Source: Spirosoma foliorum
Lineage (GTDB): Bacteria; Bacteroidota; Bacteroidia; Cytophagales; Spirosomataceae
NCBI RefSeq assembly: GCF_014117325.1
Contig: NZ_CP059732.1
Location: 930,001 to 994,000, forward strand
DNA length: 64,000 nt
Direction: 5' to 3'
The position numbers and the translations under genes were made by a program. Positions 1-64,000 of the stretch are shown here, in pieces. How positions within the stretch are numbered: the stretch's first letter is position 1; every line of letters starts with the position of its first letter. The notes beneath the pieces were generated by a model. That model saw nothing but the letters and a program-made list of their open reading frames with translations. It was not told where the DNA came from and did not search any database.

Positions 1-1
1 G

Positions 2-220
2 GTGCCCGCAACAACAAATGTGACGGTTCGCATCAATGGATTATCTACCGCGCAAACAGCCGTTCTTGAACTAACGGATTTGACCGGACATACGACGAAT
101 CGGCAGGAAACCCGACAAGCTACATCGTCATTGTCCCTTGATCAGCATCCGGCGGGCACCTACATTCTAAACATTCAGGTGGGTGATCGAAGAGCTTCCC
201 GGCGGATTGTGAAGTTGTAG
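2..220 (+). CDS. 3' end of a T9SS-exported protein (sorting domain only)
   Basis: Only the C-terminal about 72 codons lie in the window; the frame is open to the left edge, so the GTG at base 2 is probably not the start. The peptide is a type A type IX secretion sorting domain (Por secretion C-terminal domain): beta strands around VTVRINGL and AVLELTDLTG, then GTYILNIQVGDRRASRRIVKL-like final strands of which the last residues are RRIVKL. Such domains are removed on passage through the T9SS at the outer membrane. It closely matches the C-terminus of the next gene (322-2226), which suggests tandem duplication of cargo genes. What the missing part does cannot be told. Confidence 0.8.
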   Translation: MPATTNVTVRINGLSTAQTAVLELTDLTGHTTNRQETRQATSSLSLDQHPAGTYILNIQVGDRRASRRIVKL

Positions 221-321
221 GAAAAATTGGCCGTTAGGTATTTGGCGACTCACCTTTTAGGAGTGTCTCCTATTAATGGCTGATCAGTTGGTGTTCAATT
301 AACCCCCAACTTACTGCTACA

Positions 322-2226
322 ATGCTTTCCCCTTTGTGTTGGCTAACGAGAGGTTTTACATTTTTCATCTCGCTATTGTTTAGTACGACAGTGGCTCAAT
401 CTGTTGATACACAGCCTTTATCTGTAACCTCAATATGTGCTGGCTCACAGCTTGATGTAAGCGCTAATCGAGCAGGTGTCACAAGTGATTTTTCGGTAGA
501 GTTGTCTTCTGATGGTGCCATTTATTCTGCTATACCCTCAACTCCGGTGTCAACATCAGGGAGTACAGAGGTAACGTATAGAGCGACCATTCCAGCGAAT
601 ATAGCTGCGGGAAGTAATTATCGGATTCGGGTGGTATCGAGTAATTCGACGGTTTTTAGTACGCCTAGTGCAACCGTGCTGACAATTAGGGCCAAACCAG
701 CTATACCAAAGGTCGACAGTCTTATTTTAGATTGCCAGTATATCTCGCCCAGTGCGTCGGTTTACTCCTTTATTTACACCGAGGTTATGCCTAATGCCAC
801 TAGTACGCTCTACAATGAAAATCTGAGCGTTCAACAAGTAATTCAGGGAACGGCTATGGTTGGCTCCACCTCCTATACAACCTTTCAGATTTCAAAGACG
901 GGCTATTTTTCGGCGAAGTACGTATACCCGGTTAAGGACTTGACGTTTTATCTGACACAGTCAGTGAATGATTGCGAGAGCGATAGAGCAAAAACTGTTG
1001 TGCGACTCCTCTACCGGCCAGTTACTGGCCCAGTGCCTGTAAATGCCAAATCGGTAGAAGTGCCCTTCCATCTGCCGAACACTTATTACGGTTCGCTTGC
1101 GTATTGTCAGGGCGAGAAAGCAAGTCCGTTGTCGGTAAATGGCTATGCGGCACCACCCGAAAACTATATAGTTTCTTCTCGGCTACTTCCTGACAATCAA
1201 TTTTCTACAAGCGCTGTAACGCCCAACACAAACAGCCCATCGTCCCAGGTGTATGAGTTCGCATTGCAGCCTATCGACTCAAAAAAGGGATGCGCAAATT
1301 ATGGTCAGTTAAATACTCAGTTGACTGTACGTGTAAAGGCCAAGCCTGAACCGGTGCTAGCTCCTGCCGAAATTGTTGTGTGCGAAAAGCCAAATGGCTC
1401 AAGTAGTCCGTTTATGGGTGTTTCTTTAACGGTAACCTCGCCAATAGCAGTCTCTAAATTGTATAATAAGGATGGTAGTATACCCTATAACGATAGTTCA
1501 GTTCAAGACTATTACATAATTGTTAAAGGTAGTCCGGGTACGACGTTTTATTATGCTACCCAACTGGTTGATGGCTGTGAAAGTGATAAGCAGGAAATTA
1601 AGGTGATCGTTAAGCCACACGCTCCAGAGGTATCTCCTATAAACATTTATAGTACTGGTGGCGAAAAGTGGGGAGCCATTAGTTATAATCAGGGCGATAA
1701 AGCCGTTTCATTAAGAGAATATGGCCTCCAGCCTTTGCCTGATAATGTTGTTGTTTATTACCTTAGAGAATCCGGTGATTTGGCATTTACGGGGCTTACA
1801 GATGTTATCAACGCTAACTCTTCAGGTGGCACTACTGATCCGGTTATTCCAAAGACTGATAAACCGGGTAAAGCTGTAGTGACATTCAGAACGTCTTTAG
1901 AGGGCTGCTCGGGGTCAATCTATAATCAGGGCCATCTTGTTGTTACCGTAAACCCAGCCTTGGGTATTGAGGATCAATCGCTGGCTAATTCGGTCGATAT
2001 TTATCCTGTTCCGGCAGTTACAAACTTGACCGTACACATTCGTGGGTTAGAAGCCGCACAACCGGCCGTGTTGGAACTTGCGGATATGACCGGATGCCTA
2101 ATCCGTCGGCAGGAAACCCGGCAAACTATATCATCGCTCTCGCTTGAGTCTTATCCGCCAGGTACTTATATTTTAACTATACAAGTTGCGGATAGAAGGG
2201 CATCCAAACGGATTGTGAAGTTGTAA
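322..2226 (+). CDS. Secreted surface protein with T9SS type A sorting domain
   Basis: A 634-residue protein with an N-terminal signal peptide ending near residue 26 (TTVAQS), a Ser/Thr/Val-rich beta-type body and a C-terminal T9SS sorting domain from about residue 553 to 634 (VDIYPVPAVTNLTV, then GTYILTIQVADRRAS and final KRIVKL). The body has an early Ig-like stretch (residues 30-125) and two related segments with a conserved DCESD or DGCESDK motif (near residues 215 and 420), suggesting repeated domains of about 200 residues. It should be exported by Sec, then moved across the outer membrane by the T9SS. The catalytic or binding role is unknown; no enzyme motif was seen. Only 14 bp separate it from the convergent gene at 2241. 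Confidence 0.85.
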   Translation: MLSPLCWLTRGFTFFISLLFSTTVAQSVDTQPLSVTSICAGSQLDVSANRAGVTSDFSVELSSDGAIYSAIPSTPVSTSGSTEVTYRATIPANIAAGSNYRIRVVSSNSTVFSTPSATVLTIRAKPAIPKVDSLILDCQYISPSASVYSFIYTEVMPNATSTLYNENLSVQQVIQGTAMVGSTSYTTFQISKTGYFSAKYVYPVKDLTFYLTQSVNDCESDRAKTVVRLLYRPVTGPVPVNAKSVEVPFHLPNTYYGSLAYCQGEKASPLSVNGYAAPPENYIVSSRLLPDNQFSTSAVTPNTNSPSSQVYEFALQPIDSKKGCANYGQLNTQLTVRVKAKPEPVLAPAEIVVCEKPNGSSSPFMGVSLTVTSPIAVSKLYNKDGSIPYNDSSVQDYYIIVKGSPGTTFYYATQLVDGCESDKQEIKVIVKPHAPEVSPINIYSTGGEKWGAISYNQGDKAVSLREYGLQPLPDNVVVYYLRESGDLAFTGLTDVINANSSGGTTDPVIPKTDKPGKAVVTFRTSLEGCSGSIYNQGHLVVTVNPALGIEDQSLANSVDIYPVPAVTNLTVHIRGLEAAQPAVLELADMTGCLIRRQETRQTISSLSLESYPPGTYILTIQVADRRASKRIVKL

Positions 2227-2240
2227 ATATACTAGCAGAA

Positions 2241-3059
2241 CTACTTTTTCTCCCGTTTCGCGCGCTCCAACTGGCGATAGGCATCACCAAAGTCATCACC
2301 ATCCGCAATCTCATGGGTCAGAATAGGTACGCTTTTGTGACCAGCTATCAATAACCAGCGAGCTACTTCATCGGCGGCTGTTTGGTAAGCGAGCATAGTA
2401 TGCGTTGCATTATTTCCGAAAAATTCGCGGGTGGTTTCGAGTTCGGAGAGTTTTAACATCGGGCTCGGGGGGTAGTGCATTGGGCCAGTTTCGACCCAAA
2501 CTGATCTGTCATGGGAAGAGCTATCTGGCGTCTCCCAAACGGATGGGTTGCTAAATCGATAATCGACCATTAGTGCCAGCCCTTCGTTGAACCATTGCGG
2601 AATTTGTTGTTTTACGCGCCACCAGCCCAATCGGGCAAATAGTTCATCATGACATAACTCGTGGGCAATTACGTCGGTATTGTTGCCATCCGGTCCCAGA
2701 ATCAGATACGATGTTCCCCATGGCATTCCGAGGCTACAACCAGCTCCTTCGCCCCCGGCACAATACTGTTCATAATCCGCTTGGTATGGACAATAAATCA
2801 GAATGGCCTGCCCGCGTCGGTCTCCCCAGAATCGTTGGATACGCTGGCGGGCTGCCAGTAGATGTTGACTAAATTGGTTGACTTGTTGGTTGGTGGCTGT
2901 CTGATGGATGTAGACATTCGGTGCGCCCGTTAGCATCCGAAATTGGTCCGAACTCTGAATTCGAAAGCAGTGAATTAATTGCGGAAAAAGGAGTAGAAAA
3001 CCAATCGGCAACGCAATTAGTAAGGAGAAACCATAGCGGAGGAATACGTTTTCACGCAT
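2241..3059 (-). CDS. Membrane-anchored putative zinc metalloprotease (HExxH)
   Basis: A 272-residue protein with one N-terminal transmembrane segment (about residues 8-27, FSLLIALPIGFLLLFPQLI) and a soluble remainder. It contains HELCH (an HExxH zinc motif), followed about 20 residues later by WFNEGLA. That pattern, HExxH then NEG with the glutamate as third ligand, is typical of gluzincin or peptidase-MA-like proteins. The enzyme would face the periplasm. No pro-domain or substrate domain is visible and the natural substrate is unknown. The ATG at 3059 is the only good start. It is convergent with the T9SS cargo gene and divergent from the Ntn hydrolase gene at 3200. Family level is fairly sure; activity is inferred from the motif. 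Confidence 0.65.
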   Translation of the reverse strand: MRENVFLRYGFSLLIALPIGFLLLFPQLIHCFRIQSSDQFRMLTGAPNVYIHQTATNQQVNQFSQHLLAARQRIQRFWGDRRGQAILIYCPYQADYEQYCAGGEGAGCSLGMPWGTSYLILGPDGNNTDVIAHELCHDELFARLGWWRVKQQIPQWFNEGLALMVDYRFSNPSVWETPDSSSHDRSVWVETGPMHYPPSPMLKLSELETTREFFGNNATHTMLAYQTAADEVARWLLIAGHKSVPILTHEIADGDDFGDAYRQLERAKREKK

Positions 3060-3199
3060 GAAAAAATCAATGAATCTGGCGGCAATTTAACTGCTATTTT
3101 ACTTGGTTTGTGTAAGGATAACATCATTCTGATCAGTCATGATAAAATGCGTATTCAACCATTATGTTCTTAGCCATTGATTACTAAACACCTAAAACC

Positions 3200-4378
3200 A
3201 TGCCGGTTCGTTTGACGCTTGTTCTGATAAATCGTGTAGTACACTGTTTGTTACTCTTATTTATGGCTGTGCCTACCTCTGCCTGTACGATTTTTGTATT
3301 GACAGATGCCCAGCGAACCTTGTTTTTTAACAACGAAGATTACTCCAATCCTGCCACCCGAATGTGGTTTCTGCCCGCTGGAAAAGGCTATTTCGGTTGC
3401 GCTTATGTTGGTTTTGACGATGGTTGGGCACAGGGTGGAGTCAATACAAAAGGACTGGCATTTGACTGGGTAGCCGGATTTGACGAAAAATGGGTGCCTA
3501 CTTCTGCGATGAAACGGGTTCAGGGAAACCCTAGCGAACGGATGCTGGAAACGTGCGCTACAGTTGATGACGCCATTGCGTTTTATCAGAAAAACCTGGA
3601 ACCAAGTTTCTCGTATGCAAAAATCCTGATTGCCGATAAAACCGGCGCTTCCATAATTATTGGTGCCGAAAATGGCAAACTGCACATTGATCGGTCGAGC
3701 CAATCGAGAGGCTTTGGGTATGGCGGACAGACGCTTTCTAAGTCGTTGTCGGCAGCTCCCAAGCCAACTTTGGCGAATGGCATTCCTATTTTGCAGGCTT
3801 GTTTACAGGAAGGAATCTACGCGACGAAGTACTCAACAGTTTATGATTTGAGAATGGGTGAGATCTCGCTGTTTTCATTGGCCAATAATCAGGAAGAAGT
3901 TAAACTTAATCTGGCAAACGAATTGGCGAAGGGTGGTCACTATTACAAAATTCCTGAAATCAGAGAGGAACTGGTCCAGGTACCGATGCCGCTTTTGCCA
4001 CTGATGAAACGTTTTCTATGGGAAGGCTATCCGCCCATTGCCAATATCGATCCTGCCATCACCCAGCGCATTAAGTCTATTTTGGAGCGTGTTGCGCAAG
4101 GTCGTTTACAGGAAAGCGACTTTACACCTGAATTTTGGAAAGGCATTTCGGCCGCTCAGCAAGAGAGTCAGGCCGAACTCGCAAAGCTAGGTAAACTGCT
4201 TTCATTAACCCTTCTTGAGCGTCAGCAAACGGCTAATCAGTCGAGCTATTTGTATTGTATCGACTTCGAAAATGCCACCATACTCCAGCGATTTACGTTG
4301 GATGGCCAGGATCGAGTGGCTATGATTAAATCTGAAGCGGCTGAACAAAAAAACGAACTGAAGAAACGGGAGAAATAA
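3200..4378 (+). CDS. Secreted Ntn hydrolase, choloylglycine hydrolase or C45-like
   Basis: A 392-residue protein whose signal peptide (residues 1-28) ends exactly before Cys29 in SACTIF. In N-terminal nucleophile hydrolases of the choloylglycine hydrolase, penicillin V acylase and C45 acyltransferase type, such a Cys becomes the new N-terminus and is the catalytic nucleophile. Further family-like stretches are NNEDYSNP (position of the usual RNxD), GGVNTKGLAFDW (NxxGL) and GAENGKLH. These enzymes cleave linear amide bonds; the substrate here cannot be told. The mature protein would sit in the periplasm. A lipoprotein reading of Cys29 is less likely, as VPTSAC is a poor lipobox. A charged, lysine-rich tail ends the protein. 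Confidence 0.7.
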   Translation: MPVRLTLVLINRVVHCLLLLFMAVPTSACTIFVLTDAQRTLFFNNEDYSNPATRMWFLPAGKGYFGCAYVGFDDGWAQGGVNTKGLAFDWVAGFDEKWVPTSAMKRVQGNPSERMLETCATVDDAIAFYQKNLEPSFSYAKILIADKTGASIIIGAENGKLHIDRSSQSRGFGYGGQTLSKSLSAAPKPTLANGIPILQACLQEGIYATKYSTVYDLRMGEISLFSLANNQEEVKLNLANELAKGGHYYKIPEIREELVQVPMPLLPLMKRFLWEGYPPIANIDPAITQRIKSILERVAQGRLQESDFTPEFWKGISAAQQESQAELAKLGKLLSLTLLERQQTANQSSYLYCIDFENATILQRFTLDGQDRVAMIKSEAAEQKNELKKREK

Positions 4379-4384
4379 CTCCCG
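4367..4384. terminator. Small hairpin between convergent genes
   Basis: CGGGAG, a six-base loop and CTCCCG. It contains the TAA stop of the Ntn hydrolase gene in its loop and lies 25 bp from the end of the convergent NrtR-like gene. There is no strong T-run, so a terminator role is only likely by position. Confidence 0.35.
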
Positions 4385-4409
4385 AAGACAGCTTCACGTT
4401 TTCAATCAG

Positions 4410-5141
4410 CTATTTGCTGGACATGAATCGATACAGAAACGGCGCTTTGTGCGCTCCTCCACTGTAGTGTTTGTCTAGTCGCTCTAAAATTCCCAGGCTG
4501 AGCATCTTGCGCTGAAAGCCAGACCGATGTAGTTTCTGATCCAGAATGGTCTCATAAAGGCTTTGTAAATCGGCCATTGTAAACGTTTCGGCTAATAGAT
4601 TGAAGCCGATCAACTTACGATCAAGATCGGTGCGGAGGGTGTCTAACGCTTTTTGGACAATAAACTGGTGATCCTGCATCAATGGAGGTAGGTTGGCTAA
4701 ATCATACCAGGCGCAACTGTCCGAGAGCGAATCGGGGATAGGCACCGCTTTCGTAAAGTCAACTAATGCGTAATAGCCCACAGAGATAAATCGCCGTAGC
4801 AACCAGTGATTTTCGGGTGGTGCATAGCCTTTGGCTGCCATAATCGCCCGCATAGGAGCGGGGTCAAATCGGCTGAGGTCACCAAAGACATAGAACTGCT
4901 CCAGATAGATATCACTTAGACCTGTGCGCTCTGATAAAACCCGTTTGGCGGCATCGTTCAGATTTTCATTGGTCAGAATAAAACCTCCAGGTAAAGCCAT
5001 TAGCCCTGTGTTGCGGTATTCCAGCAACAGAATCTTCAGCTGATTTTGATGAAACCCGAAAATGACCGTATCAATAGCCAGACCCGGTAAAAAATCATTG
5101 CCGTCTGGTTTAATTTCTTCCGTCTTTAACTGCGCACTCAT
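4410..5141 (-). CDS. NrtR-like transcriptional regulator (Nudix fold plus winged helix)
   Basis: A 243-residue protein. Residues about 20-155 form a Nudix fold and residues about 165-243 a winged-helix domain (FTMADLQSLYETILDQ, then RSGFQRKMLSLGIL), the layout of NrtR/YjgD-type regulators. The Nudix box lies at residues 53-75. Its arginine (R67), one glutamate (E71) and the final glycine remain, but the box reads RVLSERTGL where catalytic members have REuxEExGu, so two glutamates are lost. NrtR proteins bind ADP-ribose or a related sugar nucleotide and repress NAD or pentose genes. The partner gene here is unknown; the divergent neighbour is a carboxylesterase gene (5315) with a shared intergenic region of 173 bp. 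Confidence 0.8.
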   Translation of the reverse strand: MSAQLKTEEIKPDGNDFLPGLAIDTVIFGFHQNQLKILLLEYRNTGLMALPGGFILTNENLNDAAKRVLSERTGLSDIYLEQFYVFGDLSRFDPAPMRAIMAAKGYAPPENHWLLRRFISVGYYALVDFTKAVPIPDSLSDSCAWYDLANLPPLMQDHQFIVQKALDTLRTDLDRKLIGFNLLAETFTMADLQSLYETILDQKLHRSGFQRKMLSLGILERLDKHYSGGAHKAPFLYRFMSSK

Positions 5142-5314
5142 ACCATTAAAATTTAGCCGAAAGTAGCAAAAAGTTTGGCCGTGCCAACAGAAGCCTTTAT
5201 TATTGTATCAATATGTTACAATAATAAAAACAATCCTTTACTAAGTTGCCTGATTTAAGGGTAAATTGATTTAGGTAGCTTACTTTTTTACACGAATACA
5301 CTAAACAGATTGTC

Positions 5315-6937
5315 ATGAAAACCCTTTTGATGCTGTCATTATTGGCTGCTCCGCTAGCCGACATGGCCATTGCTCAGTCAGCGCCCCAGGCCAAAACGGT
5401 CAATGGCGTGGTAGAAGGCGTTACCGAAGCCAGCGGCATTCGTGCTTTCAAAGGAATTCCATTTGCACAGCCACCCGTTGGCGATTTGCGTTGGAAAGAA
5501 CCTCAACCCACCAAAAACTGGCAGGGTGTACGTAAAGCCGACCATTTTGGCCCACGAGCTATGCAGGGCGCTATTTTCGGTGATATGGGCTTCCGGTCCG
5601 ACGGTATGAGCGAGGATTGCCTGTACCTGAACGTATGGACACCTGCCAAGTCTGCTTCTGAAAAACTGCCCGTATTGGTGTATTTTTATGGCGGAGGATT
5701 TGTAGCGGGTGATGGGTCTGAAGGCCGTTACGATGGCGAAAGCATGGCGCGTAAAGGCATTGTAACCCTCACGGTAAACTATCGCCTGGGCGTGTTTGGC
5801 TTCATGTCGCACCCCGAACTGACCAAGGAGTCGCCCCATCATGCGTCGAGCAATTATGGGTATTTAGATCAGGCTGCGGCCTTGCGTTGGGTGCAGCAAA
5901 ACATTGCCGCTTTCGGTGGTGATCCTAAGCGAGTGACCATTGCGGGCGAATCGGCTGGTTCGGTTTCGGTAAGTGCGTTGATGGTATCGCCCTTGTCGAA
6001 AAACCTGATTGCCGGGGCTATTGGCGAAAGTGGTTCGCTGTTAGGAACGTTGCCACCTGCTCCACTTGCCACTGCCGAAGAAGCGGGAGTGAAGTTTGCA
6101 ACGAGCATTGGCGCTAATTCACTCGCCGATTTACGGGCAATGTCGGCTGAAAAATTGCTTGAAGCGACCTTGAAGCCTGGTGTTCCCTGGTTCACATCGG
6201 CGTTGGATGGCTATTTCTTCCCAAAATCGCCAGTAGAGTTATTTACAACGGGTCAGCAGGCGCATGTGCCTCTGCTGGTTGGCTGGAATTCGGAAGAAAT
6301 GAATTATCGCGCCGTGATGGGAAAGGAAGAGCCTACTGTAGCAAACTATACCGCAACGGTGAAAAAACTCTACCCAGAACGTGCCGACGAAGTGCTGAAA
6401 TTGTACCCTGCTAAAACGGATGAAGAAGTTGCCCAGGCCGCTACCGATCTGGCCAGTGATCGTTTCATAGGGTACAGTACCTGGCGTTGGGCTGATATGC
6501 AGGCCAAAACGGGAGGTAAACCAGTGTATCGTTATCTATATGCCCGTCCACGTCCAGCCATGACTGCTGCTATGGGCGATGCTGCTCCTGGCTTGGCGGG
6601 TGGCGTAGTAAAGGGTAAGGATGCCGCAGCTATGAAAATTTCGCCTGCTCGTGGTGCTGTTCACTCGGCAGAAATCGAATATGCGATGGGTAATTTGCCT
6701 CTGAATAAGGTATATGCCTGGACACCTGACGATTACAAAGTGTCGGAAGTGATGCAGAATTACTTTGCCAACTTTATAAAAACCGCTAACCCAAATGGAC
6801 CCGGTTTGCCAAAGTGGTCGGCTGTGAGTAGCGATAAGAGTGTTGATGTTATGCAGATTGACGTGAATACACGTTCCGAAATGGAAAAGAACCGGGCGCG
6901 TTACCTGTTCCTGGATCAATTGAGTGCCAAGCAGTAA
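5315..6937 (+). CDS. Secreted carboxylesterase, type B
   Basis: A 540-residue alpha/beta hydrolase of the carboxylesterase type B family. A signal peptide (residues 1-20, ending AIAQ) sends it to the periplasm or beyond. Visible motifs are EDCLYLNVW (family signature), the oxyanion GGGF, the nucleophile elbow GESAGS (Ser213), GWNSEEMN with the acidic triad member and AVHSAEI with the probable histidine. The length is usual for the family. It hydrolyses carboxylic esters; the actual substrate is unknown. It is transcribed away from the NrtR-like gene and ends in a very long perfect hairpin (6943-7012). Confidence 0.9.
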   Translation: MKTLLMLSLLAAPLADMAIAQSAPQAKTVNGVVEGVTEASGIRAFKGIPFAQPPVGDLRWKEPQPTKNWQGVRKADHFGPRAMQGAIFGDMGFRSDGMSEDCLYLNVWTPAKSASEKLPVLVYFYGGGFVAGDGSEGRYDGESMARKGIVTLTVNYRLGVFGFMSHPELTKESPHHASSNYGYLDQAAALRWVQQNIAAFGGDPKRVTIAGESAGSVSVSALMVSPLSKNLIAGAIGESGSLLGTLPPAPLATAEEAGVKFATSIGANSLADLRAMSAEKLLEATLKPGVPWFTSALDGYFFPKSPVELFTTGQQAHVPLLVGWNSEEMNYRAVMGKEEPTVANYTATVKKLYPERADEVLKLYPAKTDEEVAQAATDLASDRFIGYSTWRWADMQAKTGGKPVYRYLYARPRPAMTAAMGDAAPGLAGGVVKGKDAAAMKISPARGAVHSAEIEYAMGNLPLNKVYAWTPDDYKVSEVMQNYFANFIKTANPNGPGLPKWSAVSSDKSVDVMQIDVNTRSEMEKNRARYLFLDQLSAKQ

Positions 6938-6942
6938 GCAAG

Positions 6943-7012
6943 AGTAAACAATAATGGTGGCAGTGGTGTCAGCTTCTCAAAGCTGACACCACTGCCACCA
7001 TTATTGTTTACT
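6943..7012. terminator. Perfect 33-bp inverted repeat between convergent genes
   Basis: The arms 6943-6975 and 6980-7012 are perfect reverse complements with a four-base loop (ctca). The right arm contains the last four codons, including the TAA stop, of the amine oxidase gene, so gene and hairpin overlap. It would work as a hairpin in both directions between the convergent esterase and oxidase genes. Arms of 33 bp without one mismatch are much longer than a normal intrinsic terminator. Confidence 0.75.
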
Positions 7013-8302
7013 AATCAACTCCGCCACCTCGCGACCCGTCTGCATAGCTGCGTTGAGCGATGGATAGGCCGTTTGATCACCGCATTGATACAGCGTAGGG
7101 CTCAACTGAAATGGTTTCTGTAGCGCATCTTCACCAGCCTGTTCTGGATTGTAAATGGGTAAAGAATGTGGAATGGAATAGGTTCGTAAATGGTGCCATG
7201 CTTGAACTCCTTCTCCGAACCAGCTAGTCAATTCCCGTTTAATCTGCTCCGCTAATTCCGTTTCGCTGATGGTTTGCGGCCCCTGCGTACTGACCGAAAT
7301 CAGCACTTTGTCGGCAGGAGCGTAGTCGGGAGCCACATCGCTCATAATCGCTACATTATGTACGACCGAACTACGGCTTGTATTGAGTAGTAAAAGCTTT
7401 CTCTGATCGGGACTAAGGGTTAACTGAGTTGGGTCGGCAGAGAAGTAGGTACAAGTTGTTTGATGAAACGACGCATCGGTGGGTTCGGGATGACCTTGCA
7501 ACAAGGCAGCTTGTGCAGCATCAACGGCCAAGACTATGGCGCTTGCCGTAATCGTTTTACCCGATTTCAACAGAATAGTATTACCCACAACTTGCTCTAC
7601 CGGACTGTTTAACCAGAGTTGGCCAGGAGCCAGATGACTCGCCAACTGGTCGGCAATAGTTCCTATGCCCTGTGCTGGTACAGCGCCATCGCCCGAGAAA
7701 AACATTCGAAAGCAAAACTCGAAGAAATTGCTTGATGTAGTCAGTTCATCTTCCAGGAAAACACCCCCAAAAAAAGGCCGGAAAAATCGATCAATGATCT
7801 GTTCGGAAAAACCAAACTCCTGTAAAAAAGCCAGTGTTGTTTTGGGCTTCTGTTGGAATAACTCGCTAAATGTCAGGCTTTGCGTTCGGCGCATTAATTC
7901 AGCAATGCGCAGCTTATCGCTCAGCGTACCAACTGTTGAGGCCAGCGTTTGAAAAATAGCCAGCGGTTCCTGAAGCGGATTTTGTAACGTTAGCCAATTT
8001 CCCTGATCGCGAATCAATGCCCCCGACCGAAACGGTTTTAGGTCAAGCGCGCTATAATTGAGTAAACGTTGCGCTTCTGGGTAAGCTGTTAGTAAAATCT
8101 GGAATCCCCGGTCGAGTTTGAAACCATCCACCATATCCGTACGCACACGCCCGCCTACACCGTCGCTAGCTTCGAGAATGATTGCCTGAATACCGGCTTG
8201 TTTCAGATAAACGGCACAGGTTAAGCCAGCTATACCGGCACCAATAATAACAACAGGTGAATCCACCGCAACAGCGGACTGAGCATGCGCATCTGCAGAC
8301 AT
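7001..8302 (-). CDS. FAD-dependent amine oxidase / desaturase-like oxidoreductase
   Basis: A 433-residue flavoprotein. The dinucleotide-binding motif GAGIAGLTCAVYLKQAG is near residues 22-38, followed by LEASDGVGGRVRTD, the GGRxxT signature of the amine oxidase, protoporphyrinogen oxidase and phytoene desaturase superfamily. A C-terminal FAD motif (YQCGDQTAYPSLNAAM, with GD and a later GREVA helix) closes the domain. No signal peptide is present, so it is cytosolic or membrane-associated. Which substrate it oxidises cannot be told; carotenoid or porphyrin-like desaturases and monoamine oxidases are all possible. It starts at the ATG at 8302, about 25 nt from a well-formed promoter (8334-8366). 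Confidence 0.8.
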   Translation of the reverse strand: MSADAHAQSAVAVDSPVVIIGAGIAGLTCAVYLKQAGIQAIILEASDGVGGRVRTDMVDGFKLDRGFQILLTAYPEAQRLLNYSALDLKPFRSGALIRDQGNWLTLQNPLQEPLAIFQTLASTVGTLSDKLRIAELMRRTQSLTFSELFQQKPKTTLAFLQEFGFSEQIIDRFFRPFFGGVFLEDELTTSSNFFEFCFRMFFSGDGAVPAQGIGTIADQLASHLAPGQLWLNSPVEQVVGNTILLKSGKTITASAIVLAVDAAQAALLQGHPEPTDASFHQTTCTYFSADPTQLTLSPDQRKLLLLNTSRSSVVHNVAIMSDVAPDYAPADKVLISVSTQGPQTISETELAEQIKRELTSWFGEGVQAWHHLRTYSIPHSLPIYNPEQAGEDALQKPFQLSPTLYQCGDQTAYPSLNAAMQTGREVAELISKQ

Positions 8303-8333
8303 ATCAAAAGAAGTTGAGGAACCGAATAAAAAT

Positions 8334-8366
8334 CAAATTTAAATGACACAGCGCTGTGATAACAAA
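8334..8366 (-). promoter_or_regulatory. Bacteroidota promoter with palindromic operator, amine oxidase gene
   Basis: On the minus strand TTTG (8366-8363), a 21-nt spacer and TAAATTTG (8341-8334) fit the Bacteroidota pattern of a -33 TTG and a -7 TAnnTTTG box. The spacer contains the perfect 12-bp palindrome CACAGCGCTGTG (8347-8358), a likely operator for a dimeric regulator. The start codon of the oxidase gene follows about 30 nt downstream. Confidence 0.55.
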
Positions 8367-8466
8367 ATCCCAGACGTATTGTGGTATTTTTTCTATATAA
8401 CTTTAATTATTCAAAGTTTATAATAATTTAACATGCTGAAAATCAGTGTATAATAATTATGTATTG

Positions 8467-8496
8467 TTGTTTTTTTTTTAGAAAATATTAATTTTG
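8467..8496 (+). promoter_or_regulatory. Bacteroidota promoter for pabA operon
   Basis: TTG (8467-8469), a 19-nt spacer with a run of T, and TAATTTTG (8489-8496) match TTG-N17-23-TAnnTTTG. Directly after it lies the dyad GCAAC-AA-GTTGC (8499-8510), at the expected transcription start, a possible operator. The ATG at 8522 follows after 25 nt. This also argues against translation from the TTG at 8507, which lies inside the dyad. Confidence 0.5.
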
Positions 8497-8521
8497 TCGC
8501 AACAAGTTGCGTTATAGCGGC

Positions 8522-9139
8522 ATGAATCTGTTGGTTGTTGATAACTTCGACTCGTTTACGTACATGCTGGTAGATTATCTACAGCATGCGGGGGCTGTAT
8601 GTCGGGTTGTTCGTAACGATGAAAGCTGGGTTAAGTTGACCCAGGAACCTGTTGACGCCGTCGTATTATCGCCAGGACCGGGCGTGCCACAACAAGCGGG
8701 ACAACTCATGGACGTGATTCGTTACTACCATAAGCGAGTACCAATTCTGGGAGTTTGCTTGGGCCATCAGGCGCTGGGCGAGTTCTTTGGGGCGAAACTG
8801 ATTCGGGCTCATCGGCCAATGCATGGTAAAGTTTCGCCAATCCGGGTGTTGACCGACGATGTACTATGGTATGGCTTACCGGGAGAGTTTGATGTAACGC
8901 GGTACCACTCACTACTATTGACAGAGATGCCTGATCAATTGGTGTGTACGGCTGTTACAAAACAAGAGGAAGTAATGGCCATGCGACACCAGACGTTACC
9001 AATTTGGGGTGTCCAATTTCACCCTGAAGCAGCCTTAACGCACTATGGATTGCCAATGATTAAAAACTGGATTGACTTTGTTTTGTTTACTCTTAAAAAA
9101 ACAGATTCTGCCACATCCTTAACTATTGAATACGCATGA
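8522..9139 (+). CDS. pabA: Aminodeoxychorismate/anthranilate synthase glutamine amidotransferase subunit
   Basis: A 205-residue class I glutamine amidotransferase of the PabA/TrpG type. It opens with LLVVDNFDSFTY and contains SPGPG, the nucleophile GVCLGHQ (Cys79) and the dyad FHPEA (His167, Glu169). It releases ammonia from glutamine for a chorismate-binding partner, giving aminodeoxychorismate (folate) or anthranilate (tryptophan). No PabB/TrpE or other tryptophan gene is in the window, so the choice between the two is open; a stand-alone gene more often serves folate. The start at 8522 is chosen because family members begin there, and a TTG at 8507 would only add RYSG. The stop overlaps the next ATG (ATGA at 9136). 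Confidence 0.85.
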   Translation: MNLLVVDNFDSFTYMLVDYLQHAGAVCRVVRNDESWVKLTQEPVDAVVLSPGPGVPQQAGQLMDVIRYYHKRVPILGVCLGHQALGEFFGAKLIRAHRPMHGKVSPIRVLTDDVLWYGLPGEFDVTRYHSLLLTEMPDQLVCTAVTKQEEVMAMRHQTLPIWGVQFHPEAALTHYGLPMIKNWIDFVLFTLKKTDSATSLTIEYA

Positions 9140-9912
9140 ACTATCAGATTCGAGAGGAAGCGGGTTTCCGCTATGTTGATGAGGGCCAGGGTGATGTGCT
9201 GTTATTATTGCATGGACTATTTGGGGCGCTTAGTAACTGGGATAGTGTAATTAACACGTTTGCTGGTCGTTATCGGGTAATCATCCCATTGCTGCCGATT
9301 TATGAAATGCCGCTTCGGCAGGCAAGTCTGGAAGGTTTAGTGGCCTTCATTGAGAAGTTTGTTGTGCAGAAAGACCTGCACGGCATGACGTTGCTTGGTA
9401 ACTCTCTAGGTGGCCACTTAGCCATTTTGTATACCTTCAAAAATCCTGAACAAGTCCGAGGGTTAGTACTCACGGGAAGTTCAGGCTTGTTTGAGAACGG
9501 TATGGGAGGCTCTTTCCCCAAACGTGGCAGCTATGATTACATTGCCGAACGCGTTGCCTATACATTCTACGATCCGAAGGTAGCCTCTAAAGAACTGATC
9601 GACGAAGTATTTGAGATTACCAGCAGTATTCCAAAATGCATGAGTATTGTGGGAATTGCCAAGTCGGCTCAGCGGAACAACGTGGCTAAGGACTTATACA
9701 AGATTCAGGTGCCCACGTTGCTGGTGTGGGGACTCAATGATACCATTACACCGGCGGAGGTTGGCCATGAATTCAATCGATTGATTGCCAATTCTGAACT
9801 ATACTTTATCGACAAATGCTGCCATGCACCCATGATGGAGTGCCCCGACCGATTTAATGAATTGCTGGACGGCTGGCTCGCCCGGCATCTGGTTAGTGAA
9901 TTAGTAGAGTAA
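9136..9912 (+). CDS. Alpha/beta hydrolase translationally coupled to pabA
   Basis: A 258-residue cytosolic alpha/beta hydrolase. LLLLHGLFG forms the oxyanion region near residues 24-32, GNSLGG carries the nucleophile Ser90, WGLNDTITP carries the acid and KCCHAPMME the histidine. It starts in an ATGA overlap with pabA, so the two are one operon and probably translationally coupled. It resembles the MhpC/BioH-like hydrolases in size. The substrate is unknown; a role near chorismate-derived compounds (folate or quinone) is only suggested by the coupling. Confidence 0.8.
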   Translation: MNYQIREEAGFRYVDEGQGDVLLLLHGLFGALSNWDSVINTFAGRYRVIIPLLPIYEMPLRQASLEGLVAFIEKFVVQKDLHGMTLLGNSLGGHLAILYTFKNPEQVRGLVLTGSSGLFENGMGGSFPKRGSYDYIAERVAYTFYDPKVASKELIDEVFEITSSIPKCMSIVGIAKSAQRNNVAKDLYKIQVPTLLVWGLNDTITPAEVGHEFNRLIANSELYFIDKCCHAPMMECPDRFNELLDGWLARHLVSELVE

Positions 9913-10063
9913 GTATATACCTAAAAGGGTAGGAGTGCCCGTTGTTCTCCCTCGCTCTTCGCTCATATTTTACTTACTTATCGTAAGATTTGGAAACTCT
10001 GGAAGAATTTCCGTAGTTTTCTGCTAAACAGGTTACTGTTTTATTGACTACACGTTATTACCT

Positions 10064-10732
10064 ATGCTGGCTGCCGAACTAATAGACCCTATGCTTCCTG
10101 CCCTAAAGCCAACCGACTCCGTTGGGCAGGCACTGGACTGGATGCAGGAACACCGCGTCGGGCAACTCGTTCTGACCGATCAGGGCGAATACCGGGGAAT
10201 CGTGAGCGAAGAGTTGCTCCTGGATGTTGCCGACGATGAACGGTCGCTGGGTAATGTACTTCGCTTGTTTGAGCAGACCTATGTCCACGAAGATCAACAT
10301 TTGTTTGAGGTTTTAGGGCTGGTTATTCAGCAGCAAATGGAAGTTGTGGCAGTCCTGAACGAAGGACAGGAGTTTATGGGCACAATTTCCGTTACTGAAC
10401 TGCTCAAGCAGTTTGGACAGGAACTTGGTGTACAGGAAGTTGGTGCCATTCTGATTTTAAATATGAATGAACGCGATTATTCACTGACCGAAATCAGCCG
10501 ACTAGTCGAGTCTAATAATGTTAAAATCATAAGCAGTTTTTTCTCCAGTGCTGCCTATGGAATGCCCGATCGCTCCCGATTAACGCTTAAACTCAACCGA
10601 CGGGATATTACCCCTGTCATTTCAACACTTGAACGCTTCGGTTATCAAATTGAAGCTGCTTTTGCCAATGCTCCGGTCGAAAGTATTGATCAGGAACGAC
10701 TCGATTCGCTACTTCGCTACCTTAATACGTAG
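10064..10732 (+). CDS. CBS-pair protein (AcuB-like) upstream of NAD kinase
   Basis: A 222-residue cytosolic protein with two CBS motifs (about residues 1-60 and 70-125; DSVGQALDWMQEHRVGQLVLTD is typical of the first) and a C-terminal part (about 135-215) resembling an ACT-like ligand domain (VGAILILNMNERDYSLTEI). CBS pairs bind adenosine nucleotides such as AMP, ATP or NAD derivatives. In Cytophagales a CBS protein commonly precedes NAD kinase and a DUF6089 protein, and the same order is present here, so a role connected with nucleotide sensing is possible. Its own partner is unknown. The ATG at 10064 gives a full first CBS motif. Confidence 0.8.
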   Translation: MLAAELIDPMLPALKPTDSVGQALDWMQEHRVGQLVLTDQGEYRGIVSEELLLDVADDERSLGNVLRLFEQTYVHEDQHLFEVLGLVIQQQMEVVAVLNEGQEFMGTISVTELLKQFGQELGVQEVGAILILNMNERDYSLTEISRLVESNNVKIISSFFSSAAYGMPDRSRLTLKLNRRDITPVISTLERFGYQIEAAFANAPVESIDQERLDSLLRYLNT

Positions 10733-10811
10733 TTTTGTCGTTCGTGATTCGTAGTTTGTGGTTCGAAGTTATACGACAGCAAAAACGACAAACTACAAAC
10801 CGCTCCAGCGG
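10730..10811. repeat. Post-stop inverted repeat with iterated words
   Basis: Directly after the CBS gene stop, the word tagttttgtcgtt (10730-10742) meets its near-reverse complement aacgacaaacta (10784-10795). Words such as gtagtttg and aactacaaac recur on both sides. A small dyad CCGCT-CC-AGCGG follows at 10800-10811. This region fills the spacer before the NAD kinase gene, so it may attenuate or process the operon transcript. Confidence 0.45.
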
Positions 10812-10836
10812 CTCGACTCAAACTACAAACTAATCT

Positions 10837-11712
10837 ATGAAAATCGCCATTCACGGGCGCAACTTTCCCGAATCGGCCCGGCCGTACATCCAATCGATGT
10901 TTGAGGAATTGGCTAGACGGCAGGCCGAATTGATTATCTCGCAAGGCTATCGCGAGTTTCTGGATAATGCGGGTGTAGCCCATTATAGTGAAGCCACCTA
11001 TACCGTTGAGGAAGGGGTTACCGACGCCGATTTTATTTTTAGTTTAGGAGGAGACGGCACGTTGCTCGATGCAGTAACGCATGTTGGCGCTCGTCAGATT
11101 CCAATTATCGGTATTAACATTGGCCGGTTAGGTTTCCTGGCAACCGTTGCTCCTGCATCGGTACGACTAATGATTGATGCTCTTTTCAATGAGCAGTACA
11201 GTATTGATGAGCGCACTTTGGTGAGCGTTCGGTCGAGCCAGGATATTTTTGGAAACCTTCCCTTTGGGCTGAACGACTTCACGATCACGCGCACGCAAAC
11301 ATCGTCGATGATTACGGTGCATGCTTATCTTGATGGTGAGTTTCTGAATTCCTATTGGGCCGATGGGCTGATTGTATCAACGCCTTCGGGATCAACGGGT
11401 TATTCGCTCAGTTGTGGAGGCCCGGTATTATTACCCCATACTGGTAGCCTGATTATTACCCCCATTAGCCCGCACAATCTGAACGTTCGACCGATGATTG
11501 TGATGGATACTTGCCAGTTTACTTTTGAGGTTGAAAGCCGGAGTGGTAATTTTTTAGCTGCCCTGGATTCTCGTTCCTTTACGGTTGATACTTCCGTTCG
11601 AATTAGCCTTCAGAAAGAAGCATTTAAAGCCCGATTGGTCAAACTTAGCGACGATAACTTCCTGAATACGTTACGTAGTAAGCTTAACTGGGGCTGGGAT
11701 ATTCGTAATTAA
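10837..11712 (+). CDS. nadK: NAD kinase
   Basis: A 291-residue NAD kinase, which makes NADP from NAD with ATP or polyphosphate in the cytosol. The diagnostic GGDGT motif lies at residues 71-75 (FSLGGDGTLLDAV). The conserved NE/ND motif appears as GLNDFTITR, followed by DGLIVSTPSGSTGYSLSCGGP (the glycine-rich nucleotide loop) and SPHNLNVRP. Length and order of motifs are ordinary for the family. It sits between a CBS protein and two outer-membrane barrel proteins, the usual Cytophagales setting. Confidence 0.95.
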   Translation: MKIAIHGRNFPESARPYIQSMFEELARRQAELIISQGYREFLDNAGVAHYSEATYTVEEGVTDADFIFSLGGDGTLLDAVTHVGARQIPIIGINIGRLGFLATVAPASVRLMIDALFNEQYSIDERTLVSVRSSQDIFGNLPFGLNDFTITRTQTSSMITVHAYLDGEFLNSYWADGLIVSTPSGSTGYSLSCGGPVLLPHTGSLIITPISPHNLNVRPMIVMDTCQFTFEVESRSGNFLAALDSRSFTVDTSVRISLQKEAFKARLVKLSDDNFLNTLRSKLNWGWDIRN

Positions 11713-11883
11713 CGAAGCAATAGGGTGGATTGTATAAAGTCTGTCTTAGTTTTCACAATTTCTCCACATTTCTCATTTGTGGCATAATTTTTACGGCGTA
11801 TTGCCAATAAAAGCAACAATATGGCCGTTTCGGAATTGGTTGGTTTGTGGACCAATCGAGGTTGATTCACCTATCTTAAGAGT

Positions 11884-12861
11884 ATGAATAACTACAAACA
11901 GTTGGTAGTTGGGGCTGTGGCAATTTGCTTATTGACAGGCCTGTTTACCGAAAGCCTAGCCCAGCGACGACCAAATACACATTTTGTACCTTATTCGTCA
12001 GTTTCGTTTGGCGGGGGGACATCGACTTATTTTGGGGAATTGAATCCGTATAGTACACCCTTAAGGTCATTATTTAATTTACCTCGCTGGAATCTTGGAC
12101 TGGGCTATACGCGCCAATTTACCCCTCACTTTGCAGCTAGGGTTGCATTTACCTGGGCACGAATCGTAGGGGATGATTATACCTTCAGTAAAAGTAACCC
12201 GCAGAAGTATGCACTTCAATATGTGACGAACCTAAACTTTCGGAATGATGTAAAAGAATTCGCTATTACAGGTATTTATAATTTTATAGAAGATGGGCGC
12301 AATTCAGATGTTCGTGCGAAATTCACTCCCTATTTATTTGGTGGTCTTGCCTTAGTGGCCCATAGCCCCGAAACGATGCCTGGTGATTCACTTCAGCAGG
12401 CATATAAGCTGGATAAATGGGTGAAACTTCAGCCATTGCACACGGAAGGCCAGGGACAACCAGGTTATCAAAAACCTTATTCATTGGTTACACTGGCGAT
12501 TCCAGTTGGGATTGGTGCACGATATAGACTTAATGATAATTTTAACATAGGCGCTGAGATTGGCTACCGAATGACCTTAACCAATTATCTGGATGATGTG
12601 GGGGGAGCCTATCCTAATCCTGACGCCGTACAAGGACTAGGGGCTGCCTTAGCCGATCGTCGGAACGAATCGATTGCTGCTCGTACTGGTGATTCTCGTG
12701 CCGCTGATCTCCAGCAACTTCGTCAGTCTAATCCGGACTTATTCGCGTCGTCAGCGCGCGGAGGGGGAGCTAAAAAGCTTCCAAGAGATGGATATCTTTT
12801 AACGACGTTCACAATTCAGTATATTATTCCGACCAAAATCAAGTGTCCGCCTATTAAATAA
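11884..12861 (+). CDS. DUF6089-family outer-membrane beta-barrel protein
   Basis: A 325-residue protein with a signal peptide (residues 1-26, LFTESLAQRR) and alternating beta strands with aromatic girdles, for example SVSFGGGTSTYFGEL, NLGLGYTRQF, FTPYLFGGLALVAH and IGAEIGYRMTLTNYLDDVGG. This is the DUF6089 type that typically follows NAD kinase in Cytophagales and precedes uppS and bamA. Here uppS and bamA are not downstream. A low-complexity insert (about residues 240-300) lies near the end. The role is unknown; an outer-membrane location is inferred. Confidence 0.8.
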   Translation: MNNYKQLVVGAVAICLLTGLFTESLAQRRPNTHFVPYSSVSFGGGTSTYFGELNPYSTPLRSLFNLPRWNLGLGYTRQFTPHFAARVAFTWARIVGDDYTFSKSNPQKYALQYVTNLNFRNDVKEFAITGIYNFIEDGRNSDVRAKFTPYLFGGLALVAHSPETMPGDSLQQAYKLDKWVKLQPLHTEGQGQPGYQKPYSLVTLAIPVGIGARYRLNDNFNIGAEIGYRMTLTNYLDDVGGAYPNPDAVQGLGAALADRRNESIAARTGDSRAADLQQLRQSNPDLFASSARGGGAKKLPRDGYLLTTFTIQYIIPTKIKCPPIK

Positions 12862-12910
12862 GCAGTAGGTAGAAAATGCAAAAAGCTTATAGGTTACTGT
12901 CATTGAATTT

Positions 12911-13582
12911 ATGCATCGATACCGAATAAATATAGCCCGGCTGATTGTAGTCGGGCTTTTTATCAGTTTTAGCACACAGGCGCAAAAAATTGAACTTGGA
13001 GCCAGTTTAGGCGGGATGCTCTGTAAAGGCGACGTAACGCCAGCCATGAATCCCCGATTTATTAGTCCGGCAGTCGGAGGATTCTTTCGGTATAATGCAA
13101 CCCGGTCGTTCTCAATGCGTGCAGGAGGCTCTATTGGATCATTTCGGGGTGAGGATCGCTATAGCAGTGATCCCCTTCAGTTAGCTCGTAATTATTCCTA
13201 TAAGACCAATATCCAGGAACTATACATTGATTTTGAATACAATTTTTTGAACTATAAGCCTTTGCCAAAAGCAAAAAACTGGACTCCCTATATATTTGGA
13301 GGAATTGGCTTGTGTCGATTTAATAATGATGTTATTCGGGCGGGTGGGGTTGTTACCTATCCACTTGGTATAGGTGTAAAGTATGAAATAAAGCGACCCT
13401 GGAGTATTGGGGCAGAGTTTGGGACACGATTCTCCAGAACTGACTACCTGGATGGCCTCGGCGATCTAACATTTGGTAGAGCCGTAACCAAAACATCGCA
13501 AGGAAACCCGGCTCTGTCAGATAGCTACACCTATGTCGCCCTAACGGTAAGCTATACGTTCTACAAAATTGTTTGCCCGTAA
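12911..13582 (+). CDS. Second DUF6089-like outer-membrane protein
   Basis: A 223-residue protein, shorter paralog of the preceding gene. It has a signal peptide ending FSTQAQ (near residue 24) and the same order of strands: LGASLGGMLCKGDV, NWTPYIFGGIGLCRF, YPLGIGVKYEI, SIGAEFGTRFSRTDYLDGLGD and SYTYVALTVSYTF. The match of FTPYLFGGLA with WTPYIFGGIG and of EIGYRMTLTNYLDDVGG with EFGTRFSRTDYLDGLGD shows common origin. It lies 49 bp downstream and is followed by a clear terminator, so the NAD kinase group ends here. Function unknown. Confidence 0.75.
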   Translation: MHRYRINIARLIVVGLFISFSTQAQKIELGASLGGMLCKGDVTPAMNPRFISPAVGGFFRYNATRSFSMRAGGSIGSFRGEDRYSSDPLQLARNYSYKTNIQELYIDFEYNFLNYKPLPKAKNWTPYIFGGIGLCRFNNDVIRAGGVVTYPLGIGVKYEIKRPWSIGAEFGTRFSRTDYLDGLGDLTFGRAVTKTSQGNPALSDSYTYVALTVSYTFYKIVCP

Positions 13583-13601
13583 AACGGTTGTCTTTCTATA
13601 G

Positions 13602-13649
13602 ATTAAATGAAAAAGCATCGCCTTCACAAGTGATGCTTTTTCATTTAAT
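13602..13649. terminator. 18-bp hairpin between convergent genes
   Basis: Arms 13602-13619 and 13632-13649 are perfect reverse complements, with A-rich outer and T-rich inner tracts on either strand (gaaaaagcatc / gatgctttttc). It can end transcripts from both the DUF6089 gene and the convergent ABC permease gene. Confidence 0.8.
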
Positions 13650-13680
13650 TACCGGGCAACTTAAGCGATTTATTGGTTTA

Positions 13681-16419
13681 TTATTCGCTTCGTAAACTCT
13701 TTACAGGATTTACCAGCGCGGCTTTTATCGTTTGGAAACTTACCGTTGCCAGAGCAACCAGAATAGCGGCCAGACCAACACCTGCGAAAACCCATACACT
13801 TAGCGCTATGTGCTCTACATAACTATCCAGCCACGTTTTCATTAAAAACCAGGCTACTGGTAAAGCGATCACCAGAGCAATGATAACCAGCTTGACAAAG
13901 TCCTGGGAGAGGTTAATAATGATGCTCACGATGCTGGCCCCCATTACTTTCCGAATACCAATTTCTTTGGTACGTTGTTCGATGATCATCATGGCTACAG
14001 CGAATAGGCCTAAGCAAGATAGCAGAATAGCGATGCTAGAAGCCAGACTACAGATTCGTGACAATTGCTCTTCATTCTGGTACCAGGCATCCACATTCTC
14101 ATCCAGAAACGTGCCCAGAAATTCCGACTGTGGAGCCACTCCCTTCCATACCTCTTTAAGTTTATCCATTGTACCGGCCAAACTCTGTGGAGTGACCCGG
14201 ACAAAAATGTACTGAATGGATTCGGTATTAGACAGGTACATGGTGATCGGTTTGACTTCGTCGGCTAGTGAATACAAGTGGAAATCAGGAACGACGCCAA
14301 TAATTTGTGACTTCGTATTCGATGAATCAGCATCGTCTCCCAACAACATACCTACAGGATTCGATTCACCCATCATTTTGGCCATGCTTGCCGTAATAAT
14401 TACGCGCTTCACGGAGTCGGTTGCATAGGTTCGGTCGAAATCACGACCCGCTATTGGTTTGATTTTTAGCGTTTTTAGGTAATCGAAGTCGATTAATAGT
14501 AAATCGCTTGATACTTTTCGGCCTTTGTACGTAAAGCCAATACTCGATCGGGAGCTGACTCGATCTTTACCACGTCCCAGATTGATACCTGTACCGCTTA
14601 TCGACAAGATAGATGGGTCATTGGCTAATGTATTTCGTAGGCGTCCTAGTGCTTGCCGACCATTTACCTGATTACCAACCGGAATACTAATCACCTGCTC
14701 TTTTTGGAACCCGAGTGGCCTTGTCCGCAGAAAATTCAGTTGCTGCGACGCGATGATGGTGCAGCAGGCCAGTAAACTCGACATAATAAATTGGGTAACA
14801 ATCAGTGAGTTGCGGATTGCTCCGGGGCGTTTGATGGATAATTTACCTTTCAAAACTTCTACTGCATTGAACTTCGCCATCTGCCAGGCAGGATACCCAC
14901 CTGCAACAAAGGTGACTAGGACAAACACGATCAAAATGACGCCAATAAAACCTGGCTGAAGCATTTGTGCGAATTTGACTCTACCGTCGAACGTAGCATT
15001 GAAGAGGGGTAAAAGTAAATAGGTAAGTAGCACGCCTACTAGAAATCCAACCAGACAAATTAGGGTTGATTCACCCCAAATCTGAACAAAAAGCTGGTTT
15101 TTCAGCGCTCCCAACGCTTTACGCACACCAACCTCACGGGCACGAGTGAATGACCTTGCGATACTTAGGTTGATAAAGTTGATGCAGGCGATCAGGAGAA
15201 TAAAAAAGGCGATGCCCATCAGTGTGTACACGATTGCAATTGGGGTGCCACCTCTGCCTGCTATATCCCGATCAAAATGTACACGGGAGAGATTCTGTAA
15301 CCGAACGGCAAACAAATCGCCATGCTGATCGGGCTTGGCCCCTTTCTTTTTGAGTTCGTCGAGATTGCCCTTGAAATACTTCTGAGCGAATGGTTTTAAG
15401 CGGTTTTCAAATGTGGCCTGATCGACGTGAGGAGGGAGTTTTACAAAAACGGTATGTGACTGAGCGCTCCAGTTATCTTTATCTTGCTGATAGCTGTACG
15501 AATTCTCGATCCGGACTAAGATGTCGTATTGAATGGACGAATTGTCGGGCGCATCGCTAATGATACCTGTTACAATATATTGCTTTTTATGACTCTCGCT
15601 GCCAATCTGCAAGGTTTTACCCATCGGGTCTTCGGTGCCGAATGCGGTTTTAGCCATATTCTCACTGATAATGACACTACTCAAATTACGAAGGGCGATT
15701 TCCCGATTTCCTTTAATCAGCGGAAATGAAAAGATTTTCAGAAAGTCCTGATCAGTCTGCAAAACCAGCTTATCGAAATACTTTCCTTTAACTTCTACCA
15801 GACTCTTTCGCCCAGTCAAAATGCGGGCTGCCGCTTCCAGTTCAGGATAGTCGGCTTTTAACGCTGGTGTTAAAGGTAAAGGCATATTGCCACTTCGGAG
15901 TGCCTTTTCGGGATCATTCGAGAAGAAGTACGTTTGAAAAATACGGTCGTCATCCTGATGGAAATTGTCATAGGTCAGATGTAAATAAGACCTCAGAAAC
16001 AAAAAGATACAGACAACGAAAGCCACGGAAAGGCCAACAACATTGATGGCAGCGTACCCTTTACTTTTCCAGAGGGTACGAAGGGCGATTTTAATATAAT
16101 TAAGAAGCATATCGGGACTAAGAAAAAAAGTGGGCCGAGAGTCCGGTTGTGTATACGTGTATCGATCCTTATTGAATGAGGCTATGTTGGTAGCGGGTTG
16201 CGTAAGTGCGCTGACTCGGCGTTTCAGGAAGTAGGGGCGGCAAAACTTGAGTACTTCCCGTACGTAAAGTCGACGCGCTTTTGGTTCGCCAACCTCTTCT
16301 ACATGCAGATCAAATTGTTCATGTAAATCGCCTAGTAGCTCTTCCTGTAAATAGTTGGGACAAAACCACGTCACTAAACGATCGGCCCAGGCAGGTGGAA
16401 CTGGATGTTGCTTAGTCAT
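13681..16419 (-). CDS. MacB/FtsX-type ABC transporter permease with N-terminal prefix domain
   Basis: A 912-residue inner-membrane protein. Residues about 5-75 (WADRLVTWFCPNYLQEELLGD) form the permease prefix domain known from Cytophagales ABC permeases. Then follow a transmembrane helix (about 115-135), a MacB periplasmic core domain, three helices of a first FtsX domain, a second helix and core, and a final FtsX domain near the C-terminus (KEIGIRKVMGAS). No ATPase domain is fused and no ATPase gene is adjacent, so it needs a partner from elsewhere. Such permeases move peptides, lipoproteins or antimicrobials. The ATG at 16419 is preferred over a TTG at 16428. The start overlaps the end of the PadR gene by 8 bp. 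Confidence 0.85.
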   Translation of the reverse strand: MTKQHPVPPAWADRLVTWFCPNYLQEELLGDLHEQFDLHVEEVGEPKARRLYVREVLKFCRPYFLKRRVSALTQPATNIASFNKDRYTYTQPDSRPTFFLSPDMLLNYIKIALRTLWKSKGYAAINVVGLSVAFVVCIFLFLRSYLHLTYDNFHQDDDRIFQTYFFSNDPEKALRSGNMPLPLTPALKADYPELEAAARILTGRKSLVEVKGKYFDKLVLQTDQDFLKIFSFPLIKGNREIALRNLSSVIISENMAKTAFGTEDPMGKTLQIGSESHKKQYIVTGIISDAPDNSSIQYDILVRIENSYSYQQDKDNWSAQSHTVFVKLPPHVDQATFENRLKPFAQKYFKGNLDELKKKGAKPDQHGDLFAVRLQNLSRVHFDRDIAGRGGTPIAIVYTLMGIAFFILLIACINFINLSIARSFTRAREVGVRKALGALKNQLFVQIWGESTLICLVGFLVGVLLTYLLLPLFNATFDGRVKFAQMLQPGFIGVILIVFVLVTFVAGGYPAWQMAKFNAVEVLKGKLSIKRPGAIRNSLIVTQFIMSSLLACCTIIASQQLNFLRTRPLGFQKEQVISIPVGNQVNGRQALGRLRNTLANDPSILSISGTGINLGRGKDRVSSRSSIGFTYKGRKVSSDLLLIDFDYLKTLKIKPIAGRDFDRTYATDSVKRVIITASMAKMMGESNPVGMLLGDDADSSNTKSQIIGVVPDFHLYSLADEVKPITMYLSNTESIQYIFVRVTPQSLAGTMDKLKEVWKGVAPQSEFLGTFLDENVDAWYQNEEQLSRICSLASSIAILLSCLGLFAVAMMIIEQRTKEIGIRKVMGASIVSIIINLSQDFVKLVIIALVIALPVAWFLMKTWLDSYVEHIALSVWVFAGVGLAAILVALATVSFQTIKAALVNPVKSLRSE

Positions 16420-16750
16420 GGCTAACAATGAGGTGAGGATTAGGAATAGAATCCCAGAGTTGATTGCGCACTTCCCGCATGTCGCCTAAGGTTCGTTTTC
16501 CGAGTGCCGTAATAACAAACAGGCGTTTGCGTCGGCCTCCTCGGGCAGCTGTGGCTCCACCTAACTCGGAACGCACGAAGCCTTTTTCCTCTAAGCGATA
16601 TAGAGCAATATGTACGCCACTCAAACTGATGGTTCGATCAGTGCGTTGCTTGAGTTCGGCAACTATCGTAACGCCATAAGCCCCTCCTTCGAGTACAGCT
16701 ACGGTCAATAAAACCAACTCCTCAAACTCGCCTAAATAAGCTCTTCCCAT
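16412..16750 (-). CDS. PadR-family transcriptional regulator
   Basis: A 112-residue winged-helix regulator. It contains the PadR pattern LGEFEELVLLTVAVLEGGAYGVTI, SGVHIALYRLEEKGFV with the recognition and wing region, then ALGKRTL. It overlaps the permease start, so the two genes are one operon and the regulator very likely controls that operon. PadR proteins are dimers that often respond to small aromatic or antimicrobial compounds. The upstream region (16751-16977) shows no clear promoter that I can name. Confidence 0.9.
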   Translation of the reverse strand: MGRAYLGEFEELVLLTVAVLEGGAYGVTIVAELKQRTDRTISLSGVHIALYRLEEKGFVRSELGGATAARGGRRKRLFVITALGKRTLGDMREVRNQLWDSIPNPHLIVSHD

Positions 16751-16977
16751 TGTCGGTAATGATTTGCTTATTATTTGCTAAACAAATGCCTTGCCAACTT
16801 GATAAATGGGCTTTTCTGGCTAAATAAGGGCAATTTTGATTTAGAGAAAGAATCGCCTTGTCCAGAAACGGACAGAGAATGTACAGTTGCGGACATGACC
16901 AGACCGTTGTTAATGTCCTTTGTTTCTAGCTGCCGATTGGCATGTTTTTAGAATTTTCTTAGCGCATGCCATATAGC

Positions 16978-19704
16978 CTACGGCACTTTCTTCGCTTGTG
17001 CTTCCAGAATCAGTTGCAGATTGGCGTTCTCGCGAGTAATGTGTGTATAACTTCCTTTGCCCATTTGGGCTAGCTTTTTGAGATTTTGGCCATTGATTTC
17101 GTTTCGACCAAAGGTGAAGATTGTTAAATGAATGTCCTGATTGCTGGATTCGTTCACGAGTTGGTACACCTCATCGCTTACCGGGAATTCGCCGTCGGTA
17201 GCCAGAATAATTCGGTTGTTGCCCGCCCGGATGTAGTTCTTGTCGGCCACTTTGTAGGCTAAGCGGATGCCTCCGTTCCCATCGGTGTCGCCGTCAGATT
17301 GAAGTTGATCGATGATACGGGCGATCTCATTGGCGTTCGTTCCTGACGTTGGCTTCAGGGCAATTTTCGCTTTACCCGAGTACACCACAATCGAAAGCTG
17401 GTCTTCGGGTCGGATGATACGCAGCAGCGATTTGATCGCTGTTTTCAGCAACGGCAACTTGTAAGGCGAATCCATTGAACCTGATACGTCTAACAGCAAC
17501 ACCATATTGTTGGCCGCAAAACCGGCTAAGGAATTAACAACAACTGTCTGGCCAGGTCGATCGATAAATACGGTATCAACTTTGGTTTGATTTACGTAAA
17601 CAGTGTCGTGCTTAATAGTCGTTGTACTGGTCGCTAGAGTTGGATTACTGACTGGACTTTGGCGAGCTGTTGTCGATTGGGCAACTGGTTTTGCTTCCTG
17701 AACTGACGGAGTAATGGGTTTGGGCACTTTTTCAGCTACTGGCTGAATAATAGTTGGTGTGGACCGACGGAAAGCCAATACGTTCGGCTCGTTGATGGTT
17801 TTTAAAACGCCTACTTTGGCCAAATCGCTGAACTGATTGTAAAGGTAAGCCAGCTGGTTATAGAAATAGTAAAACGATTCATACTCCCGATCGGGCGATT
17901 TGGCCGCGACTTTCTGCACCTTTTCGGCCATCTTGATCGAGTTTTCGGCCAGGTCTTCATAGGGTGTATAAGGGCATCCGCCATTGTTCCGGCCCAACCT
18001 TTTTAACCCTTTCAAATTCTGGAATTCGTTTGCAATCAGAGTTCTGGCTTCTGCCTGAAGAATGTCTGTTGCTGGTAGTTGAGGAGCTTCGCCTTTCAGA
18101 TAAGCGCGTACACCAAACAAGGCTTCTTTATTCAGATCAATCAGTTTTAGCATTGCCTGTCCCGATACATCGTAGGAGGAGATCGGCTTTTTAAGCGGAT
18201 AACTTTCGTGAATACGTCGTACATCCTGATAGAGTTGTTCCTTCCTTCGGTCAAACGTATCGAACAGGTAGGCATATCGATCCAGAATAGCATCGGAGCG
18301 TTTCAGGTTGTCCTGTTCATATTGTTTGGTGCTGGTATAATTGATCAACTCAATACTCAACGCATCCATTTCTTTCAGGATCGACAGTAGCGCGTCAGCT
18401 TGTCCATTAATGGAGGCTCGGTAAGATTGTGGAATTTGCGGAGTATTGATAACAAGTAATTGGTGCTCAGACAGAGGAACTTTATAGTCTGCGTGCGAGT
18501 AGATTGACATGTTTCGTCGACTGGGCGATCCCCGATAATAGTCGGCCGAAGACTGATAATCGCGGATTAGTAGCTGCATCTGGTTCATCTGCCGCAACGA
18601 TTCGTTTATAAAGTCGATATAGGCATTTAACGCTTCGAAGGTGGCCGGACTGGCTGGCGCTGCGGCTGGTTTTATCGAGAGTGCAATGGGCGCACTGTCC
18701 TGAAAGGAAGCAGTCGCATCGGTTTTTGGACTGGCGGGTTGAGGGACATCGAAAGCAAAAGCACGAATGTATCTTGGATAATCCAGCAATTGTTTGGTCG
18801 GCGTGCTATTCCTGACAAAGCCCTGATACCAGCTTAATAAGTCGTTGTTATACTGGTTGATAAAGGATCGATAGAATTCGTTGTTGTGTCGCGATGTTTG
18901 TTGAGCGGCAAAGTTATAATCGTCGACGGCCCGTTTTTTTAGCGCCTGAATCGTTTGCAATCCCCCTTTAAACGAATCCAGCATGCTCGAGGCCGGATAT
19001 TGAATAACTGATTTACCTTTCCCGAATTCGTTTAGTAGTTTTTCATCGGTGACTATGCTCTGCTGTACCAGCTTGACTGGCCAGTTGGAGGGCGCCTTTT
19101 CAGTCAAATAATAGGCTAGCGTATCAAGTAACTGTTGCTGACTGACGAGCACTTTCTCCATTTCCTTTTCGGTATAGAGATAGGCATCAGTAGCGCGATA
19201 AGGCTGATATCGACGATAAATGCGCTGGATCTGTTTATAGAAGTTGTCTTTGTCGTTGCTGAATTGAGTTGTAAGTGTCTGAAATTCTGTGATAAGTTCG
19301 GTTGCTTTCTTGAAGTTATCGCGTTCATAATCTTTCAGTCGATCATAGGTTTCCAGGGCTTTGGCTGTCTGATCGATTTTGTTGACCAATTGCCATAGAG
19401 CCTGTGTACTTGCGTTTAGTCGCTGTTTTTCCACATCGGTGAAAGCCTCGCTGGTTAGGGCTTTTTTGTAGTAATATTCCTCCAAAGTGCCCGATGGCGA
19501 TAGGCGCAAGCGGTGCTGCAATTGATGCACTCCCATATCAGCATAATAAGCCTGTATCCGCTGCTGTCGATCGCTTACTTCATTGACCGATTGATTCAGG
19601 AAAGCGACGTACTGATTGAGCGCCTGCTGGGGCGTCTCGTGCATCGCCTGCCCCGTCGCAAAATAGGCGAAGAAGCACAGGAGCAGAAAGAGGGAAGTGT
19701 GCAT
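16978..19704 (-). CDS. Exported VWA protein with duplicated helical region
   Basis: A 908-residue protein with a signal peptide (residues 1-19, FAYFATGQ) and a C-terminal von Willebrand factor A domain (about residues 730-905). The metal site shows DVSGSMDS, then SDGDTDGNG and ATDGEFPVSD. The long N-terminal part (about 20-690) is mostly helical and falls into two related halves of roughly 300 residues: LNQYVAFLNQSVNE matches LNAYIDFINESLRQ, and DYERDNFKKATELI matches QYEQDNLKRSDAIL. A Pro/Thr linker precedes the VWA domain. It probably works in the periplasm or at the cell surface in a metal-dependent protein contact. The ATG at 19704 is preferred over the TTG at 19725. Confidence 0.75.
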   Translation of the reverse strand: MHTSLFLLLCFFAYFATGQAMHETPQQALNQYVAFLNQSVNEVSDRQQRIQAYYADMGVHQLQHRLRLSPSGTLEEYYYKKALTSEAFTDVEKQRLNASTQALWQLVNKIDQTAKALETYDRLKDYERDNFKKATELITEFQTLTTQFSNDKDNFYKQIQRIYRRYQPYRATDAYLYTEKEMEKVLVSQQQLLDTLAYYLTEKAPSNWPVKLVQQSIVTDEKLLNEFGKGKSVIQYPASSMLDSFKGGLQTIQALKKRAVDDYNFAAQQTSRHNNEFYRSFINQYNNDLLSWYQGFVRNSTPTKQLLDYPRYIRAFAFDVPQPASPKTDATASFQDSAPIALSIKPAAAPASPATFEALNAYIDFINESLRQMNQMQLLIRDYQSSADYYRGSPSRRNMSIYSHADYKVPLSEHQLLVINTPQIPQSYRASINGQADALLSILKEMDALSIELINYTSTKQYEQDNLKRSDAILDRYAYLFDTFDRRKEQLYQDVRRIHESYPLKKPISSYDVSGQAMLKLIDLNKEALFGVRAYLKGEAPQLPATDILQAEARTLIANEFQNLKGLKRLGRNNGGCPYTPYEDLAENSIKMAEKVQKVAAKSPDREYESFYYFYNQLAYLYNQFSDLAKVGVLKTINEPNVLAFRRSTPTIIQPVAEKVPKPITPSVQEAKPVAQSTTARQSPVSNPTLATSTTTIKHDTVYVNQTKVDTVFIDRPGQTVVVNSLAGFAANNMVLLLDVSGSMDSPYKLPLLKTAIKSLLRIIRPEDQLSIVVYSGKAKIALKPTSGTNANEIARIIDQLQSDGDTDGNGGIRLAYKVADKNYIRAGNNRIILATDGEFPVSDEVYQLVNESSNQDIHLTIFTFGRNEINGQNLKKLAQMGKGSYTHITRENANLQLILEAQAKKVP

Positions 19705-20133
19705 GATTGAACAAACAAGAATCAAAAGCGTAACCTGTTCACGTAGAGCTTTTTGAGAAGGAGTGGGGTCCGCCGTGTTTAAAGGCCAAATAAACTAAAT
19801 TTCAAAGGCCGTTTGGTGAAAATCTTCGTCAGCGGCAGTAAACAGGTGCCGATCCATCACGGGTTTATGGGATAAAGAGCATAAGGGAATTATAGGTTTA
19901 TGCGTAATGCCAACCGACGTTACTTATTGATTATTATGAGAAAAATTATATTTAAAATAATATTTTTACCGTAAATTAAATATGTATATATTGGTTAATA
20001 TTAGGATTATATATTTATAAAACTTAAATAGTTAAAATATTAAATTGTATTTTATTTAAAATTGAATATTATATTTTGTATATCAAATTGGATGGTTTTA
20101 TTTTTAGGAGTAAAATTTAAGCACTCATCAAAG
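19705..20133. other. AT-rich divergent regulatory region upstream of SusC
   Basis: About 430 bp without a gene. From about 19920 it is very rich in A and T with many TTTAAA-like words. It must contain the promoter of the SusC operon. The nearest match to a -7 box is TATATTTTG (20070-20078), with one base too many in the spacer, so I do not call it. No hairpin or binding-site pair was clear. Confidence 0.4.
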
Positions 20134-23100
20134 ATGATAAGAAAACTACTGTTTAACCTATTTTTAATGCTATCGAGTATAATGAGTTTCTCATATGCTC
20201 AAGATCGCGTTATCACAGGACGCGTCACTTCCAGTGACGATGGTGGCCCGTTGCCTGGGGCCAGTATTTCGGTAAAGGGTACCACGCGTGGTACAACGAC
20301 AGATGCCAGTGGGAATTTCAGTTTGTCAGTACCCGGCAAACCAACACTGGTTGTCTCATCGATCGGATTTGCTCGTATGGAAGTTGAAGTGGGAAACCGG
20401 AGTACGGTTACGGTTCAATTGCAGAGCACTAACAGCGATCTGGAAGAAGTCATTGTAACGGGTTATGGCGGTGTTCTCAGCAAACGGGAAGTAACCGGAG
20501 CCGTCTCTAAAATTAAAGGGACCGACATCCAGAACGTGCCCGCGCAAAGTATCGACCGGGCTATGCAGGGCCGTATTTCGGGGGTGCAGATTTCCTCGGC
20601 CAATGGTGCTCCTGGTGGCGCTATGCAGGTGCGTATTCGGGGTGTAGGTTCGATTACGGCAGGTAACGAACCCCTCTACATTGTAGATGGTGTGCAGCTA
20701 AACACGCAGAATACAAATAGCTATGCCAGCTCGAACCCGATTAACTTCCTGAACCCTAACGATGTTGAGTCGATTGAGGTGTTGAAAGATGCTGCGGCTG
20801 CATCGATCTATGGTTCACAGGCAGCCAATGGGGTTGTTATCATTACCACGAAAAAAGGGAAAGCCGGCAAAACACAGGTAAAACTGAATTATTACCAGGG
20901 CGTTGTTGAGCCGATCAAATACTTCGACGTACTGAATTCACAGCAGTGGGTAAATATGCGTACCGAAGCGTTCATGAACGCTAACCCAACGCAGTCCAGA
21001 ACCTGGGCGCTTCAGCAGGTGTTGGGCATTCTTCGGTATACGAATATTGCTAACCTGGGCGAAAATCAGCTGCAATCTATTGTCGATACCCTGAAAACGT
21101 ACGATTGGCAGCGGGCGGCTATGCGTAGCGGACGGGTACAGAATTATGAGGTTTCGCTCTCTGGCGGTAGCGATCGGAATAACTTCCACTTTTCATCATC
21201 CTATAATACACAGGATGGTAACGTTGTTGGAATCTATTTTAAACGCTTTACAACCAGCTTGCGGCTGGGCCAAAAACTCTCGGATAAATTGCAGTTTGAG
21301 CAATCGATCAACCTAAGTACCACAACCCAGGGTGGGCAGTACGCGTCGCCCAATGGTGGAGGTTATTTGGGGTCAGCCGCTTTCGGGGGGCCTGTTATGG
21401 TACCAACCAACGCAATTTATAATGCTGATGGCAGCTATGCCAATACGCCACAAACGGGTGGTGCCGTTGGGGTTGTTAGTCACAACTTCATCCTATCAGC
21501 CGATTACGCTAAAATCACCTCGACTACAAATCAGTTGGTAGGCAGTGCCGCTCTGACGTATAAAATAACCCCGCAGTTAACATTCCGGCCAACTGTCAAT
21601 CTGGATTATCGCCTGATTAAAGGGAACTACTATGCTGACCCACGTATCCAGGATGCCTATAGTGTACAGGGCCGGGATTCGTTCCAGAATGAAGAAAGCA
21701 TCAACTTCCTGACGAACGGTGCGCTTACCTACGCACATCAGTTTGGTCAGCATTCGATAAATGCCTTGGCCGGGCTTGAGTATCGGAGCGATACCCGGAA
21801 TGGTACTAGTGGTTCGGCTTATGGTTTCCCAACGTCGGCTTTCCAGTACATCTCTGCCGCTGCCAATTACCAGAGCATGTCAAGCTCCTGGACGGGTTAT
21901 CACCGAGCTTCTGCTTTTGGTAAGATCGACTATAATTACAACAGCCGATATTTTCTATCACTGATTGGCCGTTACGATGGTTCGTCACGTTTCGGAGCCA
22001 ATAACCTTTTTGGTTTCTTTCCCTCAATTTCGGGTAGCTGGTTAGTATCGGATGAGGCTTTCCTAAAAAATAATCCTGTGTTGACGGAGCTGAAATTACG
22101 CGCCAGCTATGGATCGACAGGTAACGACCAGATCGGGAACTTCGATTCAAGAGGGTTGTATGTCGGTGGGGCTAACTACAACGGGGGTAGTGGTATTGCT
22201 GTAACCAGTCTGGCCAACCCTGACTTGAAATGGGAGCGAAACACAGAGATCGCTGCCGGTCTGGAATATGGTATCTTCAATAACCGAATTCGGGGCCAAT
22301 TCGATGTCTACGATCGGACCAGTAACGATCTGTTGTTACAACGTCAGGTGCCGAACACAAGTGGTTACACCACTATTACGTTTAACGCAGGTCAGGTAAA
22401 GAACCGGGGCTTCGAGACCGAAATTACGGTTGATGTGCTGAAAACCTCGTCGCTGCGTTGGGAAAGTAGTTTCAACTTTTCAGTTATTGATAACAAGGTT
22501 ACCAAACTCTACGACGGTATTTCTCCACAGGCCAACGTCGACAGTCTTATTCTGCTGACAGCGCCGGTGCAGGCAGGTAACACAACGGTTACCCGTAATT
22601 TCATCGTTGGTAAACCTGTTTATGCTAACTATGCCCCTGTTTATGCGGGTGTGAATCCGGCTACAGGCCGCGCTATGTGGTATGATCAGAATGGTAACAT
22701 CGTTTATACCTACCAGACTCCTCGCGATTCGAAATACTTAGGTTCGGACTTTGCTAATATTTACGGCGGCTGGCGTAACCAGATCTCATACAGAGGTTTC
22801 GACCTGACGGCATTTTTTCAGTATGAATTCGGGCGCCGTGTAAATAACTCGCAGGGGCTCACGCTCATGGATGACGGAACCCGCAACGTAAACACCTTAA
22901 CCGACGTCTATAATCGTCGCTGGACAGCACCCGGTCAAATTACCGACGTACCACGACCATATAATGGTGGAGCTGAGATACTGGGGTCTTCGTATGTATC
23001 CAGCACGAGCCGTTCTATTGAAGATGCTTCCTACATCCGTTTAAAGCAGGTACAACTGGCGTATACATTCCCGAAAGCCTTGCTCACCCGTACGAAACTG

Positions 23101-23256
23101 CTCCAGAATGTGCGCATTTATGGGATAGCTACAAACCTGGTTACCTGGACGAAATGGACAGGCTACGATCCTGAATTCCTGAACTTCGGATCGGGTAATA
23201 CGGGCGCTATTCCCCAATCGAAGACCTATACGTTCGGGGTCGAGATCGGTTTGTAA
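20134..23256 (+). CDS. SusC/RagA-type TonB-dependent outer-membrane transporter
   Basis: A 1040-residue outer-membrane transporter. Signal peptide to about residue 22 (SSIMSFSYAQ), then a carboxypeptidase-like domain (RVITGRVTSSDDGGPLPGA, residues about 24-100), the TonB box and plug (VIVTGYGGVLSKREVTGAVS, then RIRGVGSITAGNEPLYIVDGV) and a 22-strand barrel ending TYTFGVEIGL. It imports a ligand with the SusD partner encoded downstream, using TonB energy. The ATG at 20134 gives a good signal peptide; the TTG at 20062 only adds an unlikely leader. The ligand may be peptide-derived, because an S9 peptidase gene closes the cluster. Confidence 0.95.
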   Translation: MIRKLLFNLFLMLSSIMSFSYAQDRVITGRVTSSDDGGPLPGASISVKGTTRGTTTDASGNFSLSVPGKPTLVVSSIGFARMEVEVGNRSTVTVQLQSTNSDLEEVIVTGYGGVLSKREVTGAVSKIKGTDIQNVPAQSIDRAMQGRISGVQISSANGAPGGAMQVRIRGVGSITAGNEPLYIVDGVQLNTQNTNSYASSNPINFLNPNDVESIEVLKDAAAASIYGSQAANGVVIITTKKGKAGKTQVKLNYYQGVVEPIKYFDVLNSQQWVNMRTEAFMNANPTQSRTWALQQVLGILRYTNIANLGENQLQSIVDTLKTYDWQRAAMRSGRVQNYEVSLSGGSDRNNFHFSSSYNTQDGNVVGIYFKRFTTSLRLGQKLSDKLQFEQSINLSTTTQGGQYASPNGGGYLGSAAFGGPVMVPTNAIYNADGSYANTPQTGGAVGVVSHNFILSADYAKITSTTNQLVGSAALTYKITPQLTFRPTVNLDYRLIKGNYYADPRIQDAYSVQGRDSFQNEESINFLTNGALTYAHQFGQHSINALAGLEYRSDTRNGTSGSAYGFPTSAFQYISAAANYQSMSSSWTGYHRASAFGKIDYNYNSRYFLSLIGRYDGSSRFGANNLFGFFPSISGSWLVSDEAFLKNNPVLTELKLRASYGSTGNDQIGNFDSRGLYVGGANYNGGSGIAVTSLANPDLKWERNTEIAAGLEYGIFNNRIRGQFDVYDRTSNDLLLQRQVPNTSGYTTITFNAGQVKNRGFETEITVDVLKTSSLRWESSFNFSVIDNKVTKLYDGISPQANVDSLILLTAPVQAGNTTVTRNFIVGKPVYANYAPVYAGVNPATGRAMWYDQNGNIVYTYQTPRDSKYLGSDFANIYGGWRNQISYRGFDLTAFFQYEFGRRVNNSQGLTLMDDGTRNVNTLTDVYNRRWTAPGQITDVPRPYNGGAEILGSSYVSSTSRSIEDASYIRLKQVQLAYTFPKALLTRTKLLQNVRIYGIATNLVTWTKWTGYDPEFLNFGSGNTGAIPQSKTYTFGVEIGL

Positions 23257-23283
23257 TTCACTTCATCCTTTGTCATTTAGTTT

Positions 23284-24735
23284 ATGAAAATATATATGTT
23301 TAAACGGGCACTTGCCACAACGATTCTGACGGGTGGCCTCTTTGCCTGTACTAGTTTAGTGGATGTAAAGCCCAAAACCGCCGTTGATTCGGGTACGGCC
23401 CTTACTACACAGGAAGCGGTTAATGCTGCCGTTAATGCCGTGTATGACGCCTTGCAAAGTACCGACCTGTACGGGCGAGATTTGATCGCGCTTCCTGAGG
23501 TTCTTTCTGATAATGGGCGGGCAACCAATAACTCCAGCCGACTGGTGGCCGAATATCAGAATCAGCCAGGAAACCATATGATTAACTGGACGCAGGATTA
23601 TTACGGAATTAATCAGGCAAACCTGGTGCTGGATGCGCTGCCTAAAGTTACATTGACAGATGCCCAGCGTAACTCCTACATGGGTCAGTGTTTGTTTCTG
23701 AGGGCATTAATGTATTTCGATTTGATGAAATCCTATGCCTATATGCCAACGGCGGTAATCAATGATTATAACCGGGGTGGGGTTCCATTGGCGCTGACAG
23801 GCGTGTTGACCTTGCAGCAGGTGGAATTCCCCAGTCGACCAACTATCGATGCTGTATATACGCAGATTCTGGCCGACTTGACAACCGCTATCGATAAACT
23901 GGGCGGCACTGCTACGTCGAGAGGCCCCGTTTATGCAACTAAAGGGGCAGCTCAGGCACTATATTCCCGAGTCGCACTTTATGCCGGAAAATATCAGGAA
24001 TCGGCCGATATGGCAACCAGTGCATTGACTTCTGGCGTGGGAGTCTTTCAGTCGAAAACCACGTATATAGCTGGTTGGCGTACAGCTGTTAACCCAGAAT
24101 CGATGTTTGAAATTAATTTTCAGACAAATGAGAACATCGGGGTAAATACCTCATTACAAACAACTTTTACAACGCTGGTAACGCTTGGCAACACGGCGCA
24201 AACGGGTGGTTTTGGTGATGTGGTGCCAACAGTGGCTTTGTTGGCTGATCTGGAATCAGAGAAAGATGCATCAGGTAACGTGCTGGATATTCGCCGTCAA
24301 TTGTACGAATTAGGCACCAAAGGGCGGGGTGCTCAGAACATTGAGACCACCAAATTTCTGGGTAAAAACGGTACCATTAACCTCGATAATGTTCCGGTTA
24401 TTCGGATTTCGGAAATGTACCTGAACCGGGCCGAAGCCTATTACCGACTGGGAAAGGAAGCCGACGCGATCAAGGATTTGAACACCATTCGGACACGTTG
24501 TGGTCTGGCCGAGAAAACGGGCTTGACGGGAGCTACTCTACTGGATGAGATCATCAAACAGCGCCGACTGGAGTTTGCGTTCGAGGGGCACCGTTTCTGG
24601 GACTTAAAACGCCTGGGACGTGATATTGTCAAACTGCCTACCAACCTGCCGTTCACAGATTACCGCGTTCTGGCTCGTATTCCGATCAGCGAGATCAACA
24701 ACAACCGCAATCTGAAGCAGAATTATAACTACTAA
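23284..24735 (+). CDS. SusD/RagB-type nutrient-binding lipoprotein
   Basis: A 483-residue surface lipoprotein, partner of the SusC transporter 27 bp upstream. The signal ends in GGLFACTSL with the lipid-attached Cys near residue 20. SusD features are LRALMYFDLMKSYAYMPTA (TPR-like helix), SEMYLNRAEAYYRL, RCGL and the C-terminal RRLEFAFEGHRFWDLKR. It binds the ligand and closes over the transporter as a lid. Length and end (NRNLKQNYNY) are typical. The operon continues with a small lipoprotein gene 41 bp downstream. Confidence 0.95.
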   Translation: MKIYMFKRALATTILTGGLFACTSLVDVKPKTAVDSGTALTTQEAVNAAVNAVYDALQSTDLYGRDLIALPEVLSDNGRATNNSSRLVAEYQNQPGNHMINWTQDYYGINQANLVLDALPKVTLTDAQRNSYMGQCLFLRALMYFDLMKSYAYMPTAVINDYNRGGVPLALTGVLTLQQVEFPSRPTIDAVYTQILADLTTAIDKLGGTATSRGPVYATKGAAQALYSRVALYAGKYQESADMATSALTSGVGVFQSKTTYIAGWRTAVNPESMFEINFQTNENIGVNTSLQTTFTTLVTLGNTAQTGGFGDVVPTVALLADLESEKDASGNVLDIRRQLYELGTKGRGAQNIETTKFLGKNGTINLDNVPVIRISEMYLNRAEAYYRLGKEADAIKDLNTIRTRCGLAEKTGLTGATLLDEIIKQRRLEFAFEGHRFWDLKRLGRDIVKLPTNLPFTDYRVLARIPISEINNNRNLKQNYNY

Positions 24736-24776
24736 GCCGTTGACTTTGGGCTCAAATCATTAATACACAAATTGAT

Positions 24777-25256
24777 ATGAAACTATTCTTGCGTTTCGTG
24801 ATGATAAGCGTTGTCTTATTCACACAAACTTCCTGTTTCAAGGAAAACGATTTCTTGTTTGATAGTAAAACGCTTGTCGAATTCCAGGCTACAGTTGTTA
24901 CCTCACTCGCCGTTGGAAAAACATACCCGCTGTTAACGACCAAGAACGGAGCCGGTACGTTAATTACTCAGGTAAATTTGGTAGGTGCCCAACGAGCTAA
25001 GGATGAGGTTATTAAATTTTCGGTTGATAAAGACAATACGACAGCAATAGAAGGTGTACATTATAATTTGAAAGGAGGGACGTTCACCATTCCGGCAAAA
25101 TCCAGCTTTGGGGACTGCACCGTTGAGATATTAACGGGAGCTGCCCCAACTGGAACAACCAAAACCGTTGATCTGGTTTTGATATTGGAAGGAAATGGTT
25201 CGGACATTACTCCGAATGAGAATTACAAAAAGGTCGGTTATCGGATTTCGTTTTAA
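24777..25256 (+). CDS. Small SusCD-associated lipoprotein (DUF4843-like)
   Basis: A 159-residue lipoprotein: signal VVLFTQTSCFKEND with the lipid Cys near residue 20, then one beta-rich domain with IEGVHYNLKGGTFTIPAKSS. This Calx-beta-like or DUF4843-like arrangement is common in the third gene of SusCD operons. It probably sits on the cell surface beside SusCD and binds part of the ligand. No enzyme motif is seen. The assignment to DUF4843 itself is tentative. Confidence 0.7.
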   Translation: MKLFLRFVMISVVLFTQTSCFKENDFLFDSKTLVEFQATVVTSLAVGKTYPLLTTKNGAGTLITQVNLVGAQRAKDEVIKFSVDKDNTTAIEGVHYNLKGGTFTIPAKSSFGDCTVEILTGAAPTGTTKTVDLVLILEGNGSDITPNENYKKVGYRISF

Positions 25257-25264
25257 ATGCCAGC

Positions 25265-25297
25265 TGCCGCAGCTATAATTGGCTGCGGCATTTTTTT
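25265..25297 (+). terminator. Intrinsic terminator of the SusCD operon
   Basis: TGCCGCAGC (25265-25273), an eight-base loop, GCTGCGGCA (25282-25290) and seven T directly after. This is a textbook stem and T-run right behind the lipoprotein gene. Confidence 0.9.
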
Positions 25298-25360
25298 GAC
25301 CTGTATCATTTGTTTTCGACCTATCTTTAATACTCAATAACCTGAAATACCCTCTACTTT

Positions 25361-27841
25361 ATGCTTCACAACTTAACGACTAGAAAAAGCCGGTGGCTTT
25401 TGTTGATTTCCTGGATTACTGTCTCGCTGAGCGCACAGGCACAGGATGCACCAGCGTATCAAACGCCCCCCAAAGCGTTAGCTGATTTAGTAACCATGCC
25501 GCCTACCCCAAACGTCAGTATGTCGGATAAGGGCGATATGATGCTCTTTCTGGAACAGGCTGGTGCGCCTGGCATCGACGAACTGGCTCAACCCGAATTC
25601 AAACTGGCTGGTCTGCGCCTGAATCCGGCAAACAACGGTCCAAGTCGGGCGCGTTACATAACGGGTCTGAAACTCAAAAAACTGACCGAAAAAGATGGAA
25701 AAGCAATAACAGGTTTGCCGACTACACCGCTGATTAGTTTTGTTCAATGGTCGCCAGACGGAACGAAGATTGCCTTCGCCAATTCGACTGATAGTCGGAT
25801 TGATTTGTATATCGCCGACGTAGCTACGGCAGCCGCTCAGAAAGTTGGTTCGTTTGCCATTAATGCAACCCTGGGCGTACCATACCGCTGGGTATCAGAT
25901 AGTAAAAGCTTAATCGTAAAAACGATTCCTGCCGGTCGCGGGCCTGAGCCCGAAATTAGTCGGGTTCCTGCCGGGCCAACTACGCAGGAAAACGTAAAAG
26001 GCTCACGCGGACAGGCACCTACCTACCAGGATCTGCTGAAAAATCCATCCGATGAAAAGCAATTCGCCTATTACACCACGGCGCAGGTTGCACGGGTTGG
26101 TTTAGATGGAATGGTTACCAACATTGGTCAACCCGGTATTATTCTTTCCTCTGACCCCTCACCAGATGGAAAATACGTTATGATCGAGACGGTTCATACA
26201 CCGTTTTCGTATCTGGTGCCCGTGAATCGCTTTCCGCTTAAATCGGAAATTTATGCCATTGCGGGTTCGCTGGTAAAAACGTTGAACGATGGGCCGTTGC
26301 AGGAAGCAGTTCCGTATAGCCGTGACGGGGTTCCAACCGGACCTCGCGATTTTAGCTGGCGGGCTGATTCCCCCGCGACAGTTTACTATACCGTTGCTCA
26401 GGACAATGGCGACCCAAAGGTTAAGGCCGACATTCGGGATAAGGTGTTTCAGATCGAAGCTCCTTTCTCGGCGTCACCGAAAGAAATCTACGCGGCTCAG
26501 TTTCGTTTCGAAAACTTCGATTGGGGTACTGAAACAACGGCGTTGGCTAACGAACGCTGGTGGCAGAATCGTAAAACGATTACCAAAATCGTTAACCCAA
26601 CTACCTGGCAGACGTCGGTTCTATTTGATCGTTCGTATGAAGATCGATACACTAATCCGGGCCAACCCGATATGAAGCATAACCAGTTTGGCCGTGAAGT
26701 GCTGAACTTGCTGCCATCTGGCGAGATTCTGATGCTTAATGCCGTTGGTTCATCGCCCGAAGGCGACCGACCATTTGTAAGCTTGTTGAATCTAAAAACG
26801 AAACAGACAAAAGAGCTTTGGCGGTCGGCAGCTCCGTATTTCGAGCGACCTGTTGCCGTTTTGGATGCCACCAAACAAGTGATTCTGACCACTCGCGAAA
26901 CGCCCGACGAAAATCCAAACTACTTCGTTCGGAATATGAAAGCCAGGATTGCGCCGGTTCAGGTCACGTTCTTCCCGCACCCATATCCACAGTTGAAAGG
27001 CGTGCAGAAACAACAGCTTCGCTACAAAAGGGCCGATGGTGTTGAGCTGACTGCTACGCTTTATTTGCCAGTTGGGTACAAGAAAGAGCAGGGGCCGCTA
27101 CCAACGTTTTTATGGGCGTATCCAGCCGAGTTCAAAAGTAAGGAAGCTGCCAGTCAGGTTTCTGGCTCTCCTTACCAGTTCAACCGGATTAGCTACTGGG
27201 GTGGTGCTGCTTTCGTAACCATGGGCTACGCCATTCTGGATAACGCCAGCATTCCCATCGTGGGTGAGGGCGACAAAGAACCCAATGATACCTACGTTGA
27301 GCAATTAGTATCGAGCGCCAAAGCGGCCGTCGATGAAGGTGTTCGGTTGGGCGTGGTTGACTCGAGCCGAGTAGGCGTCGGGGGGCACTCATATGGGGCA
27401 TTCATGACCGCCAACCTGCTCACCCATAGTAAGTTGTTCAAAGGCGGTATTGCCCGAAGTGGCGCTTACAACCGAACACTAACTCCCTTTGGTTTCCAGA
27501 ATGAGCAGCGCAGTTACTGGCAGGCACCTGAGGTATATAACAACATGTCGCCGTTTATGAATGCCGACAAAATGAAAACCCCACTGCTGCTGGTGCATGG
27601 CGAAGCGGATAATAATACCGGTACATTCCCCATTCAGTCGGAGCGATATTATAACGCGCTCAAAGGCTTCGGTGCTACAACCCGACTGGTGTTCCTGCCC
27701 TACGAAAGTCACGGCTACACGGCCAAAGAATCATTACTGCACATGCTGTGGGAAATGAACGGCTGGCTAGACAAATACGTGAAAAACCCAACCGCTGCTG
27801 GTCAGGCAAACAAGGCTGGTAAACTGGGTAGCGGAAAGTAA
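25361..27841 (+). CDS. Secreted S9-family peptidase, glutamyl endopeptidase-like
   Basis: An 826-residue serine peptidase of the prolyl oligopeptidase family. Signal peptide to about residue 27 (SLSAQAQDAP), beta-propeller part (about 30-560) and a C-terminal alpha/beta hydrolase. The nucleophile is Ser677 in GGHSYGA; the acid is in VHGEADNNTG and the histidine in YESHGYTAKE. The stretch GGIARSGAYNRTLTPFGFQ is shared with bacterial and plant glutamyl endopeptidases of this family. It would degrade peptides in the periplasm. It lies 104 bp after the SusCD terminator in the same direction, so it is likely a separate transcript serving the same peptide use. Confidence 0.9.
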   Translation: MLHNLTTRKSRWLLLISWITVSLSAQAQDAPAYQTPPKALADLVTMPPTPNVSMSDKGDMMLFLEQAGAPGIDELAQPEFKLAGLRLNPANNGPSRARYITGLKLKKLTEKDGKAITGLPTTPLISFVQWSPDGTKIAFANSTDSRIDLYIADVATAAAQKVGSFAINATLGVPYRWVSDSKSLIVKTIPAGRGPEPEISRVPAGPTTQENVKGSRGQAPTYQDLLKNPSDEKQFAYYTTAQVARVGLDGMVTNIGQPGIILSSDPSPDGKYVMIETVHTPFSYLVPVNRFPLKSEIYAIAGSLVKTLNDGPLQEAVPYSRDGVPTGPRDFSWRADSPATVYYTVAQDNGDPKVKADIRDKVFQIEAPFSASPKEIYAAQFRFENFDWGTETTALANERWWQNRKTITKIVNPTTWQTSVLFDRSYEDRYTNPGQPDMKHNQFGREVLNLLPSGEILMLNAVGSSPEGDRPFVSLLNLKTKQTKELWRSAAPYFERPVAVLDATKQVILTTRETPDENPNYFVRNMKARIAPVQVTFFPHPYPQLKGVQKQQLRYKRADGVELTATLYLPVGYKKEQGPLPTFLWAYPAEFKSKEAASQVSGSPYQFNRISYWGGAAFVTMGYAILDNASIPIVGEGDKEPNDTYVEQLVSSAKAAVDEGVRLGVVDSSRVGVGGHSYGAFMTANLLTHSKLFKGGIARSGAYNRTLTPFGFQNEQRSYWQAPEVYNNMSPFMNADKMKTPLLLVHGEADNNTGTFPIQSERYYNALKGFGATTRLVFLPYESHGYTAKESLLHMLWEMNGWLDKYVKNPTAAGQANKAGKLGSGK

Positions 27842-27856
27842 TAATTTACTATTGCT

Positions 27857-27918
27857 CGGCGTAGTATTCACCACGCCGAACGAAGGCCATCAGCTATCGT
27901 GTATAGCTTGATGGCCTT
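27857..27918. terminator. Hairpins between convergent genes
   Basis: A short stem CGGCGT / ACGCCG (27857-27878) is followed by the longer stem 27883-27896 with 27904-27918 (aaggccatcagcta / tagcttgatggcctt, one bulge) and then TTTTTCC. The second has the form of an intrinsic terminator for the S9 peptidase gene and stands before the convergent bshB1 gene. Confidence 0.7.
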
Positions 27919-27951
27919 TTTCCTTTATAGTCTGGCTGTGTTTTACTTACA

Positions 27952-28671
27952 CTACACCAACACCGTCAAATCCTGAACGCCAAGCATACGGCGGCTGATA
28001 AAGCCTTCACCGAATTCGGCACCAATCATATGGCCGTGTTCGCGGGTGCGGGACTCCAGGAATTTCAGGAAGGGCTCACCCGAAATGTAGCTTTGGGGCT
28101 CGGTGCTCGTTGGATCGAAAAATTGACTTTTATAGGCTTTAATGGCAGCCAGTTTCTCGTTCCAGTAGGGAGTAATATCTACGATGAAATCAGGTTTTAG
28201 CCAGCGATCCTGTACGAAGTTGTAGACATAAATTGGCCGGTGAGCTTCCTGTGGCTGGCCATCTTCATCAACGGTTTTAATTTGCCGTAAACCAGCATAA
28301 AAGCAGGCATCATTGACCAGTTCAGCCGCCCGCCCGTGGTCGGGGTGGCGGTCATCCGGTGTATTGGTCAGGATGATTTTAGGACGGTATTTTCGAATAA
28401 TTGGAATCAGCGCCATCTGATGCTCTTCATCATTGCGGAAGAATCCATCCCGAAATCCCATATTTTCACGAGCCACTAACTGCATGATCCGACTGCCTTC
28501 AGCGGCTTCCTGCGCCCGTATTTCGGGAGTGCCTCGGGTTCCCAATTCGCCACGCGTTAAATCAACGCCAGCTACTTTTTTACCCTGGGCAACGAGCGAA
28601 AGAATCGTGCCCGCACAGGTCATTTCAATATCATCAGGATGGGCTGCTATAGCCAGTACATCAACAGTCAT
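27952..28671 (-). CDS. bshB1: Bacillithiol biosynthesis deacetylase BshB1
   Basis: A 239-residue cytosolic LmbE/PIG-L zinc deacetylase. AIAAHPDDIEMTCAGT carries the zinc motif AHPDD at residues 10-14, with the further ligand in DDRHPDHGRA. BshB1-typical stretches are DLTRGELGTRGTPEIR and RENMGFRDGFF. It removes the acetyl group from GlcNAc-malate, the second step of bacillithiol synthesis. bshA and bshC are not in the window. Length and motifs agree with the Bacteroidota members. Confidence 0.92.
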   Translation of the reverse strand: MTVDVLAIAAHPDDIEMTCAGTILSLVAQGKKVAGVDLTRGELGTRGTPEIRAQEAAEGSRIMQLVARENMGFRDGFFRNDEEHQMALIPIIRKYRPKIILTNTPDDRHPDHGRAAELVNDACFYAGLRQIKTVDEDGQPQEAHRPIYVYNFVQDRWLKPDFIVDITPYWNEKLAAIKAYKSQFFDPTSTEPQSYISGEPFLKFLESRTREHGHMIGAEFGEGFISRRMLGVQDLTVLV

Positions 28672-28916
28672 GTCGTTTTAGTTGTGTCGTGGTTGTTTGA
28701 TCGGTATGGAGCAACAAATCAGTAAGTAGTTAATCAACGAGATTGACAATTTGTTCCTGAGCTTGCCAGAAGCTAAGCCTCTCCCGAAGGAGAATACTCG
28801 AAAAGAGCGAGCCAATGCGTTCCTGAATGATGCCTGAAACGGGCTATTGGCGATTATTTCGCAGAAACACCTTATTTTGGTGCCCAACAACGAATCATCT
28901 GTAACCCCTTTAATCT

Positions 28917-29924
28917 ATGTCATACAAAGCCCTGGCACTTCAGCTAACCTGTCAAACCGTCAATTCCTGCCAGACCCGCGATGAAGCCGAAGCCGTAATG
29001 CTCAAAACCATCGCGCGGATTGAACAACAAATTGCTGCATCTATTGGCTTGCTGGGGCGTGAGACATTACTTGTTGTAGCACCTGAACATTTTCTGACGG
29101 GTGGTCCTATTAACGAAACTATAGAGCAATGGCGCGAAAAGGCGGCTCTGGAGATCGATGGCCCCATTTATGAGGCCATCAGTGCTATGGTGCAGCGACA
29201 GCAGGTTTATTTTTCGGGTAATGTGTATGAGCAGGATTCATTCTTTCCGGAACTGTACTTTCAGACTAGCTTTATTATGGGGCCCAATGGCGATGTGCTA
29301 CTCCGCTACCGACGCCTGAATGCCATGTATATTCCCACACCTCACGACGTTTGGGAGCTGTATCTGGATGCGTATGGATATGATTCATTGTTCCCGGTCG
29401 TGAAAACAAACATTGGGAATCTGGCCTGTATTGCGTCAGAGGAAATCCTTTATCCCGAAGTTGCTCGTTGTTTGTCGATGCGTGGTGCCGAAGTGTTAAT
29501 TCATTCGACCTCAGAAGCGGGCAGCCCGCTATTGACTCAGAAAAATGTGGCAAAACTGGCCAGAGCCACCGAGAATATGGCCTACGTCGTGTCGGCTAAT
29601 TCGGGCGGCTTAGTCGGTAGTCCGCTTCCAGGCGGCACAGTTGATGGGGGATCTAAAATCATCGACCCCAAAGGTATCGTACTTGCCGAAGCGGCTTATG
29701 GCGAAAGTATCGTCGCGAATGCGGATATCGACCTGGCGGCCCTCCGGGAATTCCGCCAGCGACCTGCGCTAACTAATCTGCTGGCTCGCCAACGGTTTGA
29801 ACTATACGCTGAGAGTTACGCTAAACAAAGCGTGTATCCGCCCGACACCTTATTGGGCCAACCTGCCGAGCGGCAACATTTCCTACGGACTCAACAGGAA
29901 GTGATTAAGAAGCTTTATAATTAG
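28917..29924 (+). CDS. Nitrilase-superfamily carbon-nitrogen hydrolase
   Basis: A 335-residue cytosolic protein of the nitrilase superfamily. The catalytic glutamate is in APEHFL (Glu57) and the nucleophile in GNLACIASEE (Cys171). The usual Lys lies in the motif YRKxH, but here the sequence is YRRLN (Arg133 and Asn135), so the third member of the Glu-Lys-Cys triad is replaced. The protein may belong to a branch with a changed triad or use another lysine. The substrate, a nitrile or amide, cannot be told. It is transcribed away from bshB1. Confidence 0.8.
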   Translation: MSYKALALQLTCQTVNSCQTRDEAEAVMLKTIARIEQQIAASIGLLGRETLLVVAPEHFLTGGPINETIEQWREKAALEIDGPIYEAISAMVQRQQVYFSGNVYEQDSFFPELYFQTSFIMGPNGDVLLRYRRLNAMYIPTPHDVWELYLDAYGYDSLFPVVKTNIGNLACIASEEILYPEVARCLSMRGAEVLIHSTSEAGSPLLTQKNVAKLARATENMAYVVSANSGGLVGSPLPGGTVDGGSKIIDPKGIVLAEAAYGESIVANADIDLAALREFRQRPALTNLLARQRFELYAESYAKQSVYPPDTLLGQPAERQHFLRTQQEVIKKLYN

Positions 29925-29939
29925 ACTAGTTGTTTCAGG

Positions 29940-30001
29940 TTTCAAGTTCAAAGTTCCAAGTTCAATTGTGCGTCAGCCAACCTGGAACCTTGAACTTGAA
30001 A
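29940..30001. repeat. Imperfect inverted repeat, possible bidirectional terminator
   Basis: Arms 29940-29957 and 29984-30001 pair at 17 of 18 positions; each arm is built of iterated AAGTTC-like words. The loop contains TCAGCCAACC, which recurs in the loop of the hairpin near 31941. It lies between the convergent nitrilase-like and AI-2E-type genes. Confidence 0.6.
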
Positions 30002-30014
30002 CTTTGAACAATAC

Positions 30015-31127
30015 TTACTCTTCAACCACCTTAGGTTTAGCTCGGCGTTTAGGGAGTCGAAACAGATTGTTGCCTTTATCTTCAGGCGTTTGATCGCCCA
30101 GTAACACACCCCAGGGACGCAGACTATCGACCCGGTCGAAAATTACTTTCATGATGGCAATGGCTGGTATAGATAAAAACATGCCAGATACGCCTGCTAG
30201 CGCGCCACCAATCAGAACCCCCACAATGGAAACGAGCGCGTTTACCCGGACTTTCGAGGCTACAATAAGCGGCACGAATACATTGTTGTCGATGAATTGA
30301 ACCAACAGAAAAATACCAATAACGCCTAAAATGACCGATACCTCGGGATTGTTACTAAAGGTGATCAGTACGGTTAAGAGTGTAGCGACCAAGCCCCCAA
30401 TGTAAGGGATAAGGTTCAAGATGGCTGCCATAATTCCCAGTAAGACAGCGTATTGTACGTTTAATATGAGTAGTCCAACTGAATTGAGAGCTGCTACACA
30501 CGCCGTTTCAATGAGTAGCCCAACCATGTAACTCTGAATAACGGATTTGACCTCGCCCAATACTTCACGAACCCGCTCGGTGTGCTTATCAGAGAAAAGG
30601 ATGATGACGAAATGAAGCAGCATGGTTCGGTAATACAAAAGCAAAAAGACGTAAATAGGGATTAACGTTAACGTGCCCAGTGGGCCAGTAACGAACCCCA
30701 GCGTATCGCTGCTCTGTAAACTGTCGAGCGTTTGGGCCTGCGCTTTTTGGAGATACTTATCCTGCTGCCGGTAACTGACATTATACTCACGTCGGACCCA
30801 ACGCTTTACATCATGGAAAAAATCATTCAGATTCTGGCGAATCTTGGGCAGGTCATCTGCAAAATCGGACAATTGCATCGACATCAGAATCGTTAGGCCC
30901 GATACTACAACAATGGCTAGCAGCAAGGCCAGACTAATGGCAACAACTTTGGGTATACCCCATTTTATGAGTCGGTTTTCGACGGGGCGGAGCAAAACGG
31001 CAATCAGGCCCGCCATGGCGAGGGGTACCAGAATATCCTGTCCTAAATAAATTCCGGCGGTTAAAATGGCCAGCGCAAGCAGCGAGTGTGAAAATTGATG
31101 GTAGTGCGGGCGCGATTCAGCAGCCAT
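30015..31127 (-). CDS. AI-2E family (PerM/YdiK-like) membrane protein
   Basis: A 370-residue inner-membrane protein with about seven to eight transmembrane helices: LLALAILTAGIYLGQDIL, LAMAGLIAVLLRPV and VVAISLALLLAIVVVSGLTI near the start, then a soluble part (about 95-150) and further helices. The ending with GALAGVSGMFLSIPAIAIMKV is typical for the AI-2E transporter family. Reported roles for relatives include autoinducer or ion/osmolyte export, and many remain unassigned. It has a charged, lysine-rich tail. Confidence 0.88.
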   Translation of the reverse strand: MAAESRPHYHQFSHSLLALAILTAGIYLGQDILVPLAMAGLIAVLLRPVENRLIKWGIPKVVAISLALLLAIVVVSGLTILMSMQLSDFADDLPKIRQNLNDFFHDVKRWVRREYNVSYRQQDKYLQKAQAQTLDSLQSSDTLGFVTGPLGTLTLIPIYVFLLLYYRTMLLHFVIILFSDKHTERVREVLGEVKSVIQSYMVGLLIETACVAALNSVGLLILNVQYAVLLGIMAAILNLIPYIGGLVATLLTVLITFSNNPEVSVILGVIGIFLLVQFIDNNVFVPLIVASKVRVNALVSIVGVLIGGALAGVSGMFLSIPAIAIMKVIFDRVDSLRPWGVLLGDQTPEDKGNNLFRLPKRRAKPKVVEE

Positions 31128-31298
31128 AGACTTGGTATTGGGAACGACGTGAGGTGAGTGAAATTACTTATAGAAAGCAATTTATCAGACACACAACAAC
31201 CCATTCCTTGTTTTGTTTATTGGGTTGTTACGCCCCCATCTTTCTAAGTCGCTGTCGTCTTTCGCAAACTTGGCGTATTTTTGTGGTTTATTTCAGCT

Positions 31299-31868
31299 AT
31301 GAGCTTATCTATTCGCGATATCGCCTATCAACTGCGGCAGGGGCAGCTGATCGCCATTGCCGACGAAACGGGTTGGTCGATTGCGGCCGACCCGATTAAT
31401 GATGTGGCTGTTGGTCAACTGCTTACCTTAAGGAATATAATGCCTAAGGAGCTTCAGCCAACGGTGCTTATCCCCAAGACCGATCTGCTGGGCCTGTATG
31501 TGGCTAAAGTTCCCGATGTTGCCTATGATTTGGTCGAATTTGCCGAAAATCCGTTGACGGTTATCTACGATCAGGTTAAAAATCTGTCGCCGGTATTCTG
31601 GCAAACACTGGCAGAGTCCAAAGCAAATAGCGATGGTGTTCCGGTAACGGAAGAAATAGCCGTTCGGCGCGTCTTGAACGATGATATACAACGACTGGTT
31701 AGCAGTTTTGGGCGCGGGTTGCTTTCGATTCCGTTTGAGTCGTTAGTACTGCCACCTGCCGCCGAAGCACTCGTTACGATACGGTTTGGAACCCTCCCTG
31801 GTATGCCTAAACGACCACGTATTATGCGGTTGAAAGTAAATGGGGAAGTTAGTTTTATACGAAAATAA
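31299..31868 (+). CDS. YrdC/Sua5-like protein with degenerate active site
   Basis: A 189-residue cytosolic protein with the YrdC fold. The start of the fold reads LIAIADETGWSIAADP, where TsaC enzymes have PTDTVYGL, and LLTLRNIMPKELQPTVL, where they have LKxRP and KPL. So the lysine and arginine that bind threonylcarbamoyl adenylate appear changed, and this is probably not the main TsaC enzyme. The C-terminal RFGTLPGMPKRPRIMRLKVNG keeps the family look. ATG at 31299 is chosen over the upstream TTG. A possible -7 box TATTTTTG (31276-31283) lies 15 nt before the start, without a visible -33. Confidence 0.65.
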   Translation: MSLSIRDIAYQLRQGQLIAIADETGWSIAADPINDVAVGQLLTLRNIMPKELQPTVLIPKTDLLGLYVAKVPDVAYDLVEFAENPLTVIYDQVKNLSPVFWQTLAESKANSDGVPVTEEIAVRRVLNDDIQRLVSSFGRGLLSIPFESLVLPPAAEALVTIRFGTLPGMPKRPRIMRLKVNGEVSFIRK

Positions 31869-31890
31869 AGGACTATGGTATTCGGTGTAT

Positions 31891-31963
31891 GGTTTATAGT
31901 TTTCGGTTAGATAATCAGACCAGTAATAGAAACTCTGTGTCAGCCAACCGAAAGCTATAAACT
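31891..31963. repeat. Imperfect inverted repeat after YrdC-like gene
   Basis: Arms 31891-31908 and 31946-31963 pair at 16 of 18 positions. Before the left arm stands ggtattcggt, a word that also begins the hairpin after the giant gene at 58518. The loop carries TCAGCCAACC, shared with the repeat near 29970. Confidence 0.5.
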
Positions 31964-31984
31964 GAAAACCGTAAACCAATAATT

Positions 31985-33439
31985 ATGAATTTCAGCGAAA
32001 CCTTACATAAGAATCCGATTTTTGACACCATTGCCCAAGAGGCCGACAATCTTGGTTTACAGGCTTATGTCATTGGCGGTTTCGTGCGCGACCTGATTTT
32101 AGGCCGCCCATCGAAAGACATTGACGTCGTTTGCATCGGCAGTGGTATCGAACTCGCTGAAGCAGTAGGGAAGGCCTTACGAACCAATGTTTCCGTGTTC
32201 CCGAACTTCGGGACGGCTATGCTTCGGGCTGACCAGAGTGAAGATGCCTGGGAGGTTGAATTTGTGGGAGCCCGCAAGGAATCGTACCGTAGTGAATCGC
32301 GTAAACCGATTGTGGAAGATGGTACGTTGGAAGACGACCAGAATCGCCGGGATTTTACGATTAACGCTATGGGAATCAGCCTGTCCACGACTAATTTTGG
32401 GGATTTACTTGATCCATTTGACGGGCTAAAAGATATTAAGCGTAAACTCATTCGGACGCCCCTCGCGCCCGATATTACCTTTTCGGACGATCCGCTGCGC
32501 ATGATGCGGGCTATTCGCTTTGCTTCGCAGTTGGGATTCGACATTGAGCCCGATACGTTCGAGGCCATCATTCGGATGAGCGAGCGGATCGATATCCTTT
32601 CGCGGGAGCGCGTCACTGATGAGTTAAATAAGATTATTCTATCGCCCACGCCTTCGTATGGCTTTAAGCTGTTGTATCATGCGGGTTTGCTGGAGCGGAT
32701 ATTCCCTGAACTGATTGCGCTCAAGGGTGTTGAAACCATTGAAGGGAAGGGACATAAGGATAATTTTTACCATACCCTTCAGGTGCTTGATAATGTGGCC
32801 AATCGGGCCAAGTCGATCCACGAAACCATTGCTCCGGAAAACGAGCTTTGGCTACGCTGGGCAGCTTTGTTGCACGATATTGCCAAACCGGCTACCAAGC
32901 GCTTTGATGCGAAAGTTGGCTGGACATTTCACGGACACGAAGACATGGGCGCTCGGTGGGTGCCAGGTATTTTTCGTACCATGAAACTGCCCCTCAACGA
33001 ACACATGCGGTTTGTGCAGAAACTTGTGCGGCTACACCTGCGACCCATTGCGCTCACCAAAGAGCAAATCACCGATTCAGCCCTGCGCCGACTATTGTTC
33101 GATGCTGGAGATGATTTGGAAGGACTCATGGCACTTTGTCGGGCAGATATTACGTCGAAAAATTACGAGCGTGTACAAAAGCACCTCCGTAATTTCGACC
33201 GGGTTGAACGCAAATTGCATGATCTTGAAGAACGGGATAAACTCCGTAATTTTCAGCCTGTTATTACCGGCGAGCTGATTATGGAAACCTTTGGTTTGCC
33301 TCCGTCGAAAGAGGTAGGTGAATTAAAAACCGTGCTACGGGAAGCTATTTTAGATGGCCTTGTTCCGAACTCGCTTGAGGCTGCTTACCCATTTTTACTT
33401 GAAGAAGGCCGCAAACGCGGATTAACTAAAAAAGTATGA
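31985..33439 (+). CDS. cca: CCA-adding tRNA nucleotidyltransferase with HD domain
   Basis: A 484-residue enzyme. The nucleotidyltransferase head (about residues 1-160) has the signature YVIGGFVRD and the metal pair in KDIDVV; further on lie RRDFTINAM and the RNA-binding part DPLRMMRAIRFASQLGF. A C-terminal HD domain is present (LLHDIAKPA near residue 300). It adds CCA to tRNA 3' ends, using CTP and ATP. The length is ordinary for Bacteroidota. A long hairpin starts at the stop codon. Confidence 0.92.
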   Translation: MNFSETLHKNPIFDTIAQEADNLGLQAYVIGGFVRDLILGRPSKDIDVVCIGSGIELAEAVGKALRTNVSVFPNFGTAMLRADQSEDAWEVEFVGARKESYRSESRKPIVEDGTLEDDQNRRDFTINAMGISLSTTNFGDLLDPFDGLKDIKRKLIRTPLAPDITFSDDPLRMMRAIRFASQLGFDIEPDTFEAIIRMSERIDILSRERVTDELNKIILSPTPSYGFKLLYHAGLLERIFPELIALKGVETIEGKGHKDNFYHTLQVLDNVANRAKSIHETIAPENELWLRWAALLHDIAKPATKRFDAKVGWTFHGHEDMGARWVPGIFRTMKLPLNEHMRFVQKLVRLHLRPIALTKEQITDSALRRLLFDAGDDLEGLMALCRADITSKNYERVQKHLRNFDRVERKLHDLEERDKLRNFQPVITGELIMETFGLPPSKEVGELKTVLREAILDGLVPNSLEAAYPFLLEEGRKRGLTKKV

Positions 33440-33499
33440 TGTATGATATAGGCTGTATAATTGCTCTCAGATTCATACAACCTATATCATACATCATAC
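33434..33499. terminator. 25-bp inverted repeat starting in the cca stop codon
   Basis: Arms 33434-33458 and 33475-33499 pair at 24 of 25 positions. The left arm contains the last Val codon and TGA stop of cca. The arms are built of iterated gtatgat words. It lies 13 bp before the start of a small membrane-protein gene, so it may reduce read-through into it. Confidence 0.65.
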
Positions 33500-33511
33500 A
33501 TCAATTCCCTC

Positions 33512-33721
33512 ATGGATAATAATAATACCAATTTCCGGCGCTTCTTTGGCGCATCGCTCACCATTCTGGGTGTAGTTGTCGTACTATTTGCGTTGATCGC
33601 TTTTCTGTCTAATGGGAAACCTGTTCTGGGCCTGAGCGTATCGAAGGCAGAATCAGCCGCTCCTTTTATTGTGGGTATGATTTTCCTGGTTACAGGCGTT
33701 AATCTGGTGCGTGAGTCGTAA
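33512..33721 (+). CDS. Small two-helix membrane protein
   Basis: A 69-residue protein with a short charged N-terminus (MDNNNTNFRR) and two hydrophobic segments: about residues 11-32 (FGASLTILGVVVVLFALIAF) and 47-65 (AAPFIVGMIFLVTGVNLV). Such small two-helix proteins are common in Bacteroidota and mostly unassigned. The ATG at 33512 fits; an upstream start at 33461 would run through the hairpin. Function unknown. Confidence 0.65.
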   Translation: MDNNNTNFRRFFGASLTILGVVVVLFALIAFLSNGKPVLGLSVSKAESAAPFIVGMIFLVTGVNLVRES

Positions 33722-33956
33722 AAAGCTACTTAAGTATTGGCCAACTGCGCCGGTAGCTAACGGTTTATTGCCCCATTTAAAGATAGTTGCTGTGCACAAG
33801 TAGAGTTGCTAGAACTGTATTTGTGCAACATCTTCGTCTTTTCTACTCATTCCTCTGATGACTCTTTGTTGCCAATGCTCCTGGCAATGGGGCGTTTTCG
33901 GTCGATTTGGCTCGATTATTTGCATTTGTTTAGCTACTGATATGTATTGATCAAAA

Positions 33957-34652
33957 CTAGTGTTTATCTCGCAGGGCTTCGAATAACGCTTTCCGGTATT
34001 TACGTCCGATAGGAATAGACTGATGATTGATGGTAACTTCGTCTTCTCCAATACGTTCCAGGTAATTAATATTGATAATATAACCTTTATGAATCTGAAT
34101 AAAGGAAACACTTAATTCATCTCCTATTTTACGTAAGGATCGTTTTAAGACATATTTTTGATCAATTGTATTTAGTATAGAATAATTTCCCTCTGCCTTA
34201 ATCCAATAAATTGATTCTAAAGATACATCAATTCGATGTTTGTGCTTTCCGATGACACTAATTGCGCTCGTTGGAAGTAATGTATTTGCCTGAATTTTGG
34301 AAAATAGTATTTCAATCGATGCCTGTAGCGCAAACCGCTCAAATGGTTTCATTAAAAAGCCAACGTAGGGCATAGAAAGAGCTCTTTTTAAAAAATCTTC
34401 CTGCGAATAACCTGTCTGATAAATAACAGGCAACTGTTTATAGTTTTTCGTAAGTAAAGAGAGCGTAATACCATCGGGCATCACAATATCTGCAACTACC
34501 AAATCTGGCAATTGAGTGGCTAAGAGTTGTCGGGCTTCGGCTAGGGTACTGGCAAATGTTATCGTCCCAATATCGAGTTGTTCCAACATCATCTGGAGCT
34601 TAAGTTGCCAAACTAAATCATCTTCTATAATCAAAATTTTTAATTTATTCAT
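33957..34652 (-). CDS. LytTR-family response regulator
   Basis: A 231-residue two-domain regulator. The receiver (about residues 4-120) has the acidic pair EDD, phospho-acceptor Asp55 (VVADIVMP) and Lys102 (FLMKPFE). The C-terminal LytTR DNA-binding domain (about 140-231) has YWIKAEGNYS, FIQIHKGYIINI and IPIGRKYRKAL. The histidine kinase is not adjacent. A paralog lies at 39758 and both flank the SdrD/propeller protein gene at 36163, which is therefore a possible target. Confidence 0.9.
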   Translation of the reverse strand: MNKLKILIIEDDLVWQLKLQMMLEQLDIGTITFASTLAEARQLLATQLPDLVVADIVMPDGITLSLLTKNYKQLPVIYQTGYSQEDFLKRALSMPYVGFLMKPFERFALQASIEILFSKIQANTLLPTSAISVIGKHKHRIDVSLESIYWIKAEGNYSILNTIDQKYVLKRSLRKIGDELSVSFIQIHKGYIININYLERIGEDEVTINHQSIPIGRKYRKALFEALRDKH

Positions 34653-36162
34653 TCCAGGATAGCTAGTCTATTTTTGTTAGACTATAAAATGCTATTTAGG
34701 TAATAATAAATTATAATTAAGTGATGAAGTAGAATTATTAACCACAAATTTATAAAAATGTAAAGGTGTAAGCCTGTAAAAATCAGTGTCTTAAGTTTAT
34801 GTGCCTTTGTAATTAAATGAACTATATATCTAAATAATTTCTTAGAAACATAAAACGTAGTATTTGAGTATTTTGTGTGTATTTTTTAGTAACTAATATT
34901 GATATTATTTATAATAAAAGGTGATTTTGGAGTGCGTAAATAGGTTTGTGGAATTTGTTTTTAGTCTAATCTTAAATTTGCTGTCCAAGATAAGATCGTG
35001 TTACTTAATGTGACATGTCTTACTCCCAAAAGAATCGATCAGCTTATCCTATATAAAGGTATATTTTGTGATTTGTTCAAAAAGTAGGTCGAGCAGACTG
35101 GATATTGACTTACGTAGATTATTGGTGTATCGGTACGAACTCTCCTTCGAGAAGTCTATAAATAGCCTAAAAAGAATAGATAATTCTTTTGTGAAAAAAT
35201 ATTAGTAAAAAACAATTACAAATAAGGGCAGAAAATGTAAACATTTTCTGCCCTTATTTGTAATTGTTTTTTACTTTGAGTTAATTAAACTAGGCTGTAT
35301 TTCTCATTTGACGAGTGGTGTCTTAATTGTACGTAGTCGGTATATTTAGTAAATGATAATCGTTGCCCAGAGCGATATGACTACCCTTAAAGCATCGGTA
35401 ATTTTTGAACAAGTTTATCAATTATAAATAAAGCGCAACCCTTTTTTGGGCGTACTCGTCTTGAGTTAGAAGGGATGATTGAAGAAGTTTGGCTCATAAA
35501 ACGATAAAAGGGTATTGGATTTTCAGTTGTTCATCAATACGTCCTTGTCCCAATGAAAATACCTGCCAGGTATTTTAACATAAAGCTGCGGGAAATACAA
35601 TGCCAATTAACTGGCTTATTCCTTTAATCTTATGTAAAAGGTGACAAGCAACATATTAAGTACGTAAACGGCATAAAAACTTGCTTATTTAAGGGAGTTT
35701 AGACGCCTACTTGCTTAATAAAGATGGAGTCAGATGTCTATAGTGGAATTCTCTTATACCTATCACAAAAATGGTGGCCTCTTTTAGATAGACCTTTTAC
35801 TGATTTTATACTAGATAAACGCTTTTCGTGTACCATATAGGTGGTTTGTCATCTGCACTGGCATAATGGCAAACGGAGGGCATTATTGTTGTCTCGTCAC
35901 TTCGGTAGTAAAATAGTTGCGTTTAGCCAGTGTTCCCCGTCTACCCTTATTGTCCATTTAGTACCCAGATCCATACATAGGTTATGATATCAGCCAATCT
36001 GGGCTGGAGATTTGAATAGTCGCTTGATTTGGCTTTACGATACACATTCTCAGACAAAATCGAACCGCACTAGCGGTTTAGGGCGAAGCAAAAATAACAC
36101 ATGAGGAGCGTTAGCGCATTTCCTCCCCTGGAAAAAGCAGGGAATACATATGCGTTTTTATC
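34653..36162. other. 1.5-kb AT-rich region without a recognised gene
   Basis: No frame of useful length and no tRNA-like fold were found. It contains a perfect 35-bp inverted repeat (35204-35275), a nine-base stem aaaatacct / aggtatttt (35556-35576) and a dyad AACCGC-ACTA-GCGGTT (36063-36078). The latter shares AACCGC-N3-AGCGG with 10798-10811. The long leader of the gene at 36163 may start here. Confidence 0.5.
35204..35275. repeat. Perfect 35-bp inverted repeat with two-base loop
   Basis: Arms 35204-35238 and 35241-35275 are exact reverse complements, giving a 72-bp near-perfect palindrome. The nearest genes are about 550 and 890 bp away, so it is not directly behind any stop codon. It might end an unannotated transcript, or be a recombination or replication relic. 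Confidence 0.8.
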
Positions 36163-39100
36163 ATGAAACAAATCTATTCATTAATCATTTGGCCTGGGTT
36201 GATCGCTATTGTTCTAGTGCTGTGCAACTGCATAACCGTCAATGGGCAGGTGAAAGGCGTCGTTTTCCGGGATTTTGATTCCAATGGTATTCGGTCCGAC
36301 ACGTTGCCGATTGAAATGGGTGTAGCCGGAATAAGGGTTTTAGCTTTTGTGGAATTTAGTAAAACACCGATTTCCACAACAACTGCCGCTGATGGAACCT
36401 ATTCGTTTAGCGAGACAAGTATACCGGCAGGAAAACGAATTCGGCTTGAATTTACCAACTTCCAGGCAGGAGAGTATAATGGGTCATACGGGGCAAACAG
36501 TGGAACCAGTATGCAGTTTGTTACGGCTCCTAACAATGAGGCCGATTTGGGAATAAACTATCCTGCCGATTATTGTCAGCGTACAGATATTCAAATCGTT
36601 ACCCCCTGTTATGTCAATGGTAATACACAACTGACCACCGATGGGGATGGTAATCCGGTTCCAATCGACAAACAATCGGCCGGGTCGCCTGCTATAGTTA
36701 AATTTTCTTATGAAGCCACCGGTATTGCCAGTTCAACTAATTTTCCACCTGTTGATCTGGCAAATGCTGACGCAGTAGGGGCTGTTTGGGCACTGTCCTA
36801 TCAGCGCCGTTCGAAAAAAATTCTTAGTGCTGCCGTTGTTAAACGGCATATGAGCTTTGGCCCTGCTGGCCCTGGAGGTATTTATATCACCGATGTTGTT
36901 TCAGGAAGCACTACGTCATTTATGTCCGTCAGTTCGATAGGAATCGATGTCGGAGATGATCCACATGCCAATCCGCTGGCTAATCTGTTTGGGGATAAAA
37001 CACAGGCGAGTACGGATCCTGCTTCGATGACTGCCGTGGGACGGATGAGTTTTGGTGGAATGGATTTATCCGAAGATGATAAAACGCTTTATTTTATTAA
37101 CCTGAAGGACCGTAAGTTGTACAGTTTGCCGATTGGTTCGCCAGCGGTTGCTCCTGTATCGGCAACCGCTGTGCGAGCCTGGAATATTCCCAATCCAGGT
37201 TGTTCCAATGCTGATTTTCGACCGTGGGCGCTCAAAATGCATCACGGAAAGCTGTATGTTGGGGTCATTTGCTCAGCAGAAACATCGCAGGATCAGAAAG
37301 ACCTGAAAGCCACTATTTATCAGGTTGATCCGACGTTGACTAACCCTACTTTTGAGGAAGTTCTATCATTTCCACTCGATTTTCGTCGTGGCCCAGCCGA
37401 TTTAACGGGTACTTGTATCCAGTACGATCATTGGTTGCCCTGGGCAGATACCTGGCCAACTCCCTGTGGTGAAGGAAATACCCCTTACTTTGTTATGTAT
37501 CCGCAGCCCATGCTGACAGACCTGGAGTTTGACGATGATGGCGGTATGTTGATGGGCTTTTCGGATCGATTCGGGCAATTGTCTGGAATGGCAAACCACG
37601 ATCCCGCTGGCAATGGACTCTATAATGGCTTTACTGCTGGAGATTTGTTGCGGGCCAGTAATACGAACGGTCAGTTTGAGCTAGAACAGAATGGTAAATC
37701 TGGCCAACTGACAGGAACGGGCGTTGGCAATCAGGAAGGACCCGGAGGGGGCGAGTTTTTTGGTAAGGACAACTGGTTTTTTATTGACCATATCGCCCAT
37801 GCTGAGGTAGCCAGTGGAGCACTGTCGCTCATACCCGGCAGACGTGAAGTCATTACATCGGCCTATGACCCCATGTCTAATGTGTATTTGTCGGGTGGGC
37901 TAAAAGTTTTTAATACAAAAACAGGTAATAACAATCGGGATTATGTTCTCTACACCGTTAGTCCCGGTTCGTTCGGAAAAGCGTCGGGGTTAGGCGATAA
38001 TAAAGCCCTTTGTGATCCTGCCCCTTTGTCAATAGGAAATCGCCTTTGGTTCGATGATAATCGGAATGGCATTCAGGACCCATACGAGCCTGGTGTTGAT
38101 GGTGTTGTGTTGACCCTGCATGACATGGAAAAGGGAGGAGCGCAAGTTGCGACCCAAACGACACATGATGGAGGCCAGTTTTACTTTACGAATGAGACAG
38201 TTCCAGGAGGTATTTTGTACAATCACTCCTATGAGATTCGGATGGACATGGCACAGCTATCATTGCTGGATATTTCGGTGAATGGGACCCGGCCACTAGC
38301 GTCAGCAGGAGGGCGGATAGCTGCCCGAGGAGCTCGTCAGGCTGCTTCCAGTTTGTCGCGTCAATACTTTCTTTCACCAACAGATCAGTCTGATTCCCCT
38401 GATTCGGATATTCGGGATTCGGATGCTACCCTGAAGGATAACTCGGCTGTGATTGCTGTTAACACGTTAGATGCTGGTCAGAATGACTTTACAAATGACT
38501 TGTCGATTTACACTTGTCCCGAATTAACCAATGAAAAAGACAGTATTAGCCTATGCCCAGGATCGGTTATTGATTCGATTAGCAGTAAGGGAACTTACCT
38601 GAGCCAGGTTGATTCTGTACGATTTGTTTTGTTCACCAGTCCGCAGTCTGGTACTGCCATGTATACGAATGCAGGTACTGTTCTGGGTACTGTTAAACCT
38701 GACTTATCGACTGGCCATTCAGTACTACATAATCCAGGTATTCCAACTACTAACTCAACTTCAGCGAATACACTCCTATATATATATGCTCTGATTTACC
38801 CAATGCCGGAGAACCCTGCCTGCCGCCAGTCTGGTGAAACCGTTATTGTCATTACGCCATCTGTAGCCGTTTCGGCGACTCCGGCGCAACTAACCTGCAC
38901 CGAAAAGAGTGTAGCGTTAACGGGGAGAGCATTCTATGCCGATGGTGCTTCCGTGCCAAATGCTGACTATAGCTGGACTGGACCCAATAGATTTGCCAGT
39001 TCGCTGCAAAATCCTACAGTGTCGTCCGCCGGGACATACACCCTTACGGGTAGAGATACGAATTGTTCGTCTAACTATATGACAACAACGGTTGTTATTG

Positions 39101-39396
39101 CGGCCGATACAATTCCTCCTTCGTTAACAGCATGGGGCGCAGCTCAAGCCTGTGCAAATTGTTCCGCTACGCTTTTAGCCGAGACCGAGGGAGTTTCCTT
39201 GCAATGGACTGGCCCTAACGGATTTACCAGCACCGAAGCGAGTCCCGTTGTCACGATTCCCGGAAGTTACACTGTTACGGCAACAGAGAGAAATGGATGC
39301 TCACGTTCTCAAACCGTTGAATTTCTGCCACTTGATAATCAGGAGCCTTGTAAGGATATACGGTGCTTGCCATTGACAATCAAGCGGATACGATGA
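36163..39396 (+). CDS. Surface protein: SdrD B, propeller-like, SdrD B, Ig-like, Cys tail
   Basis: A 1077-residue exported protein. Signal peptide about residues 1-29 (LCNCITVNGQ). An SdrD B-like domain follows (VKGVVFRDFDSNGI, about 30-140), then a propeller-like region (about 180-615) with repeated LYFINLKDRKLYSL- and HGKLYVGVICSAE-type strands, a second SdrD B domain (IGNRLWFDDNRNGIQDPYEPG, about 622-770) and two Ig/PKD-like domains rich in WTGPN (about 910-1060). The last 15 residues, CKDIRCLPLTIKRIR, form a Cys-x4-Cys tail shared with two other proteins here. SdrD B domains usually bind calcium through DxDxNGxxD. Probable cell-surface role, adhesion or matrix; activity unknown. Confidence 0.8.
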   Translation: MKQIYSLIIWPGLIAIVLVLCNCITVNGQVKGVVFRDFDSNGIRSDTLPIEMGVAGIRVLAFVEFSKTPISTTTAADGTYSFSETSIPAGKRIRLEFTNFQAGEYNGSYGANSGTSMQFVTAPNNEADLGINYPADYCQRTDIQIVTPCYVNGNTQLTTDGDGNPVPIDKQSAGSPAIVKFSYEATGIASSTNFPPVDLANADAVGAVWALSYQRRSKKILSAAVVKRHMSFGPAGPGGIYITDVVSGSTTSFMSVSSIGIDVGDDPHANPLANLFGDKTQASTDPASMTAVGRMSFGGMDLSEDDKTLYFINLKDRKLYSLPIGSPAVAPVSATAVRAWNIPNPGCSNADFRPWALKMHHGKLYVGVICSAETSQDQKDLKATIYQVDPTLTNPTFEEVLSFPLDFRRGPADLTGTCIQYDHWLPWADTWPTPCGEGNTPYFVMYPQPMLTDLEFDDDGGMLMGFSDRFGQLSGMANHDPAGNGLYNGFTAGDLLRASNTNGQFELEQNGKSGQLTGTGVGNQEGPGGGEFFGKDNWFFIDHIAHAEVASGALSLIPGRREVITSAYDPMSNVYLSGGLKVFNTKTGNNNRDYVLYTVSPGSFGKASGLGDNKALCDPAPLSIGNRLWFDDNRNGIQDPYEPGVDGVVLTLHDMEKGGAQVATQTTHDGGQFYFTNETVPGGILYNHSYEIRMDMAQLSLLDISVNGTRPLASAGGRIAARGARQAASSLSRQYFLSPTDQSDSPDSDIRDSDATLKDNSAVIAVNTLDAGQNDFTNDLSIYTCPELTNEKDSISLCPGSVIDSISSKGTYLSQVDSVRFVLFTSPQSGTAMYTNAGTVLGTVKPDLSTGHSVLHNPGIPTTNSTSANTLLYIYALIYPMPENPACRQSGETVIVITPSVAVSATPAQLTCTEKSVALTGRAFYADGASVPNADYSWTGPNRFASSLQNPTVSSAGTYTLTGRDTNCSSNYMTTTVVIAADTIPPSLTAWGAAQACANCSATLLAETEGVSLQWTGPNGFTSTEASPVVTIPGSYTVTATERNGCSRSQTVEFLPLDNQEPCKDIRCLPLTIKRIR

Positions 39397-39757
39397 TGCT
39401 TTATTTCCTGCGTTAGCCAATGAGGCACACCCAGCTATTGGATGACAAAAAGCGGAGCCAACAATCAGGTGCTGTAGCCTTACTATCATGTGTCGAATCG
39501 ATTTGTATATCAATCCGTTAAATTTATTGATAGTGCACGGAATAGATTGTAAAAATGCTAAAAAATGATGCAATTGTTTCCATTTGTGTACTCTAGATGT
39601 GTTTCGTCACCCTTTACAATCGTAAATAAGAAAAGAGGCCTGTTATTTGGTATAATATTTTTGAAAGGGTTTATTAATAAGGTATTCTACAGGTTCACGC
39701 CTATTGATTTACCCTTATTTTAATTGACCGATCTCCCACCCGTTAAACTATCGTAAC
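39397..39757. other. Gene-free stretch between surface protein and LytTR gene
   Basis: About 360 bp, AT-rich towards the right. A possible -7 box TATTTTTG lies at 39656-39663, about 95 nt before the regulator start, but no -33 TTG is at the right distance. No hairpin of note was seen. Confidence 0.35.
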
Positions 39758-40483
39758 ATGAAAGCAAGAAAGTACATTATCATTGATGACGTAGAGGCTG
39801 ACATTGCTGACCTAAAAGACAAATTGCTAAAATTTCCGCTGTTAGAATTTACAAAGGTTTGTACTACACTGGAAGAGGCTGTTGATGTTCTGGCCAAAGA
39901 AAGTATCGATCTGATATTTTTAGATACGAGCTTAGGGGGTGACAATGGATTGGTACTACTTAAAAGTGGGATAAATTTGCCGCCAGTAATTGTGACTAGC
40001 AGTCGACCTGAAGAGGCTCTGGAATGTTATAATATTGGCACTCCTTCTGATTTCCTTTTAAAGCCATTTAGTTATGAACGGCTATTGAGAGCGATGAGTC
40101 GAGCGTTTAGGCAGCGATTTGCGTCAAATAGCTTTGCTAACCTAGACTCCATCTTCCTAAAAACGGGCCGTAAAATCCAGCGGTTCAACTATCAGGCCAT
40201 TGATTACATCGAATCGTATGGAATCTATTCTAAAATTCATATGTATGATGGGTATCAGATTGTAAATGAGCGTGTTGCTTCACTAGCCAAACTTATGCCC
40301 ACTCATTTTTTTATGCGGGTGCATAAGTCATTTATTATCAATACCAGCAAAATCACCAGTTTTGATCGTTCTGCTTTGTCCATTGGCGCAACAAAAATAC
40401 CAATTGGGGTCTCTTACCGGCACAAACTAGAAGGGTTATTAAATCTTTTGGAGGTAACGGATAGTAAATATATTGATGAATAA
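39758..40483 (+). CDS. Second LytTR-family response regulator
   Basis: A 241-residue regulator, paralog of the gene at 33957. Receiver with the acidic pair IDD (residues 10-11), phospho-acceptor Asp56 (LIFLDTSLGG) and Lys102 (FLLKPFSYE). LytTR domain with YIESYGIYSKIH, FMRVHKSFIINTSKI and IPIGVSYRHKLEG. No kinase gene is close. It is transcribed towards an unknown gene and the FG-GAP and giant-protein genes; control of them is possible but not shown. Confidence 0.9.
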   Translation: MKARKYIIIDDVEADIADLKDKLLKFPLLEFTKVCTTLEEAVDVLAKESIDLIFLDTSLGGDNGLVLLKSGINLPPVIVTSSRPEEALECYNIGTPSDFLLKPFSYERLLRAMSRAFRQRFASNSFANLDSIFLKTGRKIQRFNYQAIDYIESYGIYSKIHMYDGYQIVNERVASLAKLMPTHFFMRVHKSFIINTSKITSFDRSALSIGATKIPIGVSYRHKLEGLLNLLEVTDSKYIDE

Positions 40484-40787
40484 GCAGACAGTAGTTGTCG
40501 ATAAAATCAATTGCCTTCTGGCTTTTACAGAATGACGCTCCACCTGTTGCTGTAAAGCTGCCAACCCTGCTTCAGGTTTTGGCCTAACTTTAGGTGTAAG
40601 CAATCCCGCAGATTTAGATTGGGTGTGACTCCAATCTAAATCTGTTGAATTGTTAGAATAAATCCACGAGGCTTTATGCCTTATTCTTACGCAGAATAGC
40701 TACTGGCTAAGTCACGTTAAGCAAACGCTTTTTTTGATTCAAGGCGACTACTCTTCCAACGTAAAGAGCAGAGAATTTCCGTGCGGT

Positions 40788-41747
40788 ATGCCCATAGATC
40801 CCTGTCTATCAGCTCTATTGCCTTGCCTATTAAGACACGGGAAACGCCCCATTTCCTTCCTCATAGAAAAGCCAATCCTTGCTAGTCTACGAACCTATTT
40901 TATCCAGCACAAAATGATGAATCTAGTAACCCTAACCTCTCGGATGAATCGAGGGAGTGCCTCCTATATGTCCTTGCGAAGTATGATTATTCGTATGACA
41001 GGATTGAATCCCAACGAAACTGATCAAATGCTGGTGTTTTTTAGGCAAAATCTTGATGGACTGAGTTTCAGGGAGATTTATGAAGAATTATCCAGACTCA
41101 GCAAGGAGAAAGATAGAATTGTACAAAGTATTGATATACTAGTTGTTCCAACGGTGGGAATCAAGGAAACCCAATGGTACTCGATTATTCGATACTGCCT
41201 GTACTGTTGGGGACAAACAAATATCGCGAGCGTTGTTTTTGCTCCCCCTACATCGTCCGGCATGAATCTATATTTGTTGCATGATGTCCCATTTTTGCTC
41301 AGCCGATTTGATAAAGAAATGCAATGGTGTATCCACCAGATGATGGCTCTCAGGATTGCTGTTTGGCTAACTAAACCGGCCTATATTAATCTACAGACGG
41401 ACAATCAACCCGTAGAGACATTAGCACAGTATTTACAGTATGTCAGAAGGGCGCTATTTGAGGCATTAGATGTTCATCAGGCCTGTTCAGAAGACCATCT
41501 CAGAAAAATTCTTTACGAGAACTATAAGCTGGACTTACAGTCTATGAATGGCTATAGCAGAACCCGGAAAGTAGTTGTCCGTCTTGATCAAAGTTCGTTT
41601 ACCTGGACTGATGTTAGTGATATGATTTTAAATCAAGCCAGTATCAGCATGTGGCTGAGGTTTAATCTGTCGCTAAAAAAAGACCCAATTGTCGACCGCA
41701 TCAGACAGGGAGTTGCCTATAATACAGCCGTTACAGCTTCGATCTGA
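40788..41747 (+). CDS. Unrecognised 319-residue protein
   Basis: I do not recognise the family. The product has no signal peptide and no clear transmembrane helix, apart from moderately hydrophobic runs such as MPIDPCLSALLPCLL. The middle is mixed alpha/beta (SIDILVVPTVGIKETQWYSI, NIASVVFAPPTSSGMNLYLL) and the end is helical and basic. The start is uncertain: ATG at 40788 or at 40917 (276 residues); an upstream TTG at 40734 also keeps the frame. Composition looks coding. It lies between a LytTR gene and the FG-GAP gene on the same strand. Confidence 0.55.
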   Translation: MPIDPCLSALLPCLLRHGKRPISFLIEKPILASLRTYFIQHKMMNLVTLTSRMNRGSASYMSLRSMIIRMTGLNPNETDQMLVFFRQNLDGLSFREIYEELSRLSKEKDRIVQSIDILVVPTVGIKETQWYSIIRYCLYCWGQTNIASVVFAPPTSSGMNLYLLHDVPFLLSRFDKEMQWCIHQMMALRIAVWLTKPAYINLQTDNQPVETLAQYLQYVRRALFEALDVHQACSEDHLRKILYENYKLDLQSMNGYSRTRKVVVRLDQSSFTWTDVSDMILNQASISMWLRFNLSLKKDPIVDRIRQGVAYNTAVTASI

Positions 41748-42616
41748 TAGGGCGGTCAGTAGGTTATCAATTGATCGTACTTGCCCTTTTGAAAGCTAGG
41801 CGAATCCCTAAAAATCTATAATGAGAAACCATCAATTTTTTTGCCAATGAACAGATTTCGTTCTGTTTTCGGTAGAAAAAAATAGAACGAAATCTGTAAT
41901 AAATATAGGTTCAATGGCTACTTAATAACAAGTAATCTACTATAACCACCAATTTGAACCTACCCAAAAAGACGAAAAGACGTTTAGTGATCTCGCTTTT
42001 TTTTACGTCAAGAGGATTTCGCAGTTAGCTATAGTTCAACTAGCAGTTAGCAGTATAAACTTGGCAATAAGCAGCAAAAAGCGGATTTGAACGGGATAAA
42101 AGGCCACTATGCCTCAGTTTTTGCTCCTTAATAGGCAAGTTAGATCGGGTTAACTCCAGGGTCTGGCAGGATGAGCAAAACGTCTATTCAGCATATGGCA
42201 AATCAACTCTACTTACTATTGATTCAAGGGCTACCTGGCCTATTGATAACGAGCGACTATTCGTTTGCCCGTTTGCCGACAACACGGTTCTGTACAGCCT
42301 CTCAATCTGGATGGACCCGGTCTGGATGGACCCGGTCTGGATGGACGATAACGTTCGTTAAAGAGCGGCCAATTCTTCTCAGGCCAACGGATGACTTGGC
42401 ACCCCGCTTTTTTTCAAACTCCAGGCGACTACCAGGCGCTAAGTCAGGGCGATCACCTGGTTATATGGATTTGCCAACGTCGTCCAGGCGCTTAATTCCC
42501 TTATACCCGTTTTCACTCGTTACGTTTAATGAGACAGTTAATGGCTGACGTATAATATACATCGTTAGTTGTGTTTTTGCTTCACCTGACTTCTTTTTTG
42601 CTTTGACAAGAGCAGT
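41748..42616. other. Intergenic region with hairpin and 15-bp tandem repeat
   Basis: About 870 bp. A 14-bp perfect stem (acagatttcgttct, 41851-41864, with 41884-41897) could terminate the gene at 40788. At 42306-42346 the unit tctggatggacccgg occurs almost three times in tandem. A frame at 42171-42548 (125 codons) runs through it, but its composition and start are unconvincing, so I do not call it a gene. Confidence 0.5.
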
Positions 42617-44170
42617 ATGAGACATCCATTTTTTACATTGTTGTTTGCTTTGCTGACAGTTGGTATTGGTCAACGTGCCTATGGGCAAATAAGCTTCACC
42701 AATGCCAACGATAAGCTATCGAACCGCCCGTTCGTCGGCTTTCTGTCGAAGGCGGTGGTGGATGTCAATGGCGATGGACTGGATGATATAATTCGGGTTA
42801 ATTCCAAAACCAACGAACTATCCATTCTCTATCCATCTCCGCAGGGAGATTTCAGTAGCACGTTGATCAGTAAATTGAAAGTACAGGCTATTTCGACTAC
42901 CGTTGGTGATGTCAACAAGGATGGCCGAAACGATATCCTGACTGGCGGTTTCTACGATGGCATTACGGTTCTCTACAATCAGGGGAATAGTTTTTCGTCT
43001 GATACCCTCAAAAGCCCCACCGTTTGGATGCAGGCTGCCAATCTGGTTGACATTAATAATGACGGTTGGCTGGATTACTTCGCCTGCCACGATAAAGGAT
43101 TGAACCAGATATGGAAGAACGATCGTACCGGAAAATTCAGTCCCGTAACAAACTGGATCGATATGCGCTCGGTACCCACGTCCGATAATTCGGGCAACTA
43201 TGGCTCGGTTTGGTCGGATATTGACAACGATGGCGATCTGGACCTGTACCTGGCCAAATGCTCGATGCTGGCGATGGGGCCAGCAAATGCGGGTGATCCC
43301 CGTCGAATTAATCAGTTGTTCATTAATCATACCTACGATCGAATTAGTAACCTAACTATCAATAATAGTGCCAAATTTAGTCTGGACCCGACAGGCTGGT
43401 TTACCGAGGAAGCCGCTGCCCATAACGTAAAAATCAGCGGGCAGTCATGGACGGCGGATTTTGCCGACATCGATAACGATGGCGATCAGGATTTGTTGGT
43501 GACCAACCACGAATTGCCAACCATGCTCCTGGAGAATGATGGTACTGGGCATTTCACTGACATTACTACCCAAAGTGGCATTACTGGCGTGGTAGACCCG
43601 TTACAGGGCATCATGCGCGATTTTGATAATGACGGCTATGTTGATGTGGTGTTGTCGGGCGATATGGTGGGTCAGGTATGGCGTAATAATGGCGATAAGA
43701 CCTTTACACTCCAGACCAATGCGTTGGGAACCATCAAGACAACCTCCTTCGCAGTAGGCGATCTGAATCACGATGGTTTTCTGGATGTATACACCAGCCA
43801 TTACCCAAGGGCCGATGCCGAAGATGATCTTTGGTTGAACCAACCCAACGGCAACCACTATGTAGGTATCACCCTACAGGGGATTCAATCGAATACCAAT
43901 GGAGTAGGGGCCAAGATCGTTGTGTACCGCTCCGATGGCGTCCGGCTGGTTCGGGAAGTGCGGGCTGGCGAAAGCTATGGCATCACCAACAGTTATACGC
44001 AACTGATCGGTTTAGGGCCATCGGCGAGCATCAACCGGATTGAGGTGCAATGGCCCTCAGGCCAGCGGAGTCTGCTACAGCAACCAGTGGCTGATCAATA
44101 TATGGTGATTACCGAGCCAATCTGTTCGCTCAGCCGCTGCATCCCCTTGCAGGTCACCTTAGTCCGATAA
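42617..44170 (+). CDS. Exported FG-GAP/VCBS-repeat protein with ASPIC/UnbV domain and Cys tail
   Basis: A 517-residue protein, signal peptide to about residue 24 (GQRAYGQ). Seven calcium-binding-type repeats can be seen, for example DVNGDGLDDI, DVNKDGRNDI, DIDNDGDLDL, DFDNDGYVDV and DLNHDGFLDV, forming an FG-GAP propeller (about residues 30-415). An ASPIC/UnbV domain follows (GVGAKIVVYRSDG, then IEVQWPSGQ). Its end, CSLSRCIPLQVTLVR, is the same type of Cys-x4-Cys tail as in the gene at 36163. It should lie outside the cytoplasm. Such proteins are often found with SusCD or adhesin loci; function unknown. Confidence 0.85.
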   Translation: MRHPFFTLLFALLTVGIGQRAYGQISFTNANDKLSNRPFVGFLSKAVVDVNGDGLDDIIRVNSKTNELSILYPSPQGDFSSTLISKLKVQAISTTVGDVNKDGRNDILTGGFYDGITVLYNQGNSFSSDTLKSPTVWMQAANLVDINNDGWLDYFACHDKGLNQIWKNDRTGKFSPVTNWIDMRSVPTSDNSGNYGSVWSDIDNDGDLDLYLAKCSMLAMGPANAGDPRRINQLFINHTYDRISNLTINNSAKFSLDPTGWFTEEAAAHNVKISGQSWTADFADIDNDGDQDLLVTNHELPTMLLENDGTGHFTDITTQSGITGVVDPLQGIMRDFDNDGYVDVVLSGDMVGQVWRNNGDKTFTLQTNALGTIKTTSFAVGDLNHDGFLDVYTSHYPRADAEDDLWLNQPNGNHYVGITLQGIQSNTNGVGAKIVVYRSDGVRLVREVRAGESYGITNSYTQLIGLGPSASINRIEVQWPSGQRSLLQQPVADQYMVITEPICSLSRCIPLQVTLVR

Positions 44171-44580
44171 AGAGATATTCTCATTGCTGAGAACGTAAAC
44201 AAGAACCAAGTACGATCATGGATTTTTTTAGCTACATACAGCATATCTGGGCAACTGCCCTTTCTGTTTTTAGGCCGTCGATCCACCAAATGGATGCTTT
44301 GCCTTCCAGACGAACCGATAGCCTTCCCAGGAATCGCCAACGGAAAACGATAGAGCGATCAGCGTTACAAAAGTATATAGGAACAGCTCAGGTGCATATC
44401 CGTGGTCACTCATTTCCTAATGTGTTTTGTCATTCCCTGGTGTGTTTTGTCATTCCGACGCTAGGAGGAATCTCAACATTCCTATTGGTCAAGCTTGAGA
44501 TTCCTCCTAGCGTCGGAATGACAAAACACATCAGTTTTTAGACGCTTCAAACAGACTCCCACTGTACTAATCATACGCAT
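44171..44580. other. Intergenic region with mobile-looking hairpin element
   Basis: About 410 bp between the FG-GAP gene and the first giant cassette. Its right half is the repeat described at 44421-44530. A frame of 107 codons (44218-44541) runs over the repeat and is not believed. Confidence 0.5.
44421..44530. repeat. Perfect 36-bp inverted repeat with direct half-copy (core TGTCATTCCGACG)
   Basis: Arms 44441-44476 and 44495-44530 are exact reverse complements with an 18-base loop. The outer part of the left arm is repeated directly in front (tgtgttttgtcattcc at 44421-44436 and 44441-44456). Related copies lie at 58564-58598 and 59471-59525. This looks like a non-autonomous repeat of the REP or MITE type; no transposase is in the window. 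Confidence 0.75.
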
Positions 44581-44964
44581 ATGAATTTATTATTTACGAA
44601 ACAAAGAGGCTCCCTCTTTGCATTGACTGGCTTTTTGCTTTGGCTAAGTGTAAGCAGTGGTCTACTGCCCGTTCAGCAAAGCTGCCAATTCAATGCAGCG
44701 GGTAGTTGTTCGACCCAGCCAGAAATGGCCAATTGGGTCAGGACACTATCAGATCATATACACCTACAAAGGCAATCAGTTCAGCAGGAACTCATCGTCT
44801 CTCATTCCGACAACTATCGGAAACGCGATGGATTACCGGCAGAGGCCATCTTACCGCAGAGGTTGGCTCCAGGTCAGGGTGCCATGTCCTTTCATCAACT
44901 CTACGAAACTCACTGTTATCAGCGCACGGGTGCTGATGATCCATCTCCACTAACTGAGCTATAA
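44581..44964 (+). CDS. 127-residue secreted or anchored partner protein of the giant gene
   Basis: Unrecognised family. A 127-residue protein with an N-terminal hydrophobic segment (about residues 11-30, FALTGFLLWLSVSSGLL), either a signal peptide or an anchor, then a soluble part. It aligns without gaps over the full length with the protein at 59634: both are 127 residues, share K7 Q8, L12 F13, L20 W21, W52, T55, L71 and end in H111 C112-x-Q114 R115 T116. Two bases separate its TAA from the ATG of the giant gene. This position strongly suggests a dedicated helper or partner of the giant protein; the role is unknown. Confidence 0.8.
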   Translation: MNLLFTKQRGSLFALTGFLLWLSVSSGLLPVQQSCQFNAAGSCSTQPEMANWVRTLSDHIHLQRQSVQQELIVSHSDNYRKRDGLPAEAILPQRLAPGQGAMSFHQLYETHCYQRTGADDPSPLTEL

Positions 44965-44966
44965 CC

Positions 44967-47900
44967 ATGCAGCACCTATACATGATGATTTCTCGACAAA
45001 AGACCTGGGGGGCAATCCTGGCAGGTCTATGGCTGTGTCTGCTGACGGCTAGTGGACTGATGGCTCAAGTACCCTCTTGTGGACCGAACCAACTATTGAC
45101 GGGCTATTTCGCTGGAGCCACTACCGTAGTGAGTACTACCGGTACAGTTACCAGTGCGACCAGTGTGCTTGGGGTAGCCGATGGCGTAACACCAACGCTG
45201 AATGCCAATTCCAGCGTGACGCTCGACATGGGCAGCGTGGTATCGGCCGGAAATAGTTTAATTTTTACCTATAAATCAGCGGATGCAAACGCGCCATTAC
45301 AGGTATTGGTAGCTAGCTCAGCAGCCGGACCCTATACCAATATCGCCCAGTTGCCCGCGTCAACGACGTTGACGACATCGTCGATATCGTTACCGCTAGA
45401 TACGCGCTATGTGCAGCTAGCCACCACGGGTACGGTGTATTACCCCGATGCGGTCACCTATCCTGTTTATAAGTGCGTAAATAACCCTGCCCCGACCTGT
45501 GTGGCCGGGCAAACCTTATTGTATTACCCCGCAGGCTCACAAGGGGTTAATGGAACAACGGGGACGGTTACTACTAGTACCAATGCGACCGGTCCTGCTG
45601 ATGGAGCCGTGGCCACAGTAAATACAAATGGTTCTATAACGTTGGACTTTGGGAGCGTGGTGGCGGCAGGAAATGTCCTCTCATTGGCCTATTATTCCCA
45701 GTATACATCTACCTACGCAACGCCCATGCAGGTGTTGGTGAGCAGTACAGGCGCGGCTGGTTCGTTTACCAACATTGGTTCGTTTCAGCCAACTTCCAGT
45801 GCGTCTGTAACGAGTGGCAGTCTTATGTTGCCCCTGGATGCCCGGTATGTCCAATTGGTAACATCGGGTACTTATTCAACTTATTATATCGATGCCTTAA
45901 CCTATCCCTTGTATTCCTGCGTCACGCTACCCAGCACGGCTTGTGCTTCGGGGCTACAATCGGTAGCTTATAACGCGGGGGCTCAGGGACTCAACAATAC
46001 AACGGGTACGGTGACCAATAGCACCAACGTGATCGGTGTACCTGATGGTACGGTAGCAGCACTAGGTGCCAACTCGTCCTTAATTGTGGACATGGGCAGT
46101 GTGTTGGGAGCTGGTAAGACTCTGACGGTTACCTATTCAGCCGCCAATGCTACGGCACCGATGCAGATCTGGACGGCTACGGCTGTAGGCGGTCCCTATA
46201 CCTTCATTGGTACGATGCCTGGTAATACGGCTACTACCACGGGGCAAATCACTTTACCCCTGGGGGCTGAGTACATTAAGATGGTCACCAGTGGTACAGC
46301 TTATTCAGTCGATGCGCTGACCTATCCGGTGTATAGTTGTGTAACTAACCCCAGCACCAGTTGCCCAACGGGTCAGGTGTCGGTGAGTACTCAGAGTGGC
46401 GCCCAGGGAGTGAACAATACGACGGGTACGGTCACCAATAGTACTAATATCCTGGGTACCTCCAATGGCAGCCTGGCAGTACTGAGCGCCAGTTCGTCGC
46501 TGATTGTCGACATGGGCAGCGTGATTGCTGCTGGTAATCAGCTAAACTTTACTTACCTGTCGGCCAACACGACGGCTCCATTGCAGATTTTGGTGGCGAC
46601 GAATCTGGGTGGCCCCTATACCAACATTGCTCAGTTGCCCGGCAGTACGGCTAGTACAGTGAGCAGTGTGGTATTACCCGTAGGGGCGCGTTATGTACAG
46701 ATGCAGACCACGGGTACTTCTTATTCGGTGGATGCGGTGAGTCAAACGGTCTATAGTTGCGTGGCCAACCCGGCCGCCTGTGCTGCAGGCCAGCAGTCTA
46801 TTAGTTATCCGGCGGGTGGAGCGGCTTCTGTTTATACGACGACGGGCACGGTATCCAGTCCCAGCAATGTCACAGGAGTAGTTGATGGAGCGTATACTGT
46901 AATCGCTAACGGCACCTTAACGCTGGATCTTGGCAGTACGGTAGCTGCTCCTAATGTCTTGTCCTTTACGTACTATTCTCAGTACCCCGCTGCTCTTGCC
47001 TCCCCCCTGCAGGTTCGGGTAGCTACTACGCCAACTGGCCCCTACACGACTATTAACAGGCTGCCGCCCGGTACAACGAATAGTACCATTTACCTGGACT
47101 TGCCCACGAATGCACGCTATATACAATTAGTTTCGGTCGATGATTGGTCGGCCTATTTTGTCGATGGATTATCCTATCTGGCTTATGCTTGTATTACGCC
47201 CACCTCAACGAGTTGTGCGGCTGGTCAGCGGTCGGTAAGCTATCAGACGGGAGCACAGGGTGTAGGGGCTACCACCGGAACGGTAACCAATCCGACTAAC
47301 ATTGTGGGCGTATCGGATGGTGCAGTGGTCTCGCTGGCCGCCAACTCCTCGTTCAATGTGGATATGGGCAGTGCCTTGCCTGCGGGTACGGCGTTGACAT
47401 TAGCTTATTCATCGGCCAATACGACGGCACCCATGCAGGTGCTGGCAGCTAGTAGTGCGGGTGGCCCCTATACCTTAATTGGTTTGGTGGCTGGCTCGAC
47501 CAGTAGCAGCAGTCAGCCACTGACCTTGCCCATCACAGCTCAGTATATTCAACTCAAAACAACTGGCACAGCTTTCTCGCCAGATGCCATTACCTATCCG
47601 GTGTATACTTGTGTCACCCCGCCGAATACCAAGTGTGCGACGGGGCAGACCCTGGTAGGTTACACGCAGGGCGCCGTGGGTACTAATGGGACCACGGGAA
47701 CCGTCTCCAATGCAACCAATGCGTCGGGGAGTCCGGATGGAGCGGTGGCTGGTTTGAATGCCAACTCGTCGATTACGCTGGACATGGGAAGTGCGGTGAC
47801 GGCGGGCAATAGCCTGATCGTTACCTACTCGTCGGCCAACACCACAGCGCCGATGCAGGTGCTGGTGGCCAGCAGTCTGGGTGGCCCCTATACTAATATT

Positions 47901-50900
47901 GGTCAACTGTCAGGTAGTACCGCCACGACGAGTAATTCGATCCAGTTGCCAGTAGCTGCGCGCTATGTGCAGCTTCAAACGACGGGCACCACCTACTCGG
48001 TAGATGCAGTGACCTATCCTATTTTTAGCTGCGTGAGTCCGCCATCGACCACCTGTGCCAGTGGTCAATCTAAAGTCAGCTATACCAGCGGAGCCCAGGG
48101 AGTAGGTACTACTACGGGTACAGTGACCACAGCTACCAATGCGACGGGGAACCCGGATGGGAATCTGGCGGCCCTGAGTGCGAACTCTTCGTTAATTCTG
48201 AATCTGGGGAGCGTGGTTTCGGCCGGTAATTCGATCAACCTAACGTATTTATCCGGTAATACTACAGCTCCATTACAGGTGTTGGTGGCTACGGCTGCTG
48301 GTGGGCCCTATACCAATATTGCTCAATTGTCGGGTAGTACGTCCAGCAACACGGTCAGTATAACCTTACCATTAAATGCGCAGTATGTCCAATTGCAAAC
48401 TACAGCGACTAACTATTCAGTGGATGCGGTGACCCAGACGCTGTACAGTTGCGTTTCGAGTCCAGTCACGTCCTGTTCAGCGGGTCAGGTGTCGAGTAGT
48501 TATCAGACGGGTATCCAGGGGGTAGGAGCTACCACCGGAACGGTGACCAATAGTGCCAATGCAACTGGCTCCCCTGATGGTACCGTGGCCACAGTGAATA
48601 CCAATGGTTCTGTAACGCTGGATTTTGGAAGCGTTGTGGCGGCTGGCAACGTACTCTCGCTGGCCTATTATTCGCAGTATACCTCTACCTACGCAACGCC
48701 CATGCAGGTTTTGGTGAGTAAGACGGGGGTGGTTGGCTCGTTTACTAATATCAGTTCGTTTCAGCCGACCTCCAGCGCATCCATGACGAATGGAAGCTTT
48801 ACCCTACCCCTGGATGCCCGTTATGTCCAATTGGTGACATCGGGTACTTATTCGACCTATTATATTGATGCGTTGACTTATCCGATTTATACCTGTGTGA
48901 CACCGATCTCTAGCACCTGCGGAGCGGGTCAGCAGTCGGTGAGTTATCAATCAGGGGCTCAAGGATTGAATAATACCAGTGGTACGGTGACTAACAGCAC
49001 GAATTTGTTTGGTTCGCCGGATGGCGCGGTGGCGACGGTATCGGCCAACTCGTCGGTGATTCTGGATTTGGGTACAGTGGTTACCGGCGGTAACAGCCTA
49101 CGAGTTACGTACTCGTCGGCCAACACGACAGCACCGATGCAGGTGCTGGTTGCTACCAACCTGGGCGGACCCTATGTCAATATTGCCCAGTTAGTAGGCA
49201 GTACAACGACGGCGACTCAAACGGTTAATTTACCTATTGATGCTCGCTATGTGCAACTAGCGACGACAGGTACGGCTTATAGTCCTGATGCGGTCACTTA
49301 TCCAGTCTACACCTGTGTGAGTAACCCGGTTTCAATCTGTTCAGCGGGTCAGCAAGTGGTGAGTTACAACACGGGGGCCGTGGGGTTGAACGGGGCGACG
49401 AGTGTGACGAATCCAACTTACGGGACGGGTACGCCCGATGGTGCCTATGCGGTGATCGCTGCCAATGGGGTACTGACGCTGGATCTGGGTTCGGTGGTAG
49501 CGGGAGGCAACACGGTGAGCGTGAACTATAAATCGGGTGATTTAGTCGCGCCCATGCAGGTGTTGGTGGCCACCAATTTGGGTGGCCCTTATACAACTAT
49601 AGGTCAGATGCCAGCCTCAACGGCCAATACGACGGGGAGTCTGACACTTCCCGTCGATGCTCGGTACGTGCAACTCCAAACGAAGGCGACGACTTATTCG
49701 GTGGATGCGGTTACGCGTCCGGTCTATACCTGCGTTAGCTCGACCATTACGAGTGGCATTGTGTATTTAGACGGGAACATCAATGGGGTGCTAAATAGTG
49801 TCGAGCAGGGAGTAGGCGGTGTTACGGTGAATGCCTATGATGCCAGTGGTAATCTGGTAGGAACCACAACGACCTCTGCGGGTAATCCGACACTGAATAT
49901 TCCAGCGGGCTATTATAATTTCAGTAACCTGACGGCAGGCCAACCCTATAAACTGGAGTTTAGCAATTGGCCTTCGCAGTATAGCCCTTCAGTATATGGA
50001 ATCAACGATGGAACAACCGTGCAATTTATACAGGGGGTTACCCAGAATAACGATTTAGGCCTGTATTTACCCAGCAGTATATGTAGCCTGCAAGATAACT
50101 CTCGAATGGTATTTGGGACAGGATTATCAGGGGCGTCAACATCTGTTGGCTCATGGGATTATCTTGATAGAGGTAAAGCCGTTTATGGTGCCAGTAGTGG
50201 GGGTGGATATAGTATCACTAATGATATAGCATCTTCAAAGATTGGGGTTCCCTTGGGAGTGGCATCACAACGTCCGACTAATTGGGTATATATGTCACCA
50301 CTTTCGACAAATATACCTGGAGTGTTTCCTCAGGCCCCAGATGGGTCGTCGGCTATATATATCGCTGATTATAACGGCCAAAATGGTGACCAAACTTACC
50401 AGGGTACAAAGTTATTGGTGAAATTATCAGACTTGGGCATTAATGTAGGAAGTACAGCTACATCAGTAGGAGGAAATCCATTTGGTGTACAGGGATTAGG
50501 CGGGCTAGACTTCTCGCAATCAGGCGATACGATGTATGTCGTCAATATGTCTAAAGGTACTTTAGTAGGCGTAGATGTAAGTCAGGTAGATTACAATAAT
50601 TTGCCGGCAACTAAACCTACTTCGGCCTTTGAAATAACACCACCATCCTCATTAGCAAACTGTAGTGGAGGTGTTTACCGGCCTACTGCTCTGAAACAGT
50701 ATGGTGGCAAGATTTATATGGGCGGAGTTTGTGATGCAGAAATTAGTCAGAGTAATGCCGATTTGAAAGGAGTGGTGCTGGCGTATGATCCGGCTAGTGG
50801 AACATGGAGTAAGGCCTTAAGTTATCCCATTACATTTACTGGTGGAGGTACTTCTGCTGGTGCAGAAAGCGGAACAGTACAATATAGTTGGGGGAATACT

Positions 50901-53900
50901 ACCTCTGCTGGGTTGCAGCCTGTTATGTTGGATCTGGCATTTGCCGACAATGGAGCGATGGTAATTGGTACGACAGACCGTCATGTATATGGAGCACCAA
51001 CAAGTGCTAATCAGACTGGATATGTTATGGGAGCCTGGCCTAATGGTGATGGGACTTATACATTGGAAAGTCAAGGGAAATTAGGGCCATATACTGGACT
51101 TCCAAGTTTTAACTCAGGAGATCCAGGGGCACCTGATGGGCCGGGTGGGCAAGGATGGTTCTTTCAGCAGAACTCGGCAGGAGGACATCCATATGCTTTC
51201 AATGGAGGTTTGTATATTAAAACGGGTACAAACTATGTAGTAGCTGGATATACAGATGCGGGTGGTTTATATTTGATGGGAGCCAGTTATTTAAATTTGA
51301 CCACCGGGATTGGGGAGTATAGTACTCCATTGATTGGCGGACAAAAAATAAGCCGTATCACGGGTACTGATCAGGTCTGCGATGCGATACCTCCTATTGA
51401 AATCGGTAACCGGGTCTGGAAAGATACTAATGGTAATGGCATTCAGGATGCAGGCGAGCCTTCTCTGGCTGGTGTAACGGTTGAGTTGCGGGATGCCAGT
51501 GGTAATCTGGTAGCTACCGCCGTGACAGATGCCAATGGCAACTATATCTTCTCCAATCAGGCGGGTAGTAGTACCACTAGTCAGAAATACGGCCTGCCCA
51601 TTACCCAGAATACCAACTATACGATTGATGTTGCGTCCTTGGGTACGGATCCCTCTACGACTGGCTTGACCTTGACAAATATTTCTCCATCACTAGGTGA
51701 AACCGCTGGGAGTGTGAATACCGGGTCTACCATTGACAATAACGATGCCTTCCTGGTCAATGGCTTGCCTACGATTAGTATAAAGACAGGACCTGACGGA
51801 ATCATCAATCATAACTATGATTTTGGTTTCATCGGTTCGAGCTTTGATCTGGCCCTGACCAAGTCGTTAGCTCCAGGCCAGGCTTCGATTATCAAGCCGG
51901 GCAGCAATGTCACTTTTGCCGTGGTTGTCTACAACCAGGGATCATCGCCAGCCTACAACATCCAACTGGCTGATTATATTCCGGCTGGGCTGACGCTGAA
52001 CGACGCGAACTGGACAGCTAATGGCTCAACCGCTACGCTGAAAACGCCTATTTCGGGCTCCCTGGCCGCTGGCAGCAGCACCACGGTGACCATTACCTTC
52101 ACCGTCAGCAGCACGGCGTCGGGGCCAATTATCAACAAGGCTGAAATCAGCAGTGCCGATAATGATACCAACCCAAATAATACCCCACCCACCGATGTGG
52201 ACAGCACACCCGATACCAACCCCACCAACGATGCGGGCGGTAATCCAAACTCGGGCAGTGATAACAGCATCACGGGTAACGGGAAAGGAACACCGGGTGA
52301 TACCAACCCGGCAACCGATGAGGACGACGAAGACCCCGCTATCATTTACGTACAACCCTGTACGTTAGGGGTCAATCTATTAACCACTGAGGCCCACTGT
52401 GGCAAGGCCGATGGTCAGGCCACGGTCACGGTCAACACGGGTGTTGCTCCCTATACCTACGCCTGGAGTACAGGAGCCAGCACCTCGGCCATTACGGGTT
52501 TGAGTGGTGGTCAGACGTTTACAGTAACGGTGACCGATGCCAATGGCTGCAAGGATGTGCTGGTGGGCACCATCCAGAGCACAGGCGGGCCAGTCTTGTC
52601 CGGTACGGCCGTAGCGGCCAGTTGCCAGCAGGCCACGGGCAGTGCCAGTGTAACGGCCACGGGCGGCACAGGCACCTATACCTACCTGTGGAACACGGGT
52701 GCTACCACGGCTACGCTCAGTAACGTAGCGTCGGGCACCTATACCGTAACGGTAACGGATGGAGCAGGCTGCGTAAGTGCCCTAGCCGTCATGGTGCCTA
52801 GCACAAGCCCCTTATCGGTGGTGGCTACGCCCACTTCCTCCAGCTGTTTGGGAGCCAATGGCAGTGTAACTCTGACAGTGAGTGGTGGTAGCCAAGCTTA
52901 CAATTATGTCTGGAATACGGGTGCAACCACGCAGAACCTAACTGCGGTAGCGGGTGGCGCCTATGAAGTAAAAGTAACCGATGCAAACGGCTGTACGGCC
53001 ATCGCCACTGCCGTAGTGCCCAATACAAGTGCTCCCACGGTGAGCGGCACACCCACCAACCCGATCTGTTTTGGTACCTCGACGGGTAGCGTCAGTCTGG
53101 TGGTGAGTGGCGGCAGTGGAGCCTACAGCTATCAATGGGATAATGGGTCAACGGCTCAGAGTCTGACGGGTGTTCAGGCTGGTATTTACAATGTCGTCGT
53201 CACGGACGGATCGGGTTGTCGGAGTGGAGCTAGCTTCACGCTGACGCAGCCAAGCCGGATCATAGCGGACATCCAATCGTTGTCGGCGGTATGTAACGCC
53301 CAGGGTGGCGTAACGGGCGGCACGCTACAAATCGTGAGTGTAGTAGGGGGCACCCCTGGCTACAGCTATCTGTGGAGTACGGGTAGTGCGGCAACAAGCC
53401 TAACAGGTCTGGCGGCTGGCACCTATTCGCTAACGGTGACCGACAGTAAGAATTGTATCGCATTAGGTCAGGCCGTAATTGATCCGTGGCCCACCTGTGC
53501 GAAAGCTTCCTTAGGAGACTACGTATGGCTGGATACGAATCAGAACGGCCAGCAAGACCCCACCGAAACTGGAGTCGCCAATGTGACAGCCGTGCTGCAC
53601 GACGCAACCAGCGGCACAGTGGTAAGCACGACGGTGACCGATGGGAATGGTAAATACTTATTTACGAATTTAAATCCAGGGGATTACTATGTAGTCTTCA
53701 CGGCTCCCTCGGGCACGACCTTCACGACGGCTAACACTGGCAACGATGCCACCGACAGTGATGTGGCGAGTCTGACCGGTCAGAGTGGTAGCACGGGTGT
53801 GTACAGTCTGACGGCGGGTCAACAGAATCTGACTGTGGATGCTGGTCTGATCCCACTGAAAGCTTCCTTAGGCGACTATGTATGGCTGGATACCAATAGT

Positions 53901-56900
53901 AACGGCCAACAGGACCCCACCGAAACGGGAGTAGCCAGTGTAACGGTTGTGCTGCACGACGCAACCAGCGGCACCGTAGTGAGCACCACCGTGACCGACG
54001 GTCAGGGTAAATATCTGTTTACGAATTTAAATCCAGGCGATTACTATGTAGTCTTCACGGCTCCTGCCGGTACGACGTTTACCACACCGAACAGTGGTAA
54101 CGATGCCACCGACAGTGACGTGGCGAGTCTGACCGGTCAGAGTGGTAGCACGGGTGTGTACAGTCTGACGGCGGGTCAACAGAACCTGACGGTAGATGCC
54201 GGGTTGATCCCGCTGAAAGCTTCCCTAGGTGACTATGTATGGTTCGATACGAATCAGAACGGTCAGCAAGACCCCACCGAAACGGGGGTAGCCTCGGTGA
54301 CGGCAGTACTGCACGATGCGGTGAGCGGCACGGTGGTTTCTACCACAGTGACCGACGGCCAGGGTAAATATCTGTTTACCAATCTGAATCCGGGCAGTTA
54401 CTACGTGGTATTCACCGCTCCCTCGGGCACGACCTTCACCACGCCCAACAGTGGCAACGATGCCACCGATAGTGATGCGGGTGCAGGTGGCACCACAGGC
54501 GTGTACAATCTGACGGCGGGTCAGCAGGATCTGACTGTAGATGCGGGCATCATTCCTGTTCCGGTCTTTGATTTAGCTCTGAAGAAAACCTTAGCCGCCG
54601 GTCAGTCTGCCAATGTAACCCCTGGTAGTTCGGTGACCTTCACGGTGACGGTTTATAACCAGGGCAATGTGGACGCGACGAATATTCAGGTGACGGATTA
54701 CATTCCAACTGGACTAACCCTGAATGATGCGAACTGGACAGCCAATGGCAGCTTAGCGACGCTCAATACAGCGATCGCGAGTCTGTCGGCAGGTCAGAGT
54801 GTAACACGGAATATTACCTTCACGGTGGGCTCTAGTGTGCCAGGTAGTTTGACCAACACGGCTGAGATCAGCAGTGCCAGCAATGCCCAGAATCTGCCTG
54901 ACGTGGATTCGACACCGGATAACAATCCGACTAATGATGGCACGCCGAAGAATGACGTCATCAATGAAAACGGCAAGACGGGTGGCGATGAGGATGATAG
55001 CGATCCAGAGGTGATCACGGTGAGTCCGGCCCCGGTGTTTGACTTGGCCTTGAAGAAGACCTTAGGGCCTGGTCAGAGTGCAACAGTGGTTGCTGGCAGC
55101 AACGTGACCTTCACGGTGACGGTCTACAACCAGGGCAACGTGGATGCGACCAATGTTCAGGTGACGGATTATATTCCGGCTGGGTTGGTGCTCAACGATG
55201 CTAACTGGACAGCCAGCAACGGCACGGCTACGCTGAATACGGCAATTTCTAGCCTGTCGGCAGGTCAAAGCTTAACGCGGAATATCACCTTTATCGTGAG
55301 CAATAGTTTCGCGGGCGGTAGTCTGACCAACACGGCTGAGATCAGCAGTGCCAGCAACGCTCAGAATCTGCCCGATAAGGATTCAACGCCTGACAGTGAT
55401 CCAAATAATGATGGTACGGCTGTCAATGACGATATCAGTGGCGACCATAAGAATAACCCATCGCAGGATGAGGACGATAGTGACCCCGAACCGATCACAG
55501 TAACCCCGTTGTGTACGGCCCTCGGTCTGAACACGGGTACGACGCTGGCACTTTGTGGCCAATCCAACGGGATTGCCACAGTGGTGGTGAATGCAGGCAG
55601 TGGCGTGGCTCCCTATACCTATCAATGGACTAACGCGCAGGGAACCGCCATTGGCAGTAGCAGTGTCGTTCAGGGTCTTGCCCCCGGCATGTACACCGTA
55701 ACGGTGACCGACAGCAAAGGTTGTTCTGGTCAGAAGATGGTGACCATCTCTTCGACCAATGCGCCAGCAATCGTAGCCCAGGTAGCCTCCACGAGTTGTG
55801 GCCTGGCCAATGGTAGTGCGAGTGTGCAGGTGAGCAGCGGCAGCGGTAACTATACCTACCAGTGGACGACAAGCACGGGCGTCGTAGTGGGCAGCACTGC
55901 AAGTGTCAATAATCTGGCAGCGGGCACCTACACGGTGAACGTAGTGGATGCCAACGGGTGTAACAGCATGACCAGTGTAGTAGTGGGTAACAGCACTCCG
56001 CTAGCCATCGTGGCAACAGCCCAAAACGCAGTTTGTGGTCAGGCCAATGGCTCGATCACGGCCCAGGTGAGCGGAGGTTCTCCCGCCTACACCTACCAGT
56101 GGCGGAATGCCAGTGGGGTGGTGGCTACCAGCCAGAACCTAACCAGTGCGGCACCGGGCAGCTATAGCGTTGTAGTAACGGATGCCACAGGTTGTACGGC
56201 TCTGGCTACGGCCAATATCAGTAACGTGGTCGGGCCTCAGGTCTCGGGCGTGCCTACCCATGTGAAGTGCTATGGTACCCAGACGGGTAGCGTGGTGCTC
56301 ACGGTAACGGGCGGCACCCCACCAATTGGGTATGTGTGGAGCAACGGCTCGACGAATAAAGATTTGACCAACGTCGGAGCGGGCGTCTACACGGTAACGG
56401 CTCGGGATGCCAACGGATGTATGGCAGTTCAGAGCTTCACCATCACCCAACCGACCGAGATCGCAGCTATTTTCCTGCCGACGCTACCAACCTGTACAAG
56501 TCTGACGGGTGGTAGTGTGAGTCTGGTGAGCATCACTGGTGGTACGGCTCCATATAGTTACACCTGGAGTACGGGTGCCACAACGGCCAGCATCAGCGGG
56601 CTATCGGGCGGCATCTACACCCTGACCGTTCAGGATGCCAATGGCTGTATTGCATCGCCCCTGGCGGTGTTGCCCACTCCGAGCAACTGCACTACGCCCG
56701 TGTTTGACCTGGCGTTGAAGAAAACCTTAGCCGCCGGTCAGCCAGCCAGTGTAACCCCTGGCAGTTCAGTGACCTTCACAGTGACGGTCTACAATCAGGG
56801 CAACGTGGACGCGACCAATGTTCAGGTAACGGATTACATCCCAACCGGGCTAACGCTCAACGATGCCAACTGGATCGCCAATGGCAGCTTAGCGACACTG

Positions 56901-58511
56901 AATACAACAATCGCGAGCCTGTCGGCGGGCCAGAGTGTAACGCGCAACATCACCTTCACGGTGAGTTCGAGTGTGCCAGGTAGTTTGACCAACACAGCTG
57001 AGATCAGTAGTGCGAGCAACGCTCAGAATCTGCCCGACGTGGATTCGACGCCGGATAGTAATCCGAACAACGATGGTACGCCGGTGAATGACGATACGAG
57101 TGGTGATCATAAGAGCAACCCGTCTCAGGATGAGGACGATAGCGATCCAGAGGTGATCACGGTTACCCCAACCCCGGTCTTCGACCTGGCGTTGAAGAAA
57201 ACCCTCGCAACTGGCCAGTCAGCCAATGTAACCCCTGGCAGTTCAGTGACCTTCACGGTGACGGTCTATAACCAGGGCAACGTGGATGCCACCAACGTTC
57301 AGGTGACGGATTATATCCCAACTAGCCTAACGCTGAACGATGCCAACTGGAGTGCGAACAATGGCTTAGCGACGCTGAATACAACGATCGCGAGCCTGTC
57401 GGCAGGCCAGAGTGTAACGCGGAATATCACCTTCACCGTGAGTAACAGTTTCGTAGGCAGTTTGACGAACGTAGCTGAGATCAGCAGTGCCAGCAATGCG
57501 CTGAACTTGCCTGATAAGGACTCTAATCCGGATAATAATCCGGGCAACGATGGCACACCCATCAACGACGATCTGAATGGTGACCATAAGGGTAATCCTG
57601 CTGACGACGAGGATGATAGTGATCCTGAAGTGATTACGGTGAGTCCAACTCCGGTCTTCGACCTGGCCTTGACCAAGAAATTGGCTAGTGGTCAGAGTGC
57701 GACGGTGGTAGCGGGTGGTCAGGTAACCTTCACGGTGACGGTCTACAACCAGGGTAATGTGGATGCCACCAACGTTCAGGTGACGGACTATATCCCAACG
57801 GGCCTAACGCTGAATGATGCCAACTGGACAGCCAGCAATGGTCAGGCGACACTCAATACGGCGATTTCGAGTCTGTCGGCAGGCCAGAGCCTAACGCGGA
57901 ACATCACCTTCACGGTGAGCAGCAGTTTCGCGGGCGGTAATTTGACCAACGTGACCGAGATTAGCAGTGCCAGCAATGCCCAGAATCTGCCTGATGTGGA
58001 TTCGACACCGGACAACAATCCGAACAACGATGGTACGCCGAAGAATGACGTCATCAATGAAAATGGCAAGACGGGCGGTGATGAGGATGATAGTGATCCA
58101 GAGGTGATCACGGTAACTCCGCTGAAGGCCAGTCTGGGCGATTATGTCTGGTACGATAACAACAAGAATGGCCAGCAGGATGCCAATGAGCCGCCAGCGG
58201 TTGGGGTAACGGTGACGCTCTATAATGCGAGCACCAACCAGCCCATCAGTACCACGGTAACGGATGGCACGGGTCATTACCTGTTCACCAATCTGGATCC
58301 AGGCACCTACTATGTAGTCTTCACGGCACCGAGTGGGGCGGCCTTCACGACGGTTGATACGGGCAACGATACGACCGACAGCGATGCTGGGGTAGGGGGT
58401 AAGACGGGGAACTACACCCTGGCAGCGGGCGAGCAAAACCTGACGGTAGATGCGGGTCTGATTCCGAAGTGTACGAGTCCAAATTGTTTTACAACCATTA
58501 CCGTGAAATAG
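44967..58511 (+). CDS. Giant 4514-residue repeat surface protein
   Basis: Exported giant adhesin-like protein. Signal peptide about residues 1-33 (LLTASGLMAQ). Order of domains: eleven repeats of about 141 residues (38-1589), an SdrD B-like domain, a propeller-like region (about 1700-2130) homologous to the one in the gene at 36163, SdrD B (about 2143), a DUF11 domain, five SprB-type repeats, three near-identical SdrD B domains of 119 residues (2846 on), two DUF11, five SprB-type repeats, three DUF11, one SdrD B and the tail CTSPNCFTTITVK. Linkers such as DEDDSDPEVITV are acidic. SprB repeats occur in gliding adhesins, and SdrD and DUF11 in wall-surface proteins. No type A sorting domain is at the end. 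Cell-surface adhesion is the likely job. Confidence 0.9.
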   Translation: MQHLYMMISRQKTWGAILAGLWLCLLTASGLMAQVPSCGPNQLLTGYFAGATTVVSTTGTVTSATSVLGVADGVTPTLNANSSVTLDMGSVVSAGNSLIFTYKSADANAPLQVLVASSAAGPYTNIAQLPASTTLTTSSISLPLDTRYVQLATTGTVYYPDAVTYPVYKCVNNPAPTCVAGQTLLYYPAGSQGVNGTTGTVTTSTNATGPADGAVATVNTNGSITLDFGSVVAAGNVLSLAYYSQYTSTYATPMQVLVSSTGAAGSFTNIGSFQPTSSASVTSGSLMLPLDARYVQLVTSGTYSTYYIDALTYPLYSCVTLPSTACASGLQSVAYNAGAQGLNNTTGTVTNSTNVIGVPDGTVAALGANSSLIVDMGSVLGAGKTLTVTYSAANATAPMQIWTATAVGGPYTFIGTMPGNTATTTGQITLPLGAEYIKMVTSGTAYSVDALTYPVYSCVTNPSTSCPTGQVSVSTQSGAQGVNNTTGTVTNSTNILGTSNGSLAVLSASSSLIVDMGSVIAAGNQLNFTYLSANTTAPLQILVATNLGGPYTNIAQLPGSTASTVSSVVLPVGARYVQMQTTGTSYSVDAVSQTVYSCVANPAACAAGQQSISYPAGGAASVYTTTGTVSSPSNVTGVVDGAYTVIANGTLTLDLGSTVAAPNVLSFTYYSQYPAALASPLQVRVATTPTGPYTTINRLPPGTTNSTIYLDLPTNARYIQLVSVDDWSAYFVDGLSYLAYACITPTSTSCAAGQRSVSYQTGAQGVGATTGTVTNPTNIVGVSDGAVVSLAANSSFNVDMGSALPAGTALTLAYSSANTTAPMQVLAASSAGGPYTLIGLVAGSTSSSSQPLTLPITAQYIQLKTTGTAFSPDAITYPVYTCVTPPNTKCATGQTLVGYTQGAVGTNGTTGTVSNATNASGSPDGAVAGLNANSSITLDMGSAVTAGNSLIVTYSSANTTAPMQVLVASSLGGPYTNIGQLSGSTATTSNSIQLPVAARYVQLQTTGTTYSVDAVTYPIFSCVSPPSTTCASGQSKVSYTSGAQGVGTTTGTVTTATNATGNPDGNLAALSANSSLILNLGSVVSAGNSINLTYLSGNTTAPLQVLVATAAGGPYTNIAQLSGSTSSNTVSITLPLNAQYVQLQTTATNYSVDAVTQTLYSCVSSPVTSCSAGQVSSSYQTGIQGVGATTGTVTNSANATGSPDGTVATVNTNGSVTLDFGSVVAAGNVLSLAYYSQYTSTYATPMQVLVSKTGVVGSFTNISSFQPTSSASMTNGSFTLPLDARYVQLVTSGTYSTYYIDALTYPIYTCVTPISSTCGAGQQSVSYQSGAQGLNNTSGTVTNSTNLFGSPDGAVATVSANSSVILDLGTVVTGGNSLRVTYSSANTTAPMQVLVATNLGGPYVNIAQLVGSTTTATQTVNLPIDARYVQLATTGTAYSPDAVTYPVYTCVSNPVSICSAGQQVVSYNTGAVGLNGATSVTNPTYGTGTPDGAYAVIAANGVLTLDLGSVVAGGNTVSVNYKSGDLVAPMQVLVATNLGGPYTTIGQMPASTANTTGSLTLPVDARYVQLQTKATTYSVDAVTRPVYTCVSSTITSGIVYLDGNINGVLNSVEQGVGGVTVNAYDASGNLVGTTTTSAGNPTLNIPAGYYNFSNLTAGQPYKLEFSNWPSQYSPSVYGINDGTTVQFIQGVTQNNDLGLYLPSSICSLQDNSRMVFGTGLSGASTSVGSWDYLDRGKAVYGASSGGGYSITNDIASSKIGVPLGVASQRPTNWVYMSPLSTNIPGVFPQAPDGSSAIYIADYNGQNGDQTYQGTKLLVKLSDLGINVGSTATSVGGNPFGVQGLGGLDFSQSGDTMYVVNMSKGTLVGVDVSQVDYNNLPATKPTSAFEITPPSSLANCSGGVYRPTALKQYGGKIYMGGVCDAEISQSNADLKGVVLAYDPASGTWSKALSYPITFTGGGTSAGAESGTVQYSWGNTTSAGLQPVMLDLAFADNGAMVIGTTDRHVYGAPTSANQTGYVMGAWPNGDGTYTLESQGKLGPYTGLPSFNSGDPGAPDGPGGQGWFFQQNSAGGHPYAFNGGLYIKTGTNYVVAGYTDAGGLYLMGASYLNLTTGIGEYSTPLIGGQKISRITGTDQVCDAIPPIEIGNRVWKDTNGNGIQDAGEPSLAGVTVELRDASGNLVATAVTDANGNYIFSNQAGSSTTSQKYGLPITQNTNYTIDVASLGTDPSTTGLTLTNISPSLGETAGSVNTGSTIDNNDAFLVNGLPTISIKTGPDGIINHNYDFGFIGSSFDLALTKSLAPGQASIIKPGSNVTFAVVVYNQGSSPAYNIQLADYIPAGLTLNDANWTANGSTATLKTPISGSLAAGSSTTVTITFTVSSTASGPIINKAEISSADNDTNPNNTPPTDVDSTPDTNPTNDAGGNPNSGSDNSITGNGKGTPGDTNPATDEDDEDPAIIYVQPCTLGVNLLTTEAHCGKADGQATVTVNTGVAPYTYAWSTGASTSAITGLSGGQTFTVTVTDANGCKDVLVGTIQSTGGPVLSGTAVAASCQQATGSASVTATGGTGTYTYLWNTGATTATLSNVASGTYTVTVTDGAGCVSALAVMVPSTSPLSVVATPTSSSCLGANGSVTLTVSGGSQAYNYVWNTGATTQNLTAVAGGAYEVKVTDANGCTAIATAVVPNTSAPTVSGTPTNPICFGTSTGSVSLVVSGGSGAYSYQWDNGSTAQSLTGVQAGIYNVVVTDGSGCRSGASFTLTQPSRIIADIQSLSAVCNAQGGVTGGTLQIVSVVGGTPGYSYLWSTGSAATSLTGLAAGTYSLTVTDSKNCIALGQAVIDPWPTCAKASLGDYVWLDTNQNGQQDPTETGVANVTAVLHDATSGTVVSTTVTDGNGKYLFTNLNPGDYYVVFTAPSGTTFTTANTGNDATDSDVASLTGQSGSTGVYSLTAGQQNLTVDAGLIPLKASLGDYVWLDTNSNGQQDPTETGVASVTVVLHDATSGTVVSTTVTDGQGKYLFTNLNPGDYYVVFTAPAGTTFTTPNSGNDATDSDVASLTGQSGSTGVYSLTAGQQNLTVDAGLIPLKASLGDYVWFDTNQNGQQDPTETGVASVTAVLHDAVSGTVVSTTVTDGQGKYLFTNLNPGSYYVVFTAPSGTTFTTPNSGNDATDSDAGAGGTTGVYNLTAGQQDLTVDAGIIPVPVFDLALKKTLAAGQSANVTPGSSVTFTVTVYNQGNVDATNIQVTDYIPTGLTLNDANWTANGSLATLNTAIASLSAGQSVTRNITFTVGSSVPGSLTNTAEISSASNAQNLPDVDSTPDNNPTNDGTPKNDVINENGKTGGDEDDSDPEVITVSPAPVFDLALKKTLGPGQSATVVAGSNVTFTVTVYNQGNVDATNVQVTDYIPAGLVLNDANWTASNGTATLNTAISSLSAGQSLTRNITFIVSNSFAGGSLTNTAEISSASNAQNLPDKDSTPDSDPNNDGTAVNDDISGDHKNNPSQDEDDSDPEPITVTPLCTALGLNTGTTLALCGQSNGIATVVVNAGSGVAPYTYQWTNAQGTAIGSSSVVQGLAPGMYTVTVTDSKGCSGQKMVTISSTNAPAIVAQVASTSCGLANGSASVQVSSGSGNYTYQWTTSTGVVVGSTASVNNLAAGTYTVNVVDANGCNSMTSVVVGNSTPLAIVATAQNAVCGQANGSITAQVSGGSPAYTYQWRNASGVVATSQNLTSAAPGSYSVVVTDATGCTALATANISNVVGPQVSGVPTHVKCYGTQTGSVVLTVTGGTPPIGYVWSNGSTNKDLTNVGAGVYTVTARDANGCMAVQSFTITQPTEIAAIFLPTLPTCTSLTGGSVSLVSITGGTAPYSYTWSTGATTASISGLSGGIYTLTVQDANGCIASPLAVLPTPSNCTTPVFDLALKKTLAAGQPASVTPGSSVTFTVTVYNQGNVDATNVQVTDYIPTGLTLNDANWIANGSLATLNTTIASLSAGQSVTRNITFTVSSSVPGSLTNTAEISSASNAQNLPDVDSTPDSNPNNDGTPVNDDTSGDHKSNPSQDEDDSDPEVITVTPTPVFDLALKKTLATGQSANVTPGSSVTFTVTVYNQGNVDATNVQVTDYIPTSLTLNDANWSANNGLATLNTTIASLSAGQSVTRNITFTVSNSFVGSLTNVAEISSASNALNLPDKDSNPDNNPGNDGTPINDDLNGDHKGNPADDEDDSDPEVITVSPTPVFDLALTKKLASGQSATVVAGGQVTFTVTVYNQGNVDATNVQVTDYIPTGLTLNDANWTASNGQATLNTAISSLSAGQSLTRNITFTVSSSFAGGNLTNVTEISSASNAQNLPDVDSTPDNNPNNDGTPKNDVINENGKTGGDEDDSDPEVITVTPLKASLGDYVWYDNNKNGQQDANEPPAVGVTVTLYNASTNQPISTTVTDGTGHYLFTNLDPGTYYVVFTAPSGAAFTTVDTGNDTTDSDAGVGGKTGNYTLAAGEQNLTVDAGLIPKCTSPNCFTTITVK
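45078..49733 (+). repeat. Eleven tandem repeats of about 141 residues, Cys-delimited
   Basis: Each unit opens with CxxGQ, continues with TTGTVT..TN..G.PDGAV, NxxxxLDMGSVVxAGN, the strand APMQVLVATxxGGPYTNI and YVQLxTTGTxYSVDAVTYPVYxCV, and the next Cys begins the next unit. Two subtypes exist: most have YSSANTTAPM, while units 2, 5 and 9 have YYSQY. Units 2 and 9 are almost the same, and 3 and 10 share QGLNNT, hinting at a higher-order period of seven units. I do not recognise the domain. Confidence 0.85.
53502..54560 (+). repeat. Three 357-bp tandem SdrD B repeats
   Basis: Units start at 53502, 53859 and 54216, exactly 357 bp apart. Each codes for KASLGDYVW(L/F)DTN, NGQQDPTETGVA and NLTVDAG. 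The nucleotide sequences are close to identical, including silent positions, which suggests recent duplication or gene conversion. Confidence 0.9.
54561..58125 (+). repeat. DUF11 and SprB repeat blocks
   Basis: DUF11 units begin with PVFDLALKKTL at 54561, 55032, near 56700, 57172 and 57652, each about 157 residues and ending in the acidic linker DEDDSDPE. Between 55510 and 56690 lie five SprB-type units of about 80 residues with APYTYQW and VTVTDxxGC. An earlier SprB block is at 52370-53490 and an earlier DUF11 near 51838. Confidence 0.8.
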
Positions 58512-58517
58512 AAGGGG

Positions 58518-58598
58518 CGGTATTCGGTTTACGTTCTGAAAACCGAATACCGTGACCTGCTTTCCTTTTGTCATCCGACGAAGGAGGATGACAAAAGG
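58518..58598 (+). terminator. Two hairpins after the giant gene
   Basis: The first stem (cggtattcggttt, 58518-58530, with 58540-58552) is perfect over 13 bp and starts 7 bp after the stop. The second stem (ccttttgtcatcc, 58564-58576, with 58586-58598) is also perfect over 13 bp and is a short form of the TGTCATTCCGACG repeat. Either may end transcription of the giant gene. Confidence 0.65.
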
Positions 58599-58638
58599 CT
58601 ACCCAGTAACACCTGTTGAGTCACCACCAAGGGAGATT

Positions 58639-59022
58639 CTAAAGTATGAACGGATTAATGACTAACAGACCATCGATGGAAACGAAATCCGATACATTAC
58701 GGGTCACCAGCGTACAGCCGTGTACCAAAGCCGTTGCTGCGATAATAGCATCAGGGAGCTTGATTTTGCGTTGGCGACGAATGGCAATGGTTTGGTTTGC
58801 CACCGTTTTGTCCAATGGTAAAATAATAGAGTCGGCAATTAGAGCTTCCATGCTTCGTAAAGCCGTCTCGCTTTCAAAAGGAAAGCCTAATAACTCAATT
58901 TCTGTTATGATCGAAATAAATAGTCGTTCTCTGGTAGCTTCTCTAAGAAATAAACTGGCTTTGGTATCTGAAATGCCTTTCTCCATGTATATCAGGATGT
59001 TGGTATCTAGGAGCGTCCCCAT
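58639..59022 (-). CDS. vapC: VapC-like PIN-domain toxin
   Basis: A 127-residue PIN-domain ribonuclease. The acidic site is seen as LLDTN (Asp6), TEIELLGF (Glu43), LPDAIIAATA (Asp91) and RNVSDF (Asp112). VapC toxins cut specific RNAs, often initiator tRNA or rRNA, when free of antitoxin. Its start overlaps the end of the antitoxin gene by 16 bp. It lies between the two giant-protein cassettes, on the opposite strand. Confidence 0.85.
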   Translation of the reverse strand: MGTLLDTNILIYMEKGISDTKASLFLREATRERLFISIITEIELLGFPFESETALRSMEALIADSIILPLDKTVANQTIAIRRQRKIKLPDAIIAATALVHGCTLVTRNVSDFVSIDGLLVINPFIL

Positions 59023-59243
59023 TCGTTTCGAATTTCGGTTAAGTATTTTTCAAAGGACTCCGTATCCAGATCGGGTATACTCCCATTATGCTTATCGAAT
59101 AATGACTGATTTTCCTGGTTCATGGAGGAAGTGGTTTCTTCCTGCACCTGAATAGCGTCGACAAAATCCATCGATTTCAGTAGTTCGACGAGATAGCTCA
59201 TTTTTTGACGATTGCTAACCCTGATTTGAATAGTCATTGGCAT
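59007..59243 (-). CDS. Antitoxin of the VapC-like toxin
   Basis: A 78-residue protein, upstream partner of the PIN toxin. The N-terminal half (TIQIRVSNRQKMSYLVELLKS) could form a small DNA-binding or dimer domain, and the acidic C-terminal half (DLDTESFEKYLTEIRNEWG) would bind the toxin. I do not recognise a named antitoxin family in it; the call rests on overlap, order and size. Another ATG at 59237 would shorten it by two residues. Confidence 0.75.
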   Translation of the reverse strand: MPMTIQIRVSNRQKMSYLVELLKSMDFVDAIQVQEETTSSMNQENQSLFDKHNGSIPDLDTESFEKYLTEIRNEWGRS

Positions 59244-59262
59244 ACTGGTTTTGCGTATCGAA

Positions 59263-59295
59263 CAAAGTTAACCGAAAAAAAAGCAGCATAACAAA
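59263..59295 (-). promoter_or_regulatory. Bacteroidota promoter for the toxin-antitoxin operon
   Basis: On the minus strand TTTG (59295-59292), a 21-nt spacer and TAACTTTG (59270-59263) fit TTG-N17-23-TAnnTTTG. The antitoxin ATG lies 19 nt after the -7 box, so the leader is short. Spacing equals that before the amine oxidase gene. Confidence 0.55.
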
Positions 59296-59633
59296 AGGGT
59301 GTAGAATGACATCAGAAGACTTGAATACAAAGGCTAACTGTATGTAAATCCTATTCGTATATAGATAACCGTTAGTTAATGAAATGATAAAAAGTAACAC
59401 CTACTCACCGTAAAAACATGACGAATCATCAGCCAGAACCAAACCCCACTTTTCCCAATTGAGACGCTTTTTGGTCATTCCGACGACAGGAGGAATCTCA
59501 AAGCCTCCCATAAATCAAGCTTGACCGGGCCGCTAGAACCATGATAAAAAACACCCCTTGCGCCAACGACCTGGTTAAACCAACGAGCAGTCTTTCGTAC
59601 TAATTAGTCAAATTGTAACTTAAAAATGTAATT
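59296..59633. other. Intergenic region with remnant of the hairpin element
   Basis: About 340 bp between the toxin-antitoxin promoter and the second cassette. At 59471-59525 lies ttggtcattccgacg, aggaggaatctcaa and caagcttga, i.e. the left arm and loop end of the 44441-44530 element without the right arm. No clear promoter for the gene at 59634 was seen. Confidence 0.55.
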
Positions 59634-60017
59634 ATGGAACGCATTTTGTATAAACAAAAAGTGATACTATTTATTATAACCAGCTTTATCCTTTGGGTAA
59701 GCCTTCAACCAAATCAAGTGACAGAAACACAATTGCCAGATCGGAACCTGTCTGGCCAACCGACCGTAAGCCCCCATCAATGGGCCTGGCTTTCAACAAT
59801 CCAGAACGCTGTATACACAGGCAAACAGCGCTCCGACGCTGTACTGTATGATGACTTGGGAGCGCATGCTACCAGTTACCGAAGGTTAGACCGCTTACTA
59901 ATGCCCTGGAACCGACAGGGAGCACCCCCGCCTGGTGCTGGCTATTACTCGATTTTCGTATCACACTGTAATCAACGCACCATAGACGAATATCTCTATC
60001 CATTCTCCAAATCATGA
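59634..60017 (+). CDS. Second 127-residue partner protein, paralog of 44581
   Basis: A 127-residue protein with an N-terminal hydrophobic segment (about residues 10-24, ILFIITSFILWVSL) and a soluble rest. It is colinear with the protein at 44581; the invariant residues include K7 Q8, W21, W52, T55, L71 and HC-x-QRT at 111-116. Its stop overlaps the start of the next giant gene (ATGA at 60014), so translation is probably coupled. No known domain is recognised. That two copies keep the same length and the same place before giant genes supports a common function with them. Confidence 0.8.
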   Translation: MERILYKQKVILFIITSFILWVSLQPNQVTETQLPDRNLSGQPTVSPHQWAWLSTIQNAVYTGKQRSDAVLYDDLGAHATSYRRLDRLLMPWNRQGAPPPGAGYYSIFVSHCNQRTIDEYLYPFSKS

Positions 60018-63000
60018 CCAGGCAACACCTATTCCGACAGATGCTTCGTTCGAGCCTGCCCTATCTGGGTGTGTGCAGGAAGCAAATTCCATTAGATACG
60101 ATACCGGCGAAAAAGCCACCCACCGATCAAGCTATGGGACAAACAACTACGCAAATAATGACAAGGATGAAACAATCCTTCATATCTGCTGCCCAGTATG
60201 CTGGGAAGCGATATAGCACCGTTTGGTGGCTGTCGCCTTTATTGATCCTGTTCGTGTTGACCTTCCCCGCCAGTAGCATGGTTAATAAAGTGGTGAAAGG
60301 CGCGGCTGATTCAATAATAGGCACGATCACCAACCTGGCCAGTGTTACTGATGCAGCTATTTCAAAGGTAGGTCCAACTACGGTTAGCCCAAGCGGAGTG
60401 GTGAGTTATACCTTGCTGGTATCTAACCAAGGCACTACCGATCTGACGAACGTAACGGTGACCGACCCCGTTGCTGCCAACTTCAACGTGACCAGTGTTT
60501 CCTGTAATGCGGGCAGTGGCAGTGGAACAGCGGCTTCGTGTCCAACCAGTCCCACCCCGGCAGGACTCCAATCGGGGCTGGTGATTCCGAGCATTCCGGC
60601 AAATTCGGCGGTGGCGCTGGTGGTAACCGGAACCGCTACCGGAGCAATTGGGAGTAGTATTACCAACACAGCTACGGTTTCAGTGACTGGCGATACCAAC
60701 TCCGGCAACAACAGCTCGACGGCGGTAACTCAGATCACCAATCCCTCCTGTACAGGTACGCAATCGGTGTACAAGCTAGACCCTACAGCAACGGCAGCCG
60801 CCAATAGTGTTTCAGCCAATGGCGGTACCATCAGTTTGGTCTATAGCCTGAGCAGTGGCCCCGCCGTTACGGGAATTGGCAATAGTTTCACCGTACCCCT
60901 GCAATACTCCGACCTGAACGCCTATAATGGCACTGACCATCAGTGGAGTCTGATTGGTTCTATGTTTAGCTATTCTCCCTATGGAGTTGGTAGTAATGGC
61001 TTTTCCATCGGTCCAGCTACGGCCATTGCAGGAGTGGGGTTGGAAACTGGTTCTATTTTTAATGGCCTCCCTGCCAACAATCTACAGCAGGAAGCATGGG
61101 CAGGAACGGCTAGGGATGCCGAGTTTAAGAACTGGATACAGACTGGCGCTATTGACCCAGTCGGCACCTTCTCGATTACAGTGGGTGATATTCCCGCTAC
61201 GCCCTCGGGTTATTCTCTAGTATCGAAGGGCTTCACCATTGAAGGAGAAGCGAATGCCAGTACGAATGGCAATGGATTTGACCAGGCGGGCTTTTGGCTT
61301 CACCCTGTAGAACAAACCCTCTATTATAATGCAGCTAATACTTCATACCAAATTCCTTTAGAGGTTCCTTACAATAGTTCGCATAGCTATATCTACACAG
61401 CTTTTAGCTATCAGTCGATAAATGTGCGTGCAAATGCAGGTGGAATCCGTGGGGCTGTTTTTACGGGTCAGGTTGTCTTTCAAAATACCGCTAGCTGCGG
61501 AGCCGATCTGTCAGTTACTAAAACGCCTTCGTCGGGCACGGTGCTGGCTGGTAACCCGGTCACCTATACCGTCGTCGTATCGAACGCTGGGTCATTGGCT
61601 GCCAATGGCGCGACCGTGAGCGATCCAGCCGTAGCCAACTTTACGGCTACCAGTGTGAGTTGCTCGGGAGCTTCGGGTGGAGCGGTATGCCCCACTGTCA
61701 GCGTAGCCTCGTTGCAATCGGGTAATGTTACGATCGGTACGTTCCCTTCAGGTAGTAGTGTTACGCTGGTAATAACGGGTCTGGCTGGTTCGAGTGGCAC
61801 CATTGCCAATACGGTCACTGTAACCCCACCCAATGGCACATCTGACTTTAATATGGCTAATAATAGTCGTACGGCTACCACGCCAATTGGTGTAGCTATA
61901 GTGGCCAATCCTGAATCCACCACGACCTCGCCCGGCACAGCCGTAACCATTCCGGTGTTATCCAATGATACAGACAATGGCTCACCGGCTACCACCTCGA
62001 ATGTGACCTTGCCCACTATCTCGACACCCCCGGTAACGGGAACGGCCACCGTCAACAACGATGGTACAATTACCTATACACCGCCACCAGGCTATAATGG
62101 GCCAGTCAGTTTTACGTACACCATTTGCGACAAAACTACCCCAACTGTGTGCAGTACGGCGGTAGTGACGGTCAATGTACAGTGTGATAAGTACACGTTG
62201 TTTATAGGTGAACAGAATTTTACGACTGGCATTCCTACAACACTGGTAATGACTTATAGCAGTGGTGGTGCAACCATGAAGTGTGAGATTCCCGGAGGAG
62301 GAGGTGGCGAAGGGATAGCTGCTAACCCAGCCACTAACTTAGTCTATATTGCATCAGCAAATAGTAAAACCCTGCAGATTTACAATTATGCTACGGGTAC
62401 CTATGTGACTTCGATTCCTTTTTCCGGTAGCAAGCCAAATGGTTTTGGAGAGATATTGGATATATCGGGAACTGCTGATGGGGCCTATTTATATTTAAGT
62501 ACATATAGTGGTCTAAGAAAGTTTAGTACAGCAACCAATACGGTAGTAGCCACTTATCCCTTGGCGAATTTTTTATCGACTCCGGTCGAACTATGGGGAA
62601 GTGCGGTTAATCCTACAACAGGTAATATCTACGTATCTACAAACTTTCGTAACGTTGGGTCGACGATTCAGTATGTATCCCCTACGTTAACAGGCTCTCC
62701 CACACTGGTGGCAACTGCTCCTAGTGGATATTATTACCGAGGGCTTGTCTTTGACGCCAGCGGAAATTTATGGGCAATACTGTCTGGCGATGGGGTTAAT
62801 GGAGCTGATAAGTTGGTGAAAATAAACGGTACAACAGGAGCCGTTATTGCAACATATACATTCCCCACACCAAGTTCACATGCGGCAAGTACGACCAATG
62901 GGAATGTAAATGCTTGGGATATTACAGTTGGTCCTGATGGCAATATGTATATTTCGACATATAATGGTGACTGTGTAACCAAGTTTGATGTAACAACAAA

Positions 63001-64000
63001 CTCTTTCTCAACCTATATACCATATGTAGCTAATTCGGGAGGAAAGACATTGCAGTTTGTTTGTGGCGATGTACAATGTCCAAGTGCATTACTGGGTGGT
63101 AAGGTTTGGGCGGACACCGACAAAGACGGTCAACTGGACGGTGCCGAAACGGGGGTAGCCAGTAGTACGGTCACGCTCTATAATCAGAACACAGGTGCAC
63201 CGGTGAGCACGACAGTGACGGATGCTTCTGGCTCATATCAGTTTACGACCTTGCCAGCAGGCAATTATTATGTGAAGTTTACAGCACCTACGGGGTATAC
63301 CTACACCACAGCTAATGTGGGTAACGATGCTACCGATAGTGATGTTAGCTCAACAACAGGAACATCGGGAACTACAGGTACATATAGCCTAACGGTAGGA
63401 CAGGCCAATCTGACGGTCTATGCCGGGTTAATTCCTCCTCAGCCACCGATCGCGACCAGTGATATCAATAATACGCGGATCAACACGCCGGTACCAGGCA
63501 ATGTGCTCACCAACGACACCGATCCCCAGGGTCTGCCGTTGACCACCACGTTGCTCAATCAGCCCACCAACGGGACGGTGGTGCTGAATCCCGATGGCAG
63601 CTATGTCTACACCCCGCCCACCAATTTCACGGGCACGGTCAACTTCTGCTACAAGGCCACCAACACGGCGGGTCTGAGCAGTACGGCCTGCGTGACCATC
63701 AATGTGATCCCCGATCCAACCACGCCGGTCAACCATCCGCCGGTGCCGAATGATGATGACACCCAGACGACGATGGGTACCCCGGTGAAGGTGGTGATTC
63801 TGGCCAACGACACCGATCCCGACAGCAACACGTCAGGTAACGGTCAGTTGAACACGCCCACCTTGCTGGGTCAACCTGCCCAGGGTACGGCGGCAGTGAA
63901 CCCCGACGGCAGTGTAACCTACACCCCACCGGCGAACTTCACGGGCGTAGTTACCTTCCCCTACCAGGTGTGCGACAAGGCGAGCAGTCCGCTGTGTGCC
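60014..64000 (+). CDS. Second giant surface protein, 5' part, open to window end
   Basis: The frame is open from the ATG at 60014 through all 1329 codons to the last base of the window. Domains: N-terminal region, hydrophobic segment about residues 66-90 (VWWLSPLLILFVLTFPASS), DUF11 (about 115-245), an unassigned beta-rich part (245-490), DUF11 (about 495-625), a cadherin-like or Ig domain with NDTDNGSPA (about 637-725), a propeller-like part with IYNYATG- and GNLWAIL-type strands (726-1024), SdrD B (KVWADTDKDGQLDGAETGV, about 1029-1141) and two further NDTDP domains. ATGs at 60134, 60158 and 60167 are other possible starts, nearer to the hydrophobic segment. Coupled to the 127-residue gene. 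Likely adhesin; the end and any tail are outside the window. Confidence 0.85.
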   Translation, partial: MTRQHLFRQMLRSSLPYLGVCRKQIPLDTIPAKKPPTDQAMGQTTTQIMTRMKQSFISAAQYAGKRYSTVWWLSPLLILFVLTFPASSMVNKVVKGAADSIIGTITNLASVTDAAISKVGPTTVSPSGVVSYTLLVSNQGTTDLTNVTVTDPVAANFNVTSVSCNAGSGSGTAASCPTSPTPAGLQSGLVIPSIPANSAVALVVTGTATGAIGSSITNTATVSVTGDTNSGNNSSTAVTQITNPSCTGTQSVYKLDPTATAAANSVSANGGTISLVYSLSSGPAVTGIGNSFTVPLQYSDLNAYNGTDHQWSLIGSMFSYSPYGVGSNGFSIGPATAIAGVGLETGSIFNGLPANNLQQEAWAGTARDAEFKNWIQTGAIDPVGTFSITVGDIPATPSGYSLVSKGFTIEGEANASTNGNGFDQAGFWLHPVEQTLYYNAANTSYQIPLEVPYNSSHSYIYTAFSYQSINVRANAGGIRGAVFTGQVVFQNTASCGADLSVTKTPSSGTVLAGNPVTYTVVVSNAGSLAANGATVSDPAVANFTATSVSCSGASGGAVCPTVSVASLQSGNVTIGTFPSGSSVTLVITGLAGSSGTIANTVTVTPPNGTSDFNMANNSRTATTPIGVAIVANPESTTTSPGTAVTIPVLSNDTDNGSPATTSNVTLPTISTPPVTGTATVNNDGTITYTPPPGYNGPVSFTYTICDKTTPTVCSTAVVTVNVQCDKYTLFIGEQNFTTGIPTTLVMTYSSGGATMKCEIPGGGGGEGIAANPATNLVYIASANSKTLQIYNYATGTYVTSIPFSGSKPNGFGEILDISGTADGAYLYLSTYSGLRKFSTATNTVVATYPLANFLSTPVELWGSAVNPTTGNIYVSTNFRNVGSTIQYVSPTLTGSPTLVATAPSGYYYRGLVFDASGNLWAILSGDGVNGADKLVKINGTTGAVIATYTFPTPSSHAASTTNGNVNAWDITVGPDGNMYISTYNGDCVTKFDVTTNSFSTYIPYVANSGGKTLQFVCGDVQCPSALLGGKVWADTDKDGQLDGAETGVASSTVTLYNQNTGAPVSTTVTDASGSYQFTTLPAGNYYVKFTAPTGYTYTTANVGNDATDSDVSSTTGTSGTTGTYSLTVGQANLTVYAGLIPPQPPIATSDINNTRINTPVPGNVLTNDTDPQGLPLTTTLLNQPTNGTVVLNPDGSYVYTPPTNFTGTVNFCYKATNTAGLSSTACVTINVIPDPTTPVNHPPVPNDDDTQTTMGTPVKVVILANDTDPDSNTSGNGQLNTPTLLGQPAQGTAAVNPDGSVTYTPPANFTGVVTFPYQVCDKASSPLCA

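Follow-up and report, generated by a model that had tools for sequence, protein, structure and literature searches.

A short reading frame before giant repeat-protein genes of Spirosoma as a possible co-translated leader shuffled with a signal peptide

We have analyzed a family of small open reading frames (ORFs) that lie directly before genes for giant repeat proteins in Spirosoma, and we propose, at a rough probability of 0.4, that the small ORF is a co-translated leader that delivers membrane-aimed ribosomes to the start codon of the giant and is shuffled among giants as a 5' cassette. The DNA under study, referred to here as the window, is a 64,000-nt stretch of Spirosoma foliorum (GCF_014117325.1, NZ_CP059732.1, positions 930,001 to 994,000, forward strand) that holds two copies, C1 and C2 (Table 1). 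It is likely that the small gene tunes how the giant is made, and it would then be a leader, not a helper protein.

RESULTS

The small-ORF family

C1 and C2 are equal in length, as a preliminary description of the window had reported, and are homologous (27% identity, E = 3e-14 in a single BLASTP comparison). Both carry H111, C112 and Q114-R115-T116, and neither has a recognized family: no match to either was found in Pfam (E ≤ 0.01; the PorP/SprF barrel PF11751 included) or in NCBIfam (where P0006 had none either), and the family profile A3 had no match among solved structures in the PDB at E ≤ 1. Not borne out were a gap-free end-to-end alignment (BLASTP places 10 gap positions in 121) and the conservation of W52, T55 and L71 (the invariant columns of an eight-row family alignment are M1, L20, H111, C112 and R115).

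By our reading, the small gene is present in 5 of 36 Spirosoma genomes; decayed copies occur in two genomes. A profile search of 222 genomes of the family and 390 of the order found it in no genome outside Spirosoma; the 36-genome search scored every candidate, the wider ones only some of the first-look candidates of each genome (at most 18 and at most 10 among the matches listed), so that absence outside the genus is less firm. Weak profile matches (L008, L010, G015, G169 and G182) were judged spurious; the G169 match (L054) is a 451-aa protein that has only a signal-peptide-like stretch in common with the family. Seven of the eight copies with DNA context directly precede a giant repeat-protein gene; the link between small gene and giants drawn in the preliminary description therefore holds.

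Table 1. Features of the locus (positions in the window)
Feature	Position	Strand	Remarks
ORF A	42195..42548	+	Fast-evolving short ORF, hydrophobic N-terminus, before FG-GAP gene
FG-GAP/ASPIC protein	42617..44170	+	Tail CSLSRCIPLQVTLVR
ORF B	44218..44541	+	Apparently decayed, short; QVHIRGHSF motif, then a repeat
Small ORF C1, 127 aa	44581..44964	+	N-terminus resembling a signal peptide; middle hypervariable; last 24 residues conserved
Conserved 3' block of C1, residues 104-127	44890..44961	+	FHQLYETHCYQRTGADDPSPLTEL; codon reuse above expectation
C1/giant 1 junction	44950..44969	+	CTAACTGAGCTATAACCATG: stop, CC, ATG
Giant 1, 4514 aa	44967..58511	+	SdrD_B, DUF11 and SprB repeats; tail CTSPNCFTTITVK; no recognized T9SS sorting domain
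Predicted cassette-type signal peptide of giant 1	44967..45068	+	MQHLY...LMAQ
Small ORF C2, 127 aa	59634..60017	+	Apparently decayed; HCNQR kept, PLTEL end and junction motif absent
Giant 2 reading frame, 2094 aa	60014..64000	+	End beyond the window, at genome position 996298
Likely start codon of giant 2	60134..60136	+	MGQTTTQIMTRM; inferred from likeness to the S. aerolatum giant start

Association with one type of signal peptide

The small gene is associated with the signal peptide of the giant rather than with its body. Three body types occur in six giants with the small gene and in six without it, whereas one signal-peptide type (MQNLY...AQV) is found in 6/6 of the former and 0/6 of the latter. 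In S. telluris the giant before an SprF-like gene has a small gene (its end and the next gene were read by eye across several frame breaks), and the counterparts of this giant in the window genome and in S. aerolatum do not.

When the six cassette signal peptides were used as the query against the 36 genus genomes, their own six giants came first (E ≤ 2.5e-22), followed by the small ORFs of S. telluris (copy 1; 4.5e-10) and S. aerolatum (9.9e-5); further matches were weaker, from 0.001 up. The S. telluris copy 1 pair of small ORF and giant is also alike in DNA (0 of 1,000 shuffles as good), whereas the likeness of the other five pairs is no better than that of shuffles, which counts against the leader. 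For all eight small N-termini compared, the best giant beat 32 other signal-peptide-like N-termini; with an enlarged control set, however, it ranked first for six of nine and second for three. The N-terminus that outranked it for C1 belongs to L054, a protein fetched for its resemblance to the small-ORF profile, and we assume the same origin for those outranking it in the other two cases. On these sequence comparisons, the small-ORF N-terminus is related to the predicted signal peptide of the giant, directly for two copies and by score for the rest. This kinship, together with a helix at residues 5 to 25 of the AlphaFold model, is what an N-terminal secretion signal or transmembrane segment would present.

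A conserved end behind a variable middle

In the eight-row alignment, the last 24 residues of the small ORF have a mean pairwise identity of 53% with no gaps, compared with 38% for the N-terminus and 21%, with 20% gaps, for the middle. The end follows the pattern [YF]-x(6)-HCxQR-x(8)-LTE-x-stop; over 10 rows, the HCxQR cysteine is retained in nine, and the C-terminus is free of gaps in nine. Two copies that have no cassette giant behind them lack this end, namely C2 (G000; PFSKS) and the S. aerolatum copy, which extends to 166 aa. Inspection by eye turned up no known arrest motif in the small ORF, a point against the leader. The AlphaFold model has a mean pLDDT of 54, with an average of 80 for residues 11 to 20 and of 43 to 68 for the other ten-residue blocks; as modeled, the small protein has no confident fold beyond part of the N-terminal helix.

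At identical residues, the same codon is used at a rate of 0.68 in the C-terminal block (expected, 0.44) and 0.68 in the last seven codons (0.33), compared with 0.31 in the middle (0.31). The small N-terminus likewise reuses codons more often than expected (0.42 against 0.30), as do giant codons 9 to 38 (0.50 against 0.31) and the body of giant 1 (0.43 against 0.33), so the excess near the junction could reflect recent recombination or selection acting on the initiation region of the giant. The middle is an open frame: six copies have no stop in 437 codons, whereas the other five frames have 219 in 3,901, which favors a translated leader. Codon usage, on the other hand, does not resemble that of a gene: seven copies score -0.11 to +0.01 per codon and three reference genes 0.10 to 0.31. 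Expression itself is therefore putative. The pN/pS ratio is 0.54 to 0.74 over 15 pairs, in which pS is saturated at 0.67 to 0.85.

Selection appears to act on the peptide in HCxQR and in a second motif, V[HR]IRG[HQ]S. A search of the 36 genomes for the latter gave 10 matches, spread over eight genomes (control pattern, 7); six lie at cassette loci, three in small ORFs and three in ORF B, including that of the window, and the remaining four (G004 elsewhere, G035, G033 and G013) look like chance.

The junction and the second copy

In all six intact junctions the stop of the small ORF is followed by two nucleotides and the ATG of the giant, the spacing expected of coupled ORFs. Allowing up to one mismatch, the junction motif has six matches in the 36 genomes, five of which are cassettes and the sixth G014; allowing two, it has 24 matches in 16 genomes (reversed control pattern, 11), comprising six cassettes, G014 with one mismatch and 17 others with two. 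RNAalifold found no consensus pairs around the giant start and a weak hairpin only inside the codons of the giant; the start region is more accessible than its surroundings in four of six junctions and slightly less so in two. A conserved structure able to hide the start, as in secM-secA, was thus not found at these junctions, which counts against the leader.

Both small ORFs abut a giant frame, as the preliminary description had it, with a 2-nt gap before 44967 and an ATGA overlap at 60014. The gap stands; the ATGA overlap is probably not the real junction. Where the six other junctions have stop-NN and then ATG, C2 has AGG, and the giant in the corresponding position in S. aerolatum begins MEQTTTRYLTRM, which resembles the internal MGQTTTQIMTRM at 60134. 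Judged from this likeness, giant 2 probably starts 116 nt after the C2 stop, and the first codons of its frame (MTRQHLF) look by eye like what is left of a cassette-type signal peptide. Nor is a duplication of two whole genes seen: residues 35 to 700 of giants 1 and 2 gave no BLASTP match at E ≤ 1e-5. The giants are alike by eye at their C-terminal ends, each with an SdrD_B domain and a twin-cysteine tail.

DISCUSSION

A leader carried with its cargo

It can be proposed that the small-ORF N-terminus would target the translating ribosome to the Sec translocon, that ribosomes would reinitiate at the ATG of the giant after the small-ORF stop and that the conserved end would set the share that does so. 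The small ORF and the signal peptide of the giant would have spread jointly as a 5' cassette and become attached to giant bodies of three or more kinds. In the most specific version, the nascent C-terminal block would pause the ribosome and pulling by Sec would relieve the pause, with the result that a 4,500-residue cargo would be made only while export works. Such a secretion-monitoring arrest leader, serving its cargo and swapped as a mobile cassette among unrelated bodies to tie adhesin synthesis to working export, is doubtful.

Rather unlikely, in our view, is the preliminary description's proposal of a dedicated helper, here taken as membrane-anchored or periplasmic, by which the giant would be exported, anchored or folded. 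The position of seven of eight copies and the retained HCxQR cysteine would suit a helper, and coupled translation would match its dosage to that of the giant. A role in folding or anchoring is nevertheless unsupported: the three body types are equally frequent without the small gene, there is no confident fold in the model, the middle is poorly conserved, 31 of the 36 Spirosoma genomes lack the gene by our reading, and giant 3 of the locus, which has a type B sorting domain, has a PorP/SprF gene behind it. A helper may act on the cassette signal peptide alone, and the apparent peptide-level selection on HCxQR and V[HR]IRG[HQ]S would be expected of a helper or a signaling peptide as well, which weighs against the leader. 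It is also unlikely that the short ORF is a by-product, left when the 5' end of the giant was duplicated in tandem and surviving as a carrier of the giant's promoter and initiation region while its protein is idle. The kinship of its N-terminus to the giant's signal peptide, the codon usage, the pN/pS values with saturated pS and the decayed copies in two genomes speak for this; against it stand the open frame of the six unbroken copies, peptide motifs such as V[HR]IRG[HQ]S that are retained despite codon change and a C-terminus without gaps in nine of ten rows. Very improbable is a secreted peptide precursor, with an export signal, a variable pro-region and a conserved C-terminal peptide that would be released as a signal and is possibly sensed by an adjacent TPR histidine kinase. 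The architecture of the small ORF fits, and in the window genome such a TPR-repeat kinase lies downstream of SprF and a LytTR regulator upstream, and S. telluris has, by eye, a kinase-like ORF in the corresponding position; yet no processing site was identified, the exact 2-nt junction is left unexplained, and we know of no precursor of this kind in Bacteroidota.

Relation to known systems

The leader reading is reminiscent of the Sec/YidC-monitoring arrest peptides SecM, VemP, MifM, ApcA, ApdA and ApdP. As by the criteria for these, a functionally uncharacterized small ORF precedes a gene in the same orientation and combines an N-terminal export signal, a variable spacer of more than 30 residues, a conserved C-terminus and a patchy, narrow distribution (excerpts of PMC10987492 and PMC7897499). 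The spacer between the signal and the end of the conserved part is about 85 to 97 residues here, as counted on the alignment, against the more than 30 to 40 set for arrest peptides. By this analysis, the small ORF fits the criteria for arrest-peptide ORFs given in those excerpts save for the identity of the downstream gene, a giant repeat protein and not sec or yidC; arrest itself is putative. Unlike in arrest peptides, the N-terminus is kin to the cargo's own signal peptide.

The stop 2 nt before the next ATG is likewise that of translationally coupled upstream ORFs that act by termination and reinitiation (excerpts of PMC6728339 and PMC12548453), for which it has been proposed that the short ORF is translated only to hand ribosomes to the coupled gene (excerpt of PMC12548453). 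Unlike these, the small ORF specifies a protein whose C-terminus is conserved and whose N-terminus resembles an export signal. Giant 3, with its sorting domain and the PorP/SprF gene that follows, resembles SprB with PorP/SprF in type IX secretion and gliding; in contrast, the small proteins have no Pfam match, and no sorting domain passes its cut-off in giants 1 and 2.

A literature search, covering mostly titles and abstract openings, returned no published leader of this kind. In the excerpts of the papers cited, secretion-monitoring leaders control parts of the export machinery. To begin a 4,500-residue export protein when export is not possible is costly, and a leader attached to the cargo and passed on with its signal peptide would, if true, be a different way of controlling surface protein load; it could also account for other short, poorly annotated ORFs that precede surface proteins of Bacteroidota.

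Elsewhere in the window, two ORFs of 915 aa each had been considered as duplicates; they are unrelated, one being of the FtsX/MacB type and the other VWA.

Results

In this analysis, we have found that the small ORF accompanies giants with one kind of signal peptide (MQNLY...AQV). Among 12 giants of three body types that occur both with and without the small gene, the cassette signal peptide was present in all six with it and in none of the six without it (Fisher p 0.002, a descriptive value only, as the copies are not independent). The giant-1 type has the small gene in the window genome (G000), Spirosoma telluris (G016), and Spirosoma MAG 48-14 (G028) and lacks it in G006, a second G016 locus, and S. 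panaciterrae (G021) contig 34; the type that starts with VxQDLNANG has it on G021 contig 49 (VYQDFNANG there) and G028 contig 30 and lacks it at the end of G028 contig 1 (assigned by eye); and the YTLCGAKTSFTLTAG type has it in G016 and lacks it in giant 3 of the window genome (62% identity, 318 positions) and in S. aerolatum (G004; 58%, 319 positions). Giant 2 was excluded from this count, since its body is a different one and its start retains only a probable relic of the cassette signal peptide, although it lies behind C2, as were other-body giants without the small gene, such as the one listed in the table and S. aerolatum L038:5255 and L038:14478. A search of 36 genomes with six signal peptides gave six matches at E ≤ 1e-20, every one a giant with the small gene. 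In one giant-1-type protein (G006:C8, L041), the open frame spans 11,024 codons.

The two 127-residue proteins, C1 and C2, are homologous to each other, as the preliminary description had proposed and their direct comparison bears out, and are the sole family copies at E ≤ 1 in their complete, 8.85-Mb genome. Further copies with DNA context are found in S. telluris (two), MAG 48-14 (two), S. panaciterrae (one), and S. aerolatum (one, of 166 aa, which extends beyond the usual end); a 70-aa relic in S. aerolatum was excluded from the counts. One S. telluris copy is frameshifted, and sequencing indels are possible there because the FG-GAP gene nearby is also split. Two relatives, P0005 (73% identical) and P0006 (S. 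litoris), are available as proteins only. In the genus search, 6 of 36 genomes matched at E ≤ 0.01, among them G015, whose match was judged spurious; family-wide, 8 of 222 genomes matched at E ≤ 0.01, five of them real by our reading; and order-wide, 3 of 390 matched at E ≤ 0.001, all already found family-wide, in a sample without three of the positive genomes. Searching 5.8 billion proteins with a profile returned five matches at E ≤ 0.1, all of the small-ORF family, including C2 in a shortened gene call; none of the copies from S. telluris, S. panaciterrae, and MAG 48-14 were among these matches, and they are therefore apparently not called as genes.

Analysis of the gene downstream of every copy with DNA context upheld, in seven of eight cases, the claim that the small gene directly precedes a giant: six giants carry the same kind of signal peptide, the seventh is giant 2, and the exception is the S. 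aerolatum copy, which has no giant directly downstream. All six intact junctions consist of a stop codon, two bases, and ATG; in the four with a TGA stop, the stop codon shares bases with an additional ATG, hence the ATGA overlaps seen in ORF lists. Such an overlap had been described for giant 2 and probably does not mark its true start, since AGG replaces the junction ATG after C2. The real start of giant 2 is probably at 60134, given that a similar motif begins an S. aerolatum giant at the matching place; we infer this start only, given that the two proteins match at just 87 aligned positions in the part compared.

Features of the locus, in gene order, with a further giant and the repeats listed last
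Feature	Window position	Length	Remark
LytTR regulator
337-aa ORF		337 aa
ORF A	42195-42548		short ORF
FG-GAP/ASPIC protein	42617-44170		twin-cysteine tail
ORF B	44218-44541		short ORF
C1	44581-44964	127 aa	small ORF
Giant 1	44967-58511	4514 aa	twin-cysteine tail
PIN-domain ORF	58639-59022 (-)		PF01850, 5.3e-16
C2	59634-60017	127 aa	small ORF
Giant 2	directly after C2	2094 aa	length counted as ORF
Giant 3		5328 aa	type B T9SS sorting domain
PorP/SprF
TPR histidine kinase
Other-body giant	36163-39396		no small gene; twin-cysteine tail
Intergenic repeat	about 44421-44535		palindromic
Intergenic repeat	about 59473-59510

Across eight rows, the last 24 residues align without gaps at a mean pairwise identity of 53%, against 38% for the N-terminus and 21% for the middle, which has 20% gaps; the last 23 residues of P0006 are identical to those of C1, the remainder having diverged. 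The small ORF had pN/pS of 0.54-0.74 with saturated pS (15 pairs). Its frame is open, with no stops in 437 middle codons versus 5.6% in other frames, a test whose nominal probability is too small because the six copies were partly picked for being open; its codon usage is not gene-like. Identical residues share codons at the rate expected from codon usage in the middle and far above it near the junction, where five of six unbroken copies use CTA for leucine, a codon that accounts for 11% of those for leucine across the large ORFs of the window. The giant's own codons are also reused above expectation, less strongly. The reuse near the junction could reflect an RNA-level constraint, recent recombination, or both.

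The beginning of the small ORF is related to the giant's signal peptide, as shown by small-ORF N-termini at rank 7 (S. telluris copy 1) and rank 8 (S. aerolatum) of the signal-peptide search, a DNA match within S. telluris, and N-terminus comparison scores. However, the other five within-genome pairs had no DNA similarity, and in a larger control set the best giant ranked first for six of nine small N-termini and second for three, both of which count against it. For C1, the best giant was outranked by the N-terminus of L054, a protein fetched for its likeness to the small-ORF profile, and we assume that L054 also outranks it for the other two.

Discussion

Our best reading is that the small ORF would act as a leader that sets the translation of the coupled giant, with targeting to the membrane and perhaps an export-sensitive pause. 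We favor it because the architecture resembles that of arrest peptides (an export-signal-like start, a variable and probably disordered middle, a conserved end whose distance from the stop is fixed, and a downstream gene that is coupled to it) and because the conserved end has decayed in S. aerolatum and C2, whose cassette giant either is missing or no longer carries its signal peptide. These two cases may be regarded as natural experiments that are consistent with a leader. The same combined architecture has been used in searches for secretion-monitoring arrest peptides, according to two reports (PMC10987492, PMC7897499). Unlike SecM, VemP, and MifM, the small ORF precedes a different kind of gene, and RNA structure hiding the giant's start was not found at the junctions; it is therefore not filed as a member of that group, and we say only that it would work in a similar way. 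Reinitiation at the giant without a Shine-Dalgarno motif is plausible, since such motifs precede only 10% of overlapping genes in Bacteroidetes (PMC6728339).

Several neighboring elements were also observed. The PIN-domain protein between giant 1 and C2 may serve as the toxin in a toxin-antitoxin pair. The intergenic repeat GTCATTCCGACG...AGGAGGAATCTCA lies near both small ORFs and appears to interrupt ORF B. Upstream of FG-GAP genes, ORF A and five related loci make up another family of short, fast-evolving ORFs (MSKELYLLLIQGLPGLL...); 6 of 36 genomes of the genus contain a match to the FG-GAP gene at E ≤ 1e-30. ORF B, with counterparts at L035:10851-11054 and L040:4331-4609, carries the motif QV[RH]IRGHSF, ends in DQV[RH]IRGHSFxYG in two of three copies, and has its motif, with codons changed, inside several small ORFs. 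Finally, FG-GAP proteins and giants without a recognized T9SS sorting domain, in the window and in related loci, end in two cysteines a few residues apart followed by a short hydrophobic-basic stretch; this twin-cysteine tail, which 18 of the 87 ORFs with 250 aa or more in 13 loci carry (one of the 18 probably a frameshift artifact), may be an unrecognized sorting or anchoring tail.
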